In this document: positions 1 to 64,000 of the stretch, one piece after another
Layout of the letters: each line of letters opens with the position of its first letter
Numbering within the stretch: position 1 is the first letter of the stretch
Origin: a bacterium 1xD42-67
GTDB lineage: Bacteria > Bacillota > Clostridia > Oscillospirales > Oscillospiraceae
Direction: 5' to 3'
DNA length: 64,000 nt
NCBI GenBank assembly: GCA_003612335.1
Contig: RAYO01000021.1
Span: 1-64,000, forward strand
Notes under the pieces: generated by a model
Databases searched by the model: none
Told to the model about the DNA's origin: nothing
Seen by the model: only the letters and a program-made list of their open reading frames with translations
Translations under genes and position numbers: made by a program

Positions 1-76
1 GTGTAAGTCCGGTTCGGAGGGGAGTTCTCGGAAACCTGCCATAGTGATATGGTAAGGCGTCGGGTTCTTACCCTAC
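1..76 (+). ncRNA. 3' end of a group II intron (domain V remainder to 3' splice site)
   Basis: The window opens with the closing half of a domain-V-like stem (ending in CCGGTTC). A run follows that resembles the 3' ends of clostridial group II introns: a CCATA-GTGA-TATGG hairpin at about 39-52 and a GGTAAG...CTTACC pairing at 52-72. The likely 3' splice site is the CTAC ending near 76, because the downstream frame is family-like VirB6 sequence from there on while the codons before it are not. The intron-encoded maturase would lie upstream of the window. The exact splice position is uncertain by a few bases. Confidence 0.6.
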
Positions 77-351
77 TCGTCACCTCGGTCGCGCCGGTCC
101 CAATGGCCGCTATGATGGGCCGGGAATGGGGCGGCATGGGGCAGAATTACCTGCGCTCCCTGATGGCGTTAGGCTTTCAGGCGTTCCTCATCATGGTATG
201 CGTGGCGATCTACGCGGTACTGGTGCAGAACATCGCCACCGATGAGGACACCATCGCCGCCATCTGGTCCTGTGTGGGATATACGGTCCTGCTCTGCTTA
301 ACCCTCTTTAAGAGCGGCAGCATGGCAAAGGCAATCTTCCAGGCCCACTAA
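77..351 (+). CDS. VirB6/TrbL-like conjugal membrane protein, C-terminal exon (CD1112 family)
   Basis: The frame encodes about 90 residues ending in K-S-G-S-M-A-K-A-I-F-Q-A-H, the C-terminus typical of the VirB6/TrbL-like proteins of Tn1549-type elements. These are polytopic inner-membrane components of the type IV secretion channel. Two hydrophobic segments are visible (about nt 160-225 and 255-310). The gene is interrupted upstream by a group II intron, so a full protein needs RNA splicing; the ATG at 49 lies within the intron and is probably not a real start. It is followed 17 bases later by PrgI, as expected for the transfer operon. Confidence 0.75.
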
Positions 352-368
352 CGAAAGGAGTGTGCGAA

Positions 369-812
369 ATGGCTTATGTACCAGTACCCAAAGACTTAAC
401 GAAGGTCAAGACAAAGGTGGCCTTCAACCTCACCAAACGGCAGTTAATCTGCTTTGGCAGCGGGGCGCTGATCGGCGTACCGCTTTTCTTTTTACTCCGG
501 GGGCCAGCCGGGAACAGCGCCGCCGCCCTTTGCATGATGCTGGTCATGCTGCCCTTTTTCCTGCTGGCCATGTACGAGAAGAACGGCCAGCCGCTGGAAA
601 AGATCATCGGCAACATCATCCGGGTATCTTTTATCCGGCCCCGGCAGCGCCCCTACCAGACCAACAACTTCTATGCCGTACTGGAGCGGCAGGACAAACT
701 CGACAAGGAGGTGTATGACATTGTTTACGGCAAAGAAAAACCAGACAAACGGCAGAGCGCCGGAGGGCGAGGGGCCGGTTCCGGTAAAAAAGAAGCTCTC
801 CCGCGCGGATAA
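369..812 (+). CDS. prgI: PrgI family conjugation membrane protein
   Basis: This 147-residue protein is a small membrane component of Gram-positive conjugation channels. It begins M-A-Y-V-P-V-P-K-D-L, typical of PrgI. It has a T-K-R-Q-L-I-C-F entry into the first hydrophobic helix (about residues 28-45) and a second helix at about 51-70. The start at 369 has a GAAAGGAG site at 353-360; the upstream in-frame ATG at 360 overlaps that site and is rejected. The end overlaps virB4 by about 98 bases, a tight coupling normal in these operons. Confidence 0.88.
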   Translation: MAYVPVPKDLTKVKTKVAFNLTKRQLICFGSGALIGVPLFFLLRGPAGNSAAALCMMLVMLPFFLLAMYEKNGQPLEKIIGNIIRVSFIRPRQRPYQTNNFYAVLERQDKLDKEVYDIVYGKEKPDKRQSAGGRGAGSGKKEALPRG

Positions 813-3240
813 AAAGCAGATCGAAGCCGCCATTTCCCACGCCAACCGCACCGACCAGAAGGGGATTTCCGCACAGGACAGCATCCCCTATGAGCGGATG
901 TGGCCGGACGGAATCTGCCGCGTGACCGGCTCCTATTATACCAAGACCATTCAGTTTCAGGACATCAACTACCAACTTAGCCAGAACGAGGATAAGACCG
1001 CCATCTTTGAGGGCTGGTGCGATTTCCTCAACTATTTTGACAGCTCCATCCGGTTCCAGCTGTCCTTCCTCAATCTGGCGGCGTCACAGGAAACCTTCGC
1101 CCGGTCCATCACCATCCCGCCCCAGGGGGACGATTTTGACAACATCCGCAGCGAGTACACCCAGATGCTGCAAAACCAGCTGGCAAAGGGGAACAACGGC
1201 CTGATTAAGACCAAGTACCTGACCTTCGGCATTGACGCGGACAGCATCCGGGCGGCAAAGCCCCGGCTGGAACGGATTGAAACCGACCTTCTCAACAACT
1301 TCAAGCGGCTGGGCGTGGTGGCGGAACCGCTGGACGGTTATGCGCGGCTTTCCCAGCTGCATGGCGTATTCCACATGGACGAACAGGTCCCGTTTTCCTT
1401 TTCCTGGGACTGGCTGGCCCCCTCCGGCCTTTCCACAAAGGACTTTATCGCCCCCACCTCCTTCGAGTTCCGCACCGGCAGGCAGTTCCGCATGGGGAAA
1501 AAGTACGGCGCGGTCAGCTTTGTGCAGATTCTCGCGCCGGAATTAAACGACCGGATGCTGGCGGATTTTCTGGATATGGAAAGCTCCCTGATTGTCAGCC
1601 TCCATGTGCAGTCCTTAGACCAGGTAAAGGCCATCAAGACGGTCAAGCGCAAGATCACCGACCTGGACCGGGCCAAGATCGAGGAACAGAAAAAAGCGGT
1701 AAGGGCAGGGTACGACATGGACATCATCCCCTCCGACCTGGCCACCTACGGCAGCGAGGCCAAAAAGCTGTTGCAGGATTTGCAGAGCCGCAATGAGCGG
1801 ATGTTCCTTGTGACATTTCTGGTGCTGAATACGGCGGACACCGCCAGACAGCTGGGAAATAACGTGTTTCAGGCGTCCAGCATCGCGCAGAAGTACAACT
1901 GCCAGCTGGCAAGGCTGGACTTCCAGCAGGAGGAGGGGCTGATGAGCTGTCTGCCTTTGGGACTGAACCAGGTGGAGATTCAGCGGGGGCTGACCACTTC
2001 CAGCACCGCCATCTTTATCCCCTTTACCACCCAGGAGCTTTTCCAAAGCGGGAAAGAGGCGCTGTACTACGGCATCAACGCCCTGTCCAGCAACCTTATC
2101 ATGGTGGACCGCAAGAAACTGAAAAACCCCAACGGCCTGATTTTAGGCACACCCGGCTCCGGCAAGTCCTTCTCCGCCAAGCGGGAGATCGCCAACTGTT
2201 TCCTGCTCACCACCGATGACATCATCGTGTGCGACCCGGAAGCAGAGTACGCGCCCCTTGTGGAGCGGCTGCATGGGCAGGTTATCAAGATTTCGCCCAC
2301 CTCCGGGGACTACATCAATCCGATGGACTTGAACCTGGACTACTCGGACGATGAAAGCCCGCTGTCTTTGAAATCTGATTTTATTTTGTCGCTGTGTGAG
2401 CTGATTGTAGGCGGTAAGGAGGGTTTGCAGCCGGTCCAGAAAACCATCATCGACCGCTGTGTGCGGCTGGTCTACCACGATTACCTGAATGACCCCAGGC
2501 CGGAGAATATGCCGGTGCTGGAGGATATGTATAACCTTCTGCTGACCCAGGAGGAAAAAGAGGCGCAGTATATCGCTACGGCGCTGGAAATCTATGTTTC
2601 CGGCTCCCTCAACGTGTTCAACCACCGGACCAATGTAAACATCGACAACCGGATTGTCTGCTATGACATCAAGGAGCTGGGAAAGCAGCTGAAAAAGATC
2701 GGGATGCTGGTGGTGCAGGACCAGGTGTGGAACCGCGTCACCATCAACCGCGCCGCCCACAAGTCCACCCGGTACTACATTGACGAGATGCACCTGCTGC
2801 TCAAAGAGGACCAGACCGCCGCCTATACCATTGAAATCTGGAAAAGGTTCCGAAAATGGGGCGGGATTCCCACCGGCATCACCCAGAACATCAAGGACCT
2901 GCTTGCCAGCCGGGAGATCGAGAACATCTTTGAGAACTCGGACTTTGTATATATGCTCAACCAGGCCAGCGGGGACCGGCAGATTTTAGCCAGGCAGCTG
3001 GGCATCTCCCCGCACCAGCTGTCCTATGTGACCCACTCCGGCGAGGGCGAGGGGCTGCTGTTCTACGGCAACATCATCCTGCCCTTTATCGACCGGTTTC
3101 CCAAGAACACCGAGCTGTACCGCATCATGACAACCCGGTTATCGGATTTGTCGGAAATCAAAAAATCACAGGAAATAAAGGAGGAAAAAGACCATGAACA
3201 TCGGAAAACAAGGCCCGGTGATACCGGGAGGACGGTATGA
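715..3240 (+). CDS. virB4: VirB4-family conjugation ATPase
   Basis: The 841-residue ATPase energises the type IV secretion system and is expected at the inner membrane with PrgI and VirB6. The Walker A motif G-T-P-G-S-G-K-S is near residue 478, and a Walker B-like Y-Y-I-D-E-M-H is near 685. Length and motif spacing fit VirB4/TrbE proteins of CTns. The start at 715 (M-T-L-F-T-A-K-K) follows an AAGGAGG at 704-710. The frame stays open to an ATG at 673 inside prgI that has no ribosome site. The stop overlaps the next start as ATGA. Confidence 0.92.
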   Translation: MTLFTAKKNQTNGRAPEGEGPVPVKKKLSRADKKQIEAAISHANRTDQKGISAQDSIPYERMWPDGICRVTGSYYTKTIQFQDINYQLSQNEDKTAIFEGWCDFLNYFDSSIRFQLSFLNLAASQETFARSITIPPQGDDFDNIRSEYTQMLQNQLAKGNNGLIKTKYLTFGIDADSIRAAKPRLERIETDLLNNFKRLGVVAEPLDGYARLSQLHGVFHMDEQVPFSFSWDWLAPSGLSTKDFIAPTSFEFRTGRQFRMGKKYGAVSFVQILAPELNDRMLADFLDMESSLIVSLHVQSLDQVKAIKTVKRKITDLDRAKIEEQKKAVRAGYDMDIIPSDLATYGSEAKKLLQDLQSRNERMFLVTFLVLNTADTARQLGNNVFQASSIAQKYNCQLARLDFQQEEGLMSCLPLGLNQVEIQRGLTTSSTAIFIPFTTQELFQSGKEALYYGINALSSNLIMVDRKKLKNPNGLILGTPGSGKSFSAKREIANCFLLTTDDIIVCDPEAEYAPLVERLHGQVIKISPTSGDYINPMDLNLDYSDDESPLSLKSDFILSLCELIVGGKEGLQPVQKTIIDRCVRLVYHDYLNDPRPENMPVLEDMYNLLLTQEEKEAQYIATALEIYVSGSLNVFNHRTNVNIDNRIVCYDIKELGKQLKKIGMLVVQDQVWNRVTINRAAHKSTRYYIDEMHLLLKEDQTAAYTIEIWKRFRKWGGIPTGITQNIKDLLASREIENIFENSDFVYMLNQASGDRQILARQLGISPHQLSYVTHSGEGEGLLFYGNIILPFIDRFPKNTELYRIMTTRLSDLSEIKKSQEIKEEKDHEHRKTRPGDTGRTV

Positions 3241-4997
3241 TTAAGGAGCCGCGCCTGCGCTTCACCGAGGAGGAACGGACCGACCCGGCGCTGGAAAAGC
3301 CGATCCGCCGCGCACAGAAAGCAGCTGTCCGGGCAGACAAGGCGCAGGCCAGGATACCCAAAAAGAAGGTCCGGCAGACCGTTATTGACCCCGATACCGG
3401 AAAGAAAACAACGAAACTGACCTTTGAGGAACAGGCAAAGCCGCCCTCCAAGCTGTCCCATGCGGTACGGGGCGCTCCGGCCAACGCGCTGCTTGCCGGG
3501 GCGCATAAGGAAATCCGCAAGTCCGAACAGGACAATGTGGGCGTGGAAGGGGCGCACAAGACCGAGCAGGCTGTTGAAGTCAGCGAGCGGCTGGTGCGGG
3601 AGGGATACCGCAGCCATAAACTGAAACCCTACCGCGAAGCGGCAAGGGCGGAGCAAAAGCTGGAAAAAGCAAACATCAACGCCCTGTACCAAAAGTCCCT
3701 GGCGGAGAACCCCCAGCTTGCCAGCAACCCCCTTTCCCGCTGGCAGCAAAAGCAGGCCATCAAAAAGGAATATGCCGCCGCCAAACGCGCCGGTCAAACG
3801 GCTGGGCATACGGCGCAGGCCGCAGGCCATACCACCAAGACCGCGCAAAAGACCGGCAAGGCGGCAAAGTCTGTCAAAGAAAAAGCGGAACAGGCAGGCC
3901 GGTTTGTCATGCGGCACAAGAAGGGATTCCTGATCGTGCTGGCGCTGTTTCTGCTGGTCTGCCTGCTGATGAATACCCTGTCCTCCTGCTCCATGCTGGC
4001 CCAGAGCATCGGCTCGGCGGTGTCCGGTTCCACCTATCCCTCCAAAGACGAGGATATGCTGGGGGCCGAAGCGGACTATGCGGCAAAGGAGGCGGAACTG
4101 CAAGCCGAACTGGATAACATGGAGAGCCTGCACCCCGGCTATGACGAGTACCGGTACAATTTAGACCCCATCGGCCACAACCCCCATGAGCTGGCGGCTT
4201 ATTTAAGCGCCCTGCTCCATGAGTACACGCCCCAGAGCGCGGCGGCACAGTTACAGCGGGTCTTTGACCTCCAATATGTCCTGACGCTGACCGAGGAGGT
4301 GGAAATCCGCTACCGCACCGAAACCAGCACCGACCCGGAAACCGGGGAAACGACCAGCGAGGAAGTCCCCTATGAATACTACATCCTCCATGTGGAGCTT
4401 GTGAACACCCAGATTTCCGCCCTTGCGCCGGAGCTTCTCACCCCGGACGAATATGAGATGTACCAGGTCTATATCGCCACCAGGGGCAACAAGCCGCTGC
4501 TGTTTGGCGGCGGTTCCCCGGATATGGGAAATTCCGAGGATTTGAGCGGCGTGGAGTTTATAAACGGGACCCGCCCCGGCAATCCGGGACTGGTGGATCT
4601 GGCAAAGCGTCAGGTGGGAAACGTGGGCGGCTATCCGTATTGGAGCTGGTACGGCTTTAACAGCCGGGTGGAATGGTGCGCCTGCTTCGTGAGCTGGTGC
4701 TATAACCAGGCCGGGAAAAGCGAACCGCGCTTTGCTGGCTGCCAGTCCCAGGGCGTACCCTGGTTCCAGTCGCATGGACAATGGGGCGGGCGCGGATATG
4801 CCAACATCGCCCCCGGCGACGCCATTTTCTTTGACTGGGATTTGGACGGTTCCGCCGACCATGTCGGCATTGTGATCGGCACAGACGGGAGCCGGGTCTA
4901 TACGGTGGAGGGCAATTCCGGCGACGCCTGCAAAATCAAAAGCTATGACCTGAATTACCAGTGCATCAAGGGCTACGGCCTGATGAACTGGAACTAA
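3237..4997 (+). CDS. CTn cell-wall hydrolase with C-terminal CHAP domain (CD1108-like, VirB1 role)
   Basis: This 586-residue protein has a long basic N-terminal region (1-220, rich in K, R, A and Q), one membrane helix near 228-250, an acidic/coiled linker, and a C-terminal CHAP amidase domain from about 455. The presumed catalytic Cys lies in E-W-C-A-C-F-V-S-W-C (about 477-486), the His in D-H-V-G-I-V-I (about 540) and the polar partner in E-G-N-S-G-D. By family analogy it locally opens peptidoglycan for the conjugation pore. Its start overlaps the virB4 stop (ATGA), so it is translationally coupled. Which amide bond it cuts cannot be read from the sequence. Confidence 0.85.
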   Translation: MIKEPRLRFTEEERTDPALEKPIRRAQKAAVRADKAQARIPKKKVRQTVIDPDTGKKTTKLTFEEQAKPPSKLSHAVRGAPANALLAGAHKEIRKSEQDNVGVEGAHKTEQAVEVSERLVREGYRSHKLKPYREAARAEQKLEKANINALYQKSLAENPQLASNPLSRWQQKQAIKKEYAAAKRAGQTAGHTAQAAGHTTKTAQKTGKAAKSVKEKAEQAGRFVMRHKKGFLIVLALFLLVCLLMNTLSSCSMLAQSIGSAVSGSTYPSKDEDMLGAEADYAAKEAELQAELDNMESLHPGYDEYRYNLDPIGHNPHELAAYLSALLHEYTPQSAAAQLQRVFDLQYVLTLTEEVEIRYRTETSTDPETGETTSEEVPYEYYILHVELVNTQISALAPELLTPDEYEMYQVYIATRGNKPLLFGGGSPDMGNSEDLSGVEFINGTRPGNPGLVDLAKRQVGNVGGYPYWSWYGFNSRVEWCACFVSWCYNQAGKSEPRFAGCQSQGVPWFQSHGQWGGRGYANIAPGDAIFFDWDLDGSADHVGIVIGTDGSRVYTVEGNSGDACKIKSYDLNYQCIKGYGLMNWN

Positions 4998-5022
4998 ACC
5001 ATATGGGAAGGAGTGTTTACAG

Positions 5023-5280
5023 ATGGCAACGAACAAAATCGACCGGATTGACCGGGAGATCGCAAAGACCCGCGAAAAGCTGGCGGAATACCAGAACCGG
5101 CTGCGGGAATTGGAGGCGCAGAAAACCGAGGCGGAGAACCTGCAAATCGTCCAGCTGGTGCGGGCGGTCCGCATGACCCCGCAGGAGCTGAACGCGCTGC
5201 TGTCCGGCGGCGGGATTCCCGGCGTGGGAACGCCTGCACCCGATATCCAGGAAAAGGAGGAAAATCACGATGAAATCTAA
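5023..5280 (+). CDS. DUF4315 family small coiled-coil protein
   Basis: The 85-residue protein has a strongly heptad-like charged segment (residues 5-45, I-D-R-E-I-A-K-T-R-E-K-L) followed by a short T-P-Q-E-L-N-A-L-L motif. Both are characteristic of the DUF4315 proteins found between the CHAP hydrolase and the CD1107-like protein in Tn1549-type elements. A GGAAGGAG site precedes the ATG. The function is unknown. Its last 11 bases overlap the next gene, suggesting coupled translation. Confidence 0.8.
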   Translation: MATNKIDRIDREIAKTREKLAEYQNRLRELEAQKTEAENLQIVQLVRAVRMTPQELNALLSGGGIPGVGTPAPDIQEKEENHDEI

Positions 5281-5992
5281 ACAGTTATTGCGGACACTGG
5301 CCGCATTTTGCACCGCCCTGGTCCTCATGGGCGGTTTTTCTGTCCCTGCCTATGCGGGCGGCGGCGAGGAACCGGCTGATGAAACCAACGATTCCAACGT
5401 ACAGGTGGAGCAGCCGGAGGAAACGCCTCCCCTCACCCCGGATGGCAACGCCACCCTGGTGGACGATTACGGCGGAAACAAGCAGCTGATTACCGTTACC
5501 ACCAAAAACGGCAACTACTTCTATATCCTGGTGGACCGGGATGACGAGGGGGAAAACACCGTCCATTTTCTGAACCAGGTAGACGAAGCCGACCTGATGG
5601 CGCTGATGGAGGACGGGGACAGCGAGGAGCCTCCCGCTGTTTGCAGCTGCACCGAGAAATGTCAGGCAGGCGCAATCAACCGGAACTGCCCGGTCTGCGC
5701 CTTTACCATGACAAGCTGTACCGGCAAGGCGGCGGAACCGGGGGAGCCGCCTGCAGCGGAGCCGGAACCGGAGAAAAAGTCCGGCATGAATCCGGCTGTC
5801 CTGCTTTTGGTTGTGGCCCTGTTAGGCGGCGGGGGCGCGCTCTACTACTTCAAGTTTATGAAGAACAAGCCGAAAACCAAAGGCGCGGACAATCTGGACG
5901 ATTATGACTACGGCGATGAGGAAGATGAGCTGTGGGAATCCGAGGAGGGCGCGGAGGAGGAACCGGAGGAAAGTGAGGAAGAACCGGAATGA
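5270..5992 (+). CDS. CD1107-like/DUF4366 secreted membrane-anchored CTn protein
   Basis: The 240-residue protein has a signal peptide (residues 1-29, ending A-Y-A) and an extracellular DUF4366-type domain with D-D-Y-G-G-N-K-Q-L-I-T-V-T-T-K-N-G-N-Y-F. A Cys-rich patch (C-S-C-T-E-K-C...C-P-V-C) follows, then a transmembrane helix near 178-198 and a very acidic cytoplasmic tail of D and E. This is the standard CTn partner of the CHAP hydrolase and is expected to be exposed at the cell surface. Its exact role is not established. The stop overlaps the next start (ATGA). Confidence 0.82.
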   Translation: MKSKQLLRTLAAFCTALVLMGGFSVPAYAGGGEEPADETNDSNVQVEQPEETPPLTPDGNATLVDDYGGNKQLITVTTKNGNYFYILVDRDDEGENTVHFLNQVDEADLMALMEDGDSEEPPAVCSCTEKCQAGAINRNCPVCAFTMTSCTGKAAEPGEPPAAEPEPEKKSGMNPAVLLLVVALLGGGGALYYFKFMKNKPKTKGADNLDDYDYGDEEDELWESEEGAEEEPEESEEEPE

Positions 5993-6183
5993 CCCGCTTC
6001 ACCGACAGCCCCTTTGAGCGCATGATGACACAGAAACCGGAGGGCAGGAAGAAAACTTCCCGCCCTCCTTCTTTACCCAAAAGCCACCCCTGCTATGGCT
6101 GCGGCAACTACGGGAGGCCCTGTGTGGGATTCTGCCACCGGGAACTGGAAAAGCAGCTGAAAGAAAGGAGAGATCGGAAATGA
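5989..6183 (+). CDS. Small basic Cys-containing CTn protein
   Basis: This 64-residue protein is rich in K, R and P. It has a compact C-Y-G-C-G-N-Y-G-R-P-C-V-G-F-C-H segment near residues 39-54 that could bind a metal. It overlaps both neighbours by four bases (ATGA), so it is very likely expressed within the operon. I do not recognise a named family. The function is unknown. Confidence 0.65.
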   Translation: MTRFTDSPFERMMTQKPEGRKKTSRPPSLPKSHPCYGCGNYGRPCVGFCHRELEKQLKERRDRK

Positions 6184-6863
6184 AATACCTTGTTTTGTTT
6201 GTAAAAATCATCACTGTCTTTGACCTGTGCTGTCTGGCGGTGTACTTTGGCGGCGACATCGTTTCTTCTCTGATTCGCAAACTGAAAAAAAAGAAACCGC
6301 CGACAGATGTTTTCGAGTTTTATGAGGACAGCGGAGATGTTCCCCTGTCGGTGGATTCCATCCGCATGGCTTTCCAGAGCGACATCCCGGATTTGGTTCA
6401 GGAAAAGATTCTGCCCCAGGCAAAAGAAACGCTGGACGCTTTGACCGAACCGGAGAAAACGGCAGTATCCTTACTCCTCCGGGCCTATATCGGTTATATC
6501 AACCAGGAAGGGCCGCTGGACGAGCAGAATTTTCCTCTCCTGATGGAGCTTTTGAAATACACCGAAGCCACACCGGAGGGGACGCTTGATATTCCGGGCA
6601 TGATGCTGACCGAAGCCGCTGAAAAAAGCTGCCAGAAGGAGGACTATTTCAGCGATTACCGGCGATACCGGCTGATGCAGGTGGATAAAGAGCGTGTGAT
6701 TCTGGCCTGTCAGGTGATTATCAACGACCTGATCGGCAGGCTGTACCGCTATGACTACCGATTTGGCTATGATTTTGACCTTGCCGAAGATAGAAGCCTG
6801 ACAAAACGGCTGCATGAAAAACAGGAAAAGGAGGTTGACCTGTATGCGTCTGGTAATCGCTGA
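6180..6863 (+). CDS. Hypothetical membrane-anchored protein of the transfer operon
   Basis: The 227-residue protein has one N-terminal membrane helix (residues 5-27), a K-K-K-K-P-P stop-transfer segment, and a mostly helical acidic cytoplasmic domain. It is coupled to the gene before it (ATGA) and overlaps the topB start by 20 bases. I do not recognise a family; the position between the CD1107-like protein and TopB suggests an accessory transfer role. Confidence 0.65.
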   Translation: MKYLVLFVKIITVFDLCCLAVYFGGDIVSSLIRKLKKKKPPTDVFEFYEDSGDVPLSVDSIRMAFQSDIPDLVQEKILPQAKETLDALTEPEKTAVSLLLRAYIGYINQEGPLDEQNFPLLMELLKYTEATPEGTLDIPGMMLTEAAEKSCQKEDYFSDYRRYRLMQVDKERVILACQVIINDLIGRLYRYDYRFGYDFDLAEDRSLTKRLHEKQEKEVDLYASGNR

Positions 6864-8943
6864 AAAACCCTCGGTGGCCCAAAGTCTGGCCGCTGTGATC
6901 GGGGCGAATACCCGCAAGGACGGGTATCTGGAAGGGAACGGCTGGCGGGTCAGCTGGTGCGTGGGCCATCTGGCCGGACTTGCCGATGCGGACAGCTATG
7001 ACCCCAAATACGCCAAGTGGCGTTATGACGATCTGCCGATCCTGCCCTCGGACTGGCAGATGAGCGTGGGCCAGGACAAGAAGAAACAGTTTGACATTCT
7101 GAAAAACCTGCTGTGCGCCCCGGATGTGACCGAGGTGGTAAACGCCTGTGACGCGGGACGGGAGGGCGAACTGATTTTCCGCAACGTATATGAGCTGGCG
7201 GACTGCCATAAGCCCATGAAACGGCTCTGGATTTCCAGCATGGAGGATTCGGCAATCCGGGAGGGCTTTGCCAGCCTGCGCCCCGGCGCGGACTATGACG
7301 GTCTGCATCAGGCGGCGCTCTGCCGCGCCAAGGCCGACTGGCTGGTGGGCATTAACGCCACCCGGCTGTTTTCGGTGCTGTACCACCGGACCCTCAACAT
7401 CGGGCGGGTCATGTCCCCTACGCTGGCCCTCATCGTCCAGCGGGAAACCGAGATCGAAGCCTTCCAGCCGGAGCCGTTCTATACGGTGACGCTGGAACTG
7501 CCCGGATTTACCGCTTCTGGCGCGCGGATGAAAGACAAAGCCGCCGCCAAGGAGCTGCAAACGGCCTGCCGGGGCGGTTCTGTGGTGGTGAAACAGACGG
7601 AACGCAGGGAGAAATCCGAAAAGCCGCCCGCCCTCTATGACCTGACCACCCTCCAGCGGGACGCCAACCGTCTGCTGGGGTTTACCGCCCAGCAGACGCT
7701 GGATTATCTGCAAAATCTTTATGAGAAAAAGCTGTGTACCTATCCCCGGACGGACAGCCGGTACTTGACTTCGGATATGGCGGAGGGCCTGCCGGTGCTT
7801 GTGAACCTCACCGCCAATGCCATGCCGTTTCGGAAAGGGATTGCCATTGCCTGCAACCCGGAGGCGGTCATCAACAATAAAAAAGTGACCGACCACCATG
7901 CCATTCTCCCCACCCGCAATCTCCAGGGGGCGGATTTATCCGGCCTTCCTACCGGCGAGAAAGCGGTATTGGAGCTGGTGTGCCTGCGCCTGCTGTGCGC
8001 GGTGGCACAGTCCCATCTTTACGAGGAAACGACTGCCGCACTTGTCTGTGCCGGTCAGGAGTTTACCGCAAAGGGGAAAACCGTCAAGCGCTCTGGCTGG
8101 CGGGCTTTGGAGGACCGTTACCGCGCCGGTCTGAAAAATGCCCCGGAACCGGAGGGCGGGCCGGAGGAAAAGACGCTGCCGGAACTCTCCGAAGGACAGT
8201 CTTTGCCCGTTTCCAACGCCTCCGTTAAGGAGGGGAAAACCAGCCCGCCGAAGCATTTCACCGAAGATACCCTGCTCTCCGCGATGGAGAACGCCGGGAA
8301 AGAGGATATGCCCGATACTGCCGAGCGCAAGGGGCTGGGAACGCCTGCCACCCGCGCCGGGATTCTGGAAAAGCTGGCGTCTACCGGTTTCCTGGAACGG
8401 AAAAAGAGCAAAAAAACAGTCCAGCTGCTGCCCTCCCGCGATGCGCGCTCCCTCATTACGGTGCTGCCGGAGCAGCTGCAATCCCCGCTTCTCACCGCCG
8501 AGTGGGAGTACCGGCTGGGCGAGATCGAGCGCGGCGAGCTTTCCCCGGAGGAATTTCTGTCCGGGATCAGTGCTATGCTGCGGGAGCTGGTGGCAACCTT
8601 TCAGGTAGCCAGGGGGACCGAGTACCTGTTCTCCCCGCCCCGCGAAACGGTGGGCCGCTGTCCCCGCTGCGGCGGCTCTGTCACCGAGGGCAAAAAGGGC
8701 TTTTTCTGTGAAAACCCGGAGTGCAGATTTGCCATCTGGAAGGACAGCAAGTGGTGGAGCGCCAGGAAGAAACAGCCCACCAAGGCCATTGTCGCGGCCC
8801 TCCTGAAAGACGGGCGCGCAAGGCTCACCGGCTGCTATTCGGAAAAGACCGGAAAAACCTATGACGCGGATGTGCTTTTAGAAGATACCGGCGAATATGT
8901 GAACTTCAAGCTGGATTTCGGGCAGCGGAAAGGAGGTTCTTAA
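6844..8943 (+). CDS. topB: DNA topoisomerase III (type IA), CTn-encoded
   Basis: The 699-residue enzyme relaxes or decatenates DNA by single-strand passage, presumably during element replication or transfer. The N-terminal TOPRIM domain begins M-R-L-V-I-A-E-K-P-S and contains C-D-A-G-R-E-G-E near 101-108. The active-site Tyr is in T-Y-P-R-T-D-S-R-Y (Y300). The C-terminal region has a zinc-ribbon-like C-P-R-C-G-G...C-E-N-P-E-C near 604-626. I chose the start at 6844 because the TOPRIM strand begins there and GGAGG lies just upstream; the ATG at 6814 lies inside the previous gene. The stop TAATG overlaps the next start. Confidence 0.93.
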   Translation: MRLVIAEKPSVAQSLAAVIGANTRKDGYLEGNGWRVSWCVGHLAGLADADSYDPKYAKWRYDDLPILPSDWQMSVGQDKKKQFDILKNLLCAPDVTEVVNACDAGREGELIFRNVYELADCHKPMKRLWISSMEDSAIREGFASLRPGADYDGLHQAALCRAKADWLVGINATRLFSVLYHRTLNIGRVMSPTLALIVQRETEIEAFQPEPFYTVTLELPGFTASGARMKDKAAAKELQTACRGGSVVVKQTERREKSEKPPALYDLTTLQRDANRLLGFTAQQTLDYLQNLYEKKLCTYPRTDSRYLTSDMAEGLPVLVNLTANAMPFRKGIAIACNPEAVINNKKVTDHHAILPTRNLQGADLSGLPTGEKAVLELVCLRLLCAVAQSHLYEETTAALVCAGQEFTAKGKTVKRSGWRALEDRYRAGLKNAPEPEGGPEEKTLPELSEGQSLPVSNASVKEGKTSPPKHFTEDTLLSAMENAGKEDMPDTAERKGLGTPATRAGILEKLASTGFLERKKSKKTVQLLPSRDARSLITVLPEQLQSPLLTAEWEYRLGEIERGELSPEEFLSGISAMLRELVATFQVARGTEYLFSPPRETVGRCPRCGGSVTEGKKGFFCENPECRFAIWKDSKWWSARKKQPTKAIVAALLKDGRARLTGCYSEKTGKTYDADVLLEDTGEYVNFKLDFGQRKGGS

Positions 8944-9236
8944 TGAAGTTGTCGCTGTTGGAACAGGAAACGATTCTTCTCTATAACCAGGCAGAACCAA
9001 TGGCGGAGGTCTACACCCATGACCCCAGGCTCATGGAGAAGCTGAACCGCCTTGCGGATAAACACCCGGAACAGATCACCAAAAAGGATGAACACAACTT
9101 CATTGTCCCCAAACGCTGCGTATCGGTCCGGGAGCCGTACAGCGAAAAACGGCGCAAAGCCGCCAGTGAACGCGCCAAAGCTGCCGGGTATCAGCCGCCC
9201 ATCCGAAAAGCGGGGGACGGTAAAACCGGGCCATGA
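8943..9236 (+). CDS. Small conserved CTn protein between topB and primase gene
   Basis: This 97-residue soluble protein begins M-K-L-S-L-L-E-Q-E-T. It contains N-Q-A-E-P-M-A-E-V-Y-T-H-D-P-R-L and a basic C-terminus (R-E-P-Y-S-E-K-R-R-K-A-A). Similar short proteins occur at this position in Tn1549-type elements. No function is known to me. Its start overlaps the topB stop and its stop overlaps the next ATG, so it is embedded in the operon. Confidence 0.7.
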   Translation: MKLSLLEQETILLYNQAEPMAEVYTHDPRLMEKLNRLADKHPEQITKKDEHNFIVPKRCVSVREPYSEKRRKAASERAKAAGYQPPIRKAGDGKTGP

Positions 9237-12082
9237 ATGTCTTTGAATCGGTAAAGCAGTCCATCCGAACCAGAGAAGCGGCGGAACACTATGGAATCGA
9301 AGTAAAGCGGAACGGCATGGCCTGCTGTCCATTCCACGATGACCGGACGCCCAGCCTGAAACTGGACCACCGCTTTCACTGTTTCGGCTGCGGGGCGGAC
9401 GGGGATGTGATTGACTTTGCCGCCAGACTTTATAATCTTTCTCCCAAAGAGGCGGCACAGAAGCTGGCACAGGATTTTGGCCTGCTCTATGACAGCCAGG
9501 CGCCCCCGAAGAAAACCTATATCCGGCAAAAGTCCGAAGCCCAGAAATTCAAGGAAACAAAACAATGGTGTTTCCGTACACTGGCAGACTACGCCCATCT
9601 GATGAGGGGCTGGGAAACCAACCTTGCGCCCCGTACCCCCGATGAGGAACTGCACCCTCTCTTTGTGGAGGCGATGCACCGGAAAGACTATGTGGAGTAT
9701 CTTCTGGACTTTTTGATGGATGGCGATATGGAGGAGCAAAAAACATGGATTGCGGAACACACAACAAAAATCATGGATTTAGAAAGGAGAAACAAGAAAA
9801 TGGCTGAAAAACCTACCAACCGGGAGCGATTGCGGGAAATCACCGAGGGCATTGAGCAGAACATCAAGGAACTGTTTGAAAGCGAAAAGTATATGCGCTA
9901 TCTGTCGGTGATGTCCCGGTTCCACCGCTACTCGGTCAACAATACTATGCTGATCTATATGCAGAAGCCGGACGCAACCCTTGTGGCTGGCTACAACAAG
10001 TGGAAGAATCAGTTTGAGCGCCATGTGAAAAAGGGCGAGCGCGGCATCACCATCATCGCGCCCACTCCCTACAAAAAGAAAATCGAGGAGCAGAAGCTGG
10101 ACCCGGACACCCATGCGCCGATGCTGGACGCAAACGGCAGGGTGGTCATGGAGGAAAAAGAGGTGGAAATCCCGCTGTTCCGCCCGGTCAAGGTCTTTGA
10201 TGTGAGCCAGACGGACGGAAAGCCCCTGCCCTCCCTGGCGGCGGATTTGTTTGGGAATGTCCAGCACTTTGAGGCGTTTATGGAGGCGTTGAAACGCTCC
10301 GCCCCGGTTCCGATTGCGTTTGAGGAGATGTCTGCCGACACAGACGGATATTTTTCTTCCAGCCAGCAGCGCATCGCCATCCGCCAGGGCATGAGCGAGG
10401 TACAGACGGTTTCCGCCGCTGTCCATGAGATCGCCCACTCCAAGCTGCATAATTACCAAAAGGAACAAAAAACCGCCGCTGGTACAGACGCTGCAACGGC
10501 TCCAAAACCAAAGGACCGCCACACCGAGGAGGTGGAGGCCGAAAGCATCTCCTACGCAGTCTGCCAGTATTACGGGATTCAGACCGGCGAGAACAGCTTC
10601 GGGTACATCGCCAACTGGAGCCAGGGCAAGGAACTGAAAGAGCTGCGGGACAGCCTGGAAACCATCAACAAGACCGCCGGTGCGCTGATTGCCGATATTG
10701 ACCGCCATTTTAAGGACATCTGCAAGGAGCGCGGCATTGACCTGGAATCCGAGCCGGAACAGGAGGCGGGAACAGAAACCATACAACCGGAAAGCCAGCA
10801 GCCGGAAAGCCCACAGACCATCCAGGAAAATCAGGAGGCTGTTCCTGACCCTGAACCCGCATGGAAAATCCCCACCGAACTGCCGGAGCAGGACCCCGCC
10901 ATGTTCCGTTATTACATCACCCAGGATTCACTGAATGTGGGGACCTACCCCCTGATGGACAGGAAAACCATCACCGAACTGGCCGCGCCGGTCAAGGTGG
11001 AACAGGATTCCATTACCGTTTTTGGCTGTATCGACTACCCCCAGCCGCTGACCGCCGAACAGGAACGGGAATACGCCCTTTTGCCCGCCAGCGAAAATCC
11101 GCCTGTGTTGGACACTTCCGTTGACCATGCCGCAGAAGCCGCCCAGCTGCCGGACGCGCCGGAGCAGACACTGGACGAATACCCCATGCCGGACCCGATA
11201 CTGCGGGAGGACGATCTGAAAAACTGCGGCTATCAGGACGGGGATTTGCTGCCCCTCTCCAAAGAGCGGGCGCTGGAACTGTTTGAGCAGGATTTGACGG
11301 TGTATGCGGTGGTGGACGGAGGCAGCGCGGAAATGCTCTTTGACCGGGAGGAATTTGAATCCCAGCTGCCCGGTACGGTGTTTGCCCTCTCCCGCGAGGA
11401 ATGGGAGGAAAGCCCCGCCTTTGACGCGCTGGTACAGGACCGGAAGAACCACCAGCAGGAACGGGAGCAGGCGTTTCTCTCCCATGAGGGGGACTGCTTT
11501 GCCATCTATCAGGTAAAGGACGATGAAAGCCTGCGGGAGATTCGCTTTGAGGGGCTGGAATGGCTCAAATCCATCGGGCGAGAGGTGGAGCGTGAAAACT
11601 ACGATCTGATCTACACCGCGCCGCTTTCCGGCAAAGATGCGCCGGAGGCTGTGGCGGAGCAGCTGTTTTACCGTTTCAACAACGAACACCCGAAGGACTA
11701 TCACAGCCCCTCCATGAGCGTCAGCGACATCGTTGCCATTCGGAAGGACGGTGCGTTATCCTGTCATTACTGCGACAGCTTTGGCTTTCAGCAGATCACC
11801 GGTTTTCTTGACGCGAACCCCCTGAAAAATGCGGAGATGGCTATGGAGGATGATTACGGCATGATTGACGGGATCATCAACAACGGCCCCAAAGAGCCGA
11901 CCGTAGCCCAGCTGGAACAGCAGGCCATGAGCGGCCAGCCGATCTCCCTGATGGATTTGGCGGCAGCTGCCCACCGGGAGGAACGGGATAAGCGGAAATC
12001 GGTGGTGGAACAGCTTCACCAGCAGCCGAAACAGGAAAGTAAAAAGACAGCGCCGAAAAAGAGCGCGGAAAGGGAGATATGA
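9233..12082 (+). CDS. CHC2 primase-type zinc finger fused to ArdC-like/zincin/YodL protein
   Basis: This is a 949-residue fusion. Residues 1-90 are a DnaG-type CHC2 zinc-binding domain: C32-x2-H35 and C50-x2-C53 with P-F-H-D-D-R-T-P-S. From residue 190 (M-A-E-K-P-T-N-R-E-R-L) it continues as an ArdC-like N-terminal ssDNA-binding domain, a zincin-like metallopeptidase motif H-E-I-A-H (398-402), and a C-terminal region resembling YodL/DUF4316. In related elements these are usually two genes. Here an AAAGGAG at 9783-9789 and an ATG at 9800 lie in frame at the joint, so a second, shorter product could also be made. Likely roles are priming and protection of transferred DNA (inference). Confidence 0.8.
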   Translation: MNVFESVKQSIRTREAAEHYGIEVKRNGMACCPFHDDRTPSLKLDHRFHCFGCGADGDVIDFAARLYNLSPKEAAQKLAQDFGLLYDSQAPPKKTYIRQKSEAQKFKETKQWCFRTLADYAHLMRGWETNLAPRTPDEELHPLFVEAMHRKDYVEYLLDFLMDGDMEEQKTWIAEHTTKIMDLERRNKKMAEKPTNRERLREITEGIEQNIKELFESEKYMRYLSVMSRFHRYSVNNTMLIYMQKPDATLVAGYNKWKNQFERHVKKGERGITIIAPTPYKKKIEEQKLDPDTHAPMLDANGRVVMEEKEVEIPLFRPVKVFDVSQTDGKPLPSLAADLFGNVQHFEAFMEALKRSAPVPIAFEEMSADTDGYFSSSQQRIAIRQGMSEVQTVSAAVHEIAHSKLHNYQKEQKTAAGTDAATAPKPKDRHTEEVEAESISYAVCQYYGIQTGENSFGYIANWSQGKELKELRDSLETINKTAGALIADIDRHFKDICKERGIDLESEPEQEAGTETIQPESQQPESPQTIQENQEAVPDPEPAWKIPTELPEQDPAMFRYYITQDSLNVGTYPLMDRKTITELAAPVKVEQDSITVFGCIDYPQPLTAEQEREYALLPASENPPVLDTSVDHAAEAAQLPDAPEQTLDEYPMPDPILREDDLKNCGYQDGDLLPLSKERALELFEQDLTVYAVVDGGSAEMLFDREEFESQLPGTVFALSREEWEESPAFDALVQDRKNHQQEREQAFLSHEGDCFAIYQVKDDESLREIRFEGLEWLKSIGREVERENYDLIYTAPLSGKDAPEAVAEQLFYRFNNEHPKDYHSPSMSVSDIVAIRKDGALSCHYCDSFGFQQITGFLDANPLKNAEMAMEDDYGMIDGIINNGPKEPTVAQLEQQAMSGQPISLMDLAAAAHREERDKRKSVVEQLHQQPKQESKKTAPKKSAEREI
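12041..12076 (+). repeat. 36-bp direct repeat, copy 1 (end of the fusion gene)
   Basis: It is identical to 12560-12595. It encodes the lysine-rich tail K-K-T-A-P-K-K-S-A-E-R-E in the same frame. The two copies are 519 bp apart, exactly 173 codons, and bracket the inserted 171-residue gene. Confidence 0.9.
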
Positions 12083-12085
12083 CAG

Positions 12086-12601
12086 ATGGATTCTGAAAGG
12101 TTTTCTGCATCACTGACACAAATTGCCCCCATGCACAAGCCGGAGGCAGATCAGCACTGGAAAGATTTCGCGGCAGAATGTGTTAAGTCAGAGCAATTCG
12201 TAAATTTTGAAGTGATGGAGGATAAAACGCTTGCCGCAGAAAAATGGCTGGATGCCTTTTGCGATGCTTTTCTTGCGGTGAAAAAGGGCTTGGGCGAAAA
12301 GGCAGCGGAAAGCATTATCAATTTAAGCTGTGAACATGGCTGTCTGTACCCCGGAGAGATGATGCAGGCTGCTGTCTATCTGGAAAACGGCGGAGACAGC
12401 AAACAGATTTTTCCCATGATTGAATCAGGGGATATAGACCCGGAAAATCTATTCCGCCCGATGTCCAGACAGAAAGCAGAAAAATATCTGTCTGAAGCAG
12501 GTATCGAGATTAAAAAATCCGTCATGGAGCAACTGAAAAGCCAGCCCAGGGCGGAACAGAAAAAGACAGCGCCGAAAAAGAGCGCGGAAAGGGAGCTTTG
12601 A
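12086..12601 (+). CDS. Hypothetical 171-residue protein with duplicated C-terminal tail
   Basis: The protein is helical and acidic for its first 140 residues, with no family I recognise. Its last residues (K-K-T-A-P-K-K-S-A-E-R-E-L) repeat the tail of the preceding protein at both DNA and protein level. This suggests the gene entered by recombination at the tail sequence or arose with a tail duplication. Translation could be coupled to the preceding stop three bases upstream. Base composition is more AT-rich than its neighbours, consistent with later acquisition. Confidence 0.6.
   Translation: MDSERFSASLTQIAPMHKPEADQHWKDFAAECVKSEQFVNFEVMEDKTLAAEKWLDAFCDAFLAVKKGLGEKAAESIINLSCEHGCLYPGEMMQAAVYLENGGDSKQIFPMIESGDIDPENLFRPMSRQKAEKYLSEAGIEIKKSVMEQLKSQPRAEQKKTAPKKSAEREL
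12560..12595 (+). repeat. 36-bp direct repeat, copy 2
   Basis: An exact copy of 12041-12076. It lies at the end of the 171-residue gene and just before the TTRAP gene. Confidence 0.9.
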
Positions 12602-12602
12602 T

Positions 12603-12818
12603 ATGGAAAACTTCACCTTTGAGGAAATGAATCTGATGTGCATTTACAACACCGGCACCCGCACCGGGCTGATGGAGAGCCTGACCGAGATGCGCGGCTA
12701 TCTCTCGCCGGAGGAAACGGAGCTGTTGGAACTGACCGACAGCGCCCTGCATAAGCTGCGCGCCATGACGGACGCGGAGTTTGACGGTCTGGAACTGTAC
12801 CCGGATTTTGACGAATAG
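12603..12818 (+). CDS. Transposon-transfer assisting protein (TTRAP family)
   Basis: The 71-residue acidic protein begins M-E-N-F-T-F-E-E-M-N-L-M-C-I-Y and has E-T-E-L-L-E-L-T-D-S-A-L-H-K-L. Both are characteristic of the TTRAP small proteins of Tn1549-like elements. The name is a family label; no biochemical role is established. It follows the preceding stop by one base and is the last gene before the 12832-12859 hairpin. Confidence 0.82.
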   Translation: MENFTFEEMNLMCIYNTGTRTGLMESLTEMRGYLSPEETELLELTDSALHKLRAMTDAEFDGLELYPDFDE

Positions 12819-12831
12819 GAACCAACAAACC

Positions 12832-12859
12832 GGAGGGGCTGCCGCTGCGTGGCCCCTCC
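12832..12859 (+). terminator. GC-rich hairpin after the TTRAP gene
   Basis: There is a perfect 8-bp stem GGAGGGGC/GCCCCTCC with a 12-base loop, followed by CCCTTTAT. It may attenuate transcription before the giant helicase gene; the weak T tract makes full termination uncertain. Confidence 0.5.
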
Positions 12860-12895
12860 CCCTTTATCCAAAACCCGAAAGGAGGGCCGAAAACA

Positions 12896-15800
12896 ATGGC
12901 AACCAAAGTACAGATATACGCACAGATGGCCGATGACGTGGCGGTGCAGCTCACTTCCAGCTGGAATGAGTGGACGCTGTTTTTGGACACGGCTTCGAGG
13001 CTCTATAAATACCCGTTCAGCGACCAGCTCCTGATCTACGCCCAGCGCCCGGACGCCACCGCCTGTGCGGAGTATGATCTATGGAATGACAAGATGGGCC
13101 GCTATGTCCGGCGCGGCTCCAAGGGCATCGCCCTGGTGGACGATTCCGGGGACCGGCCCCGGCTGCGGTATGTCTTTGACATTTCCGACACCGGGACCCG
13201 CGAACATTCCCGCACCCCCTGGCTCTGGAAGATGGAGGAACGGCATATAGATTCCATCTCCGCTATGCTGGAAAGCCGGTATGGGGTGGGCAGCGGTGAT
13301 CTGGGGGAGCAGCTGGCCGAAACCGCCCGGAAACTGGCCGGGGAATACTGGGCGGACAATGGGCGGGACTTCCTTTACATCGTTGACGATTCCTTTTTAG
13401 AGGAGTACGATGAACTTAACATCGAAGTCCAATTCAAAGCCGCCGCTGCCGCCAGCATCGCCTACTCCCTCATGTCCCGCTGCGGGCTGGCTCCGAGGGA
13501 ATATTTCACCCATGAGGATTTCATGCCGGTTTTCGATTTCAACACACCGGCCACCGCCCAGGCGCTGGGAACGGCTGTCAGCCAGATTAACCAGCAGGTA
13601 CTGCGGCAGATCGGCGTCACGATTCTAAATGCAGAGCGGCAGGCCGCTCAGGAAAGGAGATCAGAACATGAAGAACAACCTGACTTACAGCCGGAACGGG
13701 GACTACCTGGTTCCCGACCTGAAACTGGCAGAACAGCCGGAAACGCCCCTGGGCAAGTACGGCAGGATGCGGAAAACCTATCTGAAGGAACACCGGCCAA
13801 TCCTCTACAACCGGCTGCTGATGAGCGAGAAGCTGTACCCGCACCTGTTGGAGATCGACCAGACCGCGAACAGCCGGTTGGAGCAGCTGATGCCGCAGCT
13901 GGCACAGTCGGCGGGGGCGACCGAGGAACTGAAAGCCCGCGACATGATGCAGTGGGTGGGGCTGATGAACAGCTGCAAGGCCCAGGCGGAGGAGATTTTG
14001 CTGGCGGAACTTATCAACAGCTGACCTTAGACCTGTTCCCCTCCGAAGCGGAACAAATCAGAACCATAGACGAAGCAGAGAATGTGAAAACGTCCTCTGC
14101 TTTTTCTTTTGCCCAAACGGACATCGACCATGTGCTGCGGCTGGGCGGGAACACTGACCGTCTGCGGGAGCGCGTGGCCGCCGAATTTGAAAAGCAGAAG
14201 TCTGTCCCGGAGATTGCCGCCGCTCTGCAATCCCTCTATCATGGCGGCAACGGCTTCACCACCGATGCAGGCAGTATCACCGTCTGGTACGGCGAGGACG
14301 GAATCCATCTTTCGCGCGGAAAATCCGCCCGTTACGATAAATCCGCACAGGTCATTTCCTGGGAGAGCGCCGCCGAGCGTATCGGGGAACTGCTGGAATC
14401 CGGCCAGTTTGCCTCCAATGTGGAGCTTGCCGAGGCCGCTGGATATGAACGGCTGCGGCTGGCGGAAAAGTTATGGAATCTCTGCCACGATCTCAGCGAT
14501 GAAGCCAGGGAATCCGGTTATCTGCAAAGCCTTGTAAAGAACAGAGGGGGCGGGTTCCCGGAGGAAACCGAGCGTCTTGCCGAGCAGCTGAAAAGCCCGG
14601 AGTTTCGTAAGACCCTTATGGAAGAATACGCCGCTTTCTGGACCGCCTACCAGCAGGACCGGGATGTGCTACGGTTCCATTATCATAATCCAAAGCAGAT
14701 TTGGGAGAATCTGAAAGACCTGAACCTTCCCCGCAAAGCCTTTTCCTCTGAAATGGCAGAAGTCCCCACCGTAAAGGAATTTATCACCGAGGACGAGATC
14801 GGCGCGGCCCTCTCCGGCGGCAGCGGTTTTGCTGGCGGCAGGGGACGCATTTATACCTTTTTCCAGCAACCCCATACCGACAAGGAGCAGGCGGCATTTC
14901 TCCGGGAAGAATACGGAACCGGCGGACGCTCCCATGCTTTGTCTGGTGCAACCGGCAGTGATGAGTGGCACGATGGAAAGGGCCTGCGCTACCAGAAAAA
15001 AGGCTGTGAGGATGTGCGCCTGACCTGGGATAAGACCGCGAAGCTGGTTGCTGACCTTATCAAAAAGGACCGCTATCTGACCGAAACGGAAAGGGAACAG
15101 GTTGAGAAAATCCAGGCAGAAAAGGAACTTGCCGAGGCGGGTGTTGTGGAACCACAGAACCAGCCTGCTCCTGTCCATGAGGCCGAAGCAGAACAACCCC
15201 AGCCCACGCTGGAAGAACTGCTGGGACAGTATAAGCCGGTTGTGACCGCCGCCATCTCGGAAGATACGGCATACCGTAACGCCTGCGGCCACTCCGACCA
15301 CGAAAATGCTGTGATCGAGGGCAACGCCGCTGTGCGCCGCGCGGTTCTGGATTCCGGTGACATACAGCTTATCAAACACTATTCGGATATACCGGATTTC
15401 CGTCACCGTCTGCGCCAAGAGGTGATTGACGAAACCTATCCCCGGCTCCATGAGCTGTTGCGCCCTCTCTCCCAAGATGATATTGACGATGCCCTCCGCG
15501 CATGGAATGGGGATATGGACAGCAAACGGGCCGTAGTCCGCTACATGAAGGACCATGCCAGGGACAAAGATACTGCTGCGTGGTTGTCTAAGGAATACGG
15601 CGGCCCTGAAAATAAAAGTTTGTTCATCGTCCGCGCCGGAAGCCCTGAAACCATTGAACTTCCCTGGCCCAAGGTCCAGCGCCGGATTGCCCAGCTGATT
15701 CAGGCAGACCTCTTTTATACCCCGGCTGAACTGGATAATCTGGACGATATAGACCCTGTTGCTATCCGGGAAAATCTGGCCCAGCGCGGCATTGTAAACG

Positions 15801-18800
15801 GGCAGGTAGTAGAACCGGAAAAGCTGGACAATGACCCCTTTATTCAACAGGTTATGGCCGATGTGGAGCAGCTTACAGAGGAGGAAACACCAGCAGCCGA
15901 AACCGCCCCTGTTGTGAAGGGACCCCGCGACCCGCTGGCATCGGCCTATGGCGTAGGGGATTTTGTTTTTCTGGAAAACACCGAGTACCGCATTACCGAC
16001 TTGCAGCGGGGCCATGTCCAGCTGCTTGACCCTGCGCTGGTTTATCCCATCTACCGGACAGAAACCAAAGAACAGTTTGAGCGCGCCATCAGGCAGGACC
16101 CACGCAACAGCGCCATTACCGATTATCTCCCCGCCGATCTGGAACAGTTTTCCCCGGACTTGCGGGAAGTCCTGACCGGGGATGGCGGCTTGCTGGACGG
16201 GTTGGCAAAGGAGGATATAGCCGCGCTGCTCCGAAACGGCACAGGGAATCCGGCTATCGCCCAGCACCTTTCCCAGCGGTTTGCCGGTACGGTGGAAACC
16301 ATGCAGCTGGAAACCGGCGATACGGCAGATTACCGGACTTCCATAAACGGCATGGAAGTGGAGATTTTGCGGGAAGATGAAACCATTCTTGCAACTCTGT
16401 ATGAAAGCTGGGAAACGATTGCCGCCGCCTTGCGCTCCCTTTACCAGCAGGAATTGGACGGATTTTCCCACGAACCGGCACAGACAAAAGAACAGCCCAT
16501 AGAGGAGCAGCCGGATTTAGGGAATCCTCCCACGCCGGAACCAGAGCCGCGAATCACTACCACGCCTGTCACCCGTTATCCGGGCGAGCAGAATAACCTC
16601 CCCTACGATATAGAGATTCATACGCTGCACTTTGATGAGCCGGAACCTACGCCTACCCCTCCCCAGCCCACCGCCGAAAACTTCCATATCACTGACATCC
16701 ACCTGGGCGAAGGCGGGCCAAAGGCAAAATTCCGCGCCAATATGGACGCGATCAATCTCTTAAAAGAACTGGAGGCAGAAAACCGGCAGGCCACGCCAGA
16801 GGAACAGGAAATCCTCTCCCGGTATGTGGGATGGGGCGGTCTGTCAGACGCTTTTGACGAGAGCAAGCCCGCCTGGGCGAAAGAATTTGCGGAACTCTAT
16901 GCCGCGCTGTCCCCGGAGGAATATGAAGCCGCCAGAGGAACCACCCTGAACGCCCATTACACCACGCCCACCGTTATCCAGGCCATTTATGAAGCGGTGG
17001 GCCGGATGGGATTCCAGACCGGCAACATTCTGGAGCCTTCCTGCGGCGTGGGCAACTTCTTCGGTATGCTGCCGGAGGAGATGCGGGGCAGCAAGCTGTA
17101 CGGCGTGGAACTGGATTCCATCACCGGACGCATCGCAAAACAGCTCTATCCCAAAGCAAACATCACCATCGCGGGCTTTGAAACCACCGACCGGCGGGAT
17201 TTCTACGATTTAGCCGTAGGGAATGTGCCGTATGGCCAGTATCAGGTCAACGACCGGGCCTACAACAAGCTGAACTTCAACATTCACAACTACTTTTTCG
17301 CCAAATCGCTGGACCAGGTGCGACTGGGCGGCGTGGTGGCCTTTCTCACCAGCCGCTACACCATGGATTCCAAGGATTCTACGGTGCGCCGCTATCTGGC
17401 ACAGCGGGCGGAGCTGTTAGGCGCGATCCGGCTCCCCAACAATGCGTTTCGGGCCAATGCCGGAACCGATGTCGTATCTGACATCATTTTTTTGCAAAAA
17501 CGGGACCGCCCTATCGACATTACCCCGGACTGGACACAGACCGGACAGACAGAAGAAGGTTTTACCATCAACCGCTATTTCCTGGACCACCCGGAAATGG
17601 TGCTGGGGCGGCAGGAGGCGAAAAGTACCCAATATGGAGGACAGGATTACACTGTCGCTCCCATCGAAGGGCTGGAACTTTCCGACCAGCTGCACGATGC
17701 CATCAAGTACATCCGGGGGACCTATCAGGAGGCTGAACTGCCGGAGCTGGGCGAGGGGGAAGAAATTGATGCCTCTATCCCGGCTGACCCGGATGTGAAA
17801 AACTATTCCTATACCGTTGTGGACGGTGCGGTGTACTACCGGGAAAACAGCCGCATGGTGCGCCCGGACTTAAACGCCACCGCCGAAGCCCGTATAAAGG
17901 GCATGGTGGAACTGCGGGACTGTGTGCAGAAGCTCATCGGCCAGCAGATGGACGGTTTTATTTCGGATGAAACCATTCGTGAAACCCAGGCCGAGTTGAA
18001 CCGGCTCTATGACGCATTTTCCGCAAAATACGGGCTTATCAATGACCGGGGCAACCGGCTGGCCTTTGCCGATGATTCCAGCTACTATCTGCTCTGCGCG
18101 CTGGAAGTCATTGACGATGACGGAAAGCTGAAGCAGAAAGCGGATATGTTCACCAAGCGCACCATCAAGCCCCATCAGGCCGTTACTTCGGTCGATACCG
18201 CCAGTGAAGCCCTGGCTGTTTCCATCGCGGAAAAGGCCGAGGTAGATATGGAGTACATGGCCGAACTTAGCGGCAGGACCCCGGAGGAGCTGGCGCTGGA
18301 ACTGCGGGGCGTGATCTTCCGTCTGCCCGGACCATTGGCCGAGGGAGAAGCGCCCCGTTATGTGACAGCCGATGAATACCTCTCCGGCAACGTGCGCCGG
18401 AAACTGCGGCAGGCACAGCGGGCGGCGGAGAAAGACCCCGCCTTTTCTATCAATGTGGAGGCGCTGACCGCCGCCCAGCCAAAGGATTTGGACGCATCGG
18501 AAATCGAGGTGCGGCTGGGTGCCACCTGGATTGACAAAGAGTATATCCAGCAGTTTATGTACGAAACCTTCCATACCCCGTACTATCTGCAACGCTCCAT
18601 TCAGGTCAAGTATGTCCCCTATACCGCCGAGTGGCAGATCACCGGCAAAAACGCCGTTGGGTACGGCGATGTAGCCGCCAACACCACCTACGGCACCGAC
18701 CGGGCCAACGCCTACAAGATTTTGGAGGACAGCCTGAATCTGCGGGATGTCCGTATCTATGACACCGTTGAGGATGCAGACGGGAGGGAGCGCCGGGTAC

Positions 18801-21595
18801 TCAATGCCAAAGAAACCACCCTTGCCGCCCAGAAACAGCAGATAATCAGGGACGCTTTTCGGGACTGGATTTGGAAAGACCCACAGCGGCGGCAGACGCT
18901 GGTACGCCAGTACAACGAGGAAATGAACAGCATCCGCCCCCGCGAGTATGACGGGCAGCATATCCGGTTTGCGGGCATGAACCCGGAAATCACCTTACGG
19001 GAACACCAGAAAAACGCCATCGCCCATGTGCTGTACGGCGGGAATACCCTGCTGGCCCATGAGGTGGGCGCGGGCAAGACCTTTGAAATGGTAGCCGCCG
19101 CGATGGAATCCAAGCGGCTGGGCCTGTGCCAGAAATCCCTCTTTGTGGTGCCGAACCACCTGACCGAACAGTGGGCCTCCGAGTTTTTACGGCTCTACCC
19201 TTCCGCCAATATCCTTGTCACCACCAAAAAGGACTTTGAAAGCCACAACCGCAAGAAATTCTGCGCCAGAATCGCCACCGGGGACTATGACGCGGTGATT
19301 ATCGGACACAGCCAGTTTGAACGCATCCCCATCAGCCGGGAACGGCAGGAGCGTCTGCTGCGGGAACAGATTCAGGAAATCACCGATGGGATTGCCGAGG
19401 TGGAGGCAAGCGGCGGGGAACGCTTTACCGTCAAACAGCTGGAACGCACAAAAAAATCGTTGGAGGCAAGGCTGGAAAAATTACAGGCCGAGGGCCGCAA
19501 GGACGATGTGATTACCTTTGAGCAGCTGGGCGTGGACCGGCTGTTTGTAGACGAAAGCCACAACTATAAGAACCTCTTTTTATACACAAAAATGCGGAAT
19601 GTGGCGGGCTTATCCACCACTGACGCCCAGAAATCCTCCGATATGTTTGCCAAATGCCGCTACATGGACGAGATCACCGGCAGCAGAGGCGTTGTGTTCG
19701 CTACCGGAACCCCGGTCAGCAACAGTATGACCGAATTATATACCGTCCAGCGTTATCTCCAATATGAGCGGCTTCAGGAATTGAACATGACCCATTTCGA
19801 CTGCTGGGCCAGCCGGTTCGGGGAAACGGTGACAGCCCTGGAACTGGCCCCGGAGGGGACCGGCTACCGGGCGCGGACAAGGTTTTCCAAGTTTTTCAAC
19901 CTGCCGGAGCTGATGAACCTGTTCAAAGAGGTGGCGGACATCAAGACCGCCGACCAGCTGGACCTTCCCACCCCGGAGGTGGAGTACCACAACATTGTGG
20001 CGAAACCCACCGAACACCAGCAGGACATGGTAAAGGCCCTCTCCGAGCGCGCCGCCAAAGTCCATTCGGGAACCGTTGACCCATCGGTGGACAATATGCT
20101 CAAAATCACCTCGGATGGCCGCAAGCTGGGGCTGGACCAGCGGATCATCAATCCCATGCTGCCGGACGAACCCGGCACCAAGGTCAACCAGTGCGTGGAC
20201 AATATCCTGCAAATCTGGCGGAACGGACAGCCGGAAAAGCTGACCCAGCTGGTGTTTTGCGACATTTCCACACCCCAGGCAGCGGCCTCCAAAAAGGTGG
20301 CAAAGACCCTGGATAACCCCACGCTTCACGCGCTGGAACAGGCGGTTCCAGAGCCGGAGAAACCGCCCGCCTTTACGGTCTATGAGGACATCCGCCAGAA
20401 GCTCATCGCACAGGGGATGCCCGAAAGCCAGATCGCTTTTATCCATGAAGCCAATACCGAAGTCCGAAAAAAGGAGCTGTTCTCCAAAGTCCGCTCCGGC
20501 CAGGTGCGCGTCCTGTTAGGCTCCACCCAGAAGATGGGGGCCGGGACCAATGTGCAGGATTTATTGGTGGCGCTTCACGATCTGGACTGCCCCTGGAGGC
20601 CGGGAGATCTGGCACAAAGAAAAGGGCGCATCGAGCGCCAGGGCAACCAGAACCCGCTGGTCCATGTGTACCGCTATGTGACCGAAGGGACCTTTGACGC
20701 ATACCTTTGGCAGACGGTGGAGAACAAGCAGAAATTTATCTCGCAGATTATGACCTCTAAATCCCCGGTCCGCAGCTGTGACGATGTGGACGAAGCCGCC
20801 CTGTCCTTTGCGGAGATCAAGGCCCTGTGCGCCGGGGACCCACGCATCAAGGAGCGCATGGATTTGGATGTGGAGGTTTCCCGCTTGAAGCTGATGAAGG
20901 CCGACCACCAGAGCAAGCAGTACCGGCTGGAAGATCAGCTGTTGAAACACTTCCCGGAGGAGATTGAAAAACACAAAGGCTTTATTCAAGGCTTGGAAAC
21001 AGATATGAAAACCCTGGCGGCGCATCCCCACCCGGCAGACGGATTTACCGGCATGGAAATCCGGGGCGATACGCTCACCGACAAGGAGAACGCCGGAGCC
21101 GCCCTTTTGGACGCCTGCAAGGAGGTCAAAGGCTCCGAGCCGGTGCAGATTGGCAGCTACCGGGGCTTTGCTATGTTTGCAACTTTTGACGCTTTCCAGA
21201 AGGAATATACGCTCCAACTGAAAGGCCAGATGACCCACCGCACCGCCCTGGGCGCAGACCCGCGCGGCAACCTGACCCGCATTGACAACGCGCTTTCCCA
21301 GATGCCCCAGCGGTTGGAGAATGTAAAAGTCCAGCTGGAGAACCTTTTCCAGCAGCAGGCCGCTGCAAAGGAGGAAGTGGGCAAAGCCTTTCCCTATGAG
21401 GAAGAATTGCGCGTCAAGAGCGCCCGTCTGGTGGAGTTGGATATGGAGCTGAACATGGACAGCAAAGGGCAGTCCCGCCCGGAAGCGGCGATTGCCAAGC
21501 GTGAAAGGCCCTCGGTGCTGGCAGAACTGAAACGGCCAGTCCCACCCCGCAACCCGGAAAAGAAACCCAGACAACAGGAACAGGAGGCAAGATAA
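12896..21595 (+). CDS. Giant CTn protein: ArdC/LtrC-like N-terminus, N6-adenine methylase and SNF2-type helicase
   Basis: The 2899-residue protein begins with an LtrC/ArdC-like ssDNA-binding segment (1-250). A low-complexity linker (about 252-376) is read through the overlapping tnpV gene, and several unassigned regions follow. The methylase region has a SAM motif E-P-S-C-G-V-G-N-F-F-G near 1380 and a catalytic-type N-V-P-Y near 1442. The helicase has Walker A E-V-G-A-G-K-T near 2055, V-D-E-S-H-N-Y near 2219 and a motif VI-like G-R-I-E-R-Q-G-N near 2578. The family is thought to protect or remodel element DNA during transfer. AAAGGAGG at 12879-12886 fits the start. The length is normal for this family. 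Confidence 0.88.
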   Translation: MATKVQIYAQMADDVAVQLTSSWNEWTLFLDTASRLYKYPFSDQLLIYAQRPDATACAEYDLWNDKMGRYVRRGSKGIALVDDSGDRPRLRYVFDISDTGTREHSRTPWLWKMEERHIDSISAMLESRYGVGSGDLGEQLAETARKLAGEYWADNGRDFLYIVDDSFLEEYDELNIEVQFKAAAAASIAYSLMSRCGLAPREYFTHEDFMPVFDFNTPATAQALGTAVSQINQQVLRQIGVTILNAERQAAQERRSEHEEQPDLQPERGLPGSRPETGRTAGNAPGQVRQDAENLSEGTPANPLQPAADEREAVPAPVGDRPDREQPVGAADAAAGTVGGGDRGTESPRHDAVGGADEQLQGPGGGDFAGGTYQQLTLDLFPSEAEQIRTIDEAENVKTSSAFSFAQTDIDHVLRLGGNTDRLRERVAAEFEKQKSVPEIAAALQSLYHGGNGFTTDAGSITVWYGEDGIHLSRGKSARYDKSAQVISWESAAERIGELLESGQFASNVELAEAAGYERLRLAEKLWNLCHDLSDEARESGYLQSLVKNRGGGFPEETERLAEQLKSPEFRKTLMEEYAAFWTAYQQDRDVLRFHYHNPKQIWENLKDLNLPRKAFSSEMAEVPTVKEFITEDEIGAALSGGSGFAGGRGRIYTFFQQPHTDKEQAAFLREEYGTGGRSHALSGATGSDEWHDGKGLRYQKKGCEDVRLTWDKTAKLVADLIKKDRYLTETEREQVEKIQAEKELAEAGVVEPQNQPAPVHEAEAEQPQPTLEELLGQYKPVVTAAISEDTAYRNACGHSDHENAVIEGNAAVRRAVLDSGDIQLIKHYSDIPDFRHRLRQEVIDETYPRLHELLRPLSQDDIDDALRAWNGDMDSKRAVVRYMKDHARDKDTAAWLSKEYGGPENKSLFIVRAGSPETIELPWPKVQRRIAQLIQADLFYTPAELDNLDDIDPVAIRENLAQRGIVNGQVVEPEKLDNDPFIQQVMADVEQLTEEETPAAETAPVVKGPRDPLASAYGVGDFVFLENTEYRITDLQRGHVQLLDPALVYPIYRTETKEQFERAIRQDPRNSAITDYLPADLEQFSPDLREVLTGDGGLLDGLAKEDIAALLRNGTGNPAIAQHLSQRFAGTVETMQLETGDTADYRTSINGMEVEILREDETILATLYESWETIAAALRSLYQQELDGFSHEPAQTKEQPIEEQPDLGNPPTPEPEPRITTTPVTRYPGEQNNLPYDIEIHTLHFDEPEPTPTPPQPTAENFHITDIHLGEGGPKAKFRANMDAINLLKELEAENRQATPEEQEILSRYVGWGGLSDAFDESKPAWAKEFAELYAALSPEEYEAARGTTLNAHYTTPTVIQAIYEAVGRMGFQTGNILEPSCGVGNFFGMLPEEMRGSKLYGVELDSITGRIAKQLYPKANITIAGFETTDRRDFYDLAVGNVPYGQYQVNDRAYNKLNFNIHNYFFAKSLDQVRLGGVVAFLTSRYTMDSKDSTVRRYLAQRAELLGAIRLPNNAFRANAGTDVVSDIIFLQKRDRPIDITPDWTQTGQTEEGFTINRYFLDHPEMVLGRQEAKSTQYGGQDYTVAPIEGLELSDQLHDAIKYIRGTYQEAELPELGEGEEIDASIPADPDVKNYSYTVVDGAVYYRENSRMVRPDLNATAEARIKGMVELRDCVQKLIGQQMDGFISDETIRETQAELNRLYDAFSAKYGLINDRGNRLAFADDSSYYLLCALEVIDDDGKLKQKADMFTKRTIKPHQAVTSVDTASEALAVSIAEKAEVDMEYMAELSGRTPEELALELRGVIFRLPGPLAEGEAPRYVTADEYLSGNVRRKLRQAQRAAEKDPAFSINVEALTAAQPKDLDASEIEVRLGATWIDKEYIQQFMYETFHTPYYLQRSIQVKYVPYTAEWQITGKNAVGYGDVAANTTYGTDRANAYKILEDSLNLRDVRIYDTVEDADGRERRVLNAKETTLAAQKQQIIRDAFRDWIWKDPQRRQTLVRQYNEEMNSIRPREYDGQHIRFAGMNPEITLREHQKNAIAHVLYGGNTLLAHEVGAGKTFEMVAAAMESKRLGLCQKSLFVVPNHLTEQWASEFLRLYPSANILVTTKKDFESHNRKKFCARIATGDYDAVIIGHSQFERIPISRERQERLLREQIQEITDGIAEVEASGGERFTVKQLERTKKSLEARLEKLQAEGRKDDVITFEQLGVDRLFVDESHNYKNLFLYTKMRNVAGLSTTDAQKSSDMFAKCRYMDEITGSRGVVFATGTPVSNSMTELYTVQRYLQYERLQELNMTHFDCWASRFGETVTALELAPEGTGYRARTRFSKFFNLPELMNLFKEVADIKTADQLDLPTPEVEYHNIVAKPTEHQQDMVKALSERAAKVHSGTVDPSVDNMLKITSDGRKLGLDQRIINPMLPDEPGTKVNQCVDNILQIWRNGQPEKLTQLVFCDISTPQAAASKKVAKTLDNPTLHALEQAVPEPEKPPAFTVYEDIRQKLIAQGMPESQIAFIHEANTEVRKKELFSKVRSGQVRVLLGSTQKMGAGTNVQDLLVALHDLDCPWRPGDLAQRKGRIERQGNQNPLVHVYRYVTEGTFDAYLWQTVENKQKFISQIMTSKSPVRSCDDVDEAALSFAEIKALCAGDPRIKERMDLDVEVSRLKLMKADHQSKQYRLEDQLLKHFPEEIEKHKGFIQGLETDMKTLAAHPHPADGFTGMEIRGDTLTDKENAGAALLDACKEVKGSEPVQIGSYRGFAMFATFDAFQKEYTLQLKGQMTHRTALGADPRGNLTRIDNALSQMPQRLENVKVQLENLFQQQAAAKEEVGKAFPYEEELRVKSARLVELDMELNMDSKGQSRPEAAIAKRERPSVLAELKRPVPPRNPEKKPRQQEQEAR
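13668..14024 (+). CDS. tnpV: TnpV family transposon protein, overprinted inside the helicase gene
   Basis: The 118-residue protein is read in a different forward frame from the surrounding giant gene. The sequence is strongly TnpV-like throughout, including P-L-G-K-Y-G-R-M-R-K, Y-L-K-E-H-R-P-I-L-Y-N and Q-W-V-G-L-M-N-S-C-K-A-Q-A-E-E. It has its own AGGAAAGGAG at 13650-13659 and an ATG eight bases later. In the host frame the same bases give a Gly/Pro/Arg-rich segment without obvious fold. TnpV function is unknown; it is common in Tn4451/Tn1549-type elements. Confidence 0.85.
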   Translation: MKNNLTYSRNGDYLVPDLKLAEQPETPLGKYGRMRKTYLKEHRPILYNRLLMSEKLYPHLLEIDQTANSRLEQLMPQLAQSAGATEELKARDMMQWVGLMNSCKAQAEEILLAELINS

Positions 21596-21596
21596 T

Positions 21597-22718
21597 ATGA
21601 ATATCAATGAAAAGAATACGGCGCTTTATGAGAAGATGGCCGCAGAACAGAACACCTTCCGGGACTGGCTGAAAAGCCAGCCCCCGGAGGAGGTCTTAAA
21701 CCACGCCTATGAGTACACTGTCCGGGAGGACATTGTGATGGCGATGGAGGAACTGGAACTCTCCGACCGGCAGGCCCAGGCGCTTCTGGATTCCCCCTCG
21801 CCGCTGGCCGATGTGTACCGCCATTTTGAGAAGCTGGAAACCGGCTATATGGATGTGATCCGGGAGAGCATTGAGGAGCGGGCCGATGAGATGTCGGTAC
21901 AGAAAGCCGCCCTGATGGAACAGGCCAAAGAACAGATCGACCGCTTTTGCCAGAGCGAGTATGGCTCCGGCGCGGATTTCAGCAACCCTGCGGCAGTCGG
22001 GATTGCCTACACCACCCTTACGGACGATGAAATTCCAATCCAGGTCAATGTGGATTTGGAGCATTACCGCATTGACCGCTTTCTGGATGAAACGCCTTTG
22101 GAGGGCTGGCAGTACCCCTCTCTGGCATCCCTGGTCACAGACGCATTGGAAAATCTGGACTTTGACGATTTGATTTTTGTGACCGAGCAGGAGCTGGAAT
22201 CCGTCCGGCGCACTGAACCGGAAAAACCGGGGACTGTACCGGTCTATCCCCACTCTGCCGCCTATGCGTCCGAGCATGGGGAGATGGCACAGTACCGGGC
22301 CTCCCTGCAAGCCAACCTTGCCTGTAAAGAGGCTGTCGAGCAGGCCATCAGCGCCCACTACGGGGATAACCGTCTGAATACCGAGGCCGCTGTCAAAGAG
22401 GTTTTGGAGAAATTTGCCCCGGAGCGTGTGCAGCTTATCCTTGCCAATACGGTGTTGAAGAAAGAGCATGACGGGCGCATCTCCCGCGACAACAAAGCAT
22501 GGGCGAAAACCATTCCTCTGCCGGATGAGGGCGGCGATCCCCGCCACAGCTATGTCCTGGTGGTGGATAAGGTCCACCCCGGCCTGACCGACCTGTTTTT
22601 GAAGCAGGCGCGGAAAGCCTTTCAAGGCCCGGAGAAAGGTTCCGTCCTGCAAAAGCTCAAACAGGAACCGCCGGAACGCAAACCCGCCGCCCCGAAGAAA
22701 CGGGAGCCGGAGCGATGA
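21597..22718 (+). CDS. DUF3848/DUF3849 domain CTn protein
   Basis: The 373-residue protein has an N-terminal DUF3848-type domain (E-K-M-A-A-E-Q-N...Q-P-P-E-E-V-L-N-H-A-Y-E-Y-T-V-R-E-D). A DUF3849-type domain follows from about 217 (V-Y-P-H-S-A-A-Y-A...A-C-K-E-A-V-E-Q-A-I). The tail is K/P-rich. It starts just after the helicase stop and overlaps mobC by four bases. The function is unknown; it is co-transcribed with mobilisation genes. Confidence 0.8.
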   Translation: MNINEKNTALYEKMAAEQNTFRDWLKSQPPEEVLNHAYEYTVREDIVMAMEELELSDRQAQALLDSPSPLADVYRHFEKLETGYMDVIRESIEERADEMSVQKAALMEQAKEQIDRFCQSEYGSGADFSNPAAVGIAYTTLTDDEIPIQVNVDLEHYRIDRFLDETPLEGWQYPSLASLVTDALENLDFDDLIFVTEQELESVRRTEPEKPGTVPVYPHSAAYASEHGEMAQYRASLQANLACKEAVEQAISAHYGDNRLNTEAAVKEVLEKFAPERVQLILANTVLKKEHDGRISRDNKAWAKTIPLPDEGGDPRHSYVLVVDKVHPGLTDLFLKQARKAFQGPEKGSVLQKLKQEPPERKPAAPKKREPER

Positions 22719-23059
22719 GCGCGGAAAAGCGGAAACGGGAGGTACAGGTGAATTTCCGGGTTTCGCCGGAGGAGCTGGCGCTGATCGGGCAGAAAATGGC
22801 CCAGCTTGGGACAGCCAACCGGGAAGCCTACCTGCGGAAAATGGCGCTGGACGGCTATGTGATTAAGCTGGATTTGCCGGAATTAAAAGAGCTGGTTTCC
22901 CTCCTGCGCCGAAGCAGCAACAACTTAAACCAGCTGACAAAACGGGTGCATGAAACCGGGCGGATTTATGACGCTGATTTGGAGGATTTATCCCAGCGGC
23001 AGGAGCAGCTTTGGGAGGGTGTGCAGAAGATACTCACCCAGCTTGCAAAGCTCTCCTGA
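22715..23059 (+). CDS. mobC: MobC-like relaxosome accessory protein
   Basis: The 114-residue protein has a ribbon-helix-helix-type N-terminus (R-E-V-Q-V-N-F-R-V-S-P-E-E) and a helical C-terminus containing L-R-R-S-S-N-N-L-N-Q-L-T-K-R-V. This is the conserved MobC segment. It is expected to bind oriT and help the relaxase open it. The gene lies directly upstream of the relaxase with a strong hairpin between them. Confidence 0.88.
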   Translation: MSAEKRKREVQVNFRVSPEELALIGQKMAQLGTANREAYLRKMALDGYVIKLDLPELKELVSLLRRSSNNLNQLTKRVHETGRIYDADLEDLSQRQEQLWEGVQKILTQLAKLS

Positions 23060-23079
23060 CCGGACAGTTTACCCCATCT

Positions 23080-23127
23080 GCGGAGGGAGGAACGGCGTTC
23101 TTCGCCGCGCCTTCCTCCGCTTTTTTT
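23080..23127 (+). terminator. Imperfect hairpin with T7 tract between mobC and the relaxase
   Basis: GCGGAGG... pairs with ...CCTCCGC through an 18-base stem with few mismatches, followed by seven Ts. It looks like a rho-independent terminator or attenuator that could limit relaxase expression. The same inverted repeat could alternatively be part of the oriT region; sequence alone does not decide. Confidence 0.6.
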
Positions 23128-23146
23128 ATGAAAGGAGGATTCCATC

Positions 23147-24565
23147 ATGGCGACTACACGCATCATGCCGCTGCACATCGGCAAAGGCCGCACCGAAAGT
23201 CAGGCCATCAGTGACATTATCGACTATGTAGCCAACCCACAAAAGACAGACAGTGGCAGGCTCATCACCGGCTTTGCGTGCGACAGCCGGGTGGCAGACG
23301 CCGAGTTTCTTCTGGCAAAACGGGAGTACATTTCGACTACCGGGCGGGTACGCGGCGCGGACGATGTACTGGCCTACCATGTCCGACAGTCTTTCAAACC
23401 CGGAGAGATTACCCCGGAAGAAGCCAACCGTCTGGGCGTGGAGTTTGCCAGCCGGTTCACCAAGGGAAATCACGCCTTTGTGGTCTGCACCCATATCGAC
23501 AAATCGCACATCCATAATCACATCATCTGGAACGCGGTCAACCTGAACTGTGACCGGAAATTCCGCAACTTTTGGGGCAGCACCCGCGCGGTCAGGAGGC
23601 TCAATGATACCATCTGCATTGAGAACGGCTATTCCATTGTAGAGAACCCCAAACCCCATGGGAAAAGCTACAACAAGTGGCTGGGAGATGGGGCAAAGCC
23701 CTCCCACCGGGAACAGCTCCGTATGATGATTGACCAGGCGTTAGAGCAGAAACCGGCTGACTTTGATGGACTGTTAAAATTGCTTGAAGAAATGGGCTGT
23801 GAAGTGACGCGCCGGGGACAGGCGATCCGGCTCAAAGCCCCCGGCTGGAAGAAGGTTGCCCGTATGGATGAGGCGATGGGCGAAGGATATAGCGAAGCGG
23901 AAATCCGGGCGGTGCTGGCCGGGGAGAAAACCCACACGCCCCGCAAAAAGAATATGGTTTCCACTTCTGCCCCAAAGGTCAATCTGCTGGTGGATATTCA
24001 GGCGAAATTGCAGGCAGGGAAAGGCGCTGGATATGCGCGCTGGGCAAAGGTATTCAACCTGAAACAGATGGCGCAGACCATGAATTATCTCACTGAGCAT
24101 GGCCTGCTGGAATATGCAGCATTGGCGGAAAAAGCGGCGGCAGCAACGGCCCGTCACAACGAGCTGTCGGCGCAGATCAAGGCGGCGGAAACCCGCATGG
24201 CGGAGATTAACCTGCTGCGGACCCATATCATCAATTACGCCAAGACCCGCGAGGTCTATGTTGCCTACCGAAAGGCCGGATATTCCAAAAAATTCTTATC
24301 GGAACATGAAGCGGATATTCTGCTCCACAAGGCGGCAAAGCAAGCCTTTGAGGATTTGGGAATCAAGAAGCTGCCTACCGTCAAGAGCTTGCAGGCCGAG
24401 TACGCAGAGCTGCTGGAAGAAAAGAAAAAGGACTATGCCGAGTACCGGCGCTCCCGCGAGGAAATGCGGGAACTGCTGGCCGCAAAAGCCAACGTGGACC
24501 GGCTGATGGGATATGGGGAGGAACAACAGAAAGACCAGAAAAAGGAACAAATCCAGGACCGCTGA
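23147..24565 (+). CDS. mobA: MOBP-type relaxase (MobA/VirD2 family)
   Basis: The 472-residue nuclease-transesterase nicks oriT and stays covalently attached to the transferred strand. The metal-binding motif is H116-x-D-x2-x-H121-x-H123-x-H125 (H-I-D-K-S-H-I-H-N-H). A nearby Tyr-containing N-terminal region (S-D-I-I-D-Y-V) supplies the likely nucleophile. The C-terminal third is a coiled helical region (A-E-Y-A-E-L-L-E-E-K-K-K-D-Y-A). AAGGAGG precedes the ATG. It is the last conserved transfer gene before the cargo slot. Confidence 0.92.
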   Translation: MATTRIMPLHIGKGRTESQAISDIIDYVANPQKTDSGRLITGFACDSRVADAEFLLAKREYISTTGRVRGADDVLAYHVRQSFKPGEITPEEANRLGVEFASRFTKGNHAFVVCTHIDKSHIHNHIIWNAVNLNCDRKFRNFWGSTRAVRRLNDTICIENGYSIVENPKPHGKSYNKWLGDGAKPSHREQLRMMIDQALEQKPADFDGLLKLLEEMGCEVTRRGQAIRLKAPGWKKVARMDEAMGEGYSEAEIRAVLAGEKTHTPRKKNMVSTSAPKVNLLVDIQAKLQAGKGAGYARWAKVFNLKQMAQTMNYLTEHGLLEYAALAEKAAAATARHNELSAQIKAAETRMAEINLLRTHIINYAKTREVYVAYRKAGYSKKFLSEHEADILLHKAAKQAFEDLGIKKLPTVKSLQAEYAELLEEKKKDYAEYRRSREEMRELLAAKANVDRLMGYGEEQQKDQKKEQIQDR

Positions 24566-24589
24566 TGCGCTGTCTTTTTTGTACGATCT

Positions 24590-24720
24590 CACCGCCGTAG
24601 GCGGGCGAAAAAGCGTTCCGCAGGAACGCGCAGCCAGCTCCAGAATGGAGCTGTTCAAAAGGGGCTTGGGGAATCCCCAACAAGCAGCGCCTGGAGCCGG
24701 AGGCTATCCAGGGGCATTGC
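24590..24720. other. Cluster of short inverted repeats after the relaxase, no gene
   Basis: Consecutive small palindromes are visible: CCGCC..GGCGG (about 24592-24604), GCGTTCC/GGAACGC (24613-24629), AGCTCC/GGAGCT (24636-24652), TTGGGGA/TCCCCAA (24666-24680) and GCCTGG..CCGGAGGC (about 24689-24704). No convincing reading frame covers them. The region between 24566 and 24768 otherwise holds nothing I can identify. Confidence 0.5.
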
Positions 24721-24768
24721 TTGCCGCTTTCTTCAACGCCCTTTCCGCAGGAGTTTACCGTCTTTACA

Positions 24769-24797
24769 TTGTGCAAGCCGTAGACTCATGCTATAAT
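24769..24797 (+). promoter_or_regulatory. Sigma-70-type promoter
   Basis: TTGTGC (24769-24774) and TATAAT (24792-24797) are separated by 17 bases. The promoter points at the decayed flavoprotein gene that follows. Confidence 0.55.
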
Positions 24798-24827
24798 AGG
24801 CTAAAACTATAAAACGAGGTTTGACAA

Positions 24828-25057
24828 ATATATGATGCCCTAATCGTTGGGGCTGACCCCGCTGGAAGTACTTTGCAAAGGTACTGGCTGGAAAAAATGG
24901 ATTTCGCGTTCTGTTGGTGGAGCGCCACAAGTCTCCCCGCCATAAATCCTGTTCCGGCGTTCTGAGCCAGAAAACGATGGACCAGGTGCAGTGTTACTTT
25001 GGCGAGGATGTGCCGCTCTCTGTAATGTGTACCCTGATAAAAAACCGGGGTGTGTGA
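24828..25057 (+). pseudogene. Decayed FAD-dependent oxidoreductase N-terminal fragment
   Basis: The frame from 24831 reads Y-D-A-L-I-V-G-A-D-P-A-G-S-T, a Rossmann G-x-G-x2-G motif with the second Gly changed to Asp. After a frame change near 24870 it continues F-A-K-V-L-A-G-K-N-G-F-R-V-L-L-V-E-R-H-K-S, the usual beta2 end of geranylgeranyl-reductase-like flavoproteins, and ends at TGA 25055. The start codon position holds ATA. It is a frameshifted, start-less and truncated remnant left beside the cargo. Confidence 0.7.
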
Positions 25058-25081
25058 TATAGGTTTTCCTTGTGAGATTTT

Positions 25082-25114
25082 CGTAACATTTTAATGATAC
25101 TATCCATGATAGAA
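25082..25114 (+). promoter_or_regulatory. Putative response-regulator box upstream of the two-component genes
   Basis: CGTAACATT at 25082-25090 matches the core shared by the boxes at 26867 and 37528. A -10-like GATAGA is at nearly the same distance downstream (25108-25113). This suggests autoregulation by the adjacent response regulator (inference). Confidence 0.45.
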
Positions 25115-25140
25115 GAATAGAACTGGAAGGATGTGAACGT

Positions 25141-25824
25141 ATGCGGCTCTTAGTGGTGGAGGATGACCGGCTTTTGAACAATACACTGTGCTACAATCTT
25201 TCTGCGTCCGGCTATACCGTAGATTCCGCTATGACAGGTGCGGAGGCGGTTCGTTTTTTTGAAACGCAGGACTATGACTTGATTGTGCTGGACGTAAACC
25301 TGCCGGATGGAAACGGGTTTGATTTCTGCGGACAGATCAAGGAGCGCCGCCCTGATACTGCTGTGATTTTTCTGACGGCAAATGATATGGAAAGCGATAT
25401 GCTGAAAGGGTTTGAGCTGGGCGCGGATGATTATGTAACGAAACCCTTCCCCATCAGCGTATTTCGTAAAAAGGTATCGGCTCTGCTTAACCGCATCCAA
25501 AAGCAGACAGGCGGCGACTGCTACACGGACGGTACGCTGTCCATCAATTTCTCGGAGCTGACCGCAGAATTGTCCGGGGCGTCAATTACGTTTACGCCGC
25601 TGGAATACAGACTGCTAAAAGTGCTGGTGAAAAATCCCAAAATCGTTTTGACCCGTCAGGTGCTTCTTGAAAAGCTGTGGGATGCGGACGAAAATTTTGT
25701 GGATGAACACACTCTGACGGTCACGATCAGCCGCATCCGGGGCAAAATTGAAGTGGACGGCCTGCAATATATCAAAACGGTTTACGGCATGGGTTATATG
25801 TGGATTGGGGGGCTGAAAAAGTGA
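25141..25824 (+). CDS. OmpR-family response regulator (BceR/VanR-like)
   Basis: The 227-residue protein has a receiver domain with acidic pocket E7-D8-D9, phospho-acceptor D51 (V-L-D-V-N-L-P-D-G), T79 and K101 (T-K-P-F). A C-terminal winged helix follows from about 130 with F-T-P-L-E-Y-R-L-L and R-I-R-G-K-I. It lies four bases inside the kinase start. With the short-loop kinase and the ABC/FtsX genes that share its putative box, it probably controls a peptide-antibiotic detoxification response (inference). AAGGATGTG precedes the ATG. Confidence 0.88.
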   Translation: MRLLVVEDDRLLNNTLCYNLSASGYTVDSAMTGAEAVRFFETQDYDLIVLDVNLPDGNGFDFCGQIKERRPDTAVIFLTANDMESDMLKGFELGADDYVTKPFPISVFRKKVSALLNRIQKQTGGDCYTDGTLSINFSELTAELSGASITFTPLEYRLLKVLVKNPKIVLTRQVLLEKLWDADENFVDEHTLTVTISRIRGKIEVDGLQYIKTVYGMGYMWIGGLKK

Positions 25825-26846
25825 AAGGGCTTTCTGTCAACCGGGTCTGTGCGATAGGAACTGCCTTTTTATGTGGCATTTCGCTGATTGCCCTTGCTGC
25901 GGTGTATCTGCTTACCGGGAACCTGACCCTTGTTTGGCTGGGCCTGTTGTTTACCGTCCTGGTTTTTGCCTGTGTTGCTGTTTTTGTGGCGTTTCTCCGC
26001 CGCAAGCTGGTATTATTTTCGGACAGCCTTTGCCGGACGATAGATGATATGCTGGATGGAACAGCCCCGCCGCCGCAGATTTATGAGGAAGAAAATCTGT
26101 TTTACAAAATCAATCACCGGCTGCTGCGTCTGTATGAAGTCATGCGGGAGAATCGGGAACGTGTGGTGAAAGACCGGACTGATTTGCAGGAACTGATTTC
26201 CGACATATCCCATCAGGTGAAAACGCCGATTGCCAACCTTCAGATGGTAAACGCCACATTGCTGGAGCAGTCCGTGCCGGAGGAAAAGCGGCAGGAGTTT
26301 TTGCAGGCATCCAGCGGACAGCTCGACAAGCTGGATTTTCTCATGCAGGCTATGATAAAGACCTCCCGGCTGGAAACTGGCGTGATTTCTTTGGAGAGAA
26401 AAATACAGCCGCTCTATGATACCCTTGCGGCGGCGCTGGGCGGTATCTTGCTTAACGCCGAAAAGAAAAATATTCATGTAAGTGTGGATTGTCCGCCTGA
26501 TGTGGCGCTGGCCCATGACAGGAAATGGACCAGCGAGGCCCTGTTCAATCTTCTGGACAACGCCGTGAAGTACACGCCGGAGGGCGGTATAATCCGGGTT
26601 TCCGTTGAAAGCTGGGAGCTGTATGCAAAAATCGACATTACGGACAGTGGGAAGGGAATTGCGGAAAACCGGCAGGGCATGATCTTCAAACGCTTCTACC
26701 GGGAGGAAGAAGTACATGATGTGGACGGCATCGGCATCGGTCTGTATCTGGCCCGTGAGATCGTCACCATGCAGGGCGGCTATATCAAGGTTACTTCTTC
26801 GCCGGGACACGGTTCTACGTTCTCCGTGTTTCTGCCCCGCAGATAA
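25821..26846 (+). CDS. Intramembrane-sensing histidine kinase (BceS-like)
   Basis: The 341-residue kinase has two N-terminal membrane helices (about 10-32 and 36-59) joined by only a few residues (T-G-N-L-T). It therefore lacks a real extracellular sensor, as in BceS-type kinases that read the state of a partner ABC transporter. The phospho-acceptor is H131 in S-H-Q-V-K-T-P-I. An N-box N-L-L-D-N-A-V-K-Y-T and a G-box G-I-G-I-G-L-Y-L-A-R-E follow. The start is a GTG overlapping the regulator stop (GTGA); the upstream ATG at 25800 is inside the regulator and less likely. Confidence 0.85.
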   Translation: MKGLSVNRVCAIGTAFLCGISLIALAAVYLLTGNLTLVWLGLLFTVLVFACVAVFVAFLRRKLVLFSDSLCRTIDDMLDGTAPPPQIYEEENLFYKINHRLLRLYEVMRENRERVVKDRTDLQELISDISHQVKTPIANLQMVNATLLEQSVPEEKRQEFLQASSGQLDKLDFLMQAMIKTSRLETGVISLERKIQPLYDTLAAALGGILLNAEKKNIHVSVDCPPDVALAHDRKWTSEALFNLLDNAVKYTPEGGIIRVSVESWELYAKIDITDSGKGIAENRQGMIFKRFYREEEVHDVDGIGIGLYLAREIVTMQGGYIKVTSSPGHGSTFSVFLPRR

Positions 26847-26866
26847 AATTTCAAAACCCAGCCGCT

Positions 26867-26899
26867 TGTAACATTTCTGTGACAATTGCCTGTTATAGT
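26867..26899 (+). promoter_or_regulatory. Response-regulator box and -10 upstream of the 176-residue gene
   Basis: TGTAACATTTCTGTGA (26867-26882) is identical to 37528-37543. TATAGT (26894-26899) starts 22 bases after the GTAAC core ends, the same spacing as at 37555. This is a pattern expected for an activator-dependent promoter lacking a good -35. Confidence 0.65.
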
Positions 26900-26938
26900 A
26901 TCAGTCTTATAAACAATTTAGATTAGGAGGAACCAATC

Positions 26939-27469
26939 ATGGGACTGTTTTCCAGAAAACCGAAAGCGCCGGAGTACGATCCGGCAGACTGCGCGGCGAA
27001 GAAAAAACGGCTGCGGGAGATTTTTAACGAAACTGTGGAGGACGGCGACAGCTACGAAGTCCTCTACGCCTGTATGTATTCTTCCAAATTTGAGGAGGGA
27101 TTCGTCTTTGATACCAACACCACCACGTTCTATTTCTATGTTATAGGCTATCGGAGAAGCGATTTCCGCGTTGTGCTGATTCAGGTGGACAGTGCGCTGG
27201 AAAACCACTCGGAGGCGGTGTTCCTCGATATGGACAGTATTGTCAACGTGTCCTATGACCCCAAGATCCGCAAAGCCTGTCTGGAATACAGAAAGGACTA
27301 CGGCAGGTTTGGGGAACTGCTGGACATTGGCGGCACCAGCAGCAAAACCATGTATGGCCCCAAGAACATCCATCAGCCGGAAGAAAAGGAACGGTTCCTG
27401 GACTTTTTGGAGGCGTTCCGGGCCAGATTGGAGCAGAAGGGGTATAAGCTGGATAAATGGAAACGGTAA
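26939..27469 (+). CDS. Conserved-looking hypothetical protein, putative regulon member
   Basis: The 176-residue soluble protein begins M-G-L-F-S-R-K-P-K-A-P-E-Y-D-P and is mixed alpha/beta with no signal peptide. It contains F-Y-F-Y-V-I-G-Y-R-R-S-D-F-R and a charged C-terminus. AGGAGG at 26925-26930 marks the start. I do not recognise the family. The promoter box shared with the ABC/FtsX operon suggests it is induced with it. Confidence 0.75.
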   Translation: MGLFSRKPKAPEYDPADCAAKKKRLREIFNETVEDGDSYEVLYACMYSSKFEEGFVFDTNTTTFYFYVIGYRRSDFRVVLIQVDSALENHSEAVFLDMDSIVNVSYDPKIRKACLEYRKDYGRFGELLDIGGTSSKTMYGPKNIHQPEEKERFLDFLEAFRARLEQKGYKLDKWKR

Positions 27470-27521
27470 ATCGGTATTTGTATTTAAAGAATGAAATTGT
27501 AAATAACGGAGAAAAATCATT

Positions 27522-27922
27522 ATGGCAGACGCAATCAAACTTGACCTGACTAATACTTCGGAAAAATTCCATCCAACAGTAGACGAAATTCTTCCTCAGC
27601 TAACGAAGGTTTTGGAAGAACTTCGCCGTTTGGAAGATCAGTATTTCGTTCAACAAAACGGCTCCATAAGAAAGGACGGGTCATTAGTTTCATGGACGGC
27701 GTTCGGGAGGAAATCACAGACAATCAGGAGTTAAAGGAAAAATTCAAGAAATTTTATCGCCAGCTTTTAGACCCGCACTGTACACCAGAAATGCTGGCAC
27801 AGCGTCGGGACTGCCTTCATGGTGAGCACTATCCATCATTCTTCAACTGTTTGCACACTGGTTGTACCGTTCCCGTTCTGGCTGTTTCTCTGCCTGTAAA
27901 ATGCTGTCTATGTTCCGCTTGA
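27522..27922 (+). pseudogene. Frameshifted small conserved-type protein
   Basis: The first frame (27522-27734) gives M-A-D-A-I-K-L-D-L-T...S-L-V-S-W and then loses sense. The next frame (from 27692) continues D-G-V-R-E-E-I-T-D-N-Q-E-L-K-E-K-F...C-T-P-E-M-L-A-Q-R. Together they read as one short protein broken by a one-base indel near 27700. The last 35 residues look random and probably run past a recombination joint. I cannot name the family. Confidence 0.5.
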
Positions 27923-27949
27923 TAACATTATATTCCGCAACCTGTTTTT

Positions 27950-28020
27950 AGCTTGCCATAATCGGCATAAAGGGCTTCTTTCTGCTCTTGTAGCTTTTCA
28001 TATTCCGCTTGCAGCGGCGG
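27950..28020 (-). pseudogene. Relaxase tail remnant out of frame with the chimera
   Basis: On the minus strand this reads P-L-Q-A-E-Y-E-K-L-Q-E-Q-K-E-A-L-Y-A-D-Y-G-K-L-K, the typical end of CTn relaxases. Compare L-Q-A-E-Y-A-E-L-L-E-E-K-K-K-D-Y-A in the intact relaxase here. It directly continues the relaxase part of the XRE chimera in another frame. Confidence 0.65.
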
Positions 28021-28486
28021 GGACGCCGGGGATCTTCCCGCCGATCTGCGTCGCTTTCAGTGCTTTTGCCGCCGCTTCATGCAGGATAATACCCCAGTCA
28101 TGCTCTGCCCGGTATTTCTCCCTGTTCCGGGCTTTCTTGTAGGCTTCATAAAGGGGCTTTGTCTTTTGGCAGGTAGTGACATTCTTAATCAAGACCGCCA
28201 TATCGGAAAGACGCTTTTCCACTTCCTTTAAGTTGTCCCCCGCCTGTCCGCTTTCCGAAAAAAGAAACTGGTCTACGGATATATCATAACGGAGCATAAG
28301 CTCAAAAAATATCTGTACGCTGGGGTGCTGCCCCTTATTTTCAATATTTGCAAGGTAACGTGGGGAAATATACATTTCGTCACACACTTTTTTCCTGCTC
28401 TCCTTGCGCCCTTTTCGTGCGGCTTTAATTGCCGCCCCGAAAGCCTTAAAATCATATTTCGGTACTGGTCTTTTTGCCATATTCAT
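27998..28486 (-). CDS. Chimera: XRE repressor N-terminus joined to a relaxase C-terminal tail
   Basis: Residues 1-75 form an XRE helix-turn-helix domain (I-S-P-R-Y-L-A-N-I-E-N-K-G-Q-H-P-S, V-D-Q-F-L-F) like the repressors of CTns. From about residue 85 the sequence is that of a MobA relaxase tail: E-V-E-K-R-L-S-D-M-A-V-L-I-K-N-V-T-T, Y-E-A-Y-K-K-A-R, H-E-A-A-A-K-A-L-K. It is comparable to the tail of the relaxase at 23147. After a frame change near 28020 the relaxase similarity continues to about 27955. The DNA-binding half may still work. The arrangement marks a deletion or recombination joint. Confidence 0.7.
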   Translation of the reverse strand: MNMAKRPVPKYDFKAFGAAIKAARKGRKESRKKVCDEMYISPRYLANIENKGQHPSVQIFFELMLRYDISVDQFLFSESGQAGDNLKEVEKRLSDMAVLIKNVTTCQKTKPLYEAYKKARNREKYRAEHDWGIILHEAAAKALKATQIGGKIPGVPAAASGI

Positions 28487-28501
28487 TCACCCTATTACAT
28501 T

Positions 28502-28539
28502 TTACTGTTCACCTTTCTTTTTGGATATGTCTACACAGT
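28502..28539. repeat. 38-bp direct repeat, left copy
   Basis: Identical over 38 bases to 34247-34284, with further similarity (TTAGCCAAAATA) just beyond. The two copies flank the second two-component/lantibiotic immunity module. Confidence 0.85.
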
Positions 28540-28641
28540 TCTATTGATTAGCCAAAATAATTCCCGTAATATGCAAATACTACTTGAAGTCATTCGGCTG
28601 GACGCATATAATTATACTGATATAGATTAGGGAAAGGGTGA

Positions 28642-28854
28642 ATGAAGATGTTAGAGTATATTTCTGCCCCGGAAGCAGCGAGGAAATGGGGCATTTCAGA
28701 AAGGCGGGTACAGAAGCTATGTGAGGAAAACCGCATACCCGGAGTAGCAAAGTTCAGCCGCTTATGGCTGATACCAAAAGACGCGGAGAAGCCAGCGGAT
28801 GCCCGTATGAAAGCAGAAAGGACGAAAAAACATGAATCGAATTTTAGTGATTGA
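28642..28854 (+). CDS. Small helix-turn-helix (excisionase/MerR-like) protein
   Basis: The 70-residue protein contains S-A-P-E-A-A-R-K-W-G-I-S-E-R-R-V-Q-K-L-C and I-P-G-V-A-K-F-S-R-L-W-L-I-P. This is the winged-helix pattern of excisionase-like DNA-binding proteins. GAAAGGG precedes the start; an ATG at 28648 is an alternative. It overlaps the response regulator start by 23 bases, so the two are probably co-translated. It may regulate the module or its excision. Confidence 0.65.
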   Translation: MKMLEYISAPEAARKWGISERRVQKLCEENRIPGVAKFSRLWLIPKDAEKPADARMKAERTKKHESNFSD

Positions 28855-29524
28855 TGATGACAAGGAGCTTTGCACACTAATTAAACAAAGCGTTTTACAG
28901 GAATGTATCGAAGCTGACTGCTGCTATTCCGGCAAATCCGGCTTGCTGCAACTGAAAGAAAAAGAATACCAGCTTGTCATACTGGACGTAATGATGCCCG
29001 GTTTTGACGGGTTTGAAACATTGGAGCAGATCAGAAAAGAAAACAGCCTGCCGATTTTGATGTTCACATCAAAAAATGACAGTGCTTCAAAAGTGCGGGG
29101 GCTGCGGGCAGGAGCCGACGATTATTTAACGAAACCTTTTGATATGGACGAGCTGATTGCCCGCATTGTTTCACTGATAAGACGCTATACCCGTTTCAAT
29201 CAAAAAGAGGGACAGCCACAGACATTTGATTTTGACGGGCTGACTATCGACTTTAACAGCCGTTCCATTATCACGGTAAATGGAGAATTTGAGCTGCCGC
29301 CGAAAGAATTTGATCTGCTCCTGTTTCTTGCCAAAAATCAAGGAAAAATACTGACAAAACAGCAGATTTATGAAAAAGTATGGGGAGAAGATTATGTTTA
29401 TGATGATAGCAATATCATGGCAATTATAAGCCGGTTACGAAAAAAGATAGAAGAAAATCCCGGAACCCCCAAATATATACAGACGGTAAAAGGGATTGGC
29501 TACCGCTTCAATAAGGAGGTATGA
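28832..29524 (+). CDS. OmpR-family response regulator of the lantibiotic immunity module
   Basis: The 230-residue protein has a receiver with D8-D9-D10, phospho-acceptor D52 (I-L-D-V-M-M-P-G), K101 (T-K-P-F) and a C-terminal winged helix (L-P-P-K-E-F-D-L-L-L-F, G-I-G-Y-R-F). It is paired with the kinase that follows. The array of four 11-bp-spaced repeats upstream of the ABC operon is the likely binding target (inference). Base composition is AT-rich compared with the ICE backbone. Confidence 0.88.
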   Translation: MNRILVIDDDKELCTLIKQSVLQECIEADCCYSGKSGLLQLKEKEYQLVILDVMMPGFDGFETLEQIRKENSLPILMFTSKNDSASKVRGLRAGADDYLTKPFDMDELIARIVSLIRRYTRFNQKEGQPQTFDFDGLTIDFNSRSIITVNGEFELPPKEFDLLLFLAKNQGKILTKQQIYEKVWGEDYVYDDSNIMAIISRLRKKIEENPGTPKYIQTVKGIGYRFNKEV

Positions 29525-29527
29525 GGG

Positions 29528-30451
29528 GTGTATATAGAGATTGTCATTATGATTATAATTGCCGCTGTCCTTTTTCCAGTTTGCAGCTCCCTGCTTATTG
29601 TCCGGCGTGTGAAAAAACAGATTTTGGAAATGGTTGACGCTTTAGAAGATGTAAAAAAAGGGAATGGAAACAGACGGATTTTATCAGAAACACATGAGCT
29701 TGTAGCCCCTCTTGCTTATGAGATCAACGATATTATCCTCTCCTACGAAAGCAGACTTTTAGCTTATCATCAGACAGAAGAAACAAACAGGCAGCTTATG
29801 ACGAGCCTTTCCCATGATGTAAGGACACCGCTTACTACACTGATCGGATATTTAGATGCCGCACACAAAGGGATCGCCCGCGGAAAGGAACGCGACGACT
29901 ATATAGAAACTGCAAGGCGGAAAGCACATGACTTAAAAGAATATATAGATGTGTTGTTTGACTGGTTTAAGCTGGGATCAAATGAATTTTCCATGAATAT
30001 ATCCACCGTTGATTTAACAGAACTGACACGGAACATACTGATTGACTGGATACCGATATTTGAAGATACACAGGTGGATTTTTCGATTGATATTCCAGAG
30101 CAGCCTTTCCGGGTAAGGATTGCCCCGGACGGATATATGCGGATATTAAACAATCTGATACAGAATGTAATCTCCCACAGCCACGCAGATAAAATTGAAA
30201 TTTCTTTATCCGGGCAGGGCGGGAACATAAAAATTCTTTTGCGTGATAATGGAGTGGGAATTGACAAGGAGGACTTAAAGCATATTTTCGAGCGGCTTTA
30301 TAAATGCGATAAAGGGCGATCTGAAAAAGGCAGCGGTCTTGGTCTGTCTATCGTACACCAGCTTGTGGAAAAATTGAACGGAACCATAACAGCAGACAGC
30401 GTACCGGGGAAAGGAACCGTTTTTACCCTGCTTTTCCCTCTGACAGACTAA
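29528..30451 (+). CDS. Sensor histidine kinase with one N-terminal membrane helix
   Basis: The 307-residue kinase has a single hydrophobic helix at residues 3-25 and no extracellular domain. The H-box is S-H-D-V-R-T-P-L-T (H96), with N-N-L-I-Q-N-V-I-S-H-S and D-N-G-V-G-I-D ATP-binding boxes and a final G-S-G-L-G-L-S-I-V. It starts with GTG after AAGGAGG, three bases beyond the regulator stop. The lack of a sensor loop suggests it detects the peptide or transporter at the membrane. Confidence 0.85.
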   Translation: MYIEIVIMIIIAAVLFPVCSSLLIVRRVKKQILEMVDALEDVKKGNGNRRILSETHELVAPLAYEINDIILSYESRLLAYHQTEETNRQLMTSLSHDVRTPLTTLIGYLDAAHKGIARGKERDDYIETARRKAHDLKEYIDVLFDWFKLGSNEFSMNISTVDLTELTRNILIDWIPIFEDTQVDFSIDIPEQPFRVRIAPDGYMRILNNLIQNVISHSHADKIEISLSGQGGNIKILLRDNGVGIDKEDLKHIFERLYKCDKGRSEKGSGLGLSIVHQLVEKLNGTITADSVPGKGTVFTLLFPLTD

Positions 30452-30455
30452 CCAG

Positions 30456-30477
30456 CTCCCGCCCTACATGGCGGGAG
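30456..30477 (+). terminator. Hairpin after the kinase gene
   Basis: There is a perfect 8-bp stem CTCCCGCC/GGCGGGAG with a six-base loop, followed by TAATTCTTTG. It separates the two-component genes from the separately regulated ABC operon. Confidence 0.55.
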
Positions 30478-30510
30478 TAATTCTTTGTAAAAATCTGTTT
30501 TCCCCAAATT

Positions 30511-30564
30511 GCAAGGTTAATGCAAGGTTCGTGCAAGGTTAATGCAAGATTGGCGTGATAGAAT
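30511..30564 (+). promoter_or_regulatory. Four tandem operator repeats and -10 of the lanFEG-like operon
   Basis: GCAAGGTT-type units begin at 30511, 30522, 30533 and 30544, an exact 11-bp period (the last copy is GCAAGATT). A -10-like TAGAAT lies at 30559-30564 with no clear -35. Repeats on one helix face next to the -10 are typical for OmpR-family activators, here most likely the regulator at 28832. Confidence 0.7.
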
Positions 30565-30590
30565 AGCAGACATGAAAAGGAGGTTTCGCA

Positions 30591-31514
30591 ATGAGCAAAT
30601 ATGTAATTGAAACAAAAAATCTTACCAAACAATACGGAACACAGAAAAGCGTTGCCGATCTGAATATCCATGTTCAGAAAGGACGTATCTATGGTCTGCT
30701 TGGCAGAAACGGAGCCGGAAAGACAACGACAATGAAAATGCTGCTTGGGCTGACACAGCCCACTTCCGGGGAAGTCACGATTTGGGGGAAACCTTTAGCG
30801 GCGAATGAAAAAAAGCTGCTGCCCCGTATCGGCACTCTGATTGAATCCCCCGGTTTTTATCCGAATCTGACAGCAACGGAAAATCTGCGGATTTTTGCTA
30901 CCCTGCGGGGAGTGCCAAACCGCAACGCAATTAAAAATGCACTTGATTTAGTCGGTCTGCCTTATAAAGATAAAAAACTGTTTTCCCAATATTCGCTTGG
31001 CATGAAGCAACGGCTGGCGATTGCACTTGCCGTTATGCACGACCCGGAGCTTTTAATTTTAGACGAACCGATCAACGGGCTTGACCCAATCGGAATTGCA
31101 GAGGTACGTTCCTTTATCCGTGATCTTTGCAGTGAGCGTGGAAAAACAATCTTGATTTCCAGTCATATCCTTTCCGAAATTGCGTTATTGGCTGACGATA
31201 TAGGTATTATCGACCACGGCGTATTGCTGGAAGAAGAAAGCCTTGCAGAACTGGAAGCAAAGAGCAGCAAACATATCCGTTTTACTGTTTCTGACACAGC
31301 ACAGGCGGCAAGAATTTTAGAACGTATCTTCCATGAAAACCAGTTTACCATACAGGACGACCATAATATGCGGCTGCATAATTTAGACATTTCTGTTGGG
31401 AAGATTGTAACGGCTTTTGTGGAGAACGAGCTGGAAGTATCACAAGCCTATATTTGTGAAGAAAGCCTTGAAGATTATTTCAAACGTGTAACAGGGGGTG
31501 AGGGGATTGCTTAA
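30591..31514 (+). CDS. Lantibiotic immunity ABC transporter, ATP-binding subunit (LanF-like)
   Basis: The 307-residue ATPase has Walker A G-R-N-G-A-G-K-T-T (38-46), signature Y-S-L-G-M-K-Q-R, and Walker B L-L-I-L-D-E-P. The position normally held by the Q-loop Gln reads G-T-L-I-E-S-P-G-F-Y, the Glu 'E-loop' known from LanF proteins (NukF, MutF, NisF). It probably drives removal of lantibiotic from the membrane together with the two permeases. GGAGG at 30578-30582 precedes the ATG. Confidence 0.88.
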   Translation: MSKYVIETKNLTKQYGTQKSVADLNIHVQKGRIYGLLGRNGAGKTTTMKMLLGLTQPTSGEVTIWGKPLAANEKKLLPRIGTLIESPGFYPNLTATENLRIFATLRGVPNRNAIKNALDLVGLPYKDKKLFSQYSLGMKQRLAIALAVMHDPELLILDEPINGLDPIGIAEVRSFIRDLCSERGKTILISSHILSEIALLADDIGIIDHGVLLEEESLAELEAKSSKHIRFTVSDTAQAARILERIFHENQFTIQDDHNMRLHNLDISVGKIVTAFVENELEVSQAYICEESLEDYFKRVTGGEGIA

Positions 31515-32295
31515 ACTTGTAAGGTGTGAATTTTCAAAACTAAAACGTAAAAAATTCATTTTGCTGGTTGTCCTCTCTGCATTTTTGTTTCCTGTTCCAT
31601 TAACAGCGTTGATGACAATGCCGCAGACGGCGGGACAATATGACAGCAAAATAGATATTTTTAACGATTATTTTCAGTTTGTCATGGGATATGGAGTGGG
31701 ACTGCTCTTACCGTGCATGATCGGTGTGATTGCAGCCATGCTGTTTTTTATGGAACGGGATAATGATACCTTTAAAAATCTGCGTACCATTCCTGTCACA
31801 AGCACACAGATGATTTTGGCAAAAATAATTGTCTTATTCTTTTTTGGAATTATTTTCAGCCTCACATCGGCTTTTATTGGCATTCTTTGCGGAGGGGTAA
31901 TTGCAGAAGTAAACAGCATTGTCTACAGATTATTTTTTGCTCTTGAAATGGGAATTTTTATTACGGCGGGAACGCTGCCATTAGTTGTTCTCGTAGTTTT
32001 CTTTAGTAAGACGTATGTGTTTTCTGTCTTATTATGTGTATTTTACAGCGTTTTAAGTCTGACAGCCGAATCTTCTTTTGGTGCGCTGCCTAAACTGATG
32101 TGCTGGCTGATGCCGATTCCCCTAACAACCCTTTGGAGTGCAGGGAATTTGACTTCACATGGGGTTATGAGCGGCGTGGGGATGTTGGAATATTTAATTC
32201 CAACAACATTTCAGACGATCATGATTTTAACCGTTATTGCTTTGCTTTCTGTTTTATTGATTGACTATATGTATAAAAAGAGAGGGGATGAATGA
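31498..32295 (+). CDS. Lantibiotic immunity ABC permease (LanE-like)
   Basis: The 265-residue protein has about six membrane helices and begins L-K-L-V-R-C-E-F-S-K-L-K-R-K-K, the N-terminus common to MutE/EpiE-type permeases. The annotated start is GTG 31498, overlapping the ATPase by 17 bases; a TTG at 31507 right after GAGGGG is an equally good start. It pairs with the next permease to form the membrane part of the exporter. Confidence 0.82.
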   Translation: MRGLLKLVRCEFSKLKRKKFILLVVLSAFLFPVPLTALMTMPQTAGQYDSKIDIFNDYFQFVMGYGVGLLLPCMIGVIAAMLFFMERDNDTFKNLRTIPVTSTQMILAKIIVLFFFGIIFSLTSAFIGILCGGVIAEVNSIVYRLFFALEMGIFITAGTLPLVVLVVFFSKTYVFSVLLCVFYSVLSLTAESSFGALPKLMCWLMPIPLTTLWSAGNLTSHGVMSGVGMLEYLIPTTFQTIMILTVIALLSVLLIDYMYKKRGDE

Positions 32296-32296
32296 G

Positions 32297-33076
32297 ATGT
32301 TTCGCATGGTTAAGACTGAAATATGGAAATTAAAACGGTATCATGTGATATGGGCAGGTGTGTTCCTGATGCTGCTTTCCGTTCTTCTTACACTGTTTTC
32401 CACAACGGCAATGGACGGAACGGTCTGGACGTTTCCTTTCTTTGTAGAACAGGTAATTAAGAACAATGTCACCATGATTTTTCCCATGTGTATTGCCCTC
32501 ATTGCCGGATATATCATAGCAAGGGAAGGGAAAGACGATACGCTGAAAAGTATTATGACGATTCCTGTTTCTTACAGCAGCTTATTATGGGGGAAATTAC
32601 TTGTGTGTGCATTGCTTTCTTTGCTTTTTGGGCTGGTAAGTGCAGTATTTACGATAATCGCTGATTTGATGATGGGATTTCCGGGGCTTTCTGCACAGGT
32701 GGCAGTACAGACGTTTGTTCAGATTATTCTAAACTGTCTGTTTTTGTATATTGCTGTCATGCCGATCATTGCATTTGCCGCACGTATACCGAGCGGGCAC
32801 ATGATTGGAACGATTATTGCTTTTGTTTATGGATATGGCGGTATGTTTGCTTCCGGAAATGCAACATTGGCAAATGTTTATCCCGTTACCGCAAGTTTAG
32901 GGCTGATCCATTACCGAAGTTATGATTCTGCCATACATTGGAACGCTTTGATCTGCTTATTCAGTATGGCTGTCGCTTTGCTGGTTTCTGCCGTATTTGT
33001 ATTTACCACAAAAGGGAATGCACCAGTGAAAACCGTCAAAAAACGCAAAAAATCTGCAACAAAAAAGGGTTGGTAA
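32297..33076 (+). CDS. Lantibiotic immunity ABC permease (LanG-like)
   Basis: The 259-residue protein begins M-F-R-M-V-K-T-E-I-W-K-L-K-R and has about six membrane helices, as in MutG/EpiG. The start at 32297 is chosen because AGAGGGG ends nine bases upstream; the in-frame ATGs at 32261 and 32288 lie in or abut the previous gene. It completes a LanFEG-type set in canonical order. Confidence 0.82.
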   Translation: MFRMVKTEIWKLKRYHVIWAGVFLMLLSVLLTLFSTTAMDGTVWTFPFFVEQVIKNNVTMIFPMCIALIAGYIIAREGKDDTLKSIMTIPVSYSSLLWGKLLVCALLSLLFGLVSAVFTIIADLMMGFPGLSAQVAVQTFVQIILNCLFLYIAVMPIIAFAARIPSGHMIGTIIAFVYGYGGMFASGNATLANVYPVTASLGLIHYRSYDSAIHWNALICLFSMAVALLVSAVFVFTTKGNAPVKTVKKRKKSATKKGW

Positions 33077-33091
33077 ATGGAGGATATAAAA

Positions 33092-33481
33092 ATGAAGAAG
33101 AAAATAATGATTGGAATTACAATAGCAGCAGTAGTTGTAATAGGCTTTGTCGGCTTTTGTATGTGGTTTCTTTCGGGAGCTGGCAGCACTTACTATTACG
33201 CCCAAATTGACAACAACAAAATAGAGCAAGGCGATTCAAATGGCGGGGTTATTAACTTTCATGGAGATGGAGGAATGAGTTATTCTTATACACTTCCCGC
33301 TTATAATGAAAATGGTGATAAAAAAGATATTACATTTGGAACATCAAAAGAATTAAAAGCAGGTGCTTTTATTCGTTTAACAGTGATGCCTGTCCGGGGT
33401 GTTCTTGAGTGGAGAGAAGTGCAATATGATGAACTGCCTATGGCAGTACAACGTAATTATACGGCTCCGGGAAATGAATGA
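33092..33481 (+). CDS. YxeA family (DUF1093) membrane-anchored protein
   Basis: The 129-residue protein has an N-terminal membrane helix (5-26) and an extracellular domain: Y-Y-Y-A-Q-I-D-N, F-H-G-D-G-G-M-S-Y-S-Y-T-L-P-A-Y, V-R-G-V-L-E-W. This fits the YxeA family. GGAGG at 33078-33082 supports the start at 33092 over the ATG at 33077. YxeA-like genes often accompany Bce-type transporters. Codons for the outer domain and the following spacer are duplicated at 37127-37518. Confidence 0.78.
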   Translation: MKKKIMIGITIAAVVVIGFVGFCMWFLSGAGSTYYYAQIDNNKIEQGDSNGGVINFHGDGGMSYSYTLPAYNENGDKKDITFGTSKELKAGAFIRLTVMPVRGVLEWREVQYDELPMAVQRNYTAPGNE

Positions 33482-33543
33482 AGTCACTGCATATTTAATG
33501 GGAACTAACAGAAAGGTTGATAATATGTATCATAAGAAAAAAT
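33152..33543. repeat. 392-bp direct repeat, copy A (YxeA body and lipoprotein start)
   Basis: It aligns without gaps to 37127-37518; I count 14 mismatches. The repeats bracket a 3.6-kb segment with the lipoprotein, small ORF, TetR and ABC exporter genes. Confidence 0.9.
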
Positions 33544-33995
33544 ATTCCTCTTTTCTGCTAATGAGTGTTTTAATGCTGTTGCCCCTCACAGGTTGTTCAA
33601 AAGATGAAATTCTGAATCAATACAATAATGTTGTTCAATCAGCCGGAAATGCAACACTGACAGGGGATTTATCTCTTAAAGGGAAGCGGACGTATGGTGA
33701 CGATCATTACACTGGAACTTATGTAGCAGACTATAAGGATTTTTCCAAAACAGAATATCTCTTTGGTGGGACTTCTATTGAGCGCGAAAATGGTAAGGAC
33801 ATCTCCGTTTCCTGCAACTTGGAAATTACCGGGGGAACAGCACAAGTATTTTGGATTTCTGGAAGTGATGATCCAGTAGTTTTACTTGAAGCAAGCGACG
33901 GTTATTCAGAAACATTAACATTGCCGGAGGGTGGAAACTATTTCGGAATTACAGGAGATAACTTTACGGGTCATTTAGAAATGAATATAGAATAA
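33525..33995 (+). CDS. Small lipoprotein
   Basis: The 156-residue protein has a lipoprotein signal (L-L-P-L-T-G-C, Cys24) and a short beta-rich outer domain with T-L-T-G-D-L-S-L-K-G-K-R and F-T-G-H-L-E-M-N-I-E at its end. AGAAAGG precedes the ATG. It is the last gene before two strong hairpins and could be an immunity lipoprotein (LanI-like in position only; no sequence support). Confidence 0.68.
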   Translation: MYHKKKYSSFLLMSVLMLLPLTGCSKDEILNQYNNVVQSAGNATLTGDLSLKGKRTYGDDHYTGTYVADYKDFSKTEYLFGGTSIERENGKDISVSCNLEITGGTAQVFWISGSDDPVVLLEASDGYSETLTLPEGGNYFGITGDNFTGHLEMNIE

Positions 33996-33999
33996 TAAT

Positions 34000-34040
34000 C
34001 TGCCGCACGACGGCAAAAGAAAAAAGCCGTCGTACAGCAG
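34000..34040 (+). terminator. Stem-loop after the lipoprotein gene
   Basis: CTGCCGCACGACGGC pairs with GCCGTCGTACAGCAG (15 positions, two wobble) around an A-rich loop. No long T tract follows, so it may protect the 3' end or pause the polymerase. Confidence 0.5.
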
Positions 34041-34064
34041 AGGTTTTCATGCGCCTATTCTTAC

Positions 34065-34101
34065 ACGGCGGCTTTTGAGAGATCAAAGCCGCCGTTTCTT
34101 T
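34065..34101 (+). terminator. Rho-independent terminator of the lanFEG-like operon
   Basis: A perfect 11-bp stem ACGGCGGCTTT/AAAGCCGCCGT with a nine-base loop, followed by TTCTTTTA. Confidence 0.75.
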
Positions 34102-34159
34102 TATCCTCTAAAGTAATACGCGGTTTTTGTTAAAGCGGCGGCTAAAGGAGGTAGCCGCC

Positions 34160-34342
34160 ATGAAGCGCAAAACGTATCGACAAAATCTGACGGTCATTGA
34201 CACATCAAAAAAAGCCCGTCCACCGCCGGGGAAAATTACGCCCATATTACTGTTCACCTTTCTTTTTGGATATGTCTACACAGTACCTACTATTAGCCAA
34301 AATAGAACATATTATAGGAGTTTTGTAAAAAAGAGAGGATAA
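34160..34342 (+). CDS. Short ORF with a CTn-like N-terminus ending in the 38-bp repeat
   Basis: The 60-residue ORF (M-K-R-K-T-Y-R-Q-N-L-T-V-I-D-T-S-K-K-A-R) has AAAGGAGG at 34144-34151. Its second half (F-T-F-L-F-G-Y-V-Y-T-V) is read through the 38-bp repeat and looks like recombined sequence. The natural C-terminus has probably been replaced. Function unknown. Confidence 0.4.
   Translation: MKRKTYRQNLTVIDTSKKARPPPGKITPILLFTFLFGYVYTVPTISQNRTYYRSFVKKRG
34247..34284. repeat. 38-bp direct repeat, right copy
   Basis: An exact copy of 28502-28539; it closes the 5.7-kb two-component/LanFEG module. Confidence 0.85.
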
Positions 34343-34360
34343 ATACCTACTGAATGTATC

Positions 34361-34410
34361 TTGACAAAATCTGCTTCACTTATTATAATGAGTTACATAC
34401 CAAACGAATG
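34361..34410 (+). promoter_or_regulatory. Consensus promoter and TetR-type operator of the TetR gene
   Basis: TTGACA (34361-34366) and TATAAT (34384-34389) are separated by exactly 17 bases. ATACCAAACGAATG (34397-34410) is the reverse complement, with two changes, of CATTCGTAAGGTAT at 35126-35139. This supports binding of one repressor at both places (inference). Confidence 0.7.
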
Positions 34411-34431
34411 ATAGTAGAAAGGAGGATTGGT

Positions 34432-35079
34432 GTGGCACGAAATAAATATCCAGAAGTAACCGTTGAGAAGATATTGGAAGTATCACAGCGATTATTCCTG
34501 GAAAAAGGGTACGACAATACAACTATACAGGATATTGTAAATGAGCTTGGTGGACTGACTAAGGGAGCAATCTATCATCATTTCAAATCAAAAGAGGAAA
34601 TTATCGACGCATTGGGGGAAAAACTCTTTTTTGATAATAACCCGTTTGTTACCGTTCAGAAGCAGAAGAACTTGAATGGTCTACAGAAAATGCGAGAAGT
34701 CATTAAGCTAAACCATGTCGATATTGATAGGACAGAGCTTGGCAAACAAAGTATTCCCCTTTTGAAAAACCCCCGTTTGTTAGCAGAACTGGCTGACACA
34801 AATAGAAAATTGATTGCCCCTCTTTGGTTACAGCTTATTCAAGAGGGGATAGAGGACGGTTCTATCCAGACCGAGTATGCAAAAGAACTATCCGAACTTT
34901 TGCCCTTGCTTACAAACTTTTGGTTAATTCCCTCTGTCTATCCCACTACACCGGAAGAACTGATTTCAAAGTTTGCATTTATCAAATACCTGTTGGATAA
35001 TATGAACTTGCCGATTATTGATGATGAAATTTTCGGTATGGCACAGAATTACTTTGAACGCTTAAACGTAGGCGAGTAA
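34432..35079 (+). CDS. TetR family repressor
   Basis: The 215-residue protein has an N-terminal HTH (T-T-I-Q-D-I-V-N-E-L-G-G-L-T-K-G-A-I-Y-H-H-F). Its helical ligand domain contains W-L-Q-L-I-Q-E-G-I-E-D-G-S-I. GTG 34432 is chosen because GAAAGGAGG precedes it and the HTH spacing fits; the frame is open back to 34354 across the promoter. It probably controls itself and the exporter operon that follows. Confidence 0.85.
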   Translation: MARNKYPEVTVEKILEVSQRLFLEKGYDNTTIQDIVNELGGLTKGAIYHHFKSKEEIIDALGEKLFFDNNPFVTVQKQKNLNGLQKMREVIKLNHVDIDRTELGKQSIPLLKNPRLLAELADTNRKLIAPLWLQLIQEGIEDGSIQTEYAKELSELLPLLTNFWLIPSVYPTTPEELISKFAFIKYLLDNMNLPIIDDEIFGMAQNYFERLNVGE

Positions 35080-35086
35080 ATAAAAT

Positions 35087-35110
35087 TGCCTTGAGAAAGG
35101 CAGTTTTATT
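35087..35110 (+). terminator. Terminator after the TetR gene
   Basis: TGCCTT/AAGGCA stem with a GAGA loop followed by GTTTTATTTT. Confidence 0.6.
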
Positions 35111-35118
35111 TTCAAATC

Positions 35119-35139
35119 TTACATTCATTCGTAAGGTAT
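35119..35139 (+). promoter_or_regulatory. Putative TetR operator upstream of the exporter operon
   Basis: Inverted CTTAC...GTAAG (35119-35134) overlaps CATTCGTAAGGTAT (35126-35139), which matches the operator-like sequence at the TetR promoter on the opposite strand. Confidence 0.5.
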
Positions 35140-35187
35140 TATTTTTAATCATATACATACCGTCTTAATGTATGAAAGGAGAATACT

Positions 35188-35427
35188 ATGTCAAATTTAG
35201 ACCAAAAAATCGAAAATGCTACAAACAAAATTGAAGTTGCTGCAAATGAAGCATGGAAAAAGCGTTCATTCCGCATTGTATCTAAATCGGTATCTGCTGC
35301 GGCAGAAATCGGACTGATGATAGGTGCTACACATTTATCTGAAAAGGGCTATAAATCAACAGCTACTTGTCTGTTTGTTTTGGGTGCGACAGGGCTTGTT
35401 TGTGATTTGATATTCAACAGAAAATAG
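35188..35427 (+). CDS. Small membrane protein upstream of the ABC exporter
   Basis: The 79-residue protein has a charged amphipathic N-terminus (K-I-E-N-A-T-N-K-I-E-V-A-A-N-E) and two short hydrophobic stretches (about 37-49 and 57-73). GAAAGGAG precedes the ATG. It lies 14 bases before the exporter and is probably co-expressed. No recognised family. Confidence 0.65.
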   Translation: MSNLDQKIENATNKIEVAANEAWKKRSFRIVSKSVSAAAEIGLMIGATHLSEKGYKSTATCLFVLGATGLVCDLIFNRK

Positions 35428-35441
35428 GAGGACACCGCTAT

Positions 35442-37127
35442 ATGATACGATACTTAAAACAATACAAATTTCTGCTTTTCCTTACCGTATTATTTACTGC
35501 TATCAGTTCTCTATCCTATGTGTTTATCGCTATCTTGTTGCAACAGGTTATGGACATTGTAGATATGGGCGATATGGACGGCTTCATCAGAATACTACTC
35601 TTTTCTTTAGCCTACTTTGCGCTTATGGGAGTATTTATGTACCTACAATCTTTGTTCAGCAAAAAATTTGTCTGCAAGATTATGAAAGCTGTTCGTTCTA
35701 AAACCTTTATGGGAATTGAGAAACACACGATTGAGGATTACTCCAAAAACAATACCGCAGATTACTTATCTGCAATTACGAATGATGTAAAAATGATTGA
35801 GGACAATTTTTTACTTCCTCTCCTGCAAGTCATTCAATACACGATTATTTTCATAGCGTCCCTTGCTGTAATGATTTACTTTGACATTATCGTTACGGTA
35901 TGCGTAATTATTGCAATCGCCATTATGCTTATCGTCCCCAGTCTGTTCGGAGGACTGCTCTCTAAACGGCAGGACAAATATTCTGATATGCTATCCTCTT
36001 TTACAAATCATGTAAAAGACCTGTTATCCGGCTTTGAAATTATCAAGTCGTACCGAATGAAAAAATATGTCCTTTCACGATTTGAAACAAGTAATGAGGA
36101 CACGATAAAAGCAAAATATTCAGTTGACAAAGCGATTGCTGCAAATGAAGCGGTTTCTATGGTTCTTGCGCTTCTTGTTCAAGTTGTTGTTGTTTTTCTT
36201 TCAGCATATTTCATTATTATCGGACGTATCAGCGCAGGAGCCTTATTAGGCATGGTACAGGTTAGCAGTAATCTTGCAAATCCGCTTTTAATCATTTTTA
36301 GTAATATTCCTAAAATCAAGAGTATAAAGCCGATTGCACAGAAGTTAAATGAATTTTCAGATTACCGGAAGCAAGACACAAATACAAAAAAACCCCCTAC
36401 TTTCAATGATATGATTTGTGTGGAGGATTTGCATTTTTCTTATGATAAAGAAAATGAAGTCATAAATGGTATTTCATTATCCATTAAAAAAGGGAAAAAA
36501 TATGCCTTTGTTGGTAAAAGTGGTTGCGGAAAATCTACGCTTATCAAACTGATTGCCGGATATTATTCTGATTTCAAAGGTAATGTTCTGTATGATGAAG
36601 ATAATCTTTCCATTGTGGATATTGATAAAATAACCTCCTTGTCGTCTGTCATTCATCAGAACGTCTATATGTTTGACGAAAGCATTTTAGACAATATTTG
36701 CTTACACGAAGATTACAGCAAAGAAGAATTACAATCTGCACTGTCTGATAGTGGCTTATTGCATTTCATTGAGCAAGTACCAAACGGACTTGAATATCAT
36801 GTTGGGGAAAACGGTAATAACCTTTCCGGCGGGCAAAAACAACGAATTGCTGTAGCAAGGGCTTTGATTCGTAAAAAGCCGTTGTTAATTTTAGACGAGG
36901 GTACGTCTGCTATTGATATGCAGACTGCGTATGATATTGAAAGCAGATTGTTAGCAATATCTGATTTAACGCTACTCACTATTACTCACAATATGAGCAA
37001 AGATATTCTTGAACTCTATGATGAAATTATCTTTATGGCAGACGGAAAAATCATTGAGCATGGCACATTTGAAACACTTATTGCAAAAAACGCAGCATTT
37101 TATAATTTCTACCAACTGAAAAAATAG
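35442..37127 (+). CDS. ABC exporter with fused membrane and ATPase domains
   Basis: The 561-residue half-transporter has six membrane helices in residues 1-300 and an ATPase domain with Walker A G-K-S-G-C-G-K-S-T, signature L-S-G-G-Q-K-Q-R and Walker B L-L-I-L-D-E-G. It would work as a homodimer exporting drugs or peptides; the substrate cannot be inferred. TetR control fits a drug or bile-type inducer. The stop codon lies at the first base of the 392-bp repeat. Confidence 0.87.
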   Translation: MIRYLKQYKFLLFLTVLFTAISSLSYVFIAILLQQVMDIVDMGDMDGFIRILLFSLAYFALMGVFMYLQSLFSKKFVCKIMKAVRSKTFMGIEKHTIEDYSKNNTADYLSAITNDVKMIEDNFLLPLLQVIQYTIIFIASLAVMIYFDIIVTVCVIIAIAIMLIVPSLFGGLLSKRQDKYSDMLSSFTNHVKDLLSGFEIIKSYRMKKYVLSRFETSNEDTIKAKYSVDKAIAANEAVSMVLALLVQVVVVFLSAYFIIIGRISAGALLGMVQVSSNLANPLLIIFSNIPKIKSIKPIAQKLNEFSDYRKQDTNTKKPPTFNDMICVEDLHFSYDKENEVINGISLSIKKGKKYAFVGKSGCGKSTLIKLIAGYYSDFKGNVLYDEDNLSIVDIDKITSLSSVIHQNVYMFDESILDNICLHEDYSKEELQSALSDSGLLHFIEQVPNGLEYHVGENGNNLSGGQKQRIAVARALIRKKPLLILDEGTSAIDMQTAYDIESRLLAISDLTLLTITHNMSKDILELYDEIIFMADGKIIEHGTFETLIAKNAAFYNFYQLKK

Positions 37128-37518
37128 GCTTTTGCATGTGGTTTCTTTCGGGAGCTGGCAGCACTTACTATTATGCCCAAATTGACAACAACAAAATAGA
37201 ACAAGGCGATTCAAATGGCGGGGTTATTAACTTTCATGGAGATGGAGGAATGAGTTATTCTTATACACTTCCCGCCTGTAATGAAAATGGTGATAAAAAA
37301 GATATTACATTTGGAACATCAAAGGAATTAAAAGAAGGTGCTTTTATTCGTTTAACAGTGATGCCTGTCCGGGGTGTTCTTGAATGGAGCGAAGTACAAT
37401 ATGATGAACTGCCTGTGGCAGTACAACATAATTATACGGCTCCGGGAAACGAATGAAGTTACTGCATATTTAATGGGAACTAACAGAAAGGTTGATAATA
37501 TGTATCATAAGAAAAAAT
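37127..37518. repeat. 392-bp direct repeat, copy B
   Basis: A gap-free copy of 33152-33543 with 14 mismatches by my count. It begins at the exporter stop and ends a few bases before the response-regulator box of the ABC/FtsX operon. Confidence 0.9.
37136..37456 (+). pseudogene. YxeA-like gene copy lacking its signal anchor
   Basis: The 106-residue frame matches residues 24-129 of the YxeA-like protein at 33092 with five substitutions, including Tyr to Cys. The membrane anchor and ribosome site are missing because the repeat begins inside the gene. The sequence is otherwise open, so the duplication is fairly recent. It would not be exported even if translated. Confidence 0.8.
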
Positions 37519-37527
37519 CCAGTCGTC

Positions 37528-37560
37528 TGTAACATTTCTGTGAGGATTGGCTGTTAGGAT
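37528..37560 (+). promoter_or_regulatory. Response-regulator box and -10 of the ABC/FtsX operon
   Basis: The 16-base box at 37528-37543 is identical to 26867-26882. TAGGAT (37555-37560) stands at the same distance as TATAGT in the other promoter. Surrounding bases (CCAG-C-G-CTGTAACATT, GATTGGCTGTTA) are also similar, so the two promoters are probably duplicated or co-selected. Confidence 0.65.
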
Positions 37561-37590
37561 AACGGCATCACAGAAAGGATGGTGCTTACC

Positions 37591-38256
37591 ATGAGCATTT
37601 TGCAAACAACCGATCTCAAAAAACACTACGGCACAGAGCCAAATATCACAAAGGCCCTGGACGGCGTGACCCTCTCCATTGAGCAGGGGGAATTTGTCGC
37701 CATCGTGGGGACCTCTGGCAGCGGCAAGTCCACGCTGCTGAACATGATGGGCGGACTGGATGTGCCCACCTCTGGCAGCGTCAAAGTGAAGGACAAAGAG
37801 CTGGCCAGCCTGAAGGATGAACAGCTCACTATTTTCCGCCGCCGCAACATCGGCTTTATCTTCCAGAATTACAACCTTGTTCCCGTTCTGAACGTCTATG
37901 AAAATATCGTCCTGCCCGTGGAGCTGGACGGCGATACCGTCGATCAGAAATTCATGGACGAGGTGGTGCGCCTGCTGGCTCTGGAGGACAAGCTGAACAG
38001 TATGCCGGGCAACCTCTCCGGCGGACAGCAGCAACGTGTCGCCATTGCCCGCGCCTTGGTCTCCAAGCCTGCCATCGTCCTGGCGGACGAGCCGACCGGC
38101 AATCTGGACAGCCGGACCAGCGCCGATGTGATGGGGCTTCTGAAAGTCACCAGCAGCAAGTTCCACCAGACACTGGTGATGATTACCCACAACAACGAGA
38201 TCGCCCAGCTTGCCGACCGCATCATCCGCATCGAGGACGGCAGGATTTCCCAGTAA
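37591..38256 (+). CDS. ABC transporter ATP-binding protein (BceA/MacB-type)
   Basis: The 221-residue ATPase has Walker [10 protein letters not shown], signature L-S-G-G-Q-Q-Q-R and Walker B with [11 protein letters not shown], as in the LolD/MacB/BceA class that energises FtsX permeases. The start at 37591 gives normal spacing from AAAGGA; the ATG at 37579 abuts the ribosome site. It pairs with the permease 13 bases downstream. Confidence 0.88.
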
Positions 38257-38269
38257 GGAGGGCGCAGGT

Positions 38270-40840
38270 ATGAACGATATTTTATTCGGAAACAACAACG
38301 GCACTGTCATTAAAAAGCTGTCGGGCCGCTACTTCAAAGCCAGCAAAAGCCGGAACATCATTGCGATTATCGCGATTATTCTGACAACAATCCTGTTCAC
38401 CACGATTTTCACCCTGGGTTCCGGCCTTCTGGACACGGTTCACGACCAGAACATCCGCAAGGCCGGCGGCGACGGACAGGCAGCCCTGACCTATATCAGC
38501 GACGAGATTTACAACAACGTGGCAGGAAATCCCCTGATCGACCGCATCGCCTATACAAAGGCGGTTTCCTACCGGCTGAAAAATCCGGGCCTGGAGCGCT
38601 GGCGGTCCGACATTTGGTATATGGACGATACCGCCCTGGAATTTGCCCGCTACAACCCCACGACAGGCCGACGGCCCGAAGCAGAAAATGAGATCATTGC
38701 GGACACAAAAACGCTGGATGCCCTAGGCGTTCCGGCGCAGGTTGGGGAAACGGTTTCGCTGACCTACGAGGTCAAGGGCATGGTGTATACCACCGATTTT
38801 ACCCTCTGCGGCTTTTGGGAAACCGACAGCTTGAGCAACATCGGGCGGCTGATCGTATCGAAAGCATTTATTGACGCCCACACGGACATTCTGACCTATA
38901 CCTACCCCGTTGACAACGACTATTCCGGTGTTGTGACTGCCTACATCATGTTCCAGGGGAGCGGCGATGTGGAGAGCCGTCTGCATCGGCTTCTCTCCGA
39001 AGCAGGCTATACCTGCGATACCATGGGCGGCAGTCCAGAGGACAGCAACTATATCATCGCAGGCGTCAGCCCTGCTTACCAGCGCAGCGCGTTGTCAGAA
39101 AACCCGGCTATGCTGATCTCCGGCATCGCGGGCGTTCTTCTGATTATCATAACGGGCTACCTGATTATCTACAACATTTTTCAGATTTCCGTCATTCAGG
39201 ATATTCAATCCTATGGGCAGCTCAAGACGCTGGGTACAACACAACGCCAGATCAGGCGGCTGATTACCCTGCAGGCCCTCCGGCTCTCCGCCGTTGGCAT
39301 CCCGGTTGGATTACTGATTGGCTTTGTGATCGGGCGTGCCCTGGTGCCGTTCCTGATGAATGGTACAACCTATACCGCCGACGCCGGGGTCAGTGTGACG
39401 GTCAATCCGCTGATATTCATTGGTGCCGCCGCCTTTGCCCTACTAACCGTTTTTATCAGCGTCCGCAAACCAGCCAAAATTGCTGGAACAGTCTCGGCGA
39501 TTGAGGCCATCCGTTATACAGAAAACGATGCGGCGGCATTCGGAAACCGCAAGGCCAGGGATAAGAGGTCCACCCACGGCGCGAAGCTCCACTTCATGGC
39601 CCTGGCCAACCTGGGCCGCAACCGCAAGCGCACTGTGCTGGTCATCGTGTCCATGACATTAAGCATTGTTCTGTTCAATACGGTATTTACCCTGTCCAGT
39701 GGATTTGATATTGACAAGTATATCGAAAAATTTTTGAATGTTGACTTTGTGATTTCCACCGCCGACTATTTCCAGTACCAGTTTGAAAAGAGCGAGGGTG
39801 ACCTGTCGGAGAGCTTTATTCAGGCTGTCCGGCAGAATGAAAACTTTGACGACGGCGGCAGGCTTTATACCTCCCGTCTTTTGGAGGAAAACTTTTCCAC
39901 TGACCACCCCGCATTTACAAACTACAATAAAGACGAGAACGGCAACCCCTTTGTAGACGTGTATGGCGCGGATGATTTTGTGCTGAACACGATGGAGGCG
40001 GTAGAGGGAACCATTGACCTGGAACAGCTGAAAACAGGCAAGTATATCCTGTTGAGCGTGGAATGTACGGATGATGGGACGGTGATCGACAATCCGAATA
40101 TCCATGTTGGCGATACCATCCGGCTGAACCATGTCAGAAAGGACGGGCTCTCCGACATCACTGGGGAGAGCTATGAATTTACCATCATGGCAAAGGTTCG
40201 GAAAAACGAAAACACCACTACTACCCGCAATACCGGCGCTTCAAGACTCTATCTCCCTACGGAAATTTATCTGCCCCTCTGCGACCAGCCCCACCTGGTC
40301 AACTTCCCCTTCAACGTGAAGCCGGGGACAGAGGCGGCCATGGAGGAGTTTTTGAACAGCTATATCGACAGCGTGGAACCCAGTATGGACTTTGAGTCCA
40401 AGGCAACCTATGTCAGCTCCTTTGAGGGCCTGACCTCCCTGATTATCACTATCGGAGGGGCGTTGAGCATCATCATCGGTATCATTGGGATTGCAAATTT
40501 CGTCAACTCCGTTCTGACCAGCGTCATCACCCGCAAAAAGGAATTTGCCATGCTGCAAAGCATTGGCATGACCGGAAAGCAGTTAAAGCGGATGCTCTCC
40601 TTTGAGGGGCTGTACTATGCGGCGGGAACAATCCTCACATCCGCCGTCCTGGGGGCGTTGTTCTCGGTAGTGATCGTAAGGGGCGTTTCCAACGGGATTT
40701 GGTTTTTCACCTACCAATTTGTCATGTGGCCCATGCTGGTAGTCTATCCGTTCCTGCTCCTGTTTGCGGCCGCAATACCGGCGCTGATGTACCGGCAGAT
40801 CGCAAAGGTCAGCATCATCGAGCGGCTACGTCAAAATTGA
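38270..40840 (+). CDS. FtsX-type ABC permease, 856 residues
   Basis: Two FtsX-like units are visible. One helix lies near residue 30 and three cluster near 285-405; the second unit starts near 450, with three final helices near 740-850. I count about eight membrane helices separated by large extracellular segments (60-280 and 475-725). This resembles MacB/YtrF-like permeases found with BceRS/VanRS-type regulators in gut Firmicutes more than a ten-helix BceB. AAGGAGG precedes the ATG at 38270. It probably senses or removes a cell-wall-active peptide together with the ATPase and lipoprotein. Confidence 0.82.
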
Positions 40841-40850
40841 ACGCCCGCCT

Positions 40851-40881
40851 GGAAACCGGAGGCAGTACGCCCCCGGTTTCC
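40851..40881 (+). other. Hairpin between permease and lipoprotein genes
   Basis: A 9-bp perfect stem GGAAACCGG/CCGGTTTCC with a 13-base loop and no T tract. It may tune expression of the downstream lipoprotein or stabilise the upstream mRNA. Confidence 0.45.
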
Positions 40882-40934
40882 GAACGTCAGTCTATTTGCA
40901 TTTTAAGACAGAATCAAACGAACGGAGGAGTTTT

Positions 40935-41804
40935 ATGAAACGGTTTTTATGTGGAATCCTGGCGGCGGCCTGGCTTGCAGGTCTGGCCGCCTGCGGCGGA
41001 AAAGAGGAAGGACCTACATCGGCCAACAAGGGGACGGCACAGGAGCAGTGCCATATCTATACGGCTCAGGTACAGTACACCGGCGAGAACGACCCTGTGC
41101 AATATCTGGAGATCGCGGCCCGCAGCGCCCGTCTCCTTGCCGAACTGGAGGACAAAGCGGGGGCCTTCGTTGCGGACTTCTACAACTATCAGGCTATGGA
41201 TGATGCCGGTACACCGCTGTATACCATGAACGGAATGCAGTTTGCGGCGGAGATCGACCCCAACGGACGCTGTATCCGTGTGAGCAGGAACTACTTTGCG
41301 CACAACCCAATCGAAACTGCGGACGGCAGCGATTTGACAGAGCAGCTTGTTTATGATGATCTGACGCTGAATCTCCTGGTGCCGGAAAAGTATCGGGATA
41401 TGGAAGATGATATTGTCGCAGCACACCGGGATCGCTTCTATTTTGAAAAAGTCGAAGCGGAGAACTCCTATAACCAGGAGGCTGGAATCAGTGACAGAAT
41501 GAATCTTGCAAAAGAGGACCTGAAAATCAACATCATCTATGTAAAAGACGGTCAGGACTATTTTTCCTTCCGTTCAGACTGCGCCCCGCAGACTGGCTGC
41601 AAGGTAGAGGACCCCGTTGTGCAGATTTACACCGGCAATATCCATTGCAATTATGCCCACAGCTTTATGAGCCAGTGGGTCTATATTCCCTCGGAGGCGG
41701 AGAGCGCAGAGGAGGCTTATCAAGAAATCTCGGATATGATCCGTTCCTGCGGGGCAGAGGAAAGCGTACAGAAGCTGAAGGCAGTTGATATGGCAGATTC
41801 ATAA
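40935..41804 (+). CDS. Lipoprotein of the ABC/FtsX operon
   Basis: The 289-residue protein has a lipobox L-A-A-C (Cys20) followed by G-G-K-E-E. Its outer domain contains Y-T-A-Q-V-Q-Y-T-G-E-N-D-P-V-Q-Y and a Cys pair (C-A-P-Q-T-G-C). CGGAGGAG precedes the ATG. Position suggests a partner that binds the peptide or the FtsX extracellular domains; there is no direct family evidence. Confidence 0.75.
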   Translation: MKRFLCGILAAAWLAGLAACGGKEEGPTSANKGTAQEQCHIYTAQVQYTGENDPVQYLEIAARSARLLAELEDKAGAFVADFYNYQAMDDAGTPLYTMNGMQFAAEIDPNGRCIRVSRNYFAHNPIETADGSDLTEQLVYDDLTLNLLVPEKYRDMEDDIVAAHRDRFYFEKVEAENSYNQEAGISDRMNLAKEDLKINIIYVKDGQDYFSFRSDCAPQTGCKVEDPVVQIYTGNIHCNYAHSFMSQWVYIPSEAESAEEAYQEISDMIRSCGAEESVQKLKAVDMADS

Positions 41805-41823
41805 GGGAAAGAGACACAGCAAA

Positions 41824-41908
41824 TGAAACGATTATTTTTACTGGAAGATGATTTAAGTTTGATAGGCGGTCTGTCTTTCGCCATAAAAAAAGAGGGATAT
41901 TCGATATT
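41824..41908 (+). pseudogene. Response-regulator N-terminal fragment
   Basis: It reads M-K-R-L-F-L-L-E-D-D-L-S-L-I-G-G-L-S-F-A-I-K-K-E-G-Y-S and then leaves the family. The acidic pocket E-D-D is present, but the phospho-acceptor and everything after are gone. The joint to the next fragment is at about 41905. Confidence 0.75.
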
Positions 41909-41989
41909 GCTTCTGTTGCGTTAGCGGTATATGCACCTGCAAAGCGGATTAGAAATATGCCGATTACGGCAACTATCAATGAGCAATGA
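41909..41989 (+). pseudogene. C-terminal tail of an FtsX-type permease
   Basis: In a different frame from the regulator fragment it reads A-S-V-A-L-A-V-Y-A-P-A-K-R-I-R-N-M-P-I-T-A-T-I-N-E-Q and stops. That is the typical last membrane edge and basic tail of ABC FtsX permeases. Together with the regulator fragment it is the two ends of a lost regulator-kinase-ABC-permease locus. Confidence 0.65.
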
Positions 41990-42001
41990 ATGTAAGGTGA
42001 A

Positions 42002-42070
42002 AAGCCGTATGCGTTAAATAGCGCACACACGGTTTGGATTAGAGGTATGGGGAGCAATCCCCATACCCAT
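42002..42070 (+). ncRNA. Group II intron 3' relic: domain V and a domain VI-like hairpin
   Basis: Positions 42002-42035 fit a 34-nt domain V: AAGCCGTAT / five-base upper stem GCGTT-AGCGC with a four-base loop / two-base bulge region / CACGGTTT, including the AGC triad at 42003-42005. A perfect 10-bp hairpin GGTATGGGGA/TCCCCATACC with a GCAA loop follows (42044-42067), then CAT. There is no room for the rest of the intron, because a permease tail ends 12 bases upstream. It is therefore a fragment. I see no bulged branch-point A. Confidence 0.55.
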
Positions 42071-42204
42071 CAGAGAAGATTCTTGATCCTCCACCGCCCT
42101 GCTTAATTGCTGGAAGCTTCACAACAACAGTTACCCCATGCGGTTCTGTTTTGAAAAAAGGATTCAAAAGTATAAAGGCAGTTGGTGTTAAGGAGGTGGT
42201 TGTT

Positions 42205-42633
42205 TTGCCAACAATAGAACTCATTATACGCATTACCGAAAATAACGGGGCAACAGAAGAAAAGAGATTGATGGTGTGGCCTGGTGGCAAAAGTGAACAC
42301 CTCCAATCATCGAATCCCTCTAATCTGCTTTTTTGCGGCATGGAGATATACCTGAAACAGCGGCGTGTCCTAAAGGATGGGGTTGATATTCATTTATCTA
42401 AAAACGAATATAATGTGCTGGTTTTTCTGGCCCAACATTCCGGTGAAGTTTTTACAAAAGAGCAGATATTTGAAGCGGTCTGGCATGAGAATAGTGAGAG
42501 CTGCTTATCAGCCGTCACAAATACGATTAGCCGCATCCGTCATAAAATTGAAAGTGTGCCGGAGCAGCCAATCTATATCTGTACAGTATCTAATTTAGGA
42601 TATACATTTGCGGCAAAACCGCTGCCAGAGTAA
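42205..42633 (+). CDS. Stand-alone OmpR-type winged-helix DNA-binding protein
   Basis: The 142-residue protein lacks a receiver domain. Its C-terminal half is a Trans_reg_C winged helix (L-S-K-N-E-Y-N-V-L-V-F-L-A-Q-H, A-V-T-N-T-I-S-R-I-R-H-K-I, L-G-Y-T-F-A). TTG 42205 after TAAGGAGG is the best start; an ATG at 42151 without a site is the alternative. It could be a regulator in its own right, or the remainder of a receiver-containing protein trimmed by the rearrangements just upstream. Confidence 0.7.
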   Translation: MPTIELIIRITENNGATEEKRLMVWPGGKSEHLQSSNPSNLLFCGMEIYLKQRRVLKDGVDIHLSKNEYNVLVFLAQHSGEVFTKEQIFEAVWHENSESCLSAVTNTISRIRHKIESVPEQPIYICTVSNLGYTFAAKPLPE

Positions 42634-42760
42634 ATCATATTTTTTGATTTTTTGAAAAAATCAAATTGTAGACAAATAATAGCATTTTCATAGCATTTTC
42701 GGTCTACTCATTTTTGGGGATCGTGTATAATGGAAACCAGAAGTTATTTCCAAACAAAGA

Positions 42761-42800
42761 AAGCCAGTGGGAATGGACTATCCGCCCACTGGCTTATTGT
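42761..42800. terminator. Bidirectional terminator between convergent genes
   Basis: A perfect 11-bp stem AAGCCAGTGGG/CCCACTGGCTT with A-rich and T-rich flanks on both sides. It serves the winged-helix gene on plus and the XRE gene on minus; the latter's stop lies in the stem. Confidence 0.75.
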
Positions 42801-43150
42801 TTGTTTCGCTTCTCCGATAACACTGTCAATTCTTTCATAAATGCGTGGGCCATATTCAGGAAAGTCTCACGCATTTCCGGAGGGCATGACAGATAATAGG
42901 ATTTTAACTGGTTCAACCCCTGCTCCTCTGCACTGATGTTTTCTATGATGAGGTTGTCCAGTGACAGGTCCAATACTTTTGCAAGTGCCTGCAACACAAT
43001 AAAAGAAGGATTTTTTTGCCCCTTCTCAATATCAGCTATATGTTTCACCGATACATGGCTGAGGTCGGAAAGCTGTTCCTGTGTTAAATTTGCAGCATTT
43101 CTGACGCTCCGTAAATATTCGCCTAATAAGGCCAGTTTATCTTTCGGCAT
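42794..43150 (-). CDS. XRE family transcriptional regulator
   Basis: The 118-residue protein has an N-terminal XRE HTH (L-T-Q-E-Q-L-S-D-L-S-H-V-S-V-K-H-I-A-D-I-E-K-G) and a helical tail. A GGAGGTGAGCG ribosome site lies just upstream on the minus strand. TCATTC...GAATGA (about 43174-43199) in the upstream spacer is a candidate operator. It probably regulates the recombination or cargo end of ICE 1. Confidence 0.82.
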   Translation of the reverse strand: MPKDKLALLGEYLRSVRNAANLTQEQLSDLSHVSVKHIADIEKGQKNPSFIVLQALAKVLDLSLDNLIIENISAEEQGLNQLKSYYLSCPPEMRETFLNMAHAFMKELTVLSEKRNKQ

Positions 43151-43252
43151 AATCGCTCACCTCCATACTATGCTATCATTCTGAATTCAATATCTGAATG
43201 ACCTCTTAGCACTTGAAAACAAGAGCGATTATGCCGATTTATATTAGGATCA

Positions 43253-43288
43253 CTTTGACCGGTTAAAAAAAACGGTAATCTGTCAAAG
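43253..43288. other. Inverted repeat in the 43151-43623 spacer
   Basis: CTTTGAC (43253-43259) and GTCAAAG (43282-43288) flank an A-rich loop. The 470-base spacer has no gene; apart from this repeat and two terminators I see nothing else in it. Confidence 0.4.
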
Positions 43289-43304
43289 CGATTTTATGCG
43301 CCTA

Positions 43305-43348
43305 AACCATAGTTACCGTTAGAAAGGTAGCTATGGTTATTCTTTTTT
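43305..43348 (+). terminator. Strong terminator
   Basis: AACCATAG-TACC pairs with GGTA-CTATGGTT, followed by ATTCTTTTTTAT. Confidence 0.7.
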
Positions 43349-43486
43349 ATATTTCTTGGGTCTTATCGACCCTTTCCACTGGTGATGCACGAAAAAAAGT
43401 CTAATTTCAAAATGGGACTTTCATGCGCCGCCTCCGGTATTATCGGGTAATATATATCAGAGTTATAATAGGTATTTGCTTTGTTG

Positions 43487-43523
43487 CGCCAGCATCTTGC
43501 TTTGGGATGCTGGCGTTTTTGTT
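43487..43523 (+). terminator. Strong terminator upstream of the sigma-like gene
   Basis: A perfect 10-bp stem CGCCAGCATC/GATGCTGGCG with a nine-base loop, followed by TTTTTGTTTG. It insulates the recombination genes from cargo transcription. Confidence 0.75.
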
Positions 43524-43623
43524 TGTCGATTTTTAGCGAACCACCCCGAACAATGCCGCTGCCGGTCCCCGCCTCCATTCGATTCACCTGCCAACCACGC
43601 TTGAATCGAAATGGAGGAACGCT

Positions 43624-44094
43624 ATGAGCTTTCACTATGGATATGAAAAAAGGAAGTTTGATAAGGAATGGACCCGGCTGGAACAGGAATACCGCGCAGC
43701 CGGTATGAGCGATACACAGATTGCTGCCATGCGAGAATATGACTGGTCCTGGTTTTGCAGCCAGCGGACTTACCTGAACCGGGTACAGGCTCTGCCCAGT
43801 GAACAGTACGAGGATGAAAGCGAGCAGTCCAGTCTGCTCCGAAAATTTGAATCCCTCTCCTGCACCTGGGACACCGGCGATGTGGACGCCCAGCGGTTTG
43901 GCTGGTTGTCCTCCCTGGAGGACGAAAGACTGTACCGGCAGCTCTGCAAATTGTCGGAGGACGATCTGGAACTGCTGACCCTGCTCCTTGTGGATGGCTA
44001 CCGGCAGGCCGATGTTGCAAGGCTCTGGAATTGTTCCAGAAGTGCAATCACACAAAGAGTAAATAAAATTAAGATTTTTTTGAAAAAGGCTTAA
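43624..44094 (+). CDS. Sigma-70-region-4-like CTn regulator
   Basis: The 156-residue protein has a C-terminal helix-turn-helix (L-L-V-D-G-Y-R-Q-A-D-V-A-R-L-W-N-C-S-R-S) resembling sigma region 4. Its charged N-terminus is typical of sigma-like proteins encoded just before the recombinases of Tn1549-type elements. GGAGGAACGCT precedes the ATG. It may activate the excision/integration genes; no direct evidence. Confidence 0.78.
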   Translation: MSFHYGYEKRKFDKEWTRLEQEYRAAGMSDTQIAAMREYDWSWFCSQRTYLNRVQALPSEQYEDESEQSSLLRKFESLSCTWDTGDVDAQRFGWLSSLEDERLYRQLCKLSEDDLELLTLLLVDGYRQADVARLWNCSRSAITQRVNKIKIFLKKA

Positions 44095-44493
44095 CAAATG
44101 GTCTTTCCCAATGCCTACCCATTGAAGGGACAAGTTCTCTTGCTCCCTCTTTGTAGCTTGACAACTGAATATACGGCATAACAGGTACATAACCCGTATC
44201 GAAGCGAAAAAGGCGCGCCGCCAGGACGGTTGCTTGCAGGAGGTGATGAAGCACAGGCAATCCGAGCGATCTACGCAGAGCCTTAAACCCGGAGATGGCG
44301 TTCCGGGCGCGATGATGGTGCGGGGGCTTAAAGATACTTCCTCACGGCCCGCCAAAGACTTGGGGGGAACCCTGCGGCATACGAGAAAAACGGTGCTGCG
44401 GAGTTATGACAGCTCTGCCGGGAGCGGCCTGTTATGTCCCCATCGTCAGGGGTGCGTGGCAAATGTGGCGAAATCATCAAAACAGAATAAGAG
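44095..44493 (+). other. Gene-poor 400-base region before TnpW
   Basis: The only forward frame of note (ATG 44246, after GGAGGTG, to 44521) gives a basic peptide of 91 residues (M-K-H-R-Q-S-E-R-S-T-Q-S-L-K-P-G-D-G-V-P) without membrane or domain features. It runs into the terminator stem. Segments such as CCCGGAGATGGCGTTCCGGG (44288-44307) could fold. It could be a regulatory RNA, an attenuator leader for the recombinase operon, or a weak gene. Confidence 0.35.
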
Positions 44494-44554
44494 CAGCCGT
44501 ACCGGAAGTATGCTGTTGTAATAATAACTTTCATTTCCGGTGCGGCTGTTTTTT
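44494..44554 (+). terminator. Terminator/attenuator upstream of TnpW and recombinases
   Basis: CAGCCGTACCGGAA (44494-44507) pairs with TTCCGGTGCGGCTG (44535-44548) and is followed by six Ts. The large loop holds the end of the preceding frame. It could end readthrough from 44.1 kb or attenuate the recombinase operon. Confidence 0.7.
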
Positions 44555-44596
44555 AACCATAGAATGAAAACAGTTTTTGAACGGAGGTGCGTCTAT

Positions 44597-44770
44597 ATGA
44601 CCAAACAAACAACCCCAACAACCTCCTACAAAGAGGTGCGGATTGGGAAAACAATTTATCGCGTCACCAGCTTTTTTTCGGGAGAAAAGGACCTGGGAAA
44701 GACGCTGGAACAGCTGGCGGTCAGACGCGCCATGTCGGAAATCGTTCCGGCTGCCAGCGGTTCCAAGTAG
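44597..44770 (+). CDS. tnpW: TnpW family transposon-encoded protein
   Basis: The 57-residue protein with R-I-G-K-T-I-Y-R-V-T-S-F-F-S and L-G-K-T-L-E-Q-L-A-V-R-R-A matches the TnpW family of Tn4451-type elements. CGGAGGTG at 44582-44589 sets the start. The function is unknown. It lies 134 bases before the first recombinase. Confidence 0.8.
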   Translation: MTKQTTPTTSYKEVRIGKTIYRVTSFFSGEKDLGKTLEQLAVRRAMSEIVPAASGSK

Positions 44771-44904
44771 CAACCAGCCTCGCGGCCTGCCGCATCCTTG
44801 CGCGGCGATGGATTCTCCGGTAAGATATTCATGCAGGGTAAACCTGCGGAGCCATTTTGCCGCACGAGGTATGGATTCTGAGATGGTCGGGAGGTAAAAC
44901 AAAG

Positions 44905-46569
44905 ATGATGGATACAACATACAACGTGGGCATCTACTGCCGGTTAAGCAATGACGATGAGCGCGATGGGGAATCGGTCAGCATTGAAAACCAGAAGCTG
45001 CTGCTTCAAAACTATGTCAGGCAGCGCGGATGGAATGAGGTCGATACCTATATTGATGACGGATATTCCGGCACAAACTTCAACCGCCCAGGCGTCAGGC
45101 GGTTAATCGAGGACGCAAAGGCAAAGCGGATCAATGTGATTCTGGTCAAGGACCTTTCCCGCTTTGGCCGCAACTACATCGAGTTTGGACAGTACACAGA
45201 TTATCTATTCCCTTCTCTTGGCTGCCGGTTCATCGCCCTGAACAACGGCATCGACACCATGAGCGACAACGGAAGCACCGATGTCATGTGCTTTTTGAAC
45301 TTATTTAATGAATTTTACAGCCGGGACACCAGCAAGAAGGTCAAGGCGGTCAAAAGGGCCTGTGCTGAAAACGGAAAGTTTATGGGAACCTATCCCGCCT
45401 ATGGCTACCGGCGCGACCCCTTGGATAAGCACCATCTTGTGATTGACGAGGAAACCGCGCCGGTTGTGCGCCGTATCTTTGAAATGCGCGCCTCCGGTAT
45501 GGGATTCCACGCTATCGCGGTGGCGCTCAATGAGGAAGGGATTCAGCCGCCCGGTGTGCTGTACTACCAGCGCAAGGGCCAGAGCGATCCCAGAAGGGTC
45601 AACCACAAATGGGCCGACCAGACGGTAAAAAACATGGTCCGCAACGAGGTCTATATCGGGAACATGGTGCAGGGCAAAAGCGGCACCCTCTCTTACAAAT
45701 CCCGTAAGCTCGTGGGTAAATCAGAGGACGAGTGGATTCGGGTGGAGGGAACCCATGAGGCCATCATCCCGCGGGAACTGTGGGACACCGTGGCCAGCAT
45801 CGGCAAAAAGAAAGTGCGTAAAAGCACTCCGTCCGATGGCTGCAAGAGTATCTTTACCGGCCTTGTTTACTGCGCCGACTGTGGTTTCAAAATGAGGAAC
45901 CACATCGAAAAGTTTACCTATAAGGATGGCAGGCCGGGGCGGTACAGCTCCTTTATCTGCGGCAACTACTCCCGCAGCGGGCGGGGCGCGTGTACCATCC
46001 ACACGATCTATGAAACGGTGCTGACCCAGCTGGTATTGGAGGACATCCGGGAAAAAGCCCGCTTTGCCGAGTATGACCCGGACCGGCTGATAGATGAGAT
46101 TCTCCGGTTGAAAGAAAAGGAATCCCATACCCGGCTTTTCTCCTATGAGCAGGAATTGAAATCCTCCTTAGCCCGTATTTCCGATCTGGAGCGCCTGATG
46201 CAGAATCTCTATGAGGACAAATGCACCGGGGCAATCCCGCAGACAGTATTCCAGACCCTGATGCAGAAATATGAAGCGGAACGGGCGGAAAAGGCGGAGG
46301 CGGTCCCGGAACTGGAACGGAAAGTCCGGGCGCACCTGGAAAACCAGGTAGACACCGACCGCTGGCTGGAAATTATCCGGTGCTACACCGAAATCTCGGA
46401 GTTGGACGAAACCATCCTGTTTGAACTGGTGGACCGGATCGAGGTTGGCGATACCCAGATAATTAACGGACAGCGTATTTGTGAAATCAAGGTATATTAC
46501 CGCTATGTCGGGAATGTGGACGCTGCGCTGGCACAGGAAAGGGGGCAGGACTATGGCAAAGCAATATAA
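44905..46569 (+). CDS. Large serine recombinase 1 of ICE 1
   Basis: The 554-residue protein has a resolvase-type catalytic domain (V-G-I-Y-C-R-L-S, Ser15; K-D-L-S-R-F-G-R), a recombinase domain, a zinc ribbon (C-A-D-C-G...C-G-N-Y...C) and a C-terminal coiled coil. It probably carries out excision and integration with its partner. GGGAGG sets the start; the frame is open to 44857. Its own gene contains a sequence close to the apparent target at 45307-45332 (L-F-N-E-F-Y-S-R-D). Confidence 0.9.
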   Translation: MMDTTYNVGIYCRLSNDDERDGESVSIENQKLLLQNYVRQRGWNEVDTYIDDGYSGTNFNRPGVRRLIEDAKAKRINVILVKDLSRFGRNYIEFGQYTDYLFPSLGCRFIALNNGIDTMSDNGSTDVMCFLNLFNEFYSRDTSKKVKAVKRACAENGKFMGTYPAYGYRRDPLDKHHLVIDEETAPVVRRIFEMRASGMGFHAIAVALNEEGIQPPGVLYYQRKGQSDPRRVNHKWADQTVKNMVRNEVYIGNMVQGKSGTLSYKSRKLVGKSEDEWIRVEGTHEAIIPRELWDTVASIGKKKVRKSTPSDGCKSIFTGLVYCADCGFKMRNHIEKFTYKDGRPGRYSSFICGNYSRSGRGACTIHTIYETVLTQLVLEDIREKARFAEYDPDRLIDEILRLKEKESHTRLFSYEQELKSSLARISDLERLMQNLYEDKCTGAIPQTVFQTLMQKYEAERAEKAEAVPELERKVRAHLENQVDTDRWLEIIRCYTEISELDETILFELVDRIEVGDTQIINGQRICEIKVYYRYVGNVDAALAQERGQDYGKAI

Positions 46570-48190
46570 AGTTGGTATCTACTGCCGCCTGAGTGTGGAT
46601 GACGCCTCCAATTCCGCAAAAGCGAAAGGCTATATCCCAAGCGATGAATCGGTGAGCATTGAGAACCAGTACGAAATCCTCTCCAAGTTTGTCATGCTCA
46701 ACGGCTGGATTGAGGTCAAGAGCTATCAGGATGACGGGTACAGCGGGGGAAATTTTCAGCGGCCCGGATTTTTGGAGATGCTGGAGGATGCAAGGCATGG
46801 CCTGATTAACCTGATTCTGGTCAAGGACCTCTCCCGTTTAGGACGGGACTTTGTGGAGGTGGGCCGTTATACCGATGTCATTTTCCCCTCCCTCGGCTGC
46901 CGGTTCGTATCGGTTCTGGACTGTCTGGACAGCGAGGGGGACAATACCGATATGCTGCACTTCCGCTCTTTGATGAATGACTACCATCTCAAAGACCTGT
47001 CCAGCAAGGTAAAGTCGGTGCTTCACGCCAAAAAGAAAAGCGGCCAGTACCTCACTGCCTATGCCCCCTACGGCTACCGTAAGAGCGATGAGGATAAGCA
47101 CAAGCTGGTCATTGATGAGGAATCCGCCGCTGTTGTGCGGCAGATCTTCCAGATGCGTCATTCCGGCATGGCCTATGGGAAAATCGCCGCCACCCTGAAT
47201 GAGAAAGGGATTCTCCCTCCCCGCTGGTATTGGGCGGTCCATTATGGAAACGGCAGCTGCAAATATTCCCGGCTGTGGGCTTATGCAACGGTCCGAAACC
47301 TTTTGAATGATGATGTTTATGTCGGTACGCTCACACAGAACTGTACCGGTTCCCGTTCCTATAAGGATAAGACCATGATAAGGAAACCGGAATCGGAATG
47401 GATTTCCCATGAGGGCGCACACGAGGCAATTATCGGGCCGGAGCTGTGGGAGGCTGTCCAGAAAATCAATCAGGCGGCGAAACAGATTTCCGCTAACAAT
47501 ACGCCGCCCCAAGCATCTCTGTTTACCGGAAAGCTGGTCTGCGCGGACTGCGGGCATCCTCTGGTTGCCGCCCGCGAAACACAGCGCCGGAAAAATGGCA
47601 CTGTCAAGCACTATACTTCTTATTTCTGCTCCCGGTTTGCCACTACCGGACACAGCATCTGCTCCTGGCACCGGATTTTTGAGATCAGCTTGAAAAACCT
47701 GGTACTGAGTGAAATCCAGGCGCATGGAAAAGCGGTTGCAGCCGATGAAGCCGCTGTACTGGATAAGCTGAAACAGCACATCCAATCCGCAAGCGCCGCT
47801 CAACAAGAGGACTGCCGACAGGGAATCAGCCGTTTGCGGCGGCGTTTGGAGGAGCTGGAACAGATCACCGCAAAACTTTATGAAGATAAGGTAAGCGGGG
47901 CAATCAGCGGCGATTCCTTCTCGGTTCTGATTCAAAAGAACGAGCAGGAACGCATCCAGAAATCGGAACGCCTGGACAGTCTGTTAGCCGGGGAACGGAA
48001 AGCCCAGCAGGACATCGCCAATATCCACCAGTGGGCCGGAACCATCCGGCAGTATCTGGACTTGCAGGAACTGAACCGGGAAATCATTGAGGAACTGATT
48101 GACCGCATTGAAGTTGGAGAACGAACCGTCATAGACGGTCAAAGACACCAGGACATTAAAATTTACTACCGCTTTGTTGGGCTGGTGTGA
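46553..48190 (+). CDS. Large serine recombinase 2 of ICE 1
   Basis: The 545-residue protein overlaps recombinase 1 by 17 bases, so the two are co-translated. The catalytic Ser is in Y-C-R-L-S-V-D-D (Ser14) with K-D-L-S-R-L-G-R-D. The zinc ribbon has C-A-D-C-G-H and C-S-R-F...C. The tail is a coiled coil ending I-K-I-Y-Y-R-F-V. The conserved joining segment reads L-M-N-D-Y-H-L-K-D instead of N-E-F-Y-S-R-D. The stop lies about 140 bases from the inferred right end of ICE 1. Confidence 0.9.
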   Translation: MAKQYKVGIYCRLSVDDASNSAKAKGYIPSDESVSIENQYEILSKFVMLNGWIEVKSYQDDGYSGGNFQRPGFLEMLEDARHGLINLILVKDLSRLGRDFVEVGRYTDVIFPSLGCRFVSVLDCLDSEGDNTDMLHFRSLMNDYHLKDLSSKVKSVLHAKKKSGQYLTAYAPYGYRKSDEDKHKLVIDEESAAVVRQIFQMRHSGMAYGKIAATLNEKGILPPRWYWAVHYGNGSCKYSRLWAYATVRNLLNDDVYVGTLTQNCTGSRSYKDKTMIRKPESEWISHEGAHEAIIGPELWEAVQKINQAAKQISANNTPPQASLFTGKLVCADCGHPLVAARETQRRKNGTVKHYTSYFCSRFATTGHSICSWHRIFEISLKNLVLSEIQAHGKAVAADEAAVLDKLKQHIQSASAAQQEDCRQGISRLRRRLEELEQITAKLYEDKVSGAISGDSFSVLIQKNEQERIQKSERLDSLLAGERKAQQDIANIHQWAGTIRQYLDLQELNREIIEELIDRIEVGERTVIDGQRHQDIKIYYRFVGLV

Positions 48191-48294
48191 TCGGGCAAAA
48201 AAAGCGCCTGACCGCATCAGCAGCCAGACGAAAACATTCTGTAACAGCAGCGATATTTGATTGTTGCACACTGATTTGTCGAATTGGAGAGAAA

Positions 48295-48729
48295 TTAGCA
48301 GTTTACCCCTCCCAAATGCCTCGTGTTCTTCATGATGTTCAAAAATGGGGTGAAGTCGTTATCTCCCTGCTTGTCGCTGTCGATACCGTTGTTGACGGCG
48401 ATAAACCGGATGCCCTTATCTCTGAACATGACATCGGTGTAGAAGCCGACCTTGAGATAGTCCCGCCCGAAGCGGCTCATGTCCTTGACGATGATGGTGG
48501 ACACGTTCCCGGCCTCCACCTCGGCAATCATGGCCTTGAAGCCGTCCCGGTCAAAGGTTGTGCCGCTCACTCCATCATCGGTGAAGTGCCGGACATTGGT
48601 GAAGCCATTCCGCTGGGCGTAGTCCTCCAAAAATGCCTGCTGGTTCAGTATGGAATTGCTGGGGCCTTGTAACTCATCGTCACGGCTCAAACGCTCATAG
48701 AGTGCTGTAATCTTGGTTTTCTGGGCCAT
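48295..48729 (-). pseudogene. Serine recombinase Y, N-terminal half cut off by the ICE 1 end
   Basis: It begins M-A-Q-K-T-K-I-T-A-L-Y-E-R-L-S-R-D-D-E with catalytic Ser15, its own AGGAGG site, and a complete catalytic domain (V-K-D-M-S-R-F-G-R-D-Y-L). It follows the family to F-T-P-F-L-N-I-M and then, immediately after ATGAA (48333-48329), changes to unrelated residues and stops at 48295. The missing C-terminal half is expected beyond the left end of ICE 1, outside this window. Confidence 0.85.
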
Positions 48730-48780
48730 GTTTGCCACCTCCTGTTGTTGTGCGGATTTCTCCGTCCCTAAAATACTAAC
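48331..48780. mobile_element. Element Y fragment inserted in virD4 of ICE 2
   Basis: The virD4 frame breaks after D-P-K-G near 48780. 51 bases later a complete serine recombinase start with ribosome site appears on the same strand. The simplest reading is that an element with recombinase Y near its end integrated into virD4, and ICE 1 later integrated into recombinase Y. Only this end is visible. Confidence 0.5.
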
Positions 48781-49322
48781 CCTTTCGGGTCTGTGACAAC
48801 AAAAGAAACCGGATAAGTTTTTGACGTGCATTGCATGAGGTTTGGCTTCAACCAAAAGCGAGTCTTGCCGCTGCCGGAACCGCCCACGATCAGCACGTTT
48901 TTGTTCCGGGCCGTTTTGGGGTCCTTGGGGCGGCTGTTCATTGTCAGGCTCTCCGTCTGGGTGAGGATGATGTTGTCCTCGAACTTCGGGGCTACATAGG
49001 GGGCGATATCCCGAGCGTTGCCCCAACGGGCTGTACCGTACTCCGCCCCCTGCCGGTACTTCTTGGCATTCTTGCCTTTCATGTAGACGGCAAAGCGCAG
49101 ACCCACGCCGCAGGCGATGCCCACCAGCAGATCGACCGGATGAAAGCTGGGAGCGGCGCTCTGAAACGCCAGCACCAGCCCGTCCATGATTCTCAGAAGT
49201 TTATCCGCCAGACTGACGCCGGGGGCCAGCCGCCACGCCTGTCCCAGTTTGGTGGCGCAGAGACCCAGGATGGCATACGGAAGATTGGGAATGATGAGTT
49301 TTTTCAGATTGACCTGTTTCAC
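48768..49322 (-). pseudogene. virD4: VirD4/TraG coupling protein, truncated after Walker A
   Basis: The 184-residue remainder of a protein normally near 600 residues. It has N-terminal membrane helices, Walker A G-G-S-G-S-G-K-T (147-154), then F-V-V-T-D-P-K-G followed by L-V-F and a stop. The start overlaps the pcfB stop (ATGA). A coupling protein without its second half cannot bring DNA to the channel, so ICE 2 is transfer-defective unless the pieces are rejoined. Confidence 0.85.
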
Positions 49323-49762
49323 CGTACCTGCTCCTTCCGTCTCTCCCGGTCAATACTGGGCTTTTTCACCTGAGATCGGAGCTGGGCCAGCCGTTGCAGC
49401 ACTGAGGGCCGCTGTATCCTGCGGACCTTCTTCCCGGCGTACTCCTGCATAGCGGCGGTGAGGGCGTCCGCATCCCGGCTCTTGAAGAAGATCAGGAACC
49501 GGGGCGGGTCATTGGCCCTGTCCCGCTTGACGGCATAGTCCACACCGTATTTCCGGGCAATACGCTCAAAGGCCCGGATACTGGGGTCTGTCAGCTCCAC
49601 GTTGGATACGCCCTGATTTTGCCCGATGAGCTGCTTGACCGTCTGTTTCCCGTGGGGGATAACATCTTGGCATTTCGCGGCCTTGCGATGGGCGAGATAG
49701 GAGGCAATCGCTGCCTTTATCATCCGCCCGGTGAGTTTTGTGCCGTTGATTGCCAACGCCAC
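49319..49762 (-). CDS. pcfB: PcfB family conjugation protein
   Basis: The 147-residue protein has the PcfB/DUF3801 pattern (G-R-M-I-K-A-A-I-A-S-Y-L, P-H-G-K-Q-T-V-K-Q-L, D-Y-A-V-K-R-D, F-F-K-S-R-D-A-D) and a basic tail. In related systems PcfB works with the VirD4-type coupling protein at the relaxosome. GTG start after AGGAGG; the stop overlaps virD4. Confidence 0.85.
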   Translation of the reverse strand: MALAINGTKLTGRMIKAAIASYLAHRKAAKCQDVIPHGKQTVKQLIGQNQGVSNVELTDPSIRAFERIARKYGVDYAVKRDRANDPPRFLIFFKSRDADALTAAMQEYAGKKVRRIQRPSVLQRLAQLRSQVKKPSIDRERRKEQVR

Positions 49763-49773
49763 AGTTTTATTTT

Positions 49774-49880
49774 CTACTTCCTCCTGGATAGGCGCTCACT
49801 CCTTTCTGCCAGGATGATGCCGCGCCGGTGGACTAGGGTGGGACTACCAGCCAGCGCAGCAGAAATTTTCTGCTCTGCAT
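49774..49880 (-). pseudogene. Possible small broken protein between the TOPRIM gene and pcfB
   Basis: The minus strand reads M-Q-S-R-K-F-L-L-R-W-L-V-V-P-P then stop. One frame over it continues L-V-H-R-R-G-I-I-L-A-E-R-S-E-R-L-S-R-R-K then stop just before pcfB. The 107-base span is not a multiple of three. It may be a frameshifted short CTn protein or chance. Confidence 0.25.
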
Positions 49881-49885
49881 GATTT

Positions 49886-50734
49886 TTACCTCTCGTTTCC
49901 CCGGCACTTCTGCCGGTGCTGTAGGTACTCGTTCCAGTCCTTCCCACGGGGAGGAGGCTTATAGGCTACAACATAGCCCTGCTGACTGTACTTCTCTTTC
50001 AAATGGTCCGCCGCTTCTTTGCCGGGTTCGTCAGCGTCCAGACAGAGGAAAATGTACCTGATTTTTGGATTTTCCCGCAGATAGGTGTCTAGCGGCCCTT
50101 CATACAGACCGCAGAAAGCCACGGCGTTGTGGGTGGCATCCCGGTGGAGCGTGCAAAAGCTCATCAGGTCGATGGGGGCCTCAAAGACGTGTACCCGGTC
50201 AATGGTGCTGTCGCAGGGCAGGCGGAAACCGATTTCCTTGTCGCTGCCGGGAACGCCCGCCCGGAAAGATGCTCCATTCAGGTCGTAGGTTCCCCGTTTA
50301 GCGGCGAATACCGGTTTGTTATCAGCATCTTTGCCGACAAAGACGCAGTTGTGGCGTTCCGCCTCTTCGTACAGCAGACCGGCCTCCACAAAGCCCCGGA
50401 TGACCGATGGTGCGATGCCTCGCTTTTTCAGGTAGGCCGTCACCCGCCGCTGGTCCTCATTGGCCGGTGGAAGAACAAACGGCACAGGCTCCAATGGGGC
50501 AGGCGGCGTTTTCTTCTGGACCGGCGCAGGTCTGGGTAAGGGTCTGTCGGGATGGTCCCTTGACCGGCCATTCCAGTCCAGCAGGAATTCGACTGCCTCC
50601 GGAAAACTCTTGCCCTCGAACCGCTGAAGAAAAGCAATGGCGTCTCCGCCCTTTTTTTCGGAGTAACGGAACCAGACGCGCCGGTCCTTGATGCGCAGGC
50701 TGTCCATTTCCTTGGTGGTGTAGTAGCTGCCCAC
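49886..50734 (-). CDS. DUF3991/TOPRIM-domain protein of ICE 2
   Basis: The 282-residue protein has a DUF3991-like part (W-F-R-Y-S-E-K-K-G-G-D-A-I-A-F-L-Q) and a C-terminal TOPRIM motif (I-F-L-C-L-D-A-D-E-P-G). This resembles the primase-like proteins of conjugative elements. The annotated GTG start is internal. The frame is open to 50824 and encodes a family-like N-terminus (F-T-A-N-D-L-A-N-A-N-N-T-D-L-P-D-L-L), but it has no ATG, GTG or TTG after the GGAAGGAG site, so the original start codon may be mutated. Confidence 0.75.
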   Translation of the reverse strand: MGSYYTTKEMDSLRIKDRRVWFRYSEKKGGDAIAFLQRFEGKSFPEAVEFLLDWNGRSRDHPDRPLPRPAPVQKKTPPAPLEPVPFVLPPANEDQRRVTAYLKKRGIAPSVIRGFVEAGLLYEEAERHNCVFVGKDADNKPVFAAKRGTYDLNGASFRAGVPGSDKEIGFRLPCDSTIDRVHVFEAPIDLMSFCTLHRDATHNAVAFCGLYEGPLDTYLRENPKIRYIFLCLDADEPGKEAADHLKEKYSQQGYVVAYKPPPRGKDWNEYLQHRQKCRGNER

Positions 50735-50853
50735 GCGCCGGACCTGATAGCCCAGGGAGGTCAGCAGATCGGGGAGGTCGGTGTTATTGGCATTAGCCAG
50801 GTCGTTGGCCGTAAAGATATACTCTCACGCTCCTTCCGGCCAGCCGCCAGCGG

Positions 50854-51207
50854 TCACTTCTTCCCGCAGCTCCGGCCCTGGCCCTTCACAGTCAGAATGC
50901 CGTCCAGGGTGGTGGCGGTGATGTGCAGCCGTTCGGCGGTGGCAATATCGTTTTTCATAGCCTCGGTGACAGTATCCCCGCAGACCACCAGGACATGGGA
51001 CCGGCGCAGGAGGTCCCGGCTCATGTCCAGGCCGTCCTTGTGTTCCTGGGGGACCCTATCGTTCAGGATGGGGGCCAACAGAAGCAGCGGACAGATGGGG
51101 GTGTATCCGGCATCGTAAACCTGACGGCAGTACCGCAGGGCCTTTTCGCTGTTCTGGCAGGCGCTCCCGGTCCAGGGGGCGGTGACGTAGGCAAAGGGTC
51201 GCTTCAT
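50854..51207 (-). CDS. DUF4406-like (nucleoside 2-deoxyribosyltransferase fold) protein
   Basis: The 117-residue protein begins M-K-R-P-F-A-Y-V-T-A-P-W-T-G and has A-G-Y-T-P-I-C-P-L-L-L-L-A-P and L-L-R-R-S-H-V-L-V-V-C-G-D. This layout is that of DUF4406-like proteins found in ICEs and phages. GAAGGAG sets the start. The enzymatic role in the element is unknown. Confidence 0.72.
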   Translation of the reverse strand: MKRPFAYVTAPWTGSACQNSEKALRYCRQVYDAGYTPICPLLLLAPILNDRVPQEHKDGLDMSRDLLRRSHVLVVCGDTVTEAMKNDIATAERLHITATTLDGILTVKGQGRSCGKK

Positions 51208-51254
51208 GGTAATTCTCCTTCCGCTCATTTCGAGCATAAAAATAAGCGGCCCCG

Positions 51255-52148
51255 TCAGCCGCCGGTACTCATGTCGTGATTGACGAGCATGGTGTAGTGA
51301 TTGTCCGTGGTGGAGGGTGCGTTGAACAGCGCCGCCAGGAGATAGGCCCTGGTGTTCCAGACGCGGGTGGTGTTCTCCCGGATGCCGTCAAGGACCTTCT
51401 CGATATGGGCGGAGGTCAGTTGTTCAAACCGATGCTGGACATAAGCGGTGGGATACTCTGCGTCCCGGCCGATCTTCATGGTGGGGCTTTTGGACAGCGC
51501 CACCTCCAGCATGATCTCCACGAACTCGTTGAGCTGTTCCCGGTTGCACTGGTCCGCAATCAGGTCATACTCGATCTGCTCCTCGATCTCAGCTCTCTTC
51601 TCCAAAATTTCCTTCATTCCTTCCACCGGGGCGGCAGGCGTTTTCGGAGGGGCAGGGGGAGAGAATGAATGAGTTTTTGATCGCTGAGTAATTGATCTTT
51701 TCGTTTTTGATTTCTTTATATTTAATTCCGGGCGGTTTTCCGTATCTGGGTCAACCATATCCGGGAAACCCGTATCTGGTAAAGCCGTATCCGGTGCGCC
51801 CGTATCTGGAGGTGTTTCCGGGCCGGCATCCTCCGGCGCAGACGGTTCCGGGGGCTGGGGGCGCTCGTAAATGACATACTCCGTGTCGGTAATGCGCCCA
51901 TTGGCTCCCCGCAGCTGACGCCGGAGGATGTAACCGGCTTTCTCCAACTCCTTGATGGTGTTCCCAATGGCCTCCACGCCCTCTTTGCAGATGGAGGCCA
52001 GTCCCCTCGTGGAGTAGTTCCAGTCATCGGGGAAGGACAGGAACATGGACAGCAGCCCCTTGGCCTTCAGCGACAGGGCGGTGTCCTTCAAGTGATAGTT
52101 GCTCATTACGGTGTAACCTTGTGTCCGTTCCACTCGGTAGACGGCCAT
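51255..52148 (-). CDS. Replication-initiator-like HTH protein with DUF6017-type C-terminus
   Basis: In this 297-residue protein, residues 1-95 form a winged-helix domain (L-S-L-K-A-K-G-L-L-S-M-F-L-S-F-P-D-D-W-N). A P/D-rich linker with repeated P-D-T-x units follows (about 105-145), then a helical C-terminus (A-Y-V-Q-H-R-F-E-Q-L, R-A-Y-L-L-A-A-L-F-N) typical of DUF6017. It is probably the element's replication initiator or copy-number protein. Confidence 0.78.
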   Translation of the reverse strand: MAVYRVERTQGYTVMSNYHLKDTALSLKAKGLLSMFLSFPDDWNYSTRGLASICKEGVEAIGNTIKELEKAGYILRRQLRGANGRITDTEYVIYERPQPPEPSAPEDAGPETPPDTGAPDTALPDTGFPDMVDPDTENRPELNIKKSKTKRSITQRSKTHSFSPPAPPKTPAAPVEGMKEILEKRAEIEEQIEYDLIADQCNREQLNEFVEIMLEVALSKSPTMKIGRDAEYPTAYVQHRFEQLTSAHIEKVLDGIRENTTRVWNTRAYLLAALFNAPSTTDNHYTMLVNHDMSTGG

Positions 52149-52222
52149 ATCAGATCACTTCCTCAAACAAAAAATTTGGTCACTACTGTTTCGTCAGTTT
52201 CAAAAACCGTGTTCCCTCCTTG

Positions 52223-52798
52223 TCAATCTTGTTGCGGTGAAATCGTCAGCCTTGACGCAAGGCCGGGACTGCACTCAACTTCGTTGCCCCAGACATCCCA
52301 GCCGGGAGTTTCCTGCCGTGCGAACAGCTCCACACGGGAAACATCGCCCATCAGGGTGACAATGCGCTCCTGGACTTCATCCGGCTTTTTGCTGTGCCGC
52401 TCCACCGGAGAGAGGATGACCTGATGGACAGCGGCGGACTGCCGTTTGGGACTGCCTCTGGTCGCCAGCAGACAGACCTCGGCGTTGGCCCTGGTCCAGT
52501 ACCCAAGGCCCCAGAACAGGCCGGGAGATTTTCGGTTCTCCTTCACCCAGGTGAACGCCACGGTCTTATAGGTAAATCCCCAGGTGTCAATGACTTCCAG
52601 CGCCTCTTTCAGCATAGGGAAGGTGGCCCATAAAAACAAAACACAGTCCCCGGCGGCGAGATCGAACACGGGCAGGGCTTTGATGTCCTCCAGGCGCATA
52701 GTGGGGTAATGCTGTTCCGCAGAACGGCCCATACCCTTGCTGGACCATGCCCGGAACGACCAGGGCGGGTCCGCCAGTATCACGTTATACTTCTTCAC
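52223..52798 (-). CDS. MT-A70 family N6-adenine DNA methyltransferase
   Basis: The 191-residue protein has the catalytic D-P-P-W (10-13) and the SAM-associated Y-W-T-R-A-N-A-E-V-C-L-L-A-T-R-G. It also has the family C-terminal H-S-K-K-P-D-E-V segment. There is no adjacent restriction enzyme, so it is an orphan methylase that may shield element DNA or regulate it. It starts with GTG overlapping the previous stop. Confidence 0.85.
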   Translation of the reverse strand: MKKYNVILADPPWSFRAWSSKGMGRSAEQHYPTMRLEDIKALPVFDLAAGDCVLFLWATFPMLKEALEVIDTWGFTYKTVAFTWVKENRKSPGLFWGLGYWTRANAEVCLLATRGSPKRQSAAVHQVILSPVERHSKKPDEVQERIVTLMGDVSRVELFARQETPGWDVWGNEVECSPGLASRLTISPQQD

Positions 52799-53406
52799 CG
52801 GCGTTCCTTCTGCTGTATCTCCAGGGCAACACAGCCATAGCGGGCAATGAGCAGAGCATTGACGATCAGGCAGAAAGCCGTGGTGTCAATGACTTCTCCG
52901 TCCGCCAGGTCGGTGAGGGCGATGCCGTCTCCGTTGGCGTAGATGTCCCTCGCCGCCGACAGCAGCGTATAGCCGTGGGGAGAGATGCCCTTGGTGGTGG
53001 CGTAGCTGAACATGATACCATCCCGACAAAAGCAGTTTGCGGCACGGTTGGCGGTGTCTGGGTCGGCGGTGAGCAGATACATGGCGGCGAAGTAGGCCGG
53101 GGTATCTCGCCTGCGTTGAAAGCCCTCCCGCGCTTTCAGCGTCTCCATCCGCTGCCGGTGGCCCTCGTTCAGCCACAGGGAACCGTGGAAGAGCTGGACG
53201 GCGGTGCGCAGTTTGGCTCCCAGGCGGGGGTCGTGGGGAAAGCTGTCCAACAGAGCCTCTTCATAGCCGACAACTCCGGCCTCGATGCGCTCTGCCAGCC
53301 ACGGGCATACCACATGGGCACAGCCCCTCTTTTTCCCCCTGTATTCGGTGCAAAATTTACATTCCACATCCTCCATCTTGTATTTGAAGTGAGTGGTTTG
53401 ACTCAT
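52795..53406 (-). CDS. Hypothetical ICE protein with N-terminal Cys cluster
   Basis: The 203-residue protein has C-K-F-C near residues 16-19 and two further Cys nearby (R-G-C-A-H-V-V-C-P-W), a possible zinc site. A helical region is followed by a hydrophobic C-terminal stretch (F-C-L-I-V-N-A-L-L-I-A-R-Y-G-C). AAAGGAG sets the start. It lies between ParB and the methylase; I cannot name its family. Confidence 0.65.
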   Translation of the reverse strand: MSQTTHFKYKMEDVECKFCTEYRGKKRGCAHVVCPWLAERIEAGVVGYEEALLDSFPHDPRLGAKLRTAVQLFHGSLWLNEGHRQRMETLKAREGFQRRRDTPAYFAAMYLLTADPDTANRAANCFCRDGIMFSYATTKGISPHGYTLLSAARDIYANGDGIALTDLADGEVIDTTAFCLIVNALLIARYGCVALEIQQKERR

Positions 53407-53492
53407 GGATTGGTTTGTACTCCTTTCCCGGACACAAAAAACGGACAGAGAAAATTCCCTGTCCGTTGGTAGTCCGATTTGAAATTGTGATG

Positions 53493-54419
53493 TTACCGCT
53501 CCTGACTGCGCTGCCGCTTTTTCATCCAGCCCTCCAGGAGATTGATGATGGTCTCTTCCATCTTCTTCGGCGTATAGGACCGGGGGAAATACTTGCGCAG
53601 GGTATCGCCGGTGAACACGATGCGTTCAACCTCCGGCTTTTTCTGCTCCGACATGACGGACAGCATGGTGTCCTCGTCCAGTTTCCCCTCCTGGCTCATT
53701 CTCTTCATCCGCTGGGCCTGGGAGAGGGAGGGAGTGGCCTGTTCACTCTCCATGGTCTCCACCAGAAGGGCCTGTTCCTCCGGTTTCAGATAGGAGATTT
53801 CCACAGCGGGGGTCATGGCGATTTTCTTTTCGTCCACCATCTTTTGCAGCTCCGGGGACAACTCGGTCAGGCGAACATAGCGGCGCACCTGATCTTTGCT
53901 AATGCCAGCCTCATCCCCAACTTTCTCAACAGATAACTTCTGTGCAACTTGCGTAGAAGTTAAATCAGTCCGTGCGCCCTGCCGTTTGATGGCCTCCAGC
54001 TTCATTTTGAGGGCCTTTGCTTTTTCAATGGGGGAAATATTCTCCCGCTGGATATTGGTGTCCACCATAATAATGATGGCCTCATCCCGGTCCAAGTCTC
54101 GGACGATAACCGGCATGGCATCCAGACCGGCCAGCTCACAGGCCCGTTTGCGCCGGTGTCCGGCTACCAGTTCATAACCGCCGTCCTCCCTGGGGCGGGC
54201 AATGGCAGGGGTGAGTATTCCCCGCGCCTTTACGCTGTCCAGAGTTTCCTTCATAATATCGTCATCATCCCGAACGGAAAAGGGATGGTCGGGGAAGGGG
54301 TGCAGTTCAGACAGCGGTATAATCTGTACGCGCTCCAGAGTAGCGTCCTGGCGGCTTTCCTCCGTGGAAAACAGGTCATCTACCGATGCCAGCTCTATTT
54401 TTTTCGCGCTGCTTTTCAA
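53493..54419 (-). CDS. parB: ParB family partition protein
   Basis: The 308-residue protein has a ParB N-terminal domain with I-P-L-S-E-L-H-P-F-P-D-H-P-F and A-G-H-R-R-K-R-A-C-E-L-A-G. A central HTH (V-G-D-E-A-G-I-S-K-D-Q-V-R-R-Y) is followed by a long helical C-terminus. It binds centromere-like sites or acts as a regulator with ParA. The gene overlaps parA by 44 bases. Confidence 0.9.
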   Translation of the reverse strand: MKSSAKKIELASVDDLFSTEESRQDATLERVQIIPLSELHPFPDHPFSVRDDDDIMKETLDSVKARGILTPAIARPREDGGYELVAGHRRKRACELAGLDAMPVIVRDLDRDEAIIIMVDTNIQRENISPIEKAKALKMKLEAIKRQGARTDLTSTQVAQKLSVEKVGDEAGISKDQVRRYVRLTELSPELQKMVDEKKIAMTPAVEISYLKPEEQALLVETMESEQATPSLSQAQRMKRMSQEGKLDEDTMLSVMSEQKKPEVERIVFTGDTLRKYFPRSYTPKKMEETIINLLEGWMKKRQRSQER

Positions 54420-55197
54420 TTTTCAACACCTCCTTCGTCAGGCTTTGATACGCAGCGGCCACTTTCCCGCTAGGGTCATGGGCAAAAATGCTCTTGCCCT
54501 CGGCGCTGATCTCCTTCGCCCGGACGGAGTGGGGGATTTCCGTAGAAAAAACCTTGATCTTACCACCGTAAGTATCCCGCAGCAAGGATGCAGTTTCCTT
54601 AGCAAAATTCGTCCGGTTGTCCACCATTGCCAGCAGAATACCGTCGATCTGGAGTTTCGGATTGATCTGTCGCCGCACCTTGGCGATTGTTTGCAGCAGT
54701 TGCTCAAGACCTTTCGCCGGAAGATACTCTGCCTGGACAGGAATTATGACCCTGTTGGCCGCGGCCAGAGCGTTCACCGTCAGCATACCCAGGGACGGTT
54801 GGCAGTCCAGCAGGATATGGGTATACTGATTTTTCACCGTGTCCAGATACCGCCGCAGGGTGGTCTCTCTGCTCATGGCGTTCACCAGGGAGACCTCCAT
54901 ACCGGACAGCTGGATGTCGGCGGGTATAAGGTCGATGCCCTCCGGGTGGTGCAGAATGCCCTCGCCGGGGGTGATGGTCTGCTCGTTCAGCATCTTTCCC
55001 ATCATGTCCGAGAGGGTGACGGGCAGGCGGTCCGGTTGGGGATTTCCCAGGCTGATGGTAAGACTGGCCTGGGGGTCGCAATCTACGACTAGCACCTTTT
55101 TCCCCGCCTGCGCAAGGCCAGCAGCCAGATTGACGCAGCTGGTCGTTTTGGTCACGCCGCCTTTCTGGTTCGCCAGGGCGATCACTTGTGCGTTCAT
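54376..55197 (-). CDS. parA: ParA family partition ATPase
   Basis: The 273-residue protein has the deviant Walker A K-G-G-V-T-K-T-T (12-19), Walker B-like I-L-L-D-C-Q-P-S and V-D-C-D-P-Q-A-S. It is the usual first gene of Tn1549-type ICEs and would stabilise the circular intermediate. It reads away from the recombinase X junction, about 230 bases from the inferred ICE 2 end. Confidence 0.9.
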   Translation of the reverse strand: MNAQVIALANQKGGVTKTTSCVNLAAGLAQAGKKVLVVDCDPQASLTISLGNPQPDRLPVTLSDMMGKMLNEQTITPGEGILHHPEGIDLIPADIQLSGMEVSLVNAMSRETTLRRYLDTVKNQYTHILLDCQPSLGMLTVNALAAANRVIIPVQAEYLPAKGLEQLLQTIAKVRRQINPKLQIDGILLAMVDNRTNFAKETASLLRDTYGGKIKVFSTEIPHSVRAKEISAEGKSIFAHDPSGKVAAAYQSLTKEVLKIEKQREKNRAGIGR

Positions 55198-55250
55198 GTT
55201 TGTTCACTCCCATACTTTAACTGTGCTTTTGTAAATGGGGTCGAAAAAAA

Positions 55251-55280
55251 GGGAGAACACAACGAAACTTGCGTTCTCCC
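55251..55280. terminator. Stem-loop in the ICE 2 end region
   Basis: An 8-bp perfect stem GGGAGAAC/GTTCTCCC with flanking A/T tracts. Apart from this, the 55198-55424 stretch holds no gene and probably contains the ParA promoter and the element end. Confidence 0.55.
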
Positions 55281-55424
55281 TCGAAAACAATATGCTTTTG
55301 TCGAATATAGGGGGATTTCATCATCGTTATCCACGGGGTCACTTTTGAGAGCCAATCGCCGCAAACCCGCATGATTACTGACTTTTTTCTGATTTTATCC
55401 GTTCTTAACGAGCAACACTTCTTC

Positions 55425-56675
55425 AACGCCATGTATTCACGGGACATCTCCAAGAAGGTCTCCACGGCGCTCCGGGCGCAGATGGAGACGGGAAAGTTCC
55501 GCAACCGCAACCTCCCCTACGGCTACCTCTGGAACGGGGATAAGACCGCCTATGTGGTGGATGAAGAAGCCGCCGCTGTTGTCCGGCAGATATTTGAGTG
55601 GAAACGGCAGGAGGTATCGGTCTACACCATCGTTGAGCGGTTGAAGGCCGGGGGCGTAGAAAGCCCGGAGCGCCACAAGCGCAGGGCCGGCACCCGGAAC
55701 GGCGATAACATCCAGGGCGAGGGCTGGTGTCCCTCCACCATCCGGGGCATCCTGCAAAACCGGGCGTACATCGGGGAGATGATCTGCGGGAAGTCCGAGA
55801 CGGCGCTCTACAAGGGTCTGAAAAAGCATATCAGCGAAACGGACAAGTGGATCGTAGTCCCTGACGCACACCCGCCCATCGTATCTATTTCGGACTTTGA
55901 GGCGGTGGAGCGGCAGATGCAGGAGGACAGCGCCCACCGGGAGACCGCTATGGAGTGGTCGGCGGACATCCGGGCGGGCATGATCGACCTCTTTGCCGGG
56001 AAGATATTCTGCGCCGACTGCGGAAAGCGGATGTACTACAAGCGGCAGCGTATCTGCGGATGCAAAAATGTGACCTTCCGGGGTGTTTATGATTGCAGTA
56101 CCCATGTGCGGCGGGGTCACGCAACCTGTTTTAACCACTTCATCCGGCAGGACGTCCTCAACGAGAAGGTGTTCAATGCCATCCGGGACCAGCTTCAGGT
56201 GGCGCTGGACTATGAGAAGCTCCTGCTTGCCATGCGGGGCGGCTCCGGCGAGGCCAGCGTCCGGGAGAAGCACAAGGCGGCGGTGGCAAGCGTCAAGCTC
56301 CGGCTGAACGCCCTGAAAAAGAAACGGGCGGGGCTGTATGAGAGCTATGTCGAGGGCATCCTGAACGAGGAGGAATACGCCTTTGCCAAACAGACCTATG
56401 AGGAGCAGTATGAAGCTCTGAACCGCCTGCTGGACGAGGCCGTGGAGCGCCGGGAGCGGTTCCTGGCGTCCATCTCGCCGGACAACAAATGGCTCACCAT
56501 GATGCGGGGCGCTGCCGGGATGACAGGATTGACGCAGGAGCTTGTGGACGCGATAATCGAGAAGGTGCTTGTCTACGGCGGGGGCCGTATCGAGGTCGTG
56601 TTCAACTACAACGATGTATTTTACGCCATGCTGGAGTGCGTGGAGCAGATAAAGGAGGCGGGCGGCGATGACTGA
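55425..56675 (+). pseudogene. Serine recombinase X, C-terminal part only
   Basis: Family similarity starts at N-A-M-Y-S-R-D-I-S-K-K-V (55425) and runs to the end of a normal recombinase, through the zinc ribbon (C-A-D-C-G...C-G-C...C). The catalytic domain with the active Ser is absent. The ATG at 55371 is in ICE 2 DNA. The break is at the same codon as in recombinases Y and Z. The stop overlaps recombinase W by eight bases. Confidence 0.85.
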
Positions 56676-58263
56676 CTACCGGGTGGGCATTTATATCCGC
56701 CTTTCCCTGGCGGACGGGGACGGGAAGGCCGAGAGCGACAGCATCGGCAACCAGCGGGAGCTGATCCATCAGTTTTTAGACCGGCATCCCCAACTGAAAA
56801 ATGCGCCCCGGACGGAGTTCGTGGACGATGGGTACACCGGGACCAACACGGACCGCCCGCAGTTCCAGGCATTGATGAAGGAGCTTCGCACCGGGGCCAT
56901 CAATGTGATGGTGACGAAAGATTTTTCCAGATGCCACCGGGACTACACCCAGATGGGCAACTATCTGGAGTGCGTCTTTCCCTTCCTCGGCGTCCGCTAT
57001 CTCTCCGTCAATGACGGCTATGACAGCGATGATTACAAGGGCATGACCTCCGGCATGGATGTGGTCCTGCGGAACATCATCTATGAGGCGTACAGCAAGG
57101 ACCTGTCCGTCAAGACCACCACGGCGAAGATCATCATGATGAAGCAGGGCAAATACATAGGCAGCTTCGCTCCCTATGGCTTTCAGTTCCATCCCACGGT
57201 CCGGAACAAGCTGGTGATAGACGGGGACTCGGCGGCGGTGGTGCGGCGCATCTTCGATATGACCTTGCAGGGGATGGGCAGTACCGCCATCGCCCGCAGG
57301 CTGAACAGCGAGGGCGTCCTGACCCCCGGCGCCTACTTCCGGCAGAAAAATCCGGGGAGCGGACGGTTCCGCAAAGCCTCTGAAAAGAACGGCTGGACGG
57401 CGGCCACGGTGCTGAACATCCTCCACCAGTATGAGTACACCGGGGCGCTGGTGGGGCGCAAGCGGTACAAGGCCGGTCTCCATGAAAAGCGGACCGTCCC
57501 GCAGGATAAGTCCGACTGGATCATCTATGAGGGGGCGCATGACGCCATCATCAGCAGGGCGGACTTTGACCGGGCGCAGGAGATCATCCGGCAGAGACCC
57601 AGGCGGGCAAAAGGGACATCACAGGAGTATCCTCTGAAAGGGCTTCTCAAGTGCGGCAACTGCCATAGGACACTGAGCCGTATCCACAGTTCTGCCGGAT
57701 ACTACTACCGATGTATTAAGAGCAAGGCGGATGAGAACAGCGATTGCCCGAAGGGAAAGCTGTTCTCCGAGAAGGAGATCGAGGGCATTGTGTTCCGGGC
57801 AATCATGCAGATGCTGGCGATGTGCCAGGAGCAGAGAAAGCAGAAGTCCTCCCTGATGCTGACCCGCAAGGAGCGTATCGCAGCCTGTGTCGCAGAGCTT
57901 CAAAGGCTGGAGCAACAGCAGGAACGGTACAAGCAGGAGAAGTTTAGGGTCTATGAGAATTTCAGCGGCGGGGCGCTGGCAAAGGACGCCTACCTGAAAC
58001 AGCGGGCGGACATTGACAGTAAACTCGCCGCCGCCAAAGCCGAACAGGAGGCACAGGAACAGCTTTTATCTGGACTGGAGCATCTGGCCTTTCAGGACAA
58101 GGCGCAGGAGGATGATGTGTTCACTTCTTTTGCCGGAGCAACAGAACTGACGGCGGAACTGGCGCAGACATTCATCAAGGAAGTGCTGGTGTCCTCGCCC
58201 ACCGAGATCGAGATCGCCTGGAAGTTCCGGGATGTGTTTGATATGCAGGGACATGACAACTGA
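56668..58263 (+). CDS. Large serine recombinase W, intact
   Basis: The 531-residue protein has catalytic Ser13 in I-Y-I-R-L-S-L-A-D, T-K-D-F-S-R-C-H-R-D, a zinc ribbon (C-G-N-C-H...C-I-K...C) and a coiled-coil tail. Its joining segment reads I-I-Y-E-A-Y-S-K-D-L-S. It is overlapped by recombinase X and followed by recombinase Z remnants, suggesting a tandem recombinase set of an older element. AAAGGAGG at 56651-56658 lies upstream of the ATG. Confidence 0.88.
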   Translation: MTDYRVGIYIRLSLADGDGKAESDSIGNQRELIHQFLDRHPQLKNAPRTEFVDDGYTGTNTDRPQFQALMKELRTGAINVMVTKDFSRCHRDYTQMGNYLECVFPFLGVRYLSVNDGYDSDDYKGMTSGMDVVLRNIIYEAYSKDLSVKTTTAKIIMMKQGKYIGSFAPYGFQFHPTVRNKLVIDGDSAAVVRRIFDMTLQGMGSTAIARRLNSEGVLTPGAYFRQKNPGSGRFRKASEKNGWTAATVLNILHQYEYTGALVGRKRYKAGLHEKRTVPQDKSDWIIYEGAHDAIISRADFDRAQEIIRQRPRRAKGTSQEYPLKGLLKCGNCHRTLSRIHSSAGYYYRCIKSKADENSDCPKGKLFSEKEIEGIVFRAIMQMLAMCQEQRKQKSSLMLTRKERIAACVAELQRLEQQQERYKQEKFRVYENFSGGALAKDAYLKQRADIDSKLAAAKAEQEAQEQLLSGLEHLAFQDKAQEDDVFTSFAGATELTAELAQTFIKEVLVSSPTEIEIAWKFRDVFDMQGHDN

Positions 58264-58289
58264 TAAAGGTTTCTACCTCACGATAAAGC

Positions 58290-58345
58290 GGATGCCGGGG
58301 GGCGGTCTGGGAAAGACCTGTTGGCCGCCTCTGGCATCCGTAAAA
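58290..58345 (+). terminator. Hairpin after recombinase W
   Basis: GGATGCC...GGCATCC flanks an inner GGCGG/CCGCC pairing, followed by GTAAAAAATTT. Likely end of the X-W transcript. Confidence 0.5.
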
Positions 58346-58365
58346 AATTTGGTGTTTAGTTGACA

Positions 58366-58523
58366 CAAGGAGATTTATCCCGGCTGGGCCGCGACCATTT
58401 GAAGGTGGGGCATTTTACAGAAATTTACTTTCCGATGAAGAATGTCCGCTATATCGCGGTCAATGACTGCGTGGACACCGCCAACAAAAACAACGACATA
58501 GCGGCGCTGAAAAATGTTATGAA
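58366..58523 (+). pseudogene. Serine recombinase Z, internal N-terminal fragment left of element 3
   Basis: It reads D-L-S-R-L-G-R-D-H-L-K-V-G-H-F-T-E-I-Y-F and on to A-A-L-K-N-V-M. It then departs from the family after ATGAA at 58519-58523. The first 60 or so residues, including the catalytic Ser, are also missing. The continuation N-E-F-Y-S-R-D-N-S-R-K is at 63819, on the other side of element 3. Confidence 0.85.
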
Positions 58524-58639
58524 TGTCACCTTCTCATAAAGAATGACATCACACGCAGGACATAGCATCCTTGTTGCCTCCGACAAAGCTGTTACAAAGC
58601 GGAGAACATGACAATAAACGACTACGAACCCGCTATCGG

Positions 58640-58660
58640 ATTATCGGTAGCGGCTACCGA
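58640..58660. repeat. 21-bp palindromic repeat, copy 1
   Basis: It contains the perfect inverted repeat TATCGGTAGC-G-GCTACCGATA with one more base of each flank. 21 bases are identical to 61512-61532. Confidence 0.85.
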
Positions 58661-58684
58661 TAATATCAAAAACATAATTACAAG

Positions 58685-58714
58685 GACGGCGGGGAATGTT
58701 CCTCGCCGTCTTTG
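58685..58714. terminator. Terminator in the left part of element 3
   Basis: GACGGCGGGG/CCTCGCCGTC stem with a six-base loop followed by TTTGT. Confidence 0.6.
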
Positions 58715-58744
58715 TACTGGCCAATACTTAATGGCAGTATGAAC

Positions 58745-58773
58745 TTGTCCTTATTGCCTGTGACTGGTACAAT
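58745..58773 (+). promoter_or_regulatory. Promoter of the sigma-factor operon
   Basis: TTGTCC and TACAAT are separated by 17 bases. A similar TTGGTACAAT occurs at 60945-60954 after the operon. Apart from this promoter, the palindrome and the terminator, 58524-58894 shows no feature. Confidence 0.5.
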
Positions 58774-58894
58774 AGAGGTCAAATTGAATATCTTTTGGAG
58801 AACTGAAATCTTTTGAAAAACCTTGTAAGGTTTTAGAGTTTTTCCCGTCTTATAGGGTGAAGGGACCTTCAAGTTGCAGAGAGGAGGCATTGCG

Positions 58895-59452
58895 TTGGAG
58901 GATAGTCAAATCATTGAATTATACTGGAAAAAGAATACAGACGCTATATCAAAAACCGCCGACAAGTATGGCGCATACTGCTATGCAATTGCCGAAAACA
59001 TTCTGCACAACCACGAAGATTCCGAGGAGTGTGTCAATGATACTTGGCTCCATGCATGGAATGCGATGCCTCCGCAGAAGCCCAATGTGCTTCGGCTGTT
59101 TTTGGCGAAAATTACCCGCAATCTTTCCTTAGACCGCTTCAATGTGCGAAATGCAGAAAAACGGGGTGGCGGCGAGATCACCCTTGTCCTAGACGAACTG
59201 GTGGAATGTTTTAATGGCGGCGCAGACACAGAGACAGCATACGAGGCCAAAGAACTGCGGCAGTGTATCCGGCGTTTTGTGCGCTCACTGCCGGAGCGGG
59301 AGGGAAATGTGCTGGTACGCCGGTACTTCTTTGCCGAATCTATAGCGGATATTGCGCGGCGGTACGGCCTGACAGAAAATCATGTGACGGTGATGCTGAG
59401 CCGGACGCGGAAAAAGCTGAAGGCGCATCTTTTGAAGGAGGGATACCGATGA
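58895..59452 (+). CDS. ECF-like RNA polymerase sigma factor
   Basis: The 185-residue protein has region 2 (N-H-E-D-S-E-E-C-V-N-D-T-W-L-H-A-W, then L-R-L-F-L-A-K-I-T-R-N-L) and region 4 (L-P-E-R-E-G-N-V-L...I-A-D-I-A-R-R-Y-G-L-T-E-N). The best start is TTG 58895 after GAGAGGAGG; the ATG at 58874 precedes that site. It is coupled to its membrane partner by overlapping stop and start (ATGA). It probably drives genes of element 3 or of the host in response to the partner. Confidence 0.85.
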   Translation: MEDSQIIELYWKKNTDAISKTADKYGAYCYAIAENILHNHEDSEECVNDTWLHAWNAMPPQKPNVLRLFLAKITRNLSLDRFNVRNAEKRGGGEITLVLDELVECFNGGADTETAYEAKELRQCIRRFVRSLPEREGNVLVRRYFFAESIADIARRYGLTENHVTVMLSRTRKKLKAHLLKEGYR

Positions 59453-60882
59453 ACAAAAACGATTTATTCAGGGCATTTGACGGAGTGGATGACGATATTC
59501 TGGAACGCAGTGAGGTTCCCACAGCCCTCCGCAGGCCATTGGCCTACCGAAAGTGGCCGGCGGTGGCCGCCTGTTTGGTTCTAATTGTAAGTCTGACGGG
59601 GGGTATCCTCGTTGCTGAAGCCAAAGAGTACAACGCGGCGGTAGACTTTTTCGAGGAGAACGGTCTGTCCACCGAGGGGCTGAGCCGGTCAGACGTGAAA
59701 GCTGTTTACCGGGATATTACCAGCCAGCATTTCACCTATGACAAAACGGCGGAGGTCATTGAACGGGCAGTACCTGGGCTGGAAATCTCCCAGCGGGAGC
59801 CTACCCCGGAGGAGTTGGCGGCGCTGTGGGATCGGAACGTGTGGCGCAACACCCGGTCGGAAACCGGGTTTAGCTACCGCATGGATGTCCGGGAGAAGCT
59901 GGACGAGAGCCTGGGCTTCGATGTGCTGGACAGGAGCGTTTTGGAGTGCTACCGGGATGGCAATCCGATCTGGTCGGTGGAGTTCCCCGACCTCTACGTG
60001 GAGGACGGTGTGCACACCTCCGCCGGGACGGCGGTGTGGGGGCATAATGACACCTGGTCCAGTGAGCAGCCTGTGTATTCCAGCATGGCTCGGGTGGACG
60101 AGAGTGGGAACGTCCTCTGGCAACGTCAACTGGATCACGGCTTTGAGCGAGAGTATATCGCCGCCGTGCTGGACAACGGGGACGGCACATGGGCGGTCGT
60201 CAGCCGGGGAGACTTCCGTTACCTCTGCCTGAGCCAGTACGACACAGACGGAACCGAGCTTAGCTTCTGCAAGACCGAGGTCGGTAATAAGGGCATCTGG
60301 AATGCCGTCCGCTTGGGAGAGGGCTACCTGATACAGCTGGGACACAAGCTGGATGGAGAAACCGCCCGGCTGGTGAAGCTGGATCGGGAGGGGAGTTTAA
60401 TGGACACCTTCACTTATGAAGGGGATGACTGTGATTACACCATCACTGATATGATTGAGTTTGGGGATCGGGTGTATCTGTCCGCCTACGCAGTGCCCAA
60501 GCAGAAGGACAAGGGCGGGCGGTATGAGATTGCTGACATCCTGGCTTACTTGTTTAACAACAACATCTGGGAAATCTCCAGTGAGGAACTGACCCCTATG
60601 GTGAGGGACAACTACACGGCGGTGCTGTTGCTGTGTGACCCGGAGGGCGGTACGCCGGAGGCATTCTATTCTGTCAAAGGATCTCTGGGGGGAAAATTGG
60701 CAGTAAACGATACTGGAGAATTGGCGTGGGATGTGGAGAGCATAGTGAACACATTCTATTCCCCAGCTACCAATTCCTTTACCATTGGTGGCACCTGTCA
60801 AGTATTCTGTTATACCTTTGCCGATGTCGGAACTTTCCTTAGTCAAGAGGATACAGGCGAAACAGTACCATATCATAGATAA
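59449..60882 (+). CDS. Membrane partner of the sigma factor (putative anti-sigma/sensor)
   Basis: The 477-residue protein has a short cytoplasmic N-terminus (D-L-F-R-A-F-D-G-V-D-D-D-I-L-E-R-S) and one membrane helix (about 38-57). A large extracellular domain is rich in beta strands, with repeated D-E-S-G-N-V-L-W-like and D-T-D-G-T-E-L turns that suggest a propeller. The arrangement is that of anti-sigma sensors, although no named anti-sigma motif is visible. The ATG overlaps the sigma stop. Confidence 0.7.
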   Translation: MNKNDLFRAFDGVDDDILERSEVPTALRRPLAYRKWPAVAACLVLIVSLTGGILVAEAKEYNAAVDFFEENGLSTEGLSRSDVKAVYRDITSQHFTYDKTAEVIERAVPGLEISQREPTPEELAALWDRNVWRNTRSETGFSYRMDVREKLDESLGFDVLDRSVLECYRDGNPIWSVEFPDLYVEDGVHTSAGTAVWGHNDTWSSEQPVYSSMARVDESGNVLWQRQLDHGFEREYIAAVLDNGDGTWAVVSRGDFRYLCLSQYDTDGTELSFCKTEVGNKGIWNAVRLGEGYLIQLGHKLDGETARLVKLDREGSLMDTFTYEGDDCDYTITDMIEFGDRVYLSAYAVPKQKDKGGRYEIADILAYLFNNNIWEISSEELTPMVRDNYTAVLLLCDPEGGTPEAFYSVKGSLGGKLAVNDTGELAWDVESIVNTFYSPATNSFTIGGTCQVFCYTFADVGTFLSQEDTGETVPYHR

Positions 60883-61019
60883 TCCCCCAAAGGGTAGTCC
60901 AAGAAAAGTCCTCCACCAGCATTCTTATATGTTTTTCCTTTGAATTGGTACAATCTAAGGGATTAGAATTTATTTTTCGCTACTTGGCAAGCAGTGTATT
61001 TGTTCCCACAAATACTCAA

Positions 61020-61057
61020 AACAGCTTTCCGGCGTGACCGCCGGAAAGCTGTTTTTG
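61020..61057 (+). terminator. Strong rho-independent terminator of the sigma operon
   Basis: A perfect 15-bp stem AACAGCTTTCCGGCG/CGCCGGAAAGCTGTT with a four-base loop and TTTTTG. The rest of 60883-61289 has no gene. Confidence 0.8.
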
Positions 61058-61289
61058 CTTGTTGGTGGCACAGCCCCCAAACCCCTTTTCGCAGAATTTA
61101 ATTCTGCGGCTACGCACCGTTCCGGCGCTTTTCTCTCCCACCCTTCAGCAGGATTTTTGAAAAACGGAGAAATTGGCACTCCGGCAAAATCTCAAACTCT
61201 CGCCAGCCCTCGACAAAATTTTCCCAAAGGCATTGACAGGAACACCTGTTTGTGCTACCATAATGGAGAACTGAATACTGCACATATTT

Positions 61290-61358
61290 TTCACGCAGAT
61301 ACATAGACCGAACCACAGCGTTTTGCTGGGGTCGGTCTTATTGTATCTGCGTTTTTGT
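61290..61358 (+). promoter_or_regulatory. Long leader hairpin upstream of the small genes and recombinase
   Basis: ACGCAGATACA pairs with TGTATCTGCGT, and an inner AGACCGA.CC.CAGC pairs with GCTG.GG.CGGTCT around GTTTT. TTTTTGTTTTT follows. It is preceded by TTGACA and a TACCAT/CATAAT -10 near 61233-61262. It looks like a terminator or attenuator controlling the downstream genes. Confidence 0.6.
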
Positions 61359-61378
61359 TTTTGAAGGGAGGCCGGACA

Positions 61379-61842
61379 ATGGAAAAATCAAAACGGAGGA
61401 AGTCAGGCGCAGGCGGGGCAGACCGAAGCTGGATGCCCACATCACGGAGGAATACGCCCCCAGCAGGCGGCAGGCGCTGAACAAGATGTATCTCTATGAG
61501 GGTGTCCATCTATTATCGGTAGCGGCTACCGAAATTCAAAACAGCGAAGTTTTATGGCGGGAGGACAGAACAGCCGCCACCTTAAAATCCCGTGACGGCA
61601 TTCTGGAGCAACTCGGCAGAATGGCGGTGCAGGACAAGCTGGGCCGTACCGATTGCGTCTATCTCGCCAACCTTGCCATCGCCGCCGTTCGAGCCGGGTA
61701 TACCACACGAGAGGTAGAAGTTGCTCTGCGGAAAATCCGCATGGCAGCAAAGTCCAGCATGAAAAATCCAGACGATGAGGCGCTTTATTGTGCGCTGGGC
61801 AACACCGTGGACATTCTGCGGAGAATGGGAGGTGTCGCATGA
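61379..61842 (+). pseudogene. Small element protein with an apparent early frameshift
   Basis: ATG 61379 after GGGAGG starts M-E-K-S-K-R-R-K and would end after 33 residues. One frame back the sequence reads R-R-R-R-G-R-P-K-L-D-A-H-I-T-E-E-Y-A-P-S-R-R-Q-A-L-N-K-M and continues for 118 more residues as a helical protein, with no start of its own before ATG 61486. A single indel near 61400 would restore one protein of about 154 residues. Translation from 61486 is the alternative. The 21-bp palindrome is inside the gene. Confidence 0.55.
61512..61532. repeat. 21-bp palindromic repeat, copy 2
   Basis: Identical to 58640-58660. Here it is in coding frame (L-S-V-A-A-T-E). Confidence 0.85.
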
Positions 61843-62054
61843 AAACGGGAAGTCGGCCAGTAGAAATCACAGTGGCGGGAGAACTCCCCGGCTTTGAATA
61901 CGGCGGGTGCCGGGGTGTGTTTTTGAACCTGGGGCTTGATGTGGAAATGGACGGAGTGACCTATCACCTGTCCAGCAGCTTTGCGGAAAAAACGGAAATG
62001 GGCGAGGTCATTGACACGGCAGAACTGGAACGGAACAGGCGGCGGACGGCGTAA
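61839..62054 (+). CDS. Small hypothetical protein of element 3
   Basis: The 71-residue protein (M-K-T-G-S-R-P-V-E-I-T-V-A-G-E-L) has a beta-rich core (G-C-R-G-V-F-L-N-L-G-L-D-V) and a charged tail. The start overlaps the previous stop (ATGA) with GGAGGTG upstream. No family recognised. Confidence 0.6.
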   Translation: MKTGSRPVEITVAGELPGFEYGGCRGVFLNLGLDVEMDGVTYHLSSSFAEKTEMGEVIDTAELERNRRRTA

Positions 62055-62163
62055 AAAATTTCGATGTCCGGCGATAAGCTATTGCTTTACAGTGCTAAAG
62101 CAGCTATAATGGGAGCAGGTAACAGATGCTATGTTCCTGCGTCCAGGGAGGTAAAAAAACAAG

Positions 62164-63789
62164 ATGCAGGAAAAATACAATGTTGGAATTTATTGCAGGC
62201 TCAGTCGTGATGACGAAAGAACCGGGGAGTCCGTGTCCATCGAAAATCAAAAAATCATGCTCAGCCGCTATGTGCAGGAACAGGGCTGGAATCTCTATGC
62301 GGCATACTGCGATGACGGAGTCTCGGGTACGACCTTCGACCGTCCCATGTTCAACCAGATGATCGCCGATGCCAAAGCCGGGAAAATCAATCTGATTTTA
62401 TGTAAAGACCTCAGTCGCCTCGGCAGAGACTATATCGAGGCCGGACGGTTTACAGACATCGTGTTCCCCAGCATGGGCTGCCGGTTCACCGCCCTCAATG
62501 ACGGCGTGGACACCATTCACAAGAACAATGAGATGCTGGTCATTTTGAAGAATGTCATGAACGACCTCTATGCACGCGACACCAGCAGTAAAATCCGGGC
62601 GGTGAAACAATCCACCTTCAAGAGCGGAAAGTATGTCGGCTGCTACGCTCCCATCGGCTACCGAAAATCTCCGGCGGACAAGCACATCCTTGAAATCGAC
62701 CCGGTGACCGCCCCTGTTGTTCTCCGCATTTTCGATATGCGTTTGCAGGGGGACAGCTTTCGGAAAATCGCCCGGACGCTGAATGAGGAGGGCGTACCCT
62801 CGCCCCGCGGCTTCTATTACATGGCGGAGGGCAGGCCGAACCTGCGGGGCGAAACGCCGTACTGGAACGATGTGACGGTCAAGACCATTCTGCGGAATGA
62901 GGTCTACCTCGGCCATATGGTGCTGAACAAGACCGGCACTGTCTCCTACAAAGTCCACGAGCAGGTCAGCAAGCCGAAAGAGGACTGGATCAAGGTGGAG
63001 CATACCCATGAGCCGCTCGTTTCGCAGGAGGTCTGGGACGCCGTTCAAAGGCTGGACAATCACCCCTCCAAGGGGCGCTCCGGCAGCGATGGGGAAATCT
63101 CCCTGTTCGCCGGCGTCCTCTACTGTGCGGACTGTGGAGGTTCTATGCGGTATCAAAGGGATTACCGCAGCCGGAAGCGCCACGCCGATGGACACTTTGG
63201 CGGGTTTCAAGCCTACTCCTGCAATCGGTATATGAGCGGCGGCAAGGCGGCTTGTACCTCGCACTACATCAACTGCAAGGTGCTGACGAAGCTGCTCTTG
63301 CTGGACATCCACGCCAAGGCGATGCTGGCGCAGAACAGCCCCGCCGCCCTCAAGGAGAAAATCCTCGCCCAGAAGAACGCCGCCAGTCTGGAGCAGACGA
63401 AGGCACTCAGGGCAACGCTGGTAGCGGTGGACAAGCGACTGGCGGAACTGGAAAAGCTGGTGGTGTCGGCCTACGAGGACAAAGTAAAGGGCGTTATGCC
63501 GGAGGCGCTGTGTGTCCAGCTGATGAACCGCTACGAGGACGAACGCCGGGGCAAGCTGGAACAGCGGACGCAGCTCACCGCCCAGCTGGAGGCCACCCAG
63601 GAGGACGAGCAGGCCACCGATGAATGGCTGACCATCATCAGGGATTATGCCCAGCTTGAGGAACTCGACCGCCCCACGCTTTTGCGGCTGGTGAAGCGCA
63701 TCGAGGTGGGCGAGAAGTACGAAATCGCCGGGGAAACCCACCGGGACATCAAAATCTATTACAACTTTGTCGGGTATGTGGAACTCTGA
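62164..63789 (+). CDS. Large serine recombinase of element 3
   Basis: The 541-residue protein has catalytic Ser14 in Y-C-R-L-S-R-D-D, K-D-L-S-R-L-G-R-D, a zinc ribbon (C-A-D-C-G-G...C-N-R...C) and a coiled coil ending I-K-I-Y-Y-N-F-V. GGGAGG precedes the ATG. Its end is 31 bases from the right joint, so it is the obvious integrase of element 3. Its own joining segment reads V-M-N-D-L-Y-A-R-D. Confidence 0.9.
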   Translation: MQEKYNVGIYCRLSRDDERTGESVSIENQKIMLSRYVQEQGWNLYAAYCDDGVSGTTFDRPMFNQMIADAKAGKINLILCKDLSRLGRDYIEAGRFTDIVFPSMGCRFTALNDGVDTIHKNNEMLVILKNVMNDLYARDTSSKIRAVKQSTFKSGKYVGCYAPIGYRKSPADKHILEIDPVTAPVVLRIFDMRLQGDSFRKIARTLNEEGVPSPRGFYYMAEGRPNLRGETPYWNDVTVKTILRNEVYLGHMVLNKTGTVSYKVHEQVSKPKEDWIKVEHTHEPLVSQEVWDAVQRLDNHPSKGRSGSDGEISLFAGVLYCADCGGSMRYQRDYRSRKRHADGHFGGFQAYSCNRYMSGGKAACTSHYINCKVLTKLLLLDIHAKAMLAQNSPAALKEKILAQKNAASLEQTKALRATLVAVDKRLAELEKLVVSAYEDKVKGVMPEALCVQLMNRYEDERRGKLEQRTQLTAQLEATQEDEQATDEWLTIIRDYAQLEELDRPTLLRLVKRIEVGEKYEIAGETHRDIKIYYNFVGYVEL

Positions 63790-63820
63790 AATCTGTACTT
63801 CTTTATGCGAGGTTATCTAA

Positions 63821-64000
63821 CGAATTTTACAGCCGGGACAATTCCCGCAAAATCCGTTCGTCCATACGGGCCAGGGCAAAGGCGGGGCTTTATCGCTGTT
63901 CCTATGCTCCATTGGGGTATCGCAAGGCCCCGGATAACCACAATAAGCTGATTGTGGACGAGGAAACGGCATGGATAATCAAGCGGATATTCGAGTATGC
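63821..64000 (+). pseudogene. Serine recombinase Z, C-terminal half right of element 3 (runs out of window)
   Basis: From the AAC at 63819 the frame reads N-E-F-Y-S-R-D-N-S-R-K-I-R-S-S-I and continues R-C-S-Y-A-P-L-G-Y-R-K to the window end. It completes the fragment at 58366-58523. The upstream codons belong to element 3 DNA. Confidence 0.85.

Follow-up and report, generated by a model that had tools for sequence, protein, structure and literature searches.

The window analysed, a stretch of 64,000 nucleotides, carries parts of three large serine recombinase (LSR) genes, referred to as Y, X and Z, together with the mobile elements that adjoin them (Table 1). Alignment to intact LSRs placed the breaks of all three genes at the same Asn codon, corresponding to approximately position 134 of the LSR profile built in this analysis. 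Each break was found to coincide with an end of a different element that encodes an LSR, namely ICE1, R1 and element 3. Both points had been made in the original prediction, in which R1 was called ICE 2; the junction bases lie where it had placed them, and a check for differing break positions returned the same position for the three genes.

Gene Y, on the minus strand, reads ..ATG-AA (AA = 48330-48329) and is followed beyond AA by non-LSR sequence. The X junction reads ..CTTC and then AA-CGCC (AA = 55425-55426). In Z, the left junction ATG-AA is followed by element 3 and then by AA-CGAA. As AA is present in both Z flanks, element 3 proper comprises 58524-63818. Two further LSR genes of this genome, on contigs C52 and C36, are broken at the same residue, and in Z, C52 and C36 AA was detected at both ends as a 2-bp direct repeat. 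A 2-bp core is expected of LSR recombination.

Table 1. Positions of the recombinase gene pieces, elements and junction features in the window.
Feature	Position	Strand	Remark
ICE1 (type B element), part on the window contig	77..48328	+	other end on C17 near 58540
ICE1 LSR B1 (Resolvase, Recombinase, Zn ribbon, DUF4368)	44908..46569	+	
ICE1 LSR B2, 3' end faces the junction with Y	46553..48190	+	
Recombinase Y, N-terminal half, residues 1 to ~133, ends ..ATG-AA	48329..48729	-	C-half C17:58548->57331
Element R1: ParA-ParB-primase-VirD4' side and start of the Y-bearing element	48731..55424	-	outer end 55424
VirD4-like gene of R1, N-terminal stub	48768..49322	-	NCBIfam CD1115-type VirD4, profile 1-64 of 442, under cut-off
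Recombinase X, C-terminal half, starts at the Asn codon	55425..56675	+	probable N-half C68:2256-2654, by gene order and similarity
Third LSR of the R0 triplet (C68 LSR, X, this gene)	56668..58263	+	
GA at the R0/Z junction; second conserved LSR site, KD of KDLSRLGRD	58372..58373	+	
Recombinase Z, middle piece (profile 81-133), ends ..ATG-AA	58372..58523	+	
AA core, left copy	58522..58523	+	
Element 3 (type A element), 5.3 kb	58524..63818	+	
Element 3 att arm, left	58524..58545	+	
ECF-type sigma factor gene of element 3	58874..59452	+	Pfam Sigma70_r2 and r4_2 above cut-off
Element 3 LSR (type A; DUF4368-bearing)	62164..63789	+	
Right att arm of element 3, nearly mirroring the left one	63798..63818	+	
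AA core, right copy	63819..63820	+	
Recombinase Z, C-terminal half	63819..64000	+	continues to C12:65012

The element 3 LSR displayed Resolvase, Recombinase, Zn-ribbon and DUF4368 domains, all above the Pfam cut-offs, and DUF4368 was also above cut-off in both ICE1 LSRs. The stop codon of the element 3 LSR lies 29 bp from the junction. With such an LSR gene near one end and the 2-bp direct repeat, element 3 agrees with LSR-mobilised integrative elements of the Tn4451/TndX kind. When three non-LSR ORFs of this element were scanned with Pfam for a relaxase or mobilization protein, such as an IME would encode, one sigma factor and two ORFs without a match were obtained. An LSR start at C69:549-776 is a candidate for the missing start of Z.

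ICE1 is collinear with an ICE of genome G078 over 76-48180. The C-terminal half of Y adjoins an ICE end on contig C17, where the ICE sequence runs to the right end of the contig; the related G078 ICE continues this right-end sequence at the left end of C12 (G078 1243860 and 1243862). At C12:1-76, Rfam gave a match to the end of a group II intron that is below threshold (24.1 bits vs a gathering score of 40), and such an intron-like end is a likely reason for the contig break; ICE1 starts right after it, at 77. The rest of the VirD4-like gene of R1 was located near C17:50063-51057. Gene X is the middle gene of the three LSRs of element R0, and its putative N-terminal half on C68 is the best-fitting piece found. 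If C17, C68 and C12 are linked in this way, X, within the triplet element R0, would host R1, the Y-bearing element would lie inside the virD4 of R1, and Y would host ICE1. Gene Z hosts element 3 and, at the second conserved site, R0.

The original prediction had proposed a search of genomes for recombinase genes interrupted at this codon. The survey covered 71 loci whose LSR shares 53% identity or more with that of element 3 (type A), and the junction was readable in 63 of them. Of these, 51 interrupt a different LSR gene at this very codon (48 scored by script and 3 by eye), and 12 lie elsewhere. One locus marked as other-site in the tree (L102) was counted at the site on account of its left junction, an LSR N-half, and L138, with an LSR C-half at its far end, was counted as unreadable. 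Among type B loci the site was used in 6 of 7 (the exception was G307), and none of the 13 control LSR loci was at an LSR-gene site. Taken with the C52 and C36 genes, broken alike, the type A count indicates that the coincidence of the breaks is not due to chance. As far as can be judged from sequence, some mobile elements of gut Clostridia insert at one fixed codon in the recombinase genes of other elements.

The target genes are diverse, with 42 C-halves falling into 36 clusters at 90% identity; those of type A elements formed 21 C-half clusters at 60% identity, in a clustering of our own that is not the criterion of Durrant 2022. Beyond the breaks lies an arm conserved between elements, usually with the LSR gene within 100 bp. 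In locus L100 (LSR 96% identical) the orientation is reversed and TT stands at both flanks. Many loci sit at contig edges.

Junction-free homologues were also searched for. The target of locus L134 was found with its halves contiguous and uninterrupted across the site in 5 contigs of close relatives. Homologues of X occur in intact triplets at 49-80% identity, and a search with its C-half matched three other genomes (48-53% identical). The close intact relative of Z that had been sought was not found among the genomes searched, and its C-half matched nothing except Z itself in 300 family genomes at E<=1e-120. For the L094 target, a relative (L219, L220) was considered as an uninterrupted site and rejected, being broken in turn a few codons upstream with another end sequence. 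The original proposal that a conserved recombinase codon stretch is an attB-type site is strongly supported by the two element groups, the dozens of target genes, the AA core, the conserved arms and these natural uninterrupted relatives.

A tree was built from 57 chosen rows, and in it the LSRs that target LSR genes grouped as one clade of 44 rows (support 99/99). The site codon in the own genes of type A LSRs was Leu (CTN) in 45/45, vs 0/46 in the broken genes, which may possibly exempt the type A kind from its own insertion. Outside the Asn codon, the targets also have bases in common: 42/46 targets vs 23/55 other intact LSRs showed G at core +13, and 40/46 vs 23/55 showed C at core +14. Among the genes broken by type A elements, none close to type A was found. 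L204, an element with an LSR pair, interrupts a gene that shares 95% identity with the element 3 LSR over 83 residues.

These observations make it highly probable (about 0.92) that the attachment site of an LSR clade is a conserved stretch of coding sequence in other LSR genes, and that elements nest in this way. The site would be the stretch coding for M/F-N-E/D-F/W/M/Y.. in the target LSR gene. The LSR would recombine the target gene with the imperfectly palindromic attP of its element, and the exchange would take place at AA, bases 1 and 2 of the Asn codon. The split would fall after ~133 residues, inside the Resolvase domain of the resident's recombinase, so that neither half should be a working enzyme, and the newcomer would have to excise before the broken gene could work again. 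Regarding the claim that arriving elements inactivate the resident's recombinase and trap it, the disruption of the gene is seen directly in the sequence; trapping is plausible but less certain, as residents can carry more than one LSR (X is the middle gene of three) and precise excision would restore the gene.

Insertion into LSR genes could also reflect their abundance instead of specialisation, if multi-targeting DUF4368 LSRs of relaxed specificity land in them because many are present. The DUF4368 domain in type A and B LSRs, the 32 PF00239 matches in the genome and the 12 readable type A loci elsewhere are in agreement with this. However, the insertions fall on one codon and are not spread over the length of the gene (among type A cases, L107 alone was recognised at a different place in an LSR gene), the control loci gave none, and the target sites share bases beyond protein conservation; this explanation is thus considered unlikely. 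Chimeric breaks could also arise if similar LSR genes underwent homologous recombination where they are most conserved, and the stretch indeed ranks among the better conserved parts of LSRs. Yet an element arm and not LSR sequence follows the breaks, and arms and AA core were seen in dozens of loci, which leaves this mechanism scarcely credible. The halves of Y and X, facing opposite ways and broken at the same codon, might be the N- and C-half of one gene split by inversion, or a product of mis-assembly. Inversion as a model for the Y-X region was abandoned when the Y C-half was located on C17, by an ICE end, and the X N-half on C68, beside its triplet partner. The same structure also appears in the complete genome AP012044.1 (L155) and in single-contig G078, with both halves of one broken gene 56 kb apart, and a rearrangement is very improbable.

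There is about an even chance that the newcomers hitchhike and do not trap, the LSR gene being a harmless, widespread docking site from which the newcomer excises readily while the resident stays mobile. The available passages of Coluzzi 2017 (PMC5357655) argue so for LSR elements in ICE genes, and ICE1 and element 3 have LSR genes with open reading frames of full length. On the other side, the deep nesting, together with the split virD4 of R1, suggests that this resident, at least, has long been immobile. A lineage specialised in living inside the recombinase genes of other elements is a tentative reading, to which we give somewhat less than even odds. Under it, the break made by L204 in a gene near the element 3 LSR would point to a food chain among elements, the Leu codon in all 45 of the type A genes would spare their own kind, and breaking the host recombinase gene and restoring it on leaving would act as a reversible lock on host element movement.

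If insertion at a shared recombinase codon is confirmed, it would represent a direct conflict among mobile elements of gut bacteria, in which the arrival of one disables the exit enzyme of another. It would account for the deep ICE nesting and the recurrent broken recombinase genes in these genomes, and provide a testable one-codon rule of self and non-self, along with a set of LSRs whose natural sites are well defined. It would also raise the question of how the order in which nested elements excise is controlled.

LSR-encoding elements inside ICE genes are known; a recombinase gene as their target is apparently undescribed, no description having been found in the full-text literature searched. 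In the passages available from Durrant 2022 (PMC10083194), multi-targeting, TndX-like DUF4368 LSRs are described whose close relatives use many different targets. The type A and B LSRs resemble them in carrying DUF4368 and in the many target genes of closely related LSRs, but here the targets belong to one protein family and one codon, and those passages name no recombinase gene. Tn6104, Tn6105 and Tn6106, of the Tn4451 kind, likewise carry LSRs, have a 2-bp core and are nested in a conjugative element, Tn6103 of C. difficile (Brouwer 2011, PMC3158075); in the text available they sit in ORFs 1743 and 1776, neither of which is called a recombinase gene. The streptococcal ICEs of Ambroset 2016 (PMC4701971) carry serine integrase triplets or are rumA ICEs. 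R0 shows the same three-LSR arrangement, and their triplet elements also disrupt genes, one of them the traG of another element; the targets named in the part available are mutT, traG and hsdM, with no foreign LSR gene among them; in the rumA ICEs, the att site lies in their own integrase gene and not in a foreign one. The closest likeness in kind is with the streptococcal IMEs with serine integrases inside the ICE genes traG, maff2 and snf2 (Coluzzi 2017), where, as far as the accessible text goes, LSR elements also have a specific site within a conserved gene of another mobile element, disrupt that gene and nest. Only the Y-bearing element, in virD4, fits such targets. In contrast, element 3 and ICE1 interrupt recombinase genes, at one codon across very different LSRs, and elements of ICE size are included.

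The window takes up bases 1-64000 of the 78643-nt contig C12, in an assembly of 3.56 Mb and 120 contigs, and carries parts of three large serine recombinase (LSR) genes, Y, X and Z. Alignment to intact LSRs placed the break of all three at the Asn codon named in the original prediction (hereafter the site). The rest of Z is split by the type A element called element 3. The dinucleotide AA is present at both flanks of this split; element 3 proper was delimited on this basis, and AA is likely the crossover dinucleotide. On contig C52 of the same genome, an element whose LSR is 97% identical to that of element 3 interrupts another LSR gene at the same position, and an LSR gene is split on C36 too, where the LSR shares 66% identity with that of element 3. 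Junction sequences ..AA|TG.. and ..CT|AA.. are found in Z, C52 and C36. Each element has two arms that nearly mirror each other, and these are conserved from one element to another. The att arm beside the C-terminal piece (C-half) of the target, here and in other type A loci, encodes an in-frame LYxRL[ST] preceding the Asn codon. This is similar to the Y-x-R-L-S motif at the LSR protein start, a likeness that may be accidental or may reflect where the arm came from.

The search for type A elements matched 122 stretches, 97 of which encoded a relative; 80 were kept and examined together with four loci of this genome (L047, L040, L041 and L045). In 71 of these 84 loci the LSR shares 53% identity or more with that of element 3. 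The predicted interruption of LSR genes was borne out: 51 of the 71 lie at the site (48 called by script; L105, L132 and L102 by eye), 12 lie elsewhere and eight were unreadable. Of the 12, two (L096 and L144) are possible LSR remnants. Among the 13 loci below 53%, L155 (50%) and L156 (49%) occupy the site, and each locus contains both target halves, and in L170 an LSR N-half broken there lies behind an LSR pair; the other 10 showed no break at the site, or the locus ended too soon. C-halves were obtained from 42 of the 48 script-called loci (36 clusters at 90% identity, 21 at 60%) and both halves, at the thresholds used, from 11. A search of viral_contigs gave five loci, of which three are at the site (L202, L203 and the LSR-pair element L204) and two (L205 and L206) are not. 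In 13 control loci (LSRs 36-39% identical to that of element 3; the LSR pairs L056-L058 and L074 and the partial L067 were left out), a broken LSR gene was absent from the available flank.

Junction-free homologues were sought as well. For the target gene interrupted in L134, both halves matched an IMG/VR contig, L207 (92.5% and 93.0%), where they adjoin at the site. They likewise adjoin in L208, L209, L210 and L211 (83-93%); all five carry relatives of this target that are continuous across the site.

Codons around the site were compared on deduplicated sequences, with type A LSR genes at least 59% identical as the elements' own genes and all C-halves obtained, from type A targets and others, as the broken set. 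The own genes encode NDLYARD in 44/45 cases and Leu (codon CTN) in 45/45; F, W, M or Y stands at the Leu position in 46/46 broken C-halves, and Leu in 5 of 55 other intact LSRs. C at core +7 was found in 45/45 own, 0/46 broken and 8/55 other genes (p = 0.007, broken vs other), G at core +13 in 42/46 broken vs 23/55 other (p = 1e-7) and C at core +14 in 40/46 vs 23/55 (p = 4e-6), p-values that are flattering because the sequences are related. None of the broken halves in this set was close to type A, the best reaching 45% (C-half) and 54% (N-half). Type A genes can nevertheless be attacked by another group, since L204, from outside the set, sits in a gene 95% identical over 83 residues to the LSR of element 3; this is a single case.

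Type B elements, represented in the window by ICE1 with its tandem LSR pair B1/B2, were sampled across 300 genomes of the family and 394 of the order. Second LSRs sharing 60% identity or more with that of ICE1 were found on C12 and C68, in G403, G456 and G307, and in a decayed element of G082; a seventh locus, in G078, was found via its first LSR (81%). An LSR N-half broken at the same place faces six of the seven, G307 being the exception, and the five non-decayed of the six loci at the site carry ATG/GTG-AA|GAAC. Both target halves are present in G078, 56.4 kb apart. In a tree of 57 rows, a subset of loci chosen by us, types A, L155/L156, B1 and B2 grouped in a single 44-row clade (support 99/99). 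Controls and triplet LSRs fell apart from it, and rows at other sites were scattered within it.

The elements of the window are nested. ICE1 ends against the N-half of Y, and the C-half of Y lies on C17, where it abuts the opposite end of an ICE of the same kind. C17 and C12 are probably neighbours, because the right part of C17 and the left part of C12 match consecutive parts of a related ICE in the single-contig genome G078. Exactly at the C12 edge, a group II intron 3' end was matched below threshold (24.1 bits; gathering score 40). The ICE1 cargo includes two-component system and ABC transporter genes similar to lantibiotic-immunity sets, below curated cut-offs. A VirD4-like gene of R1, the element between Y and X, is split, and Y appears to be a gene of the element that split it. 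This stub-plus-recombinase arrangement recurs in G078 and on C69, there with an intact Y-like LSR. The outer end of R1, adjoined by the C-half of X, has sequence in common with the C17 and G078 ICE ends. The N-half of X is best sought on C68, beside a B-type LSR pair: the order C68 LSR, X, gene at 56668 corresponds, gene by gene, to the intact LSR triplets of G194 (67%; X 80% over its N-half, 54% over its C-half; 57%) and G082 (57%; X 62% and 49%; 50%). The triplet element, R0, ends inside Z at the KDLSRLGRD codons, where the core appears to be GA, and similar ends occur in G194 and G082. The KD codons form a second conserved LSR-gene site, at LSR-triplet element ends in three genomes; on C69 an LSR gene is cut there from the other side.

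Coordinates of the features and loci listed by class
Feature	Contig, genome or locus	Position
Element 3 proper	C12	58524-63818
AA at the flanks of Z	C12	58522-58523; 63819-63820
att arm beside C-half	C12	63798-63820
Target pieces of C52 element	C52	10492->10106; 1085->6
ICE1 end	C12	48328
ICE1 cargo	C12	28832-33481
C-half of Y	C17	58548->57331
Related ICE, C17 match up to	G078	1243860
Related ICE, C12 match from	G078	1243862
Intron match	C12	1-76
Type B target halves	G078	1237665; 1294095
virD4 stub of R1	C12	48768-49322
virD4 remainder	C17	near 50063-51057
Intact Y-like LSR	C69	4492-6066
R1 outer end	C12	55424
Candidate N-half of X	C68	2256-2654
R0 end inside Z	C12	58360-58373
Ends similar to that of R0	L184 (G194:C52); L185 (G082:C25)	near 1048; near 21544
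LSR gene cut at KDLSRLGRD	C69 (L182)	549-776
Window's pattern repeated: LSR triplet, target LSR gene piece, type A element	L203	1698-6858
In LSR gene at different place, NQKAI codons (LSR 95% identical to element 3's)	L107	near 1712
At site, opposite orientation, TT replacing AA at both flanks (LSR 96% identical to element 3's)	L100	5682; 11652
Another element end (..CATCTTTTTTCTCTACAGAAG) interrupting LSR genes related to one target, few codons upstream of the site	L219, L220	near 2980
Type A, away from site	L096, L098, L106, L107, L108, L117, L118, L123, L144, L147, L148, L153	
Type A, unreadable	L045, L125, L138, L140, L141, L143, L145, L159	
Controls	L059-L066, L068-L070, L075, L076	

From this anatomy and established LSR biology, we infer that the LSR integrates its element across AA. 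The halves of a split LSR should be inactive, because the break interrupts the Pfam Resolvase domain (residues 9-157 of the element 3 LSR). The resident element would be trapped by its broken recombinase, and excision of the newcomer would reverse the trapping. Earlier work describes LSR elements located in other genes of ICEs (PMC5357655, PMC4701971), nested Tn6104-type elements (PMC3158075) and DUF4368 LSRs as multi-targeting (PMC10083194). Compared with these known precedents, the targeting of LSR genes is rated as unusually systematic.
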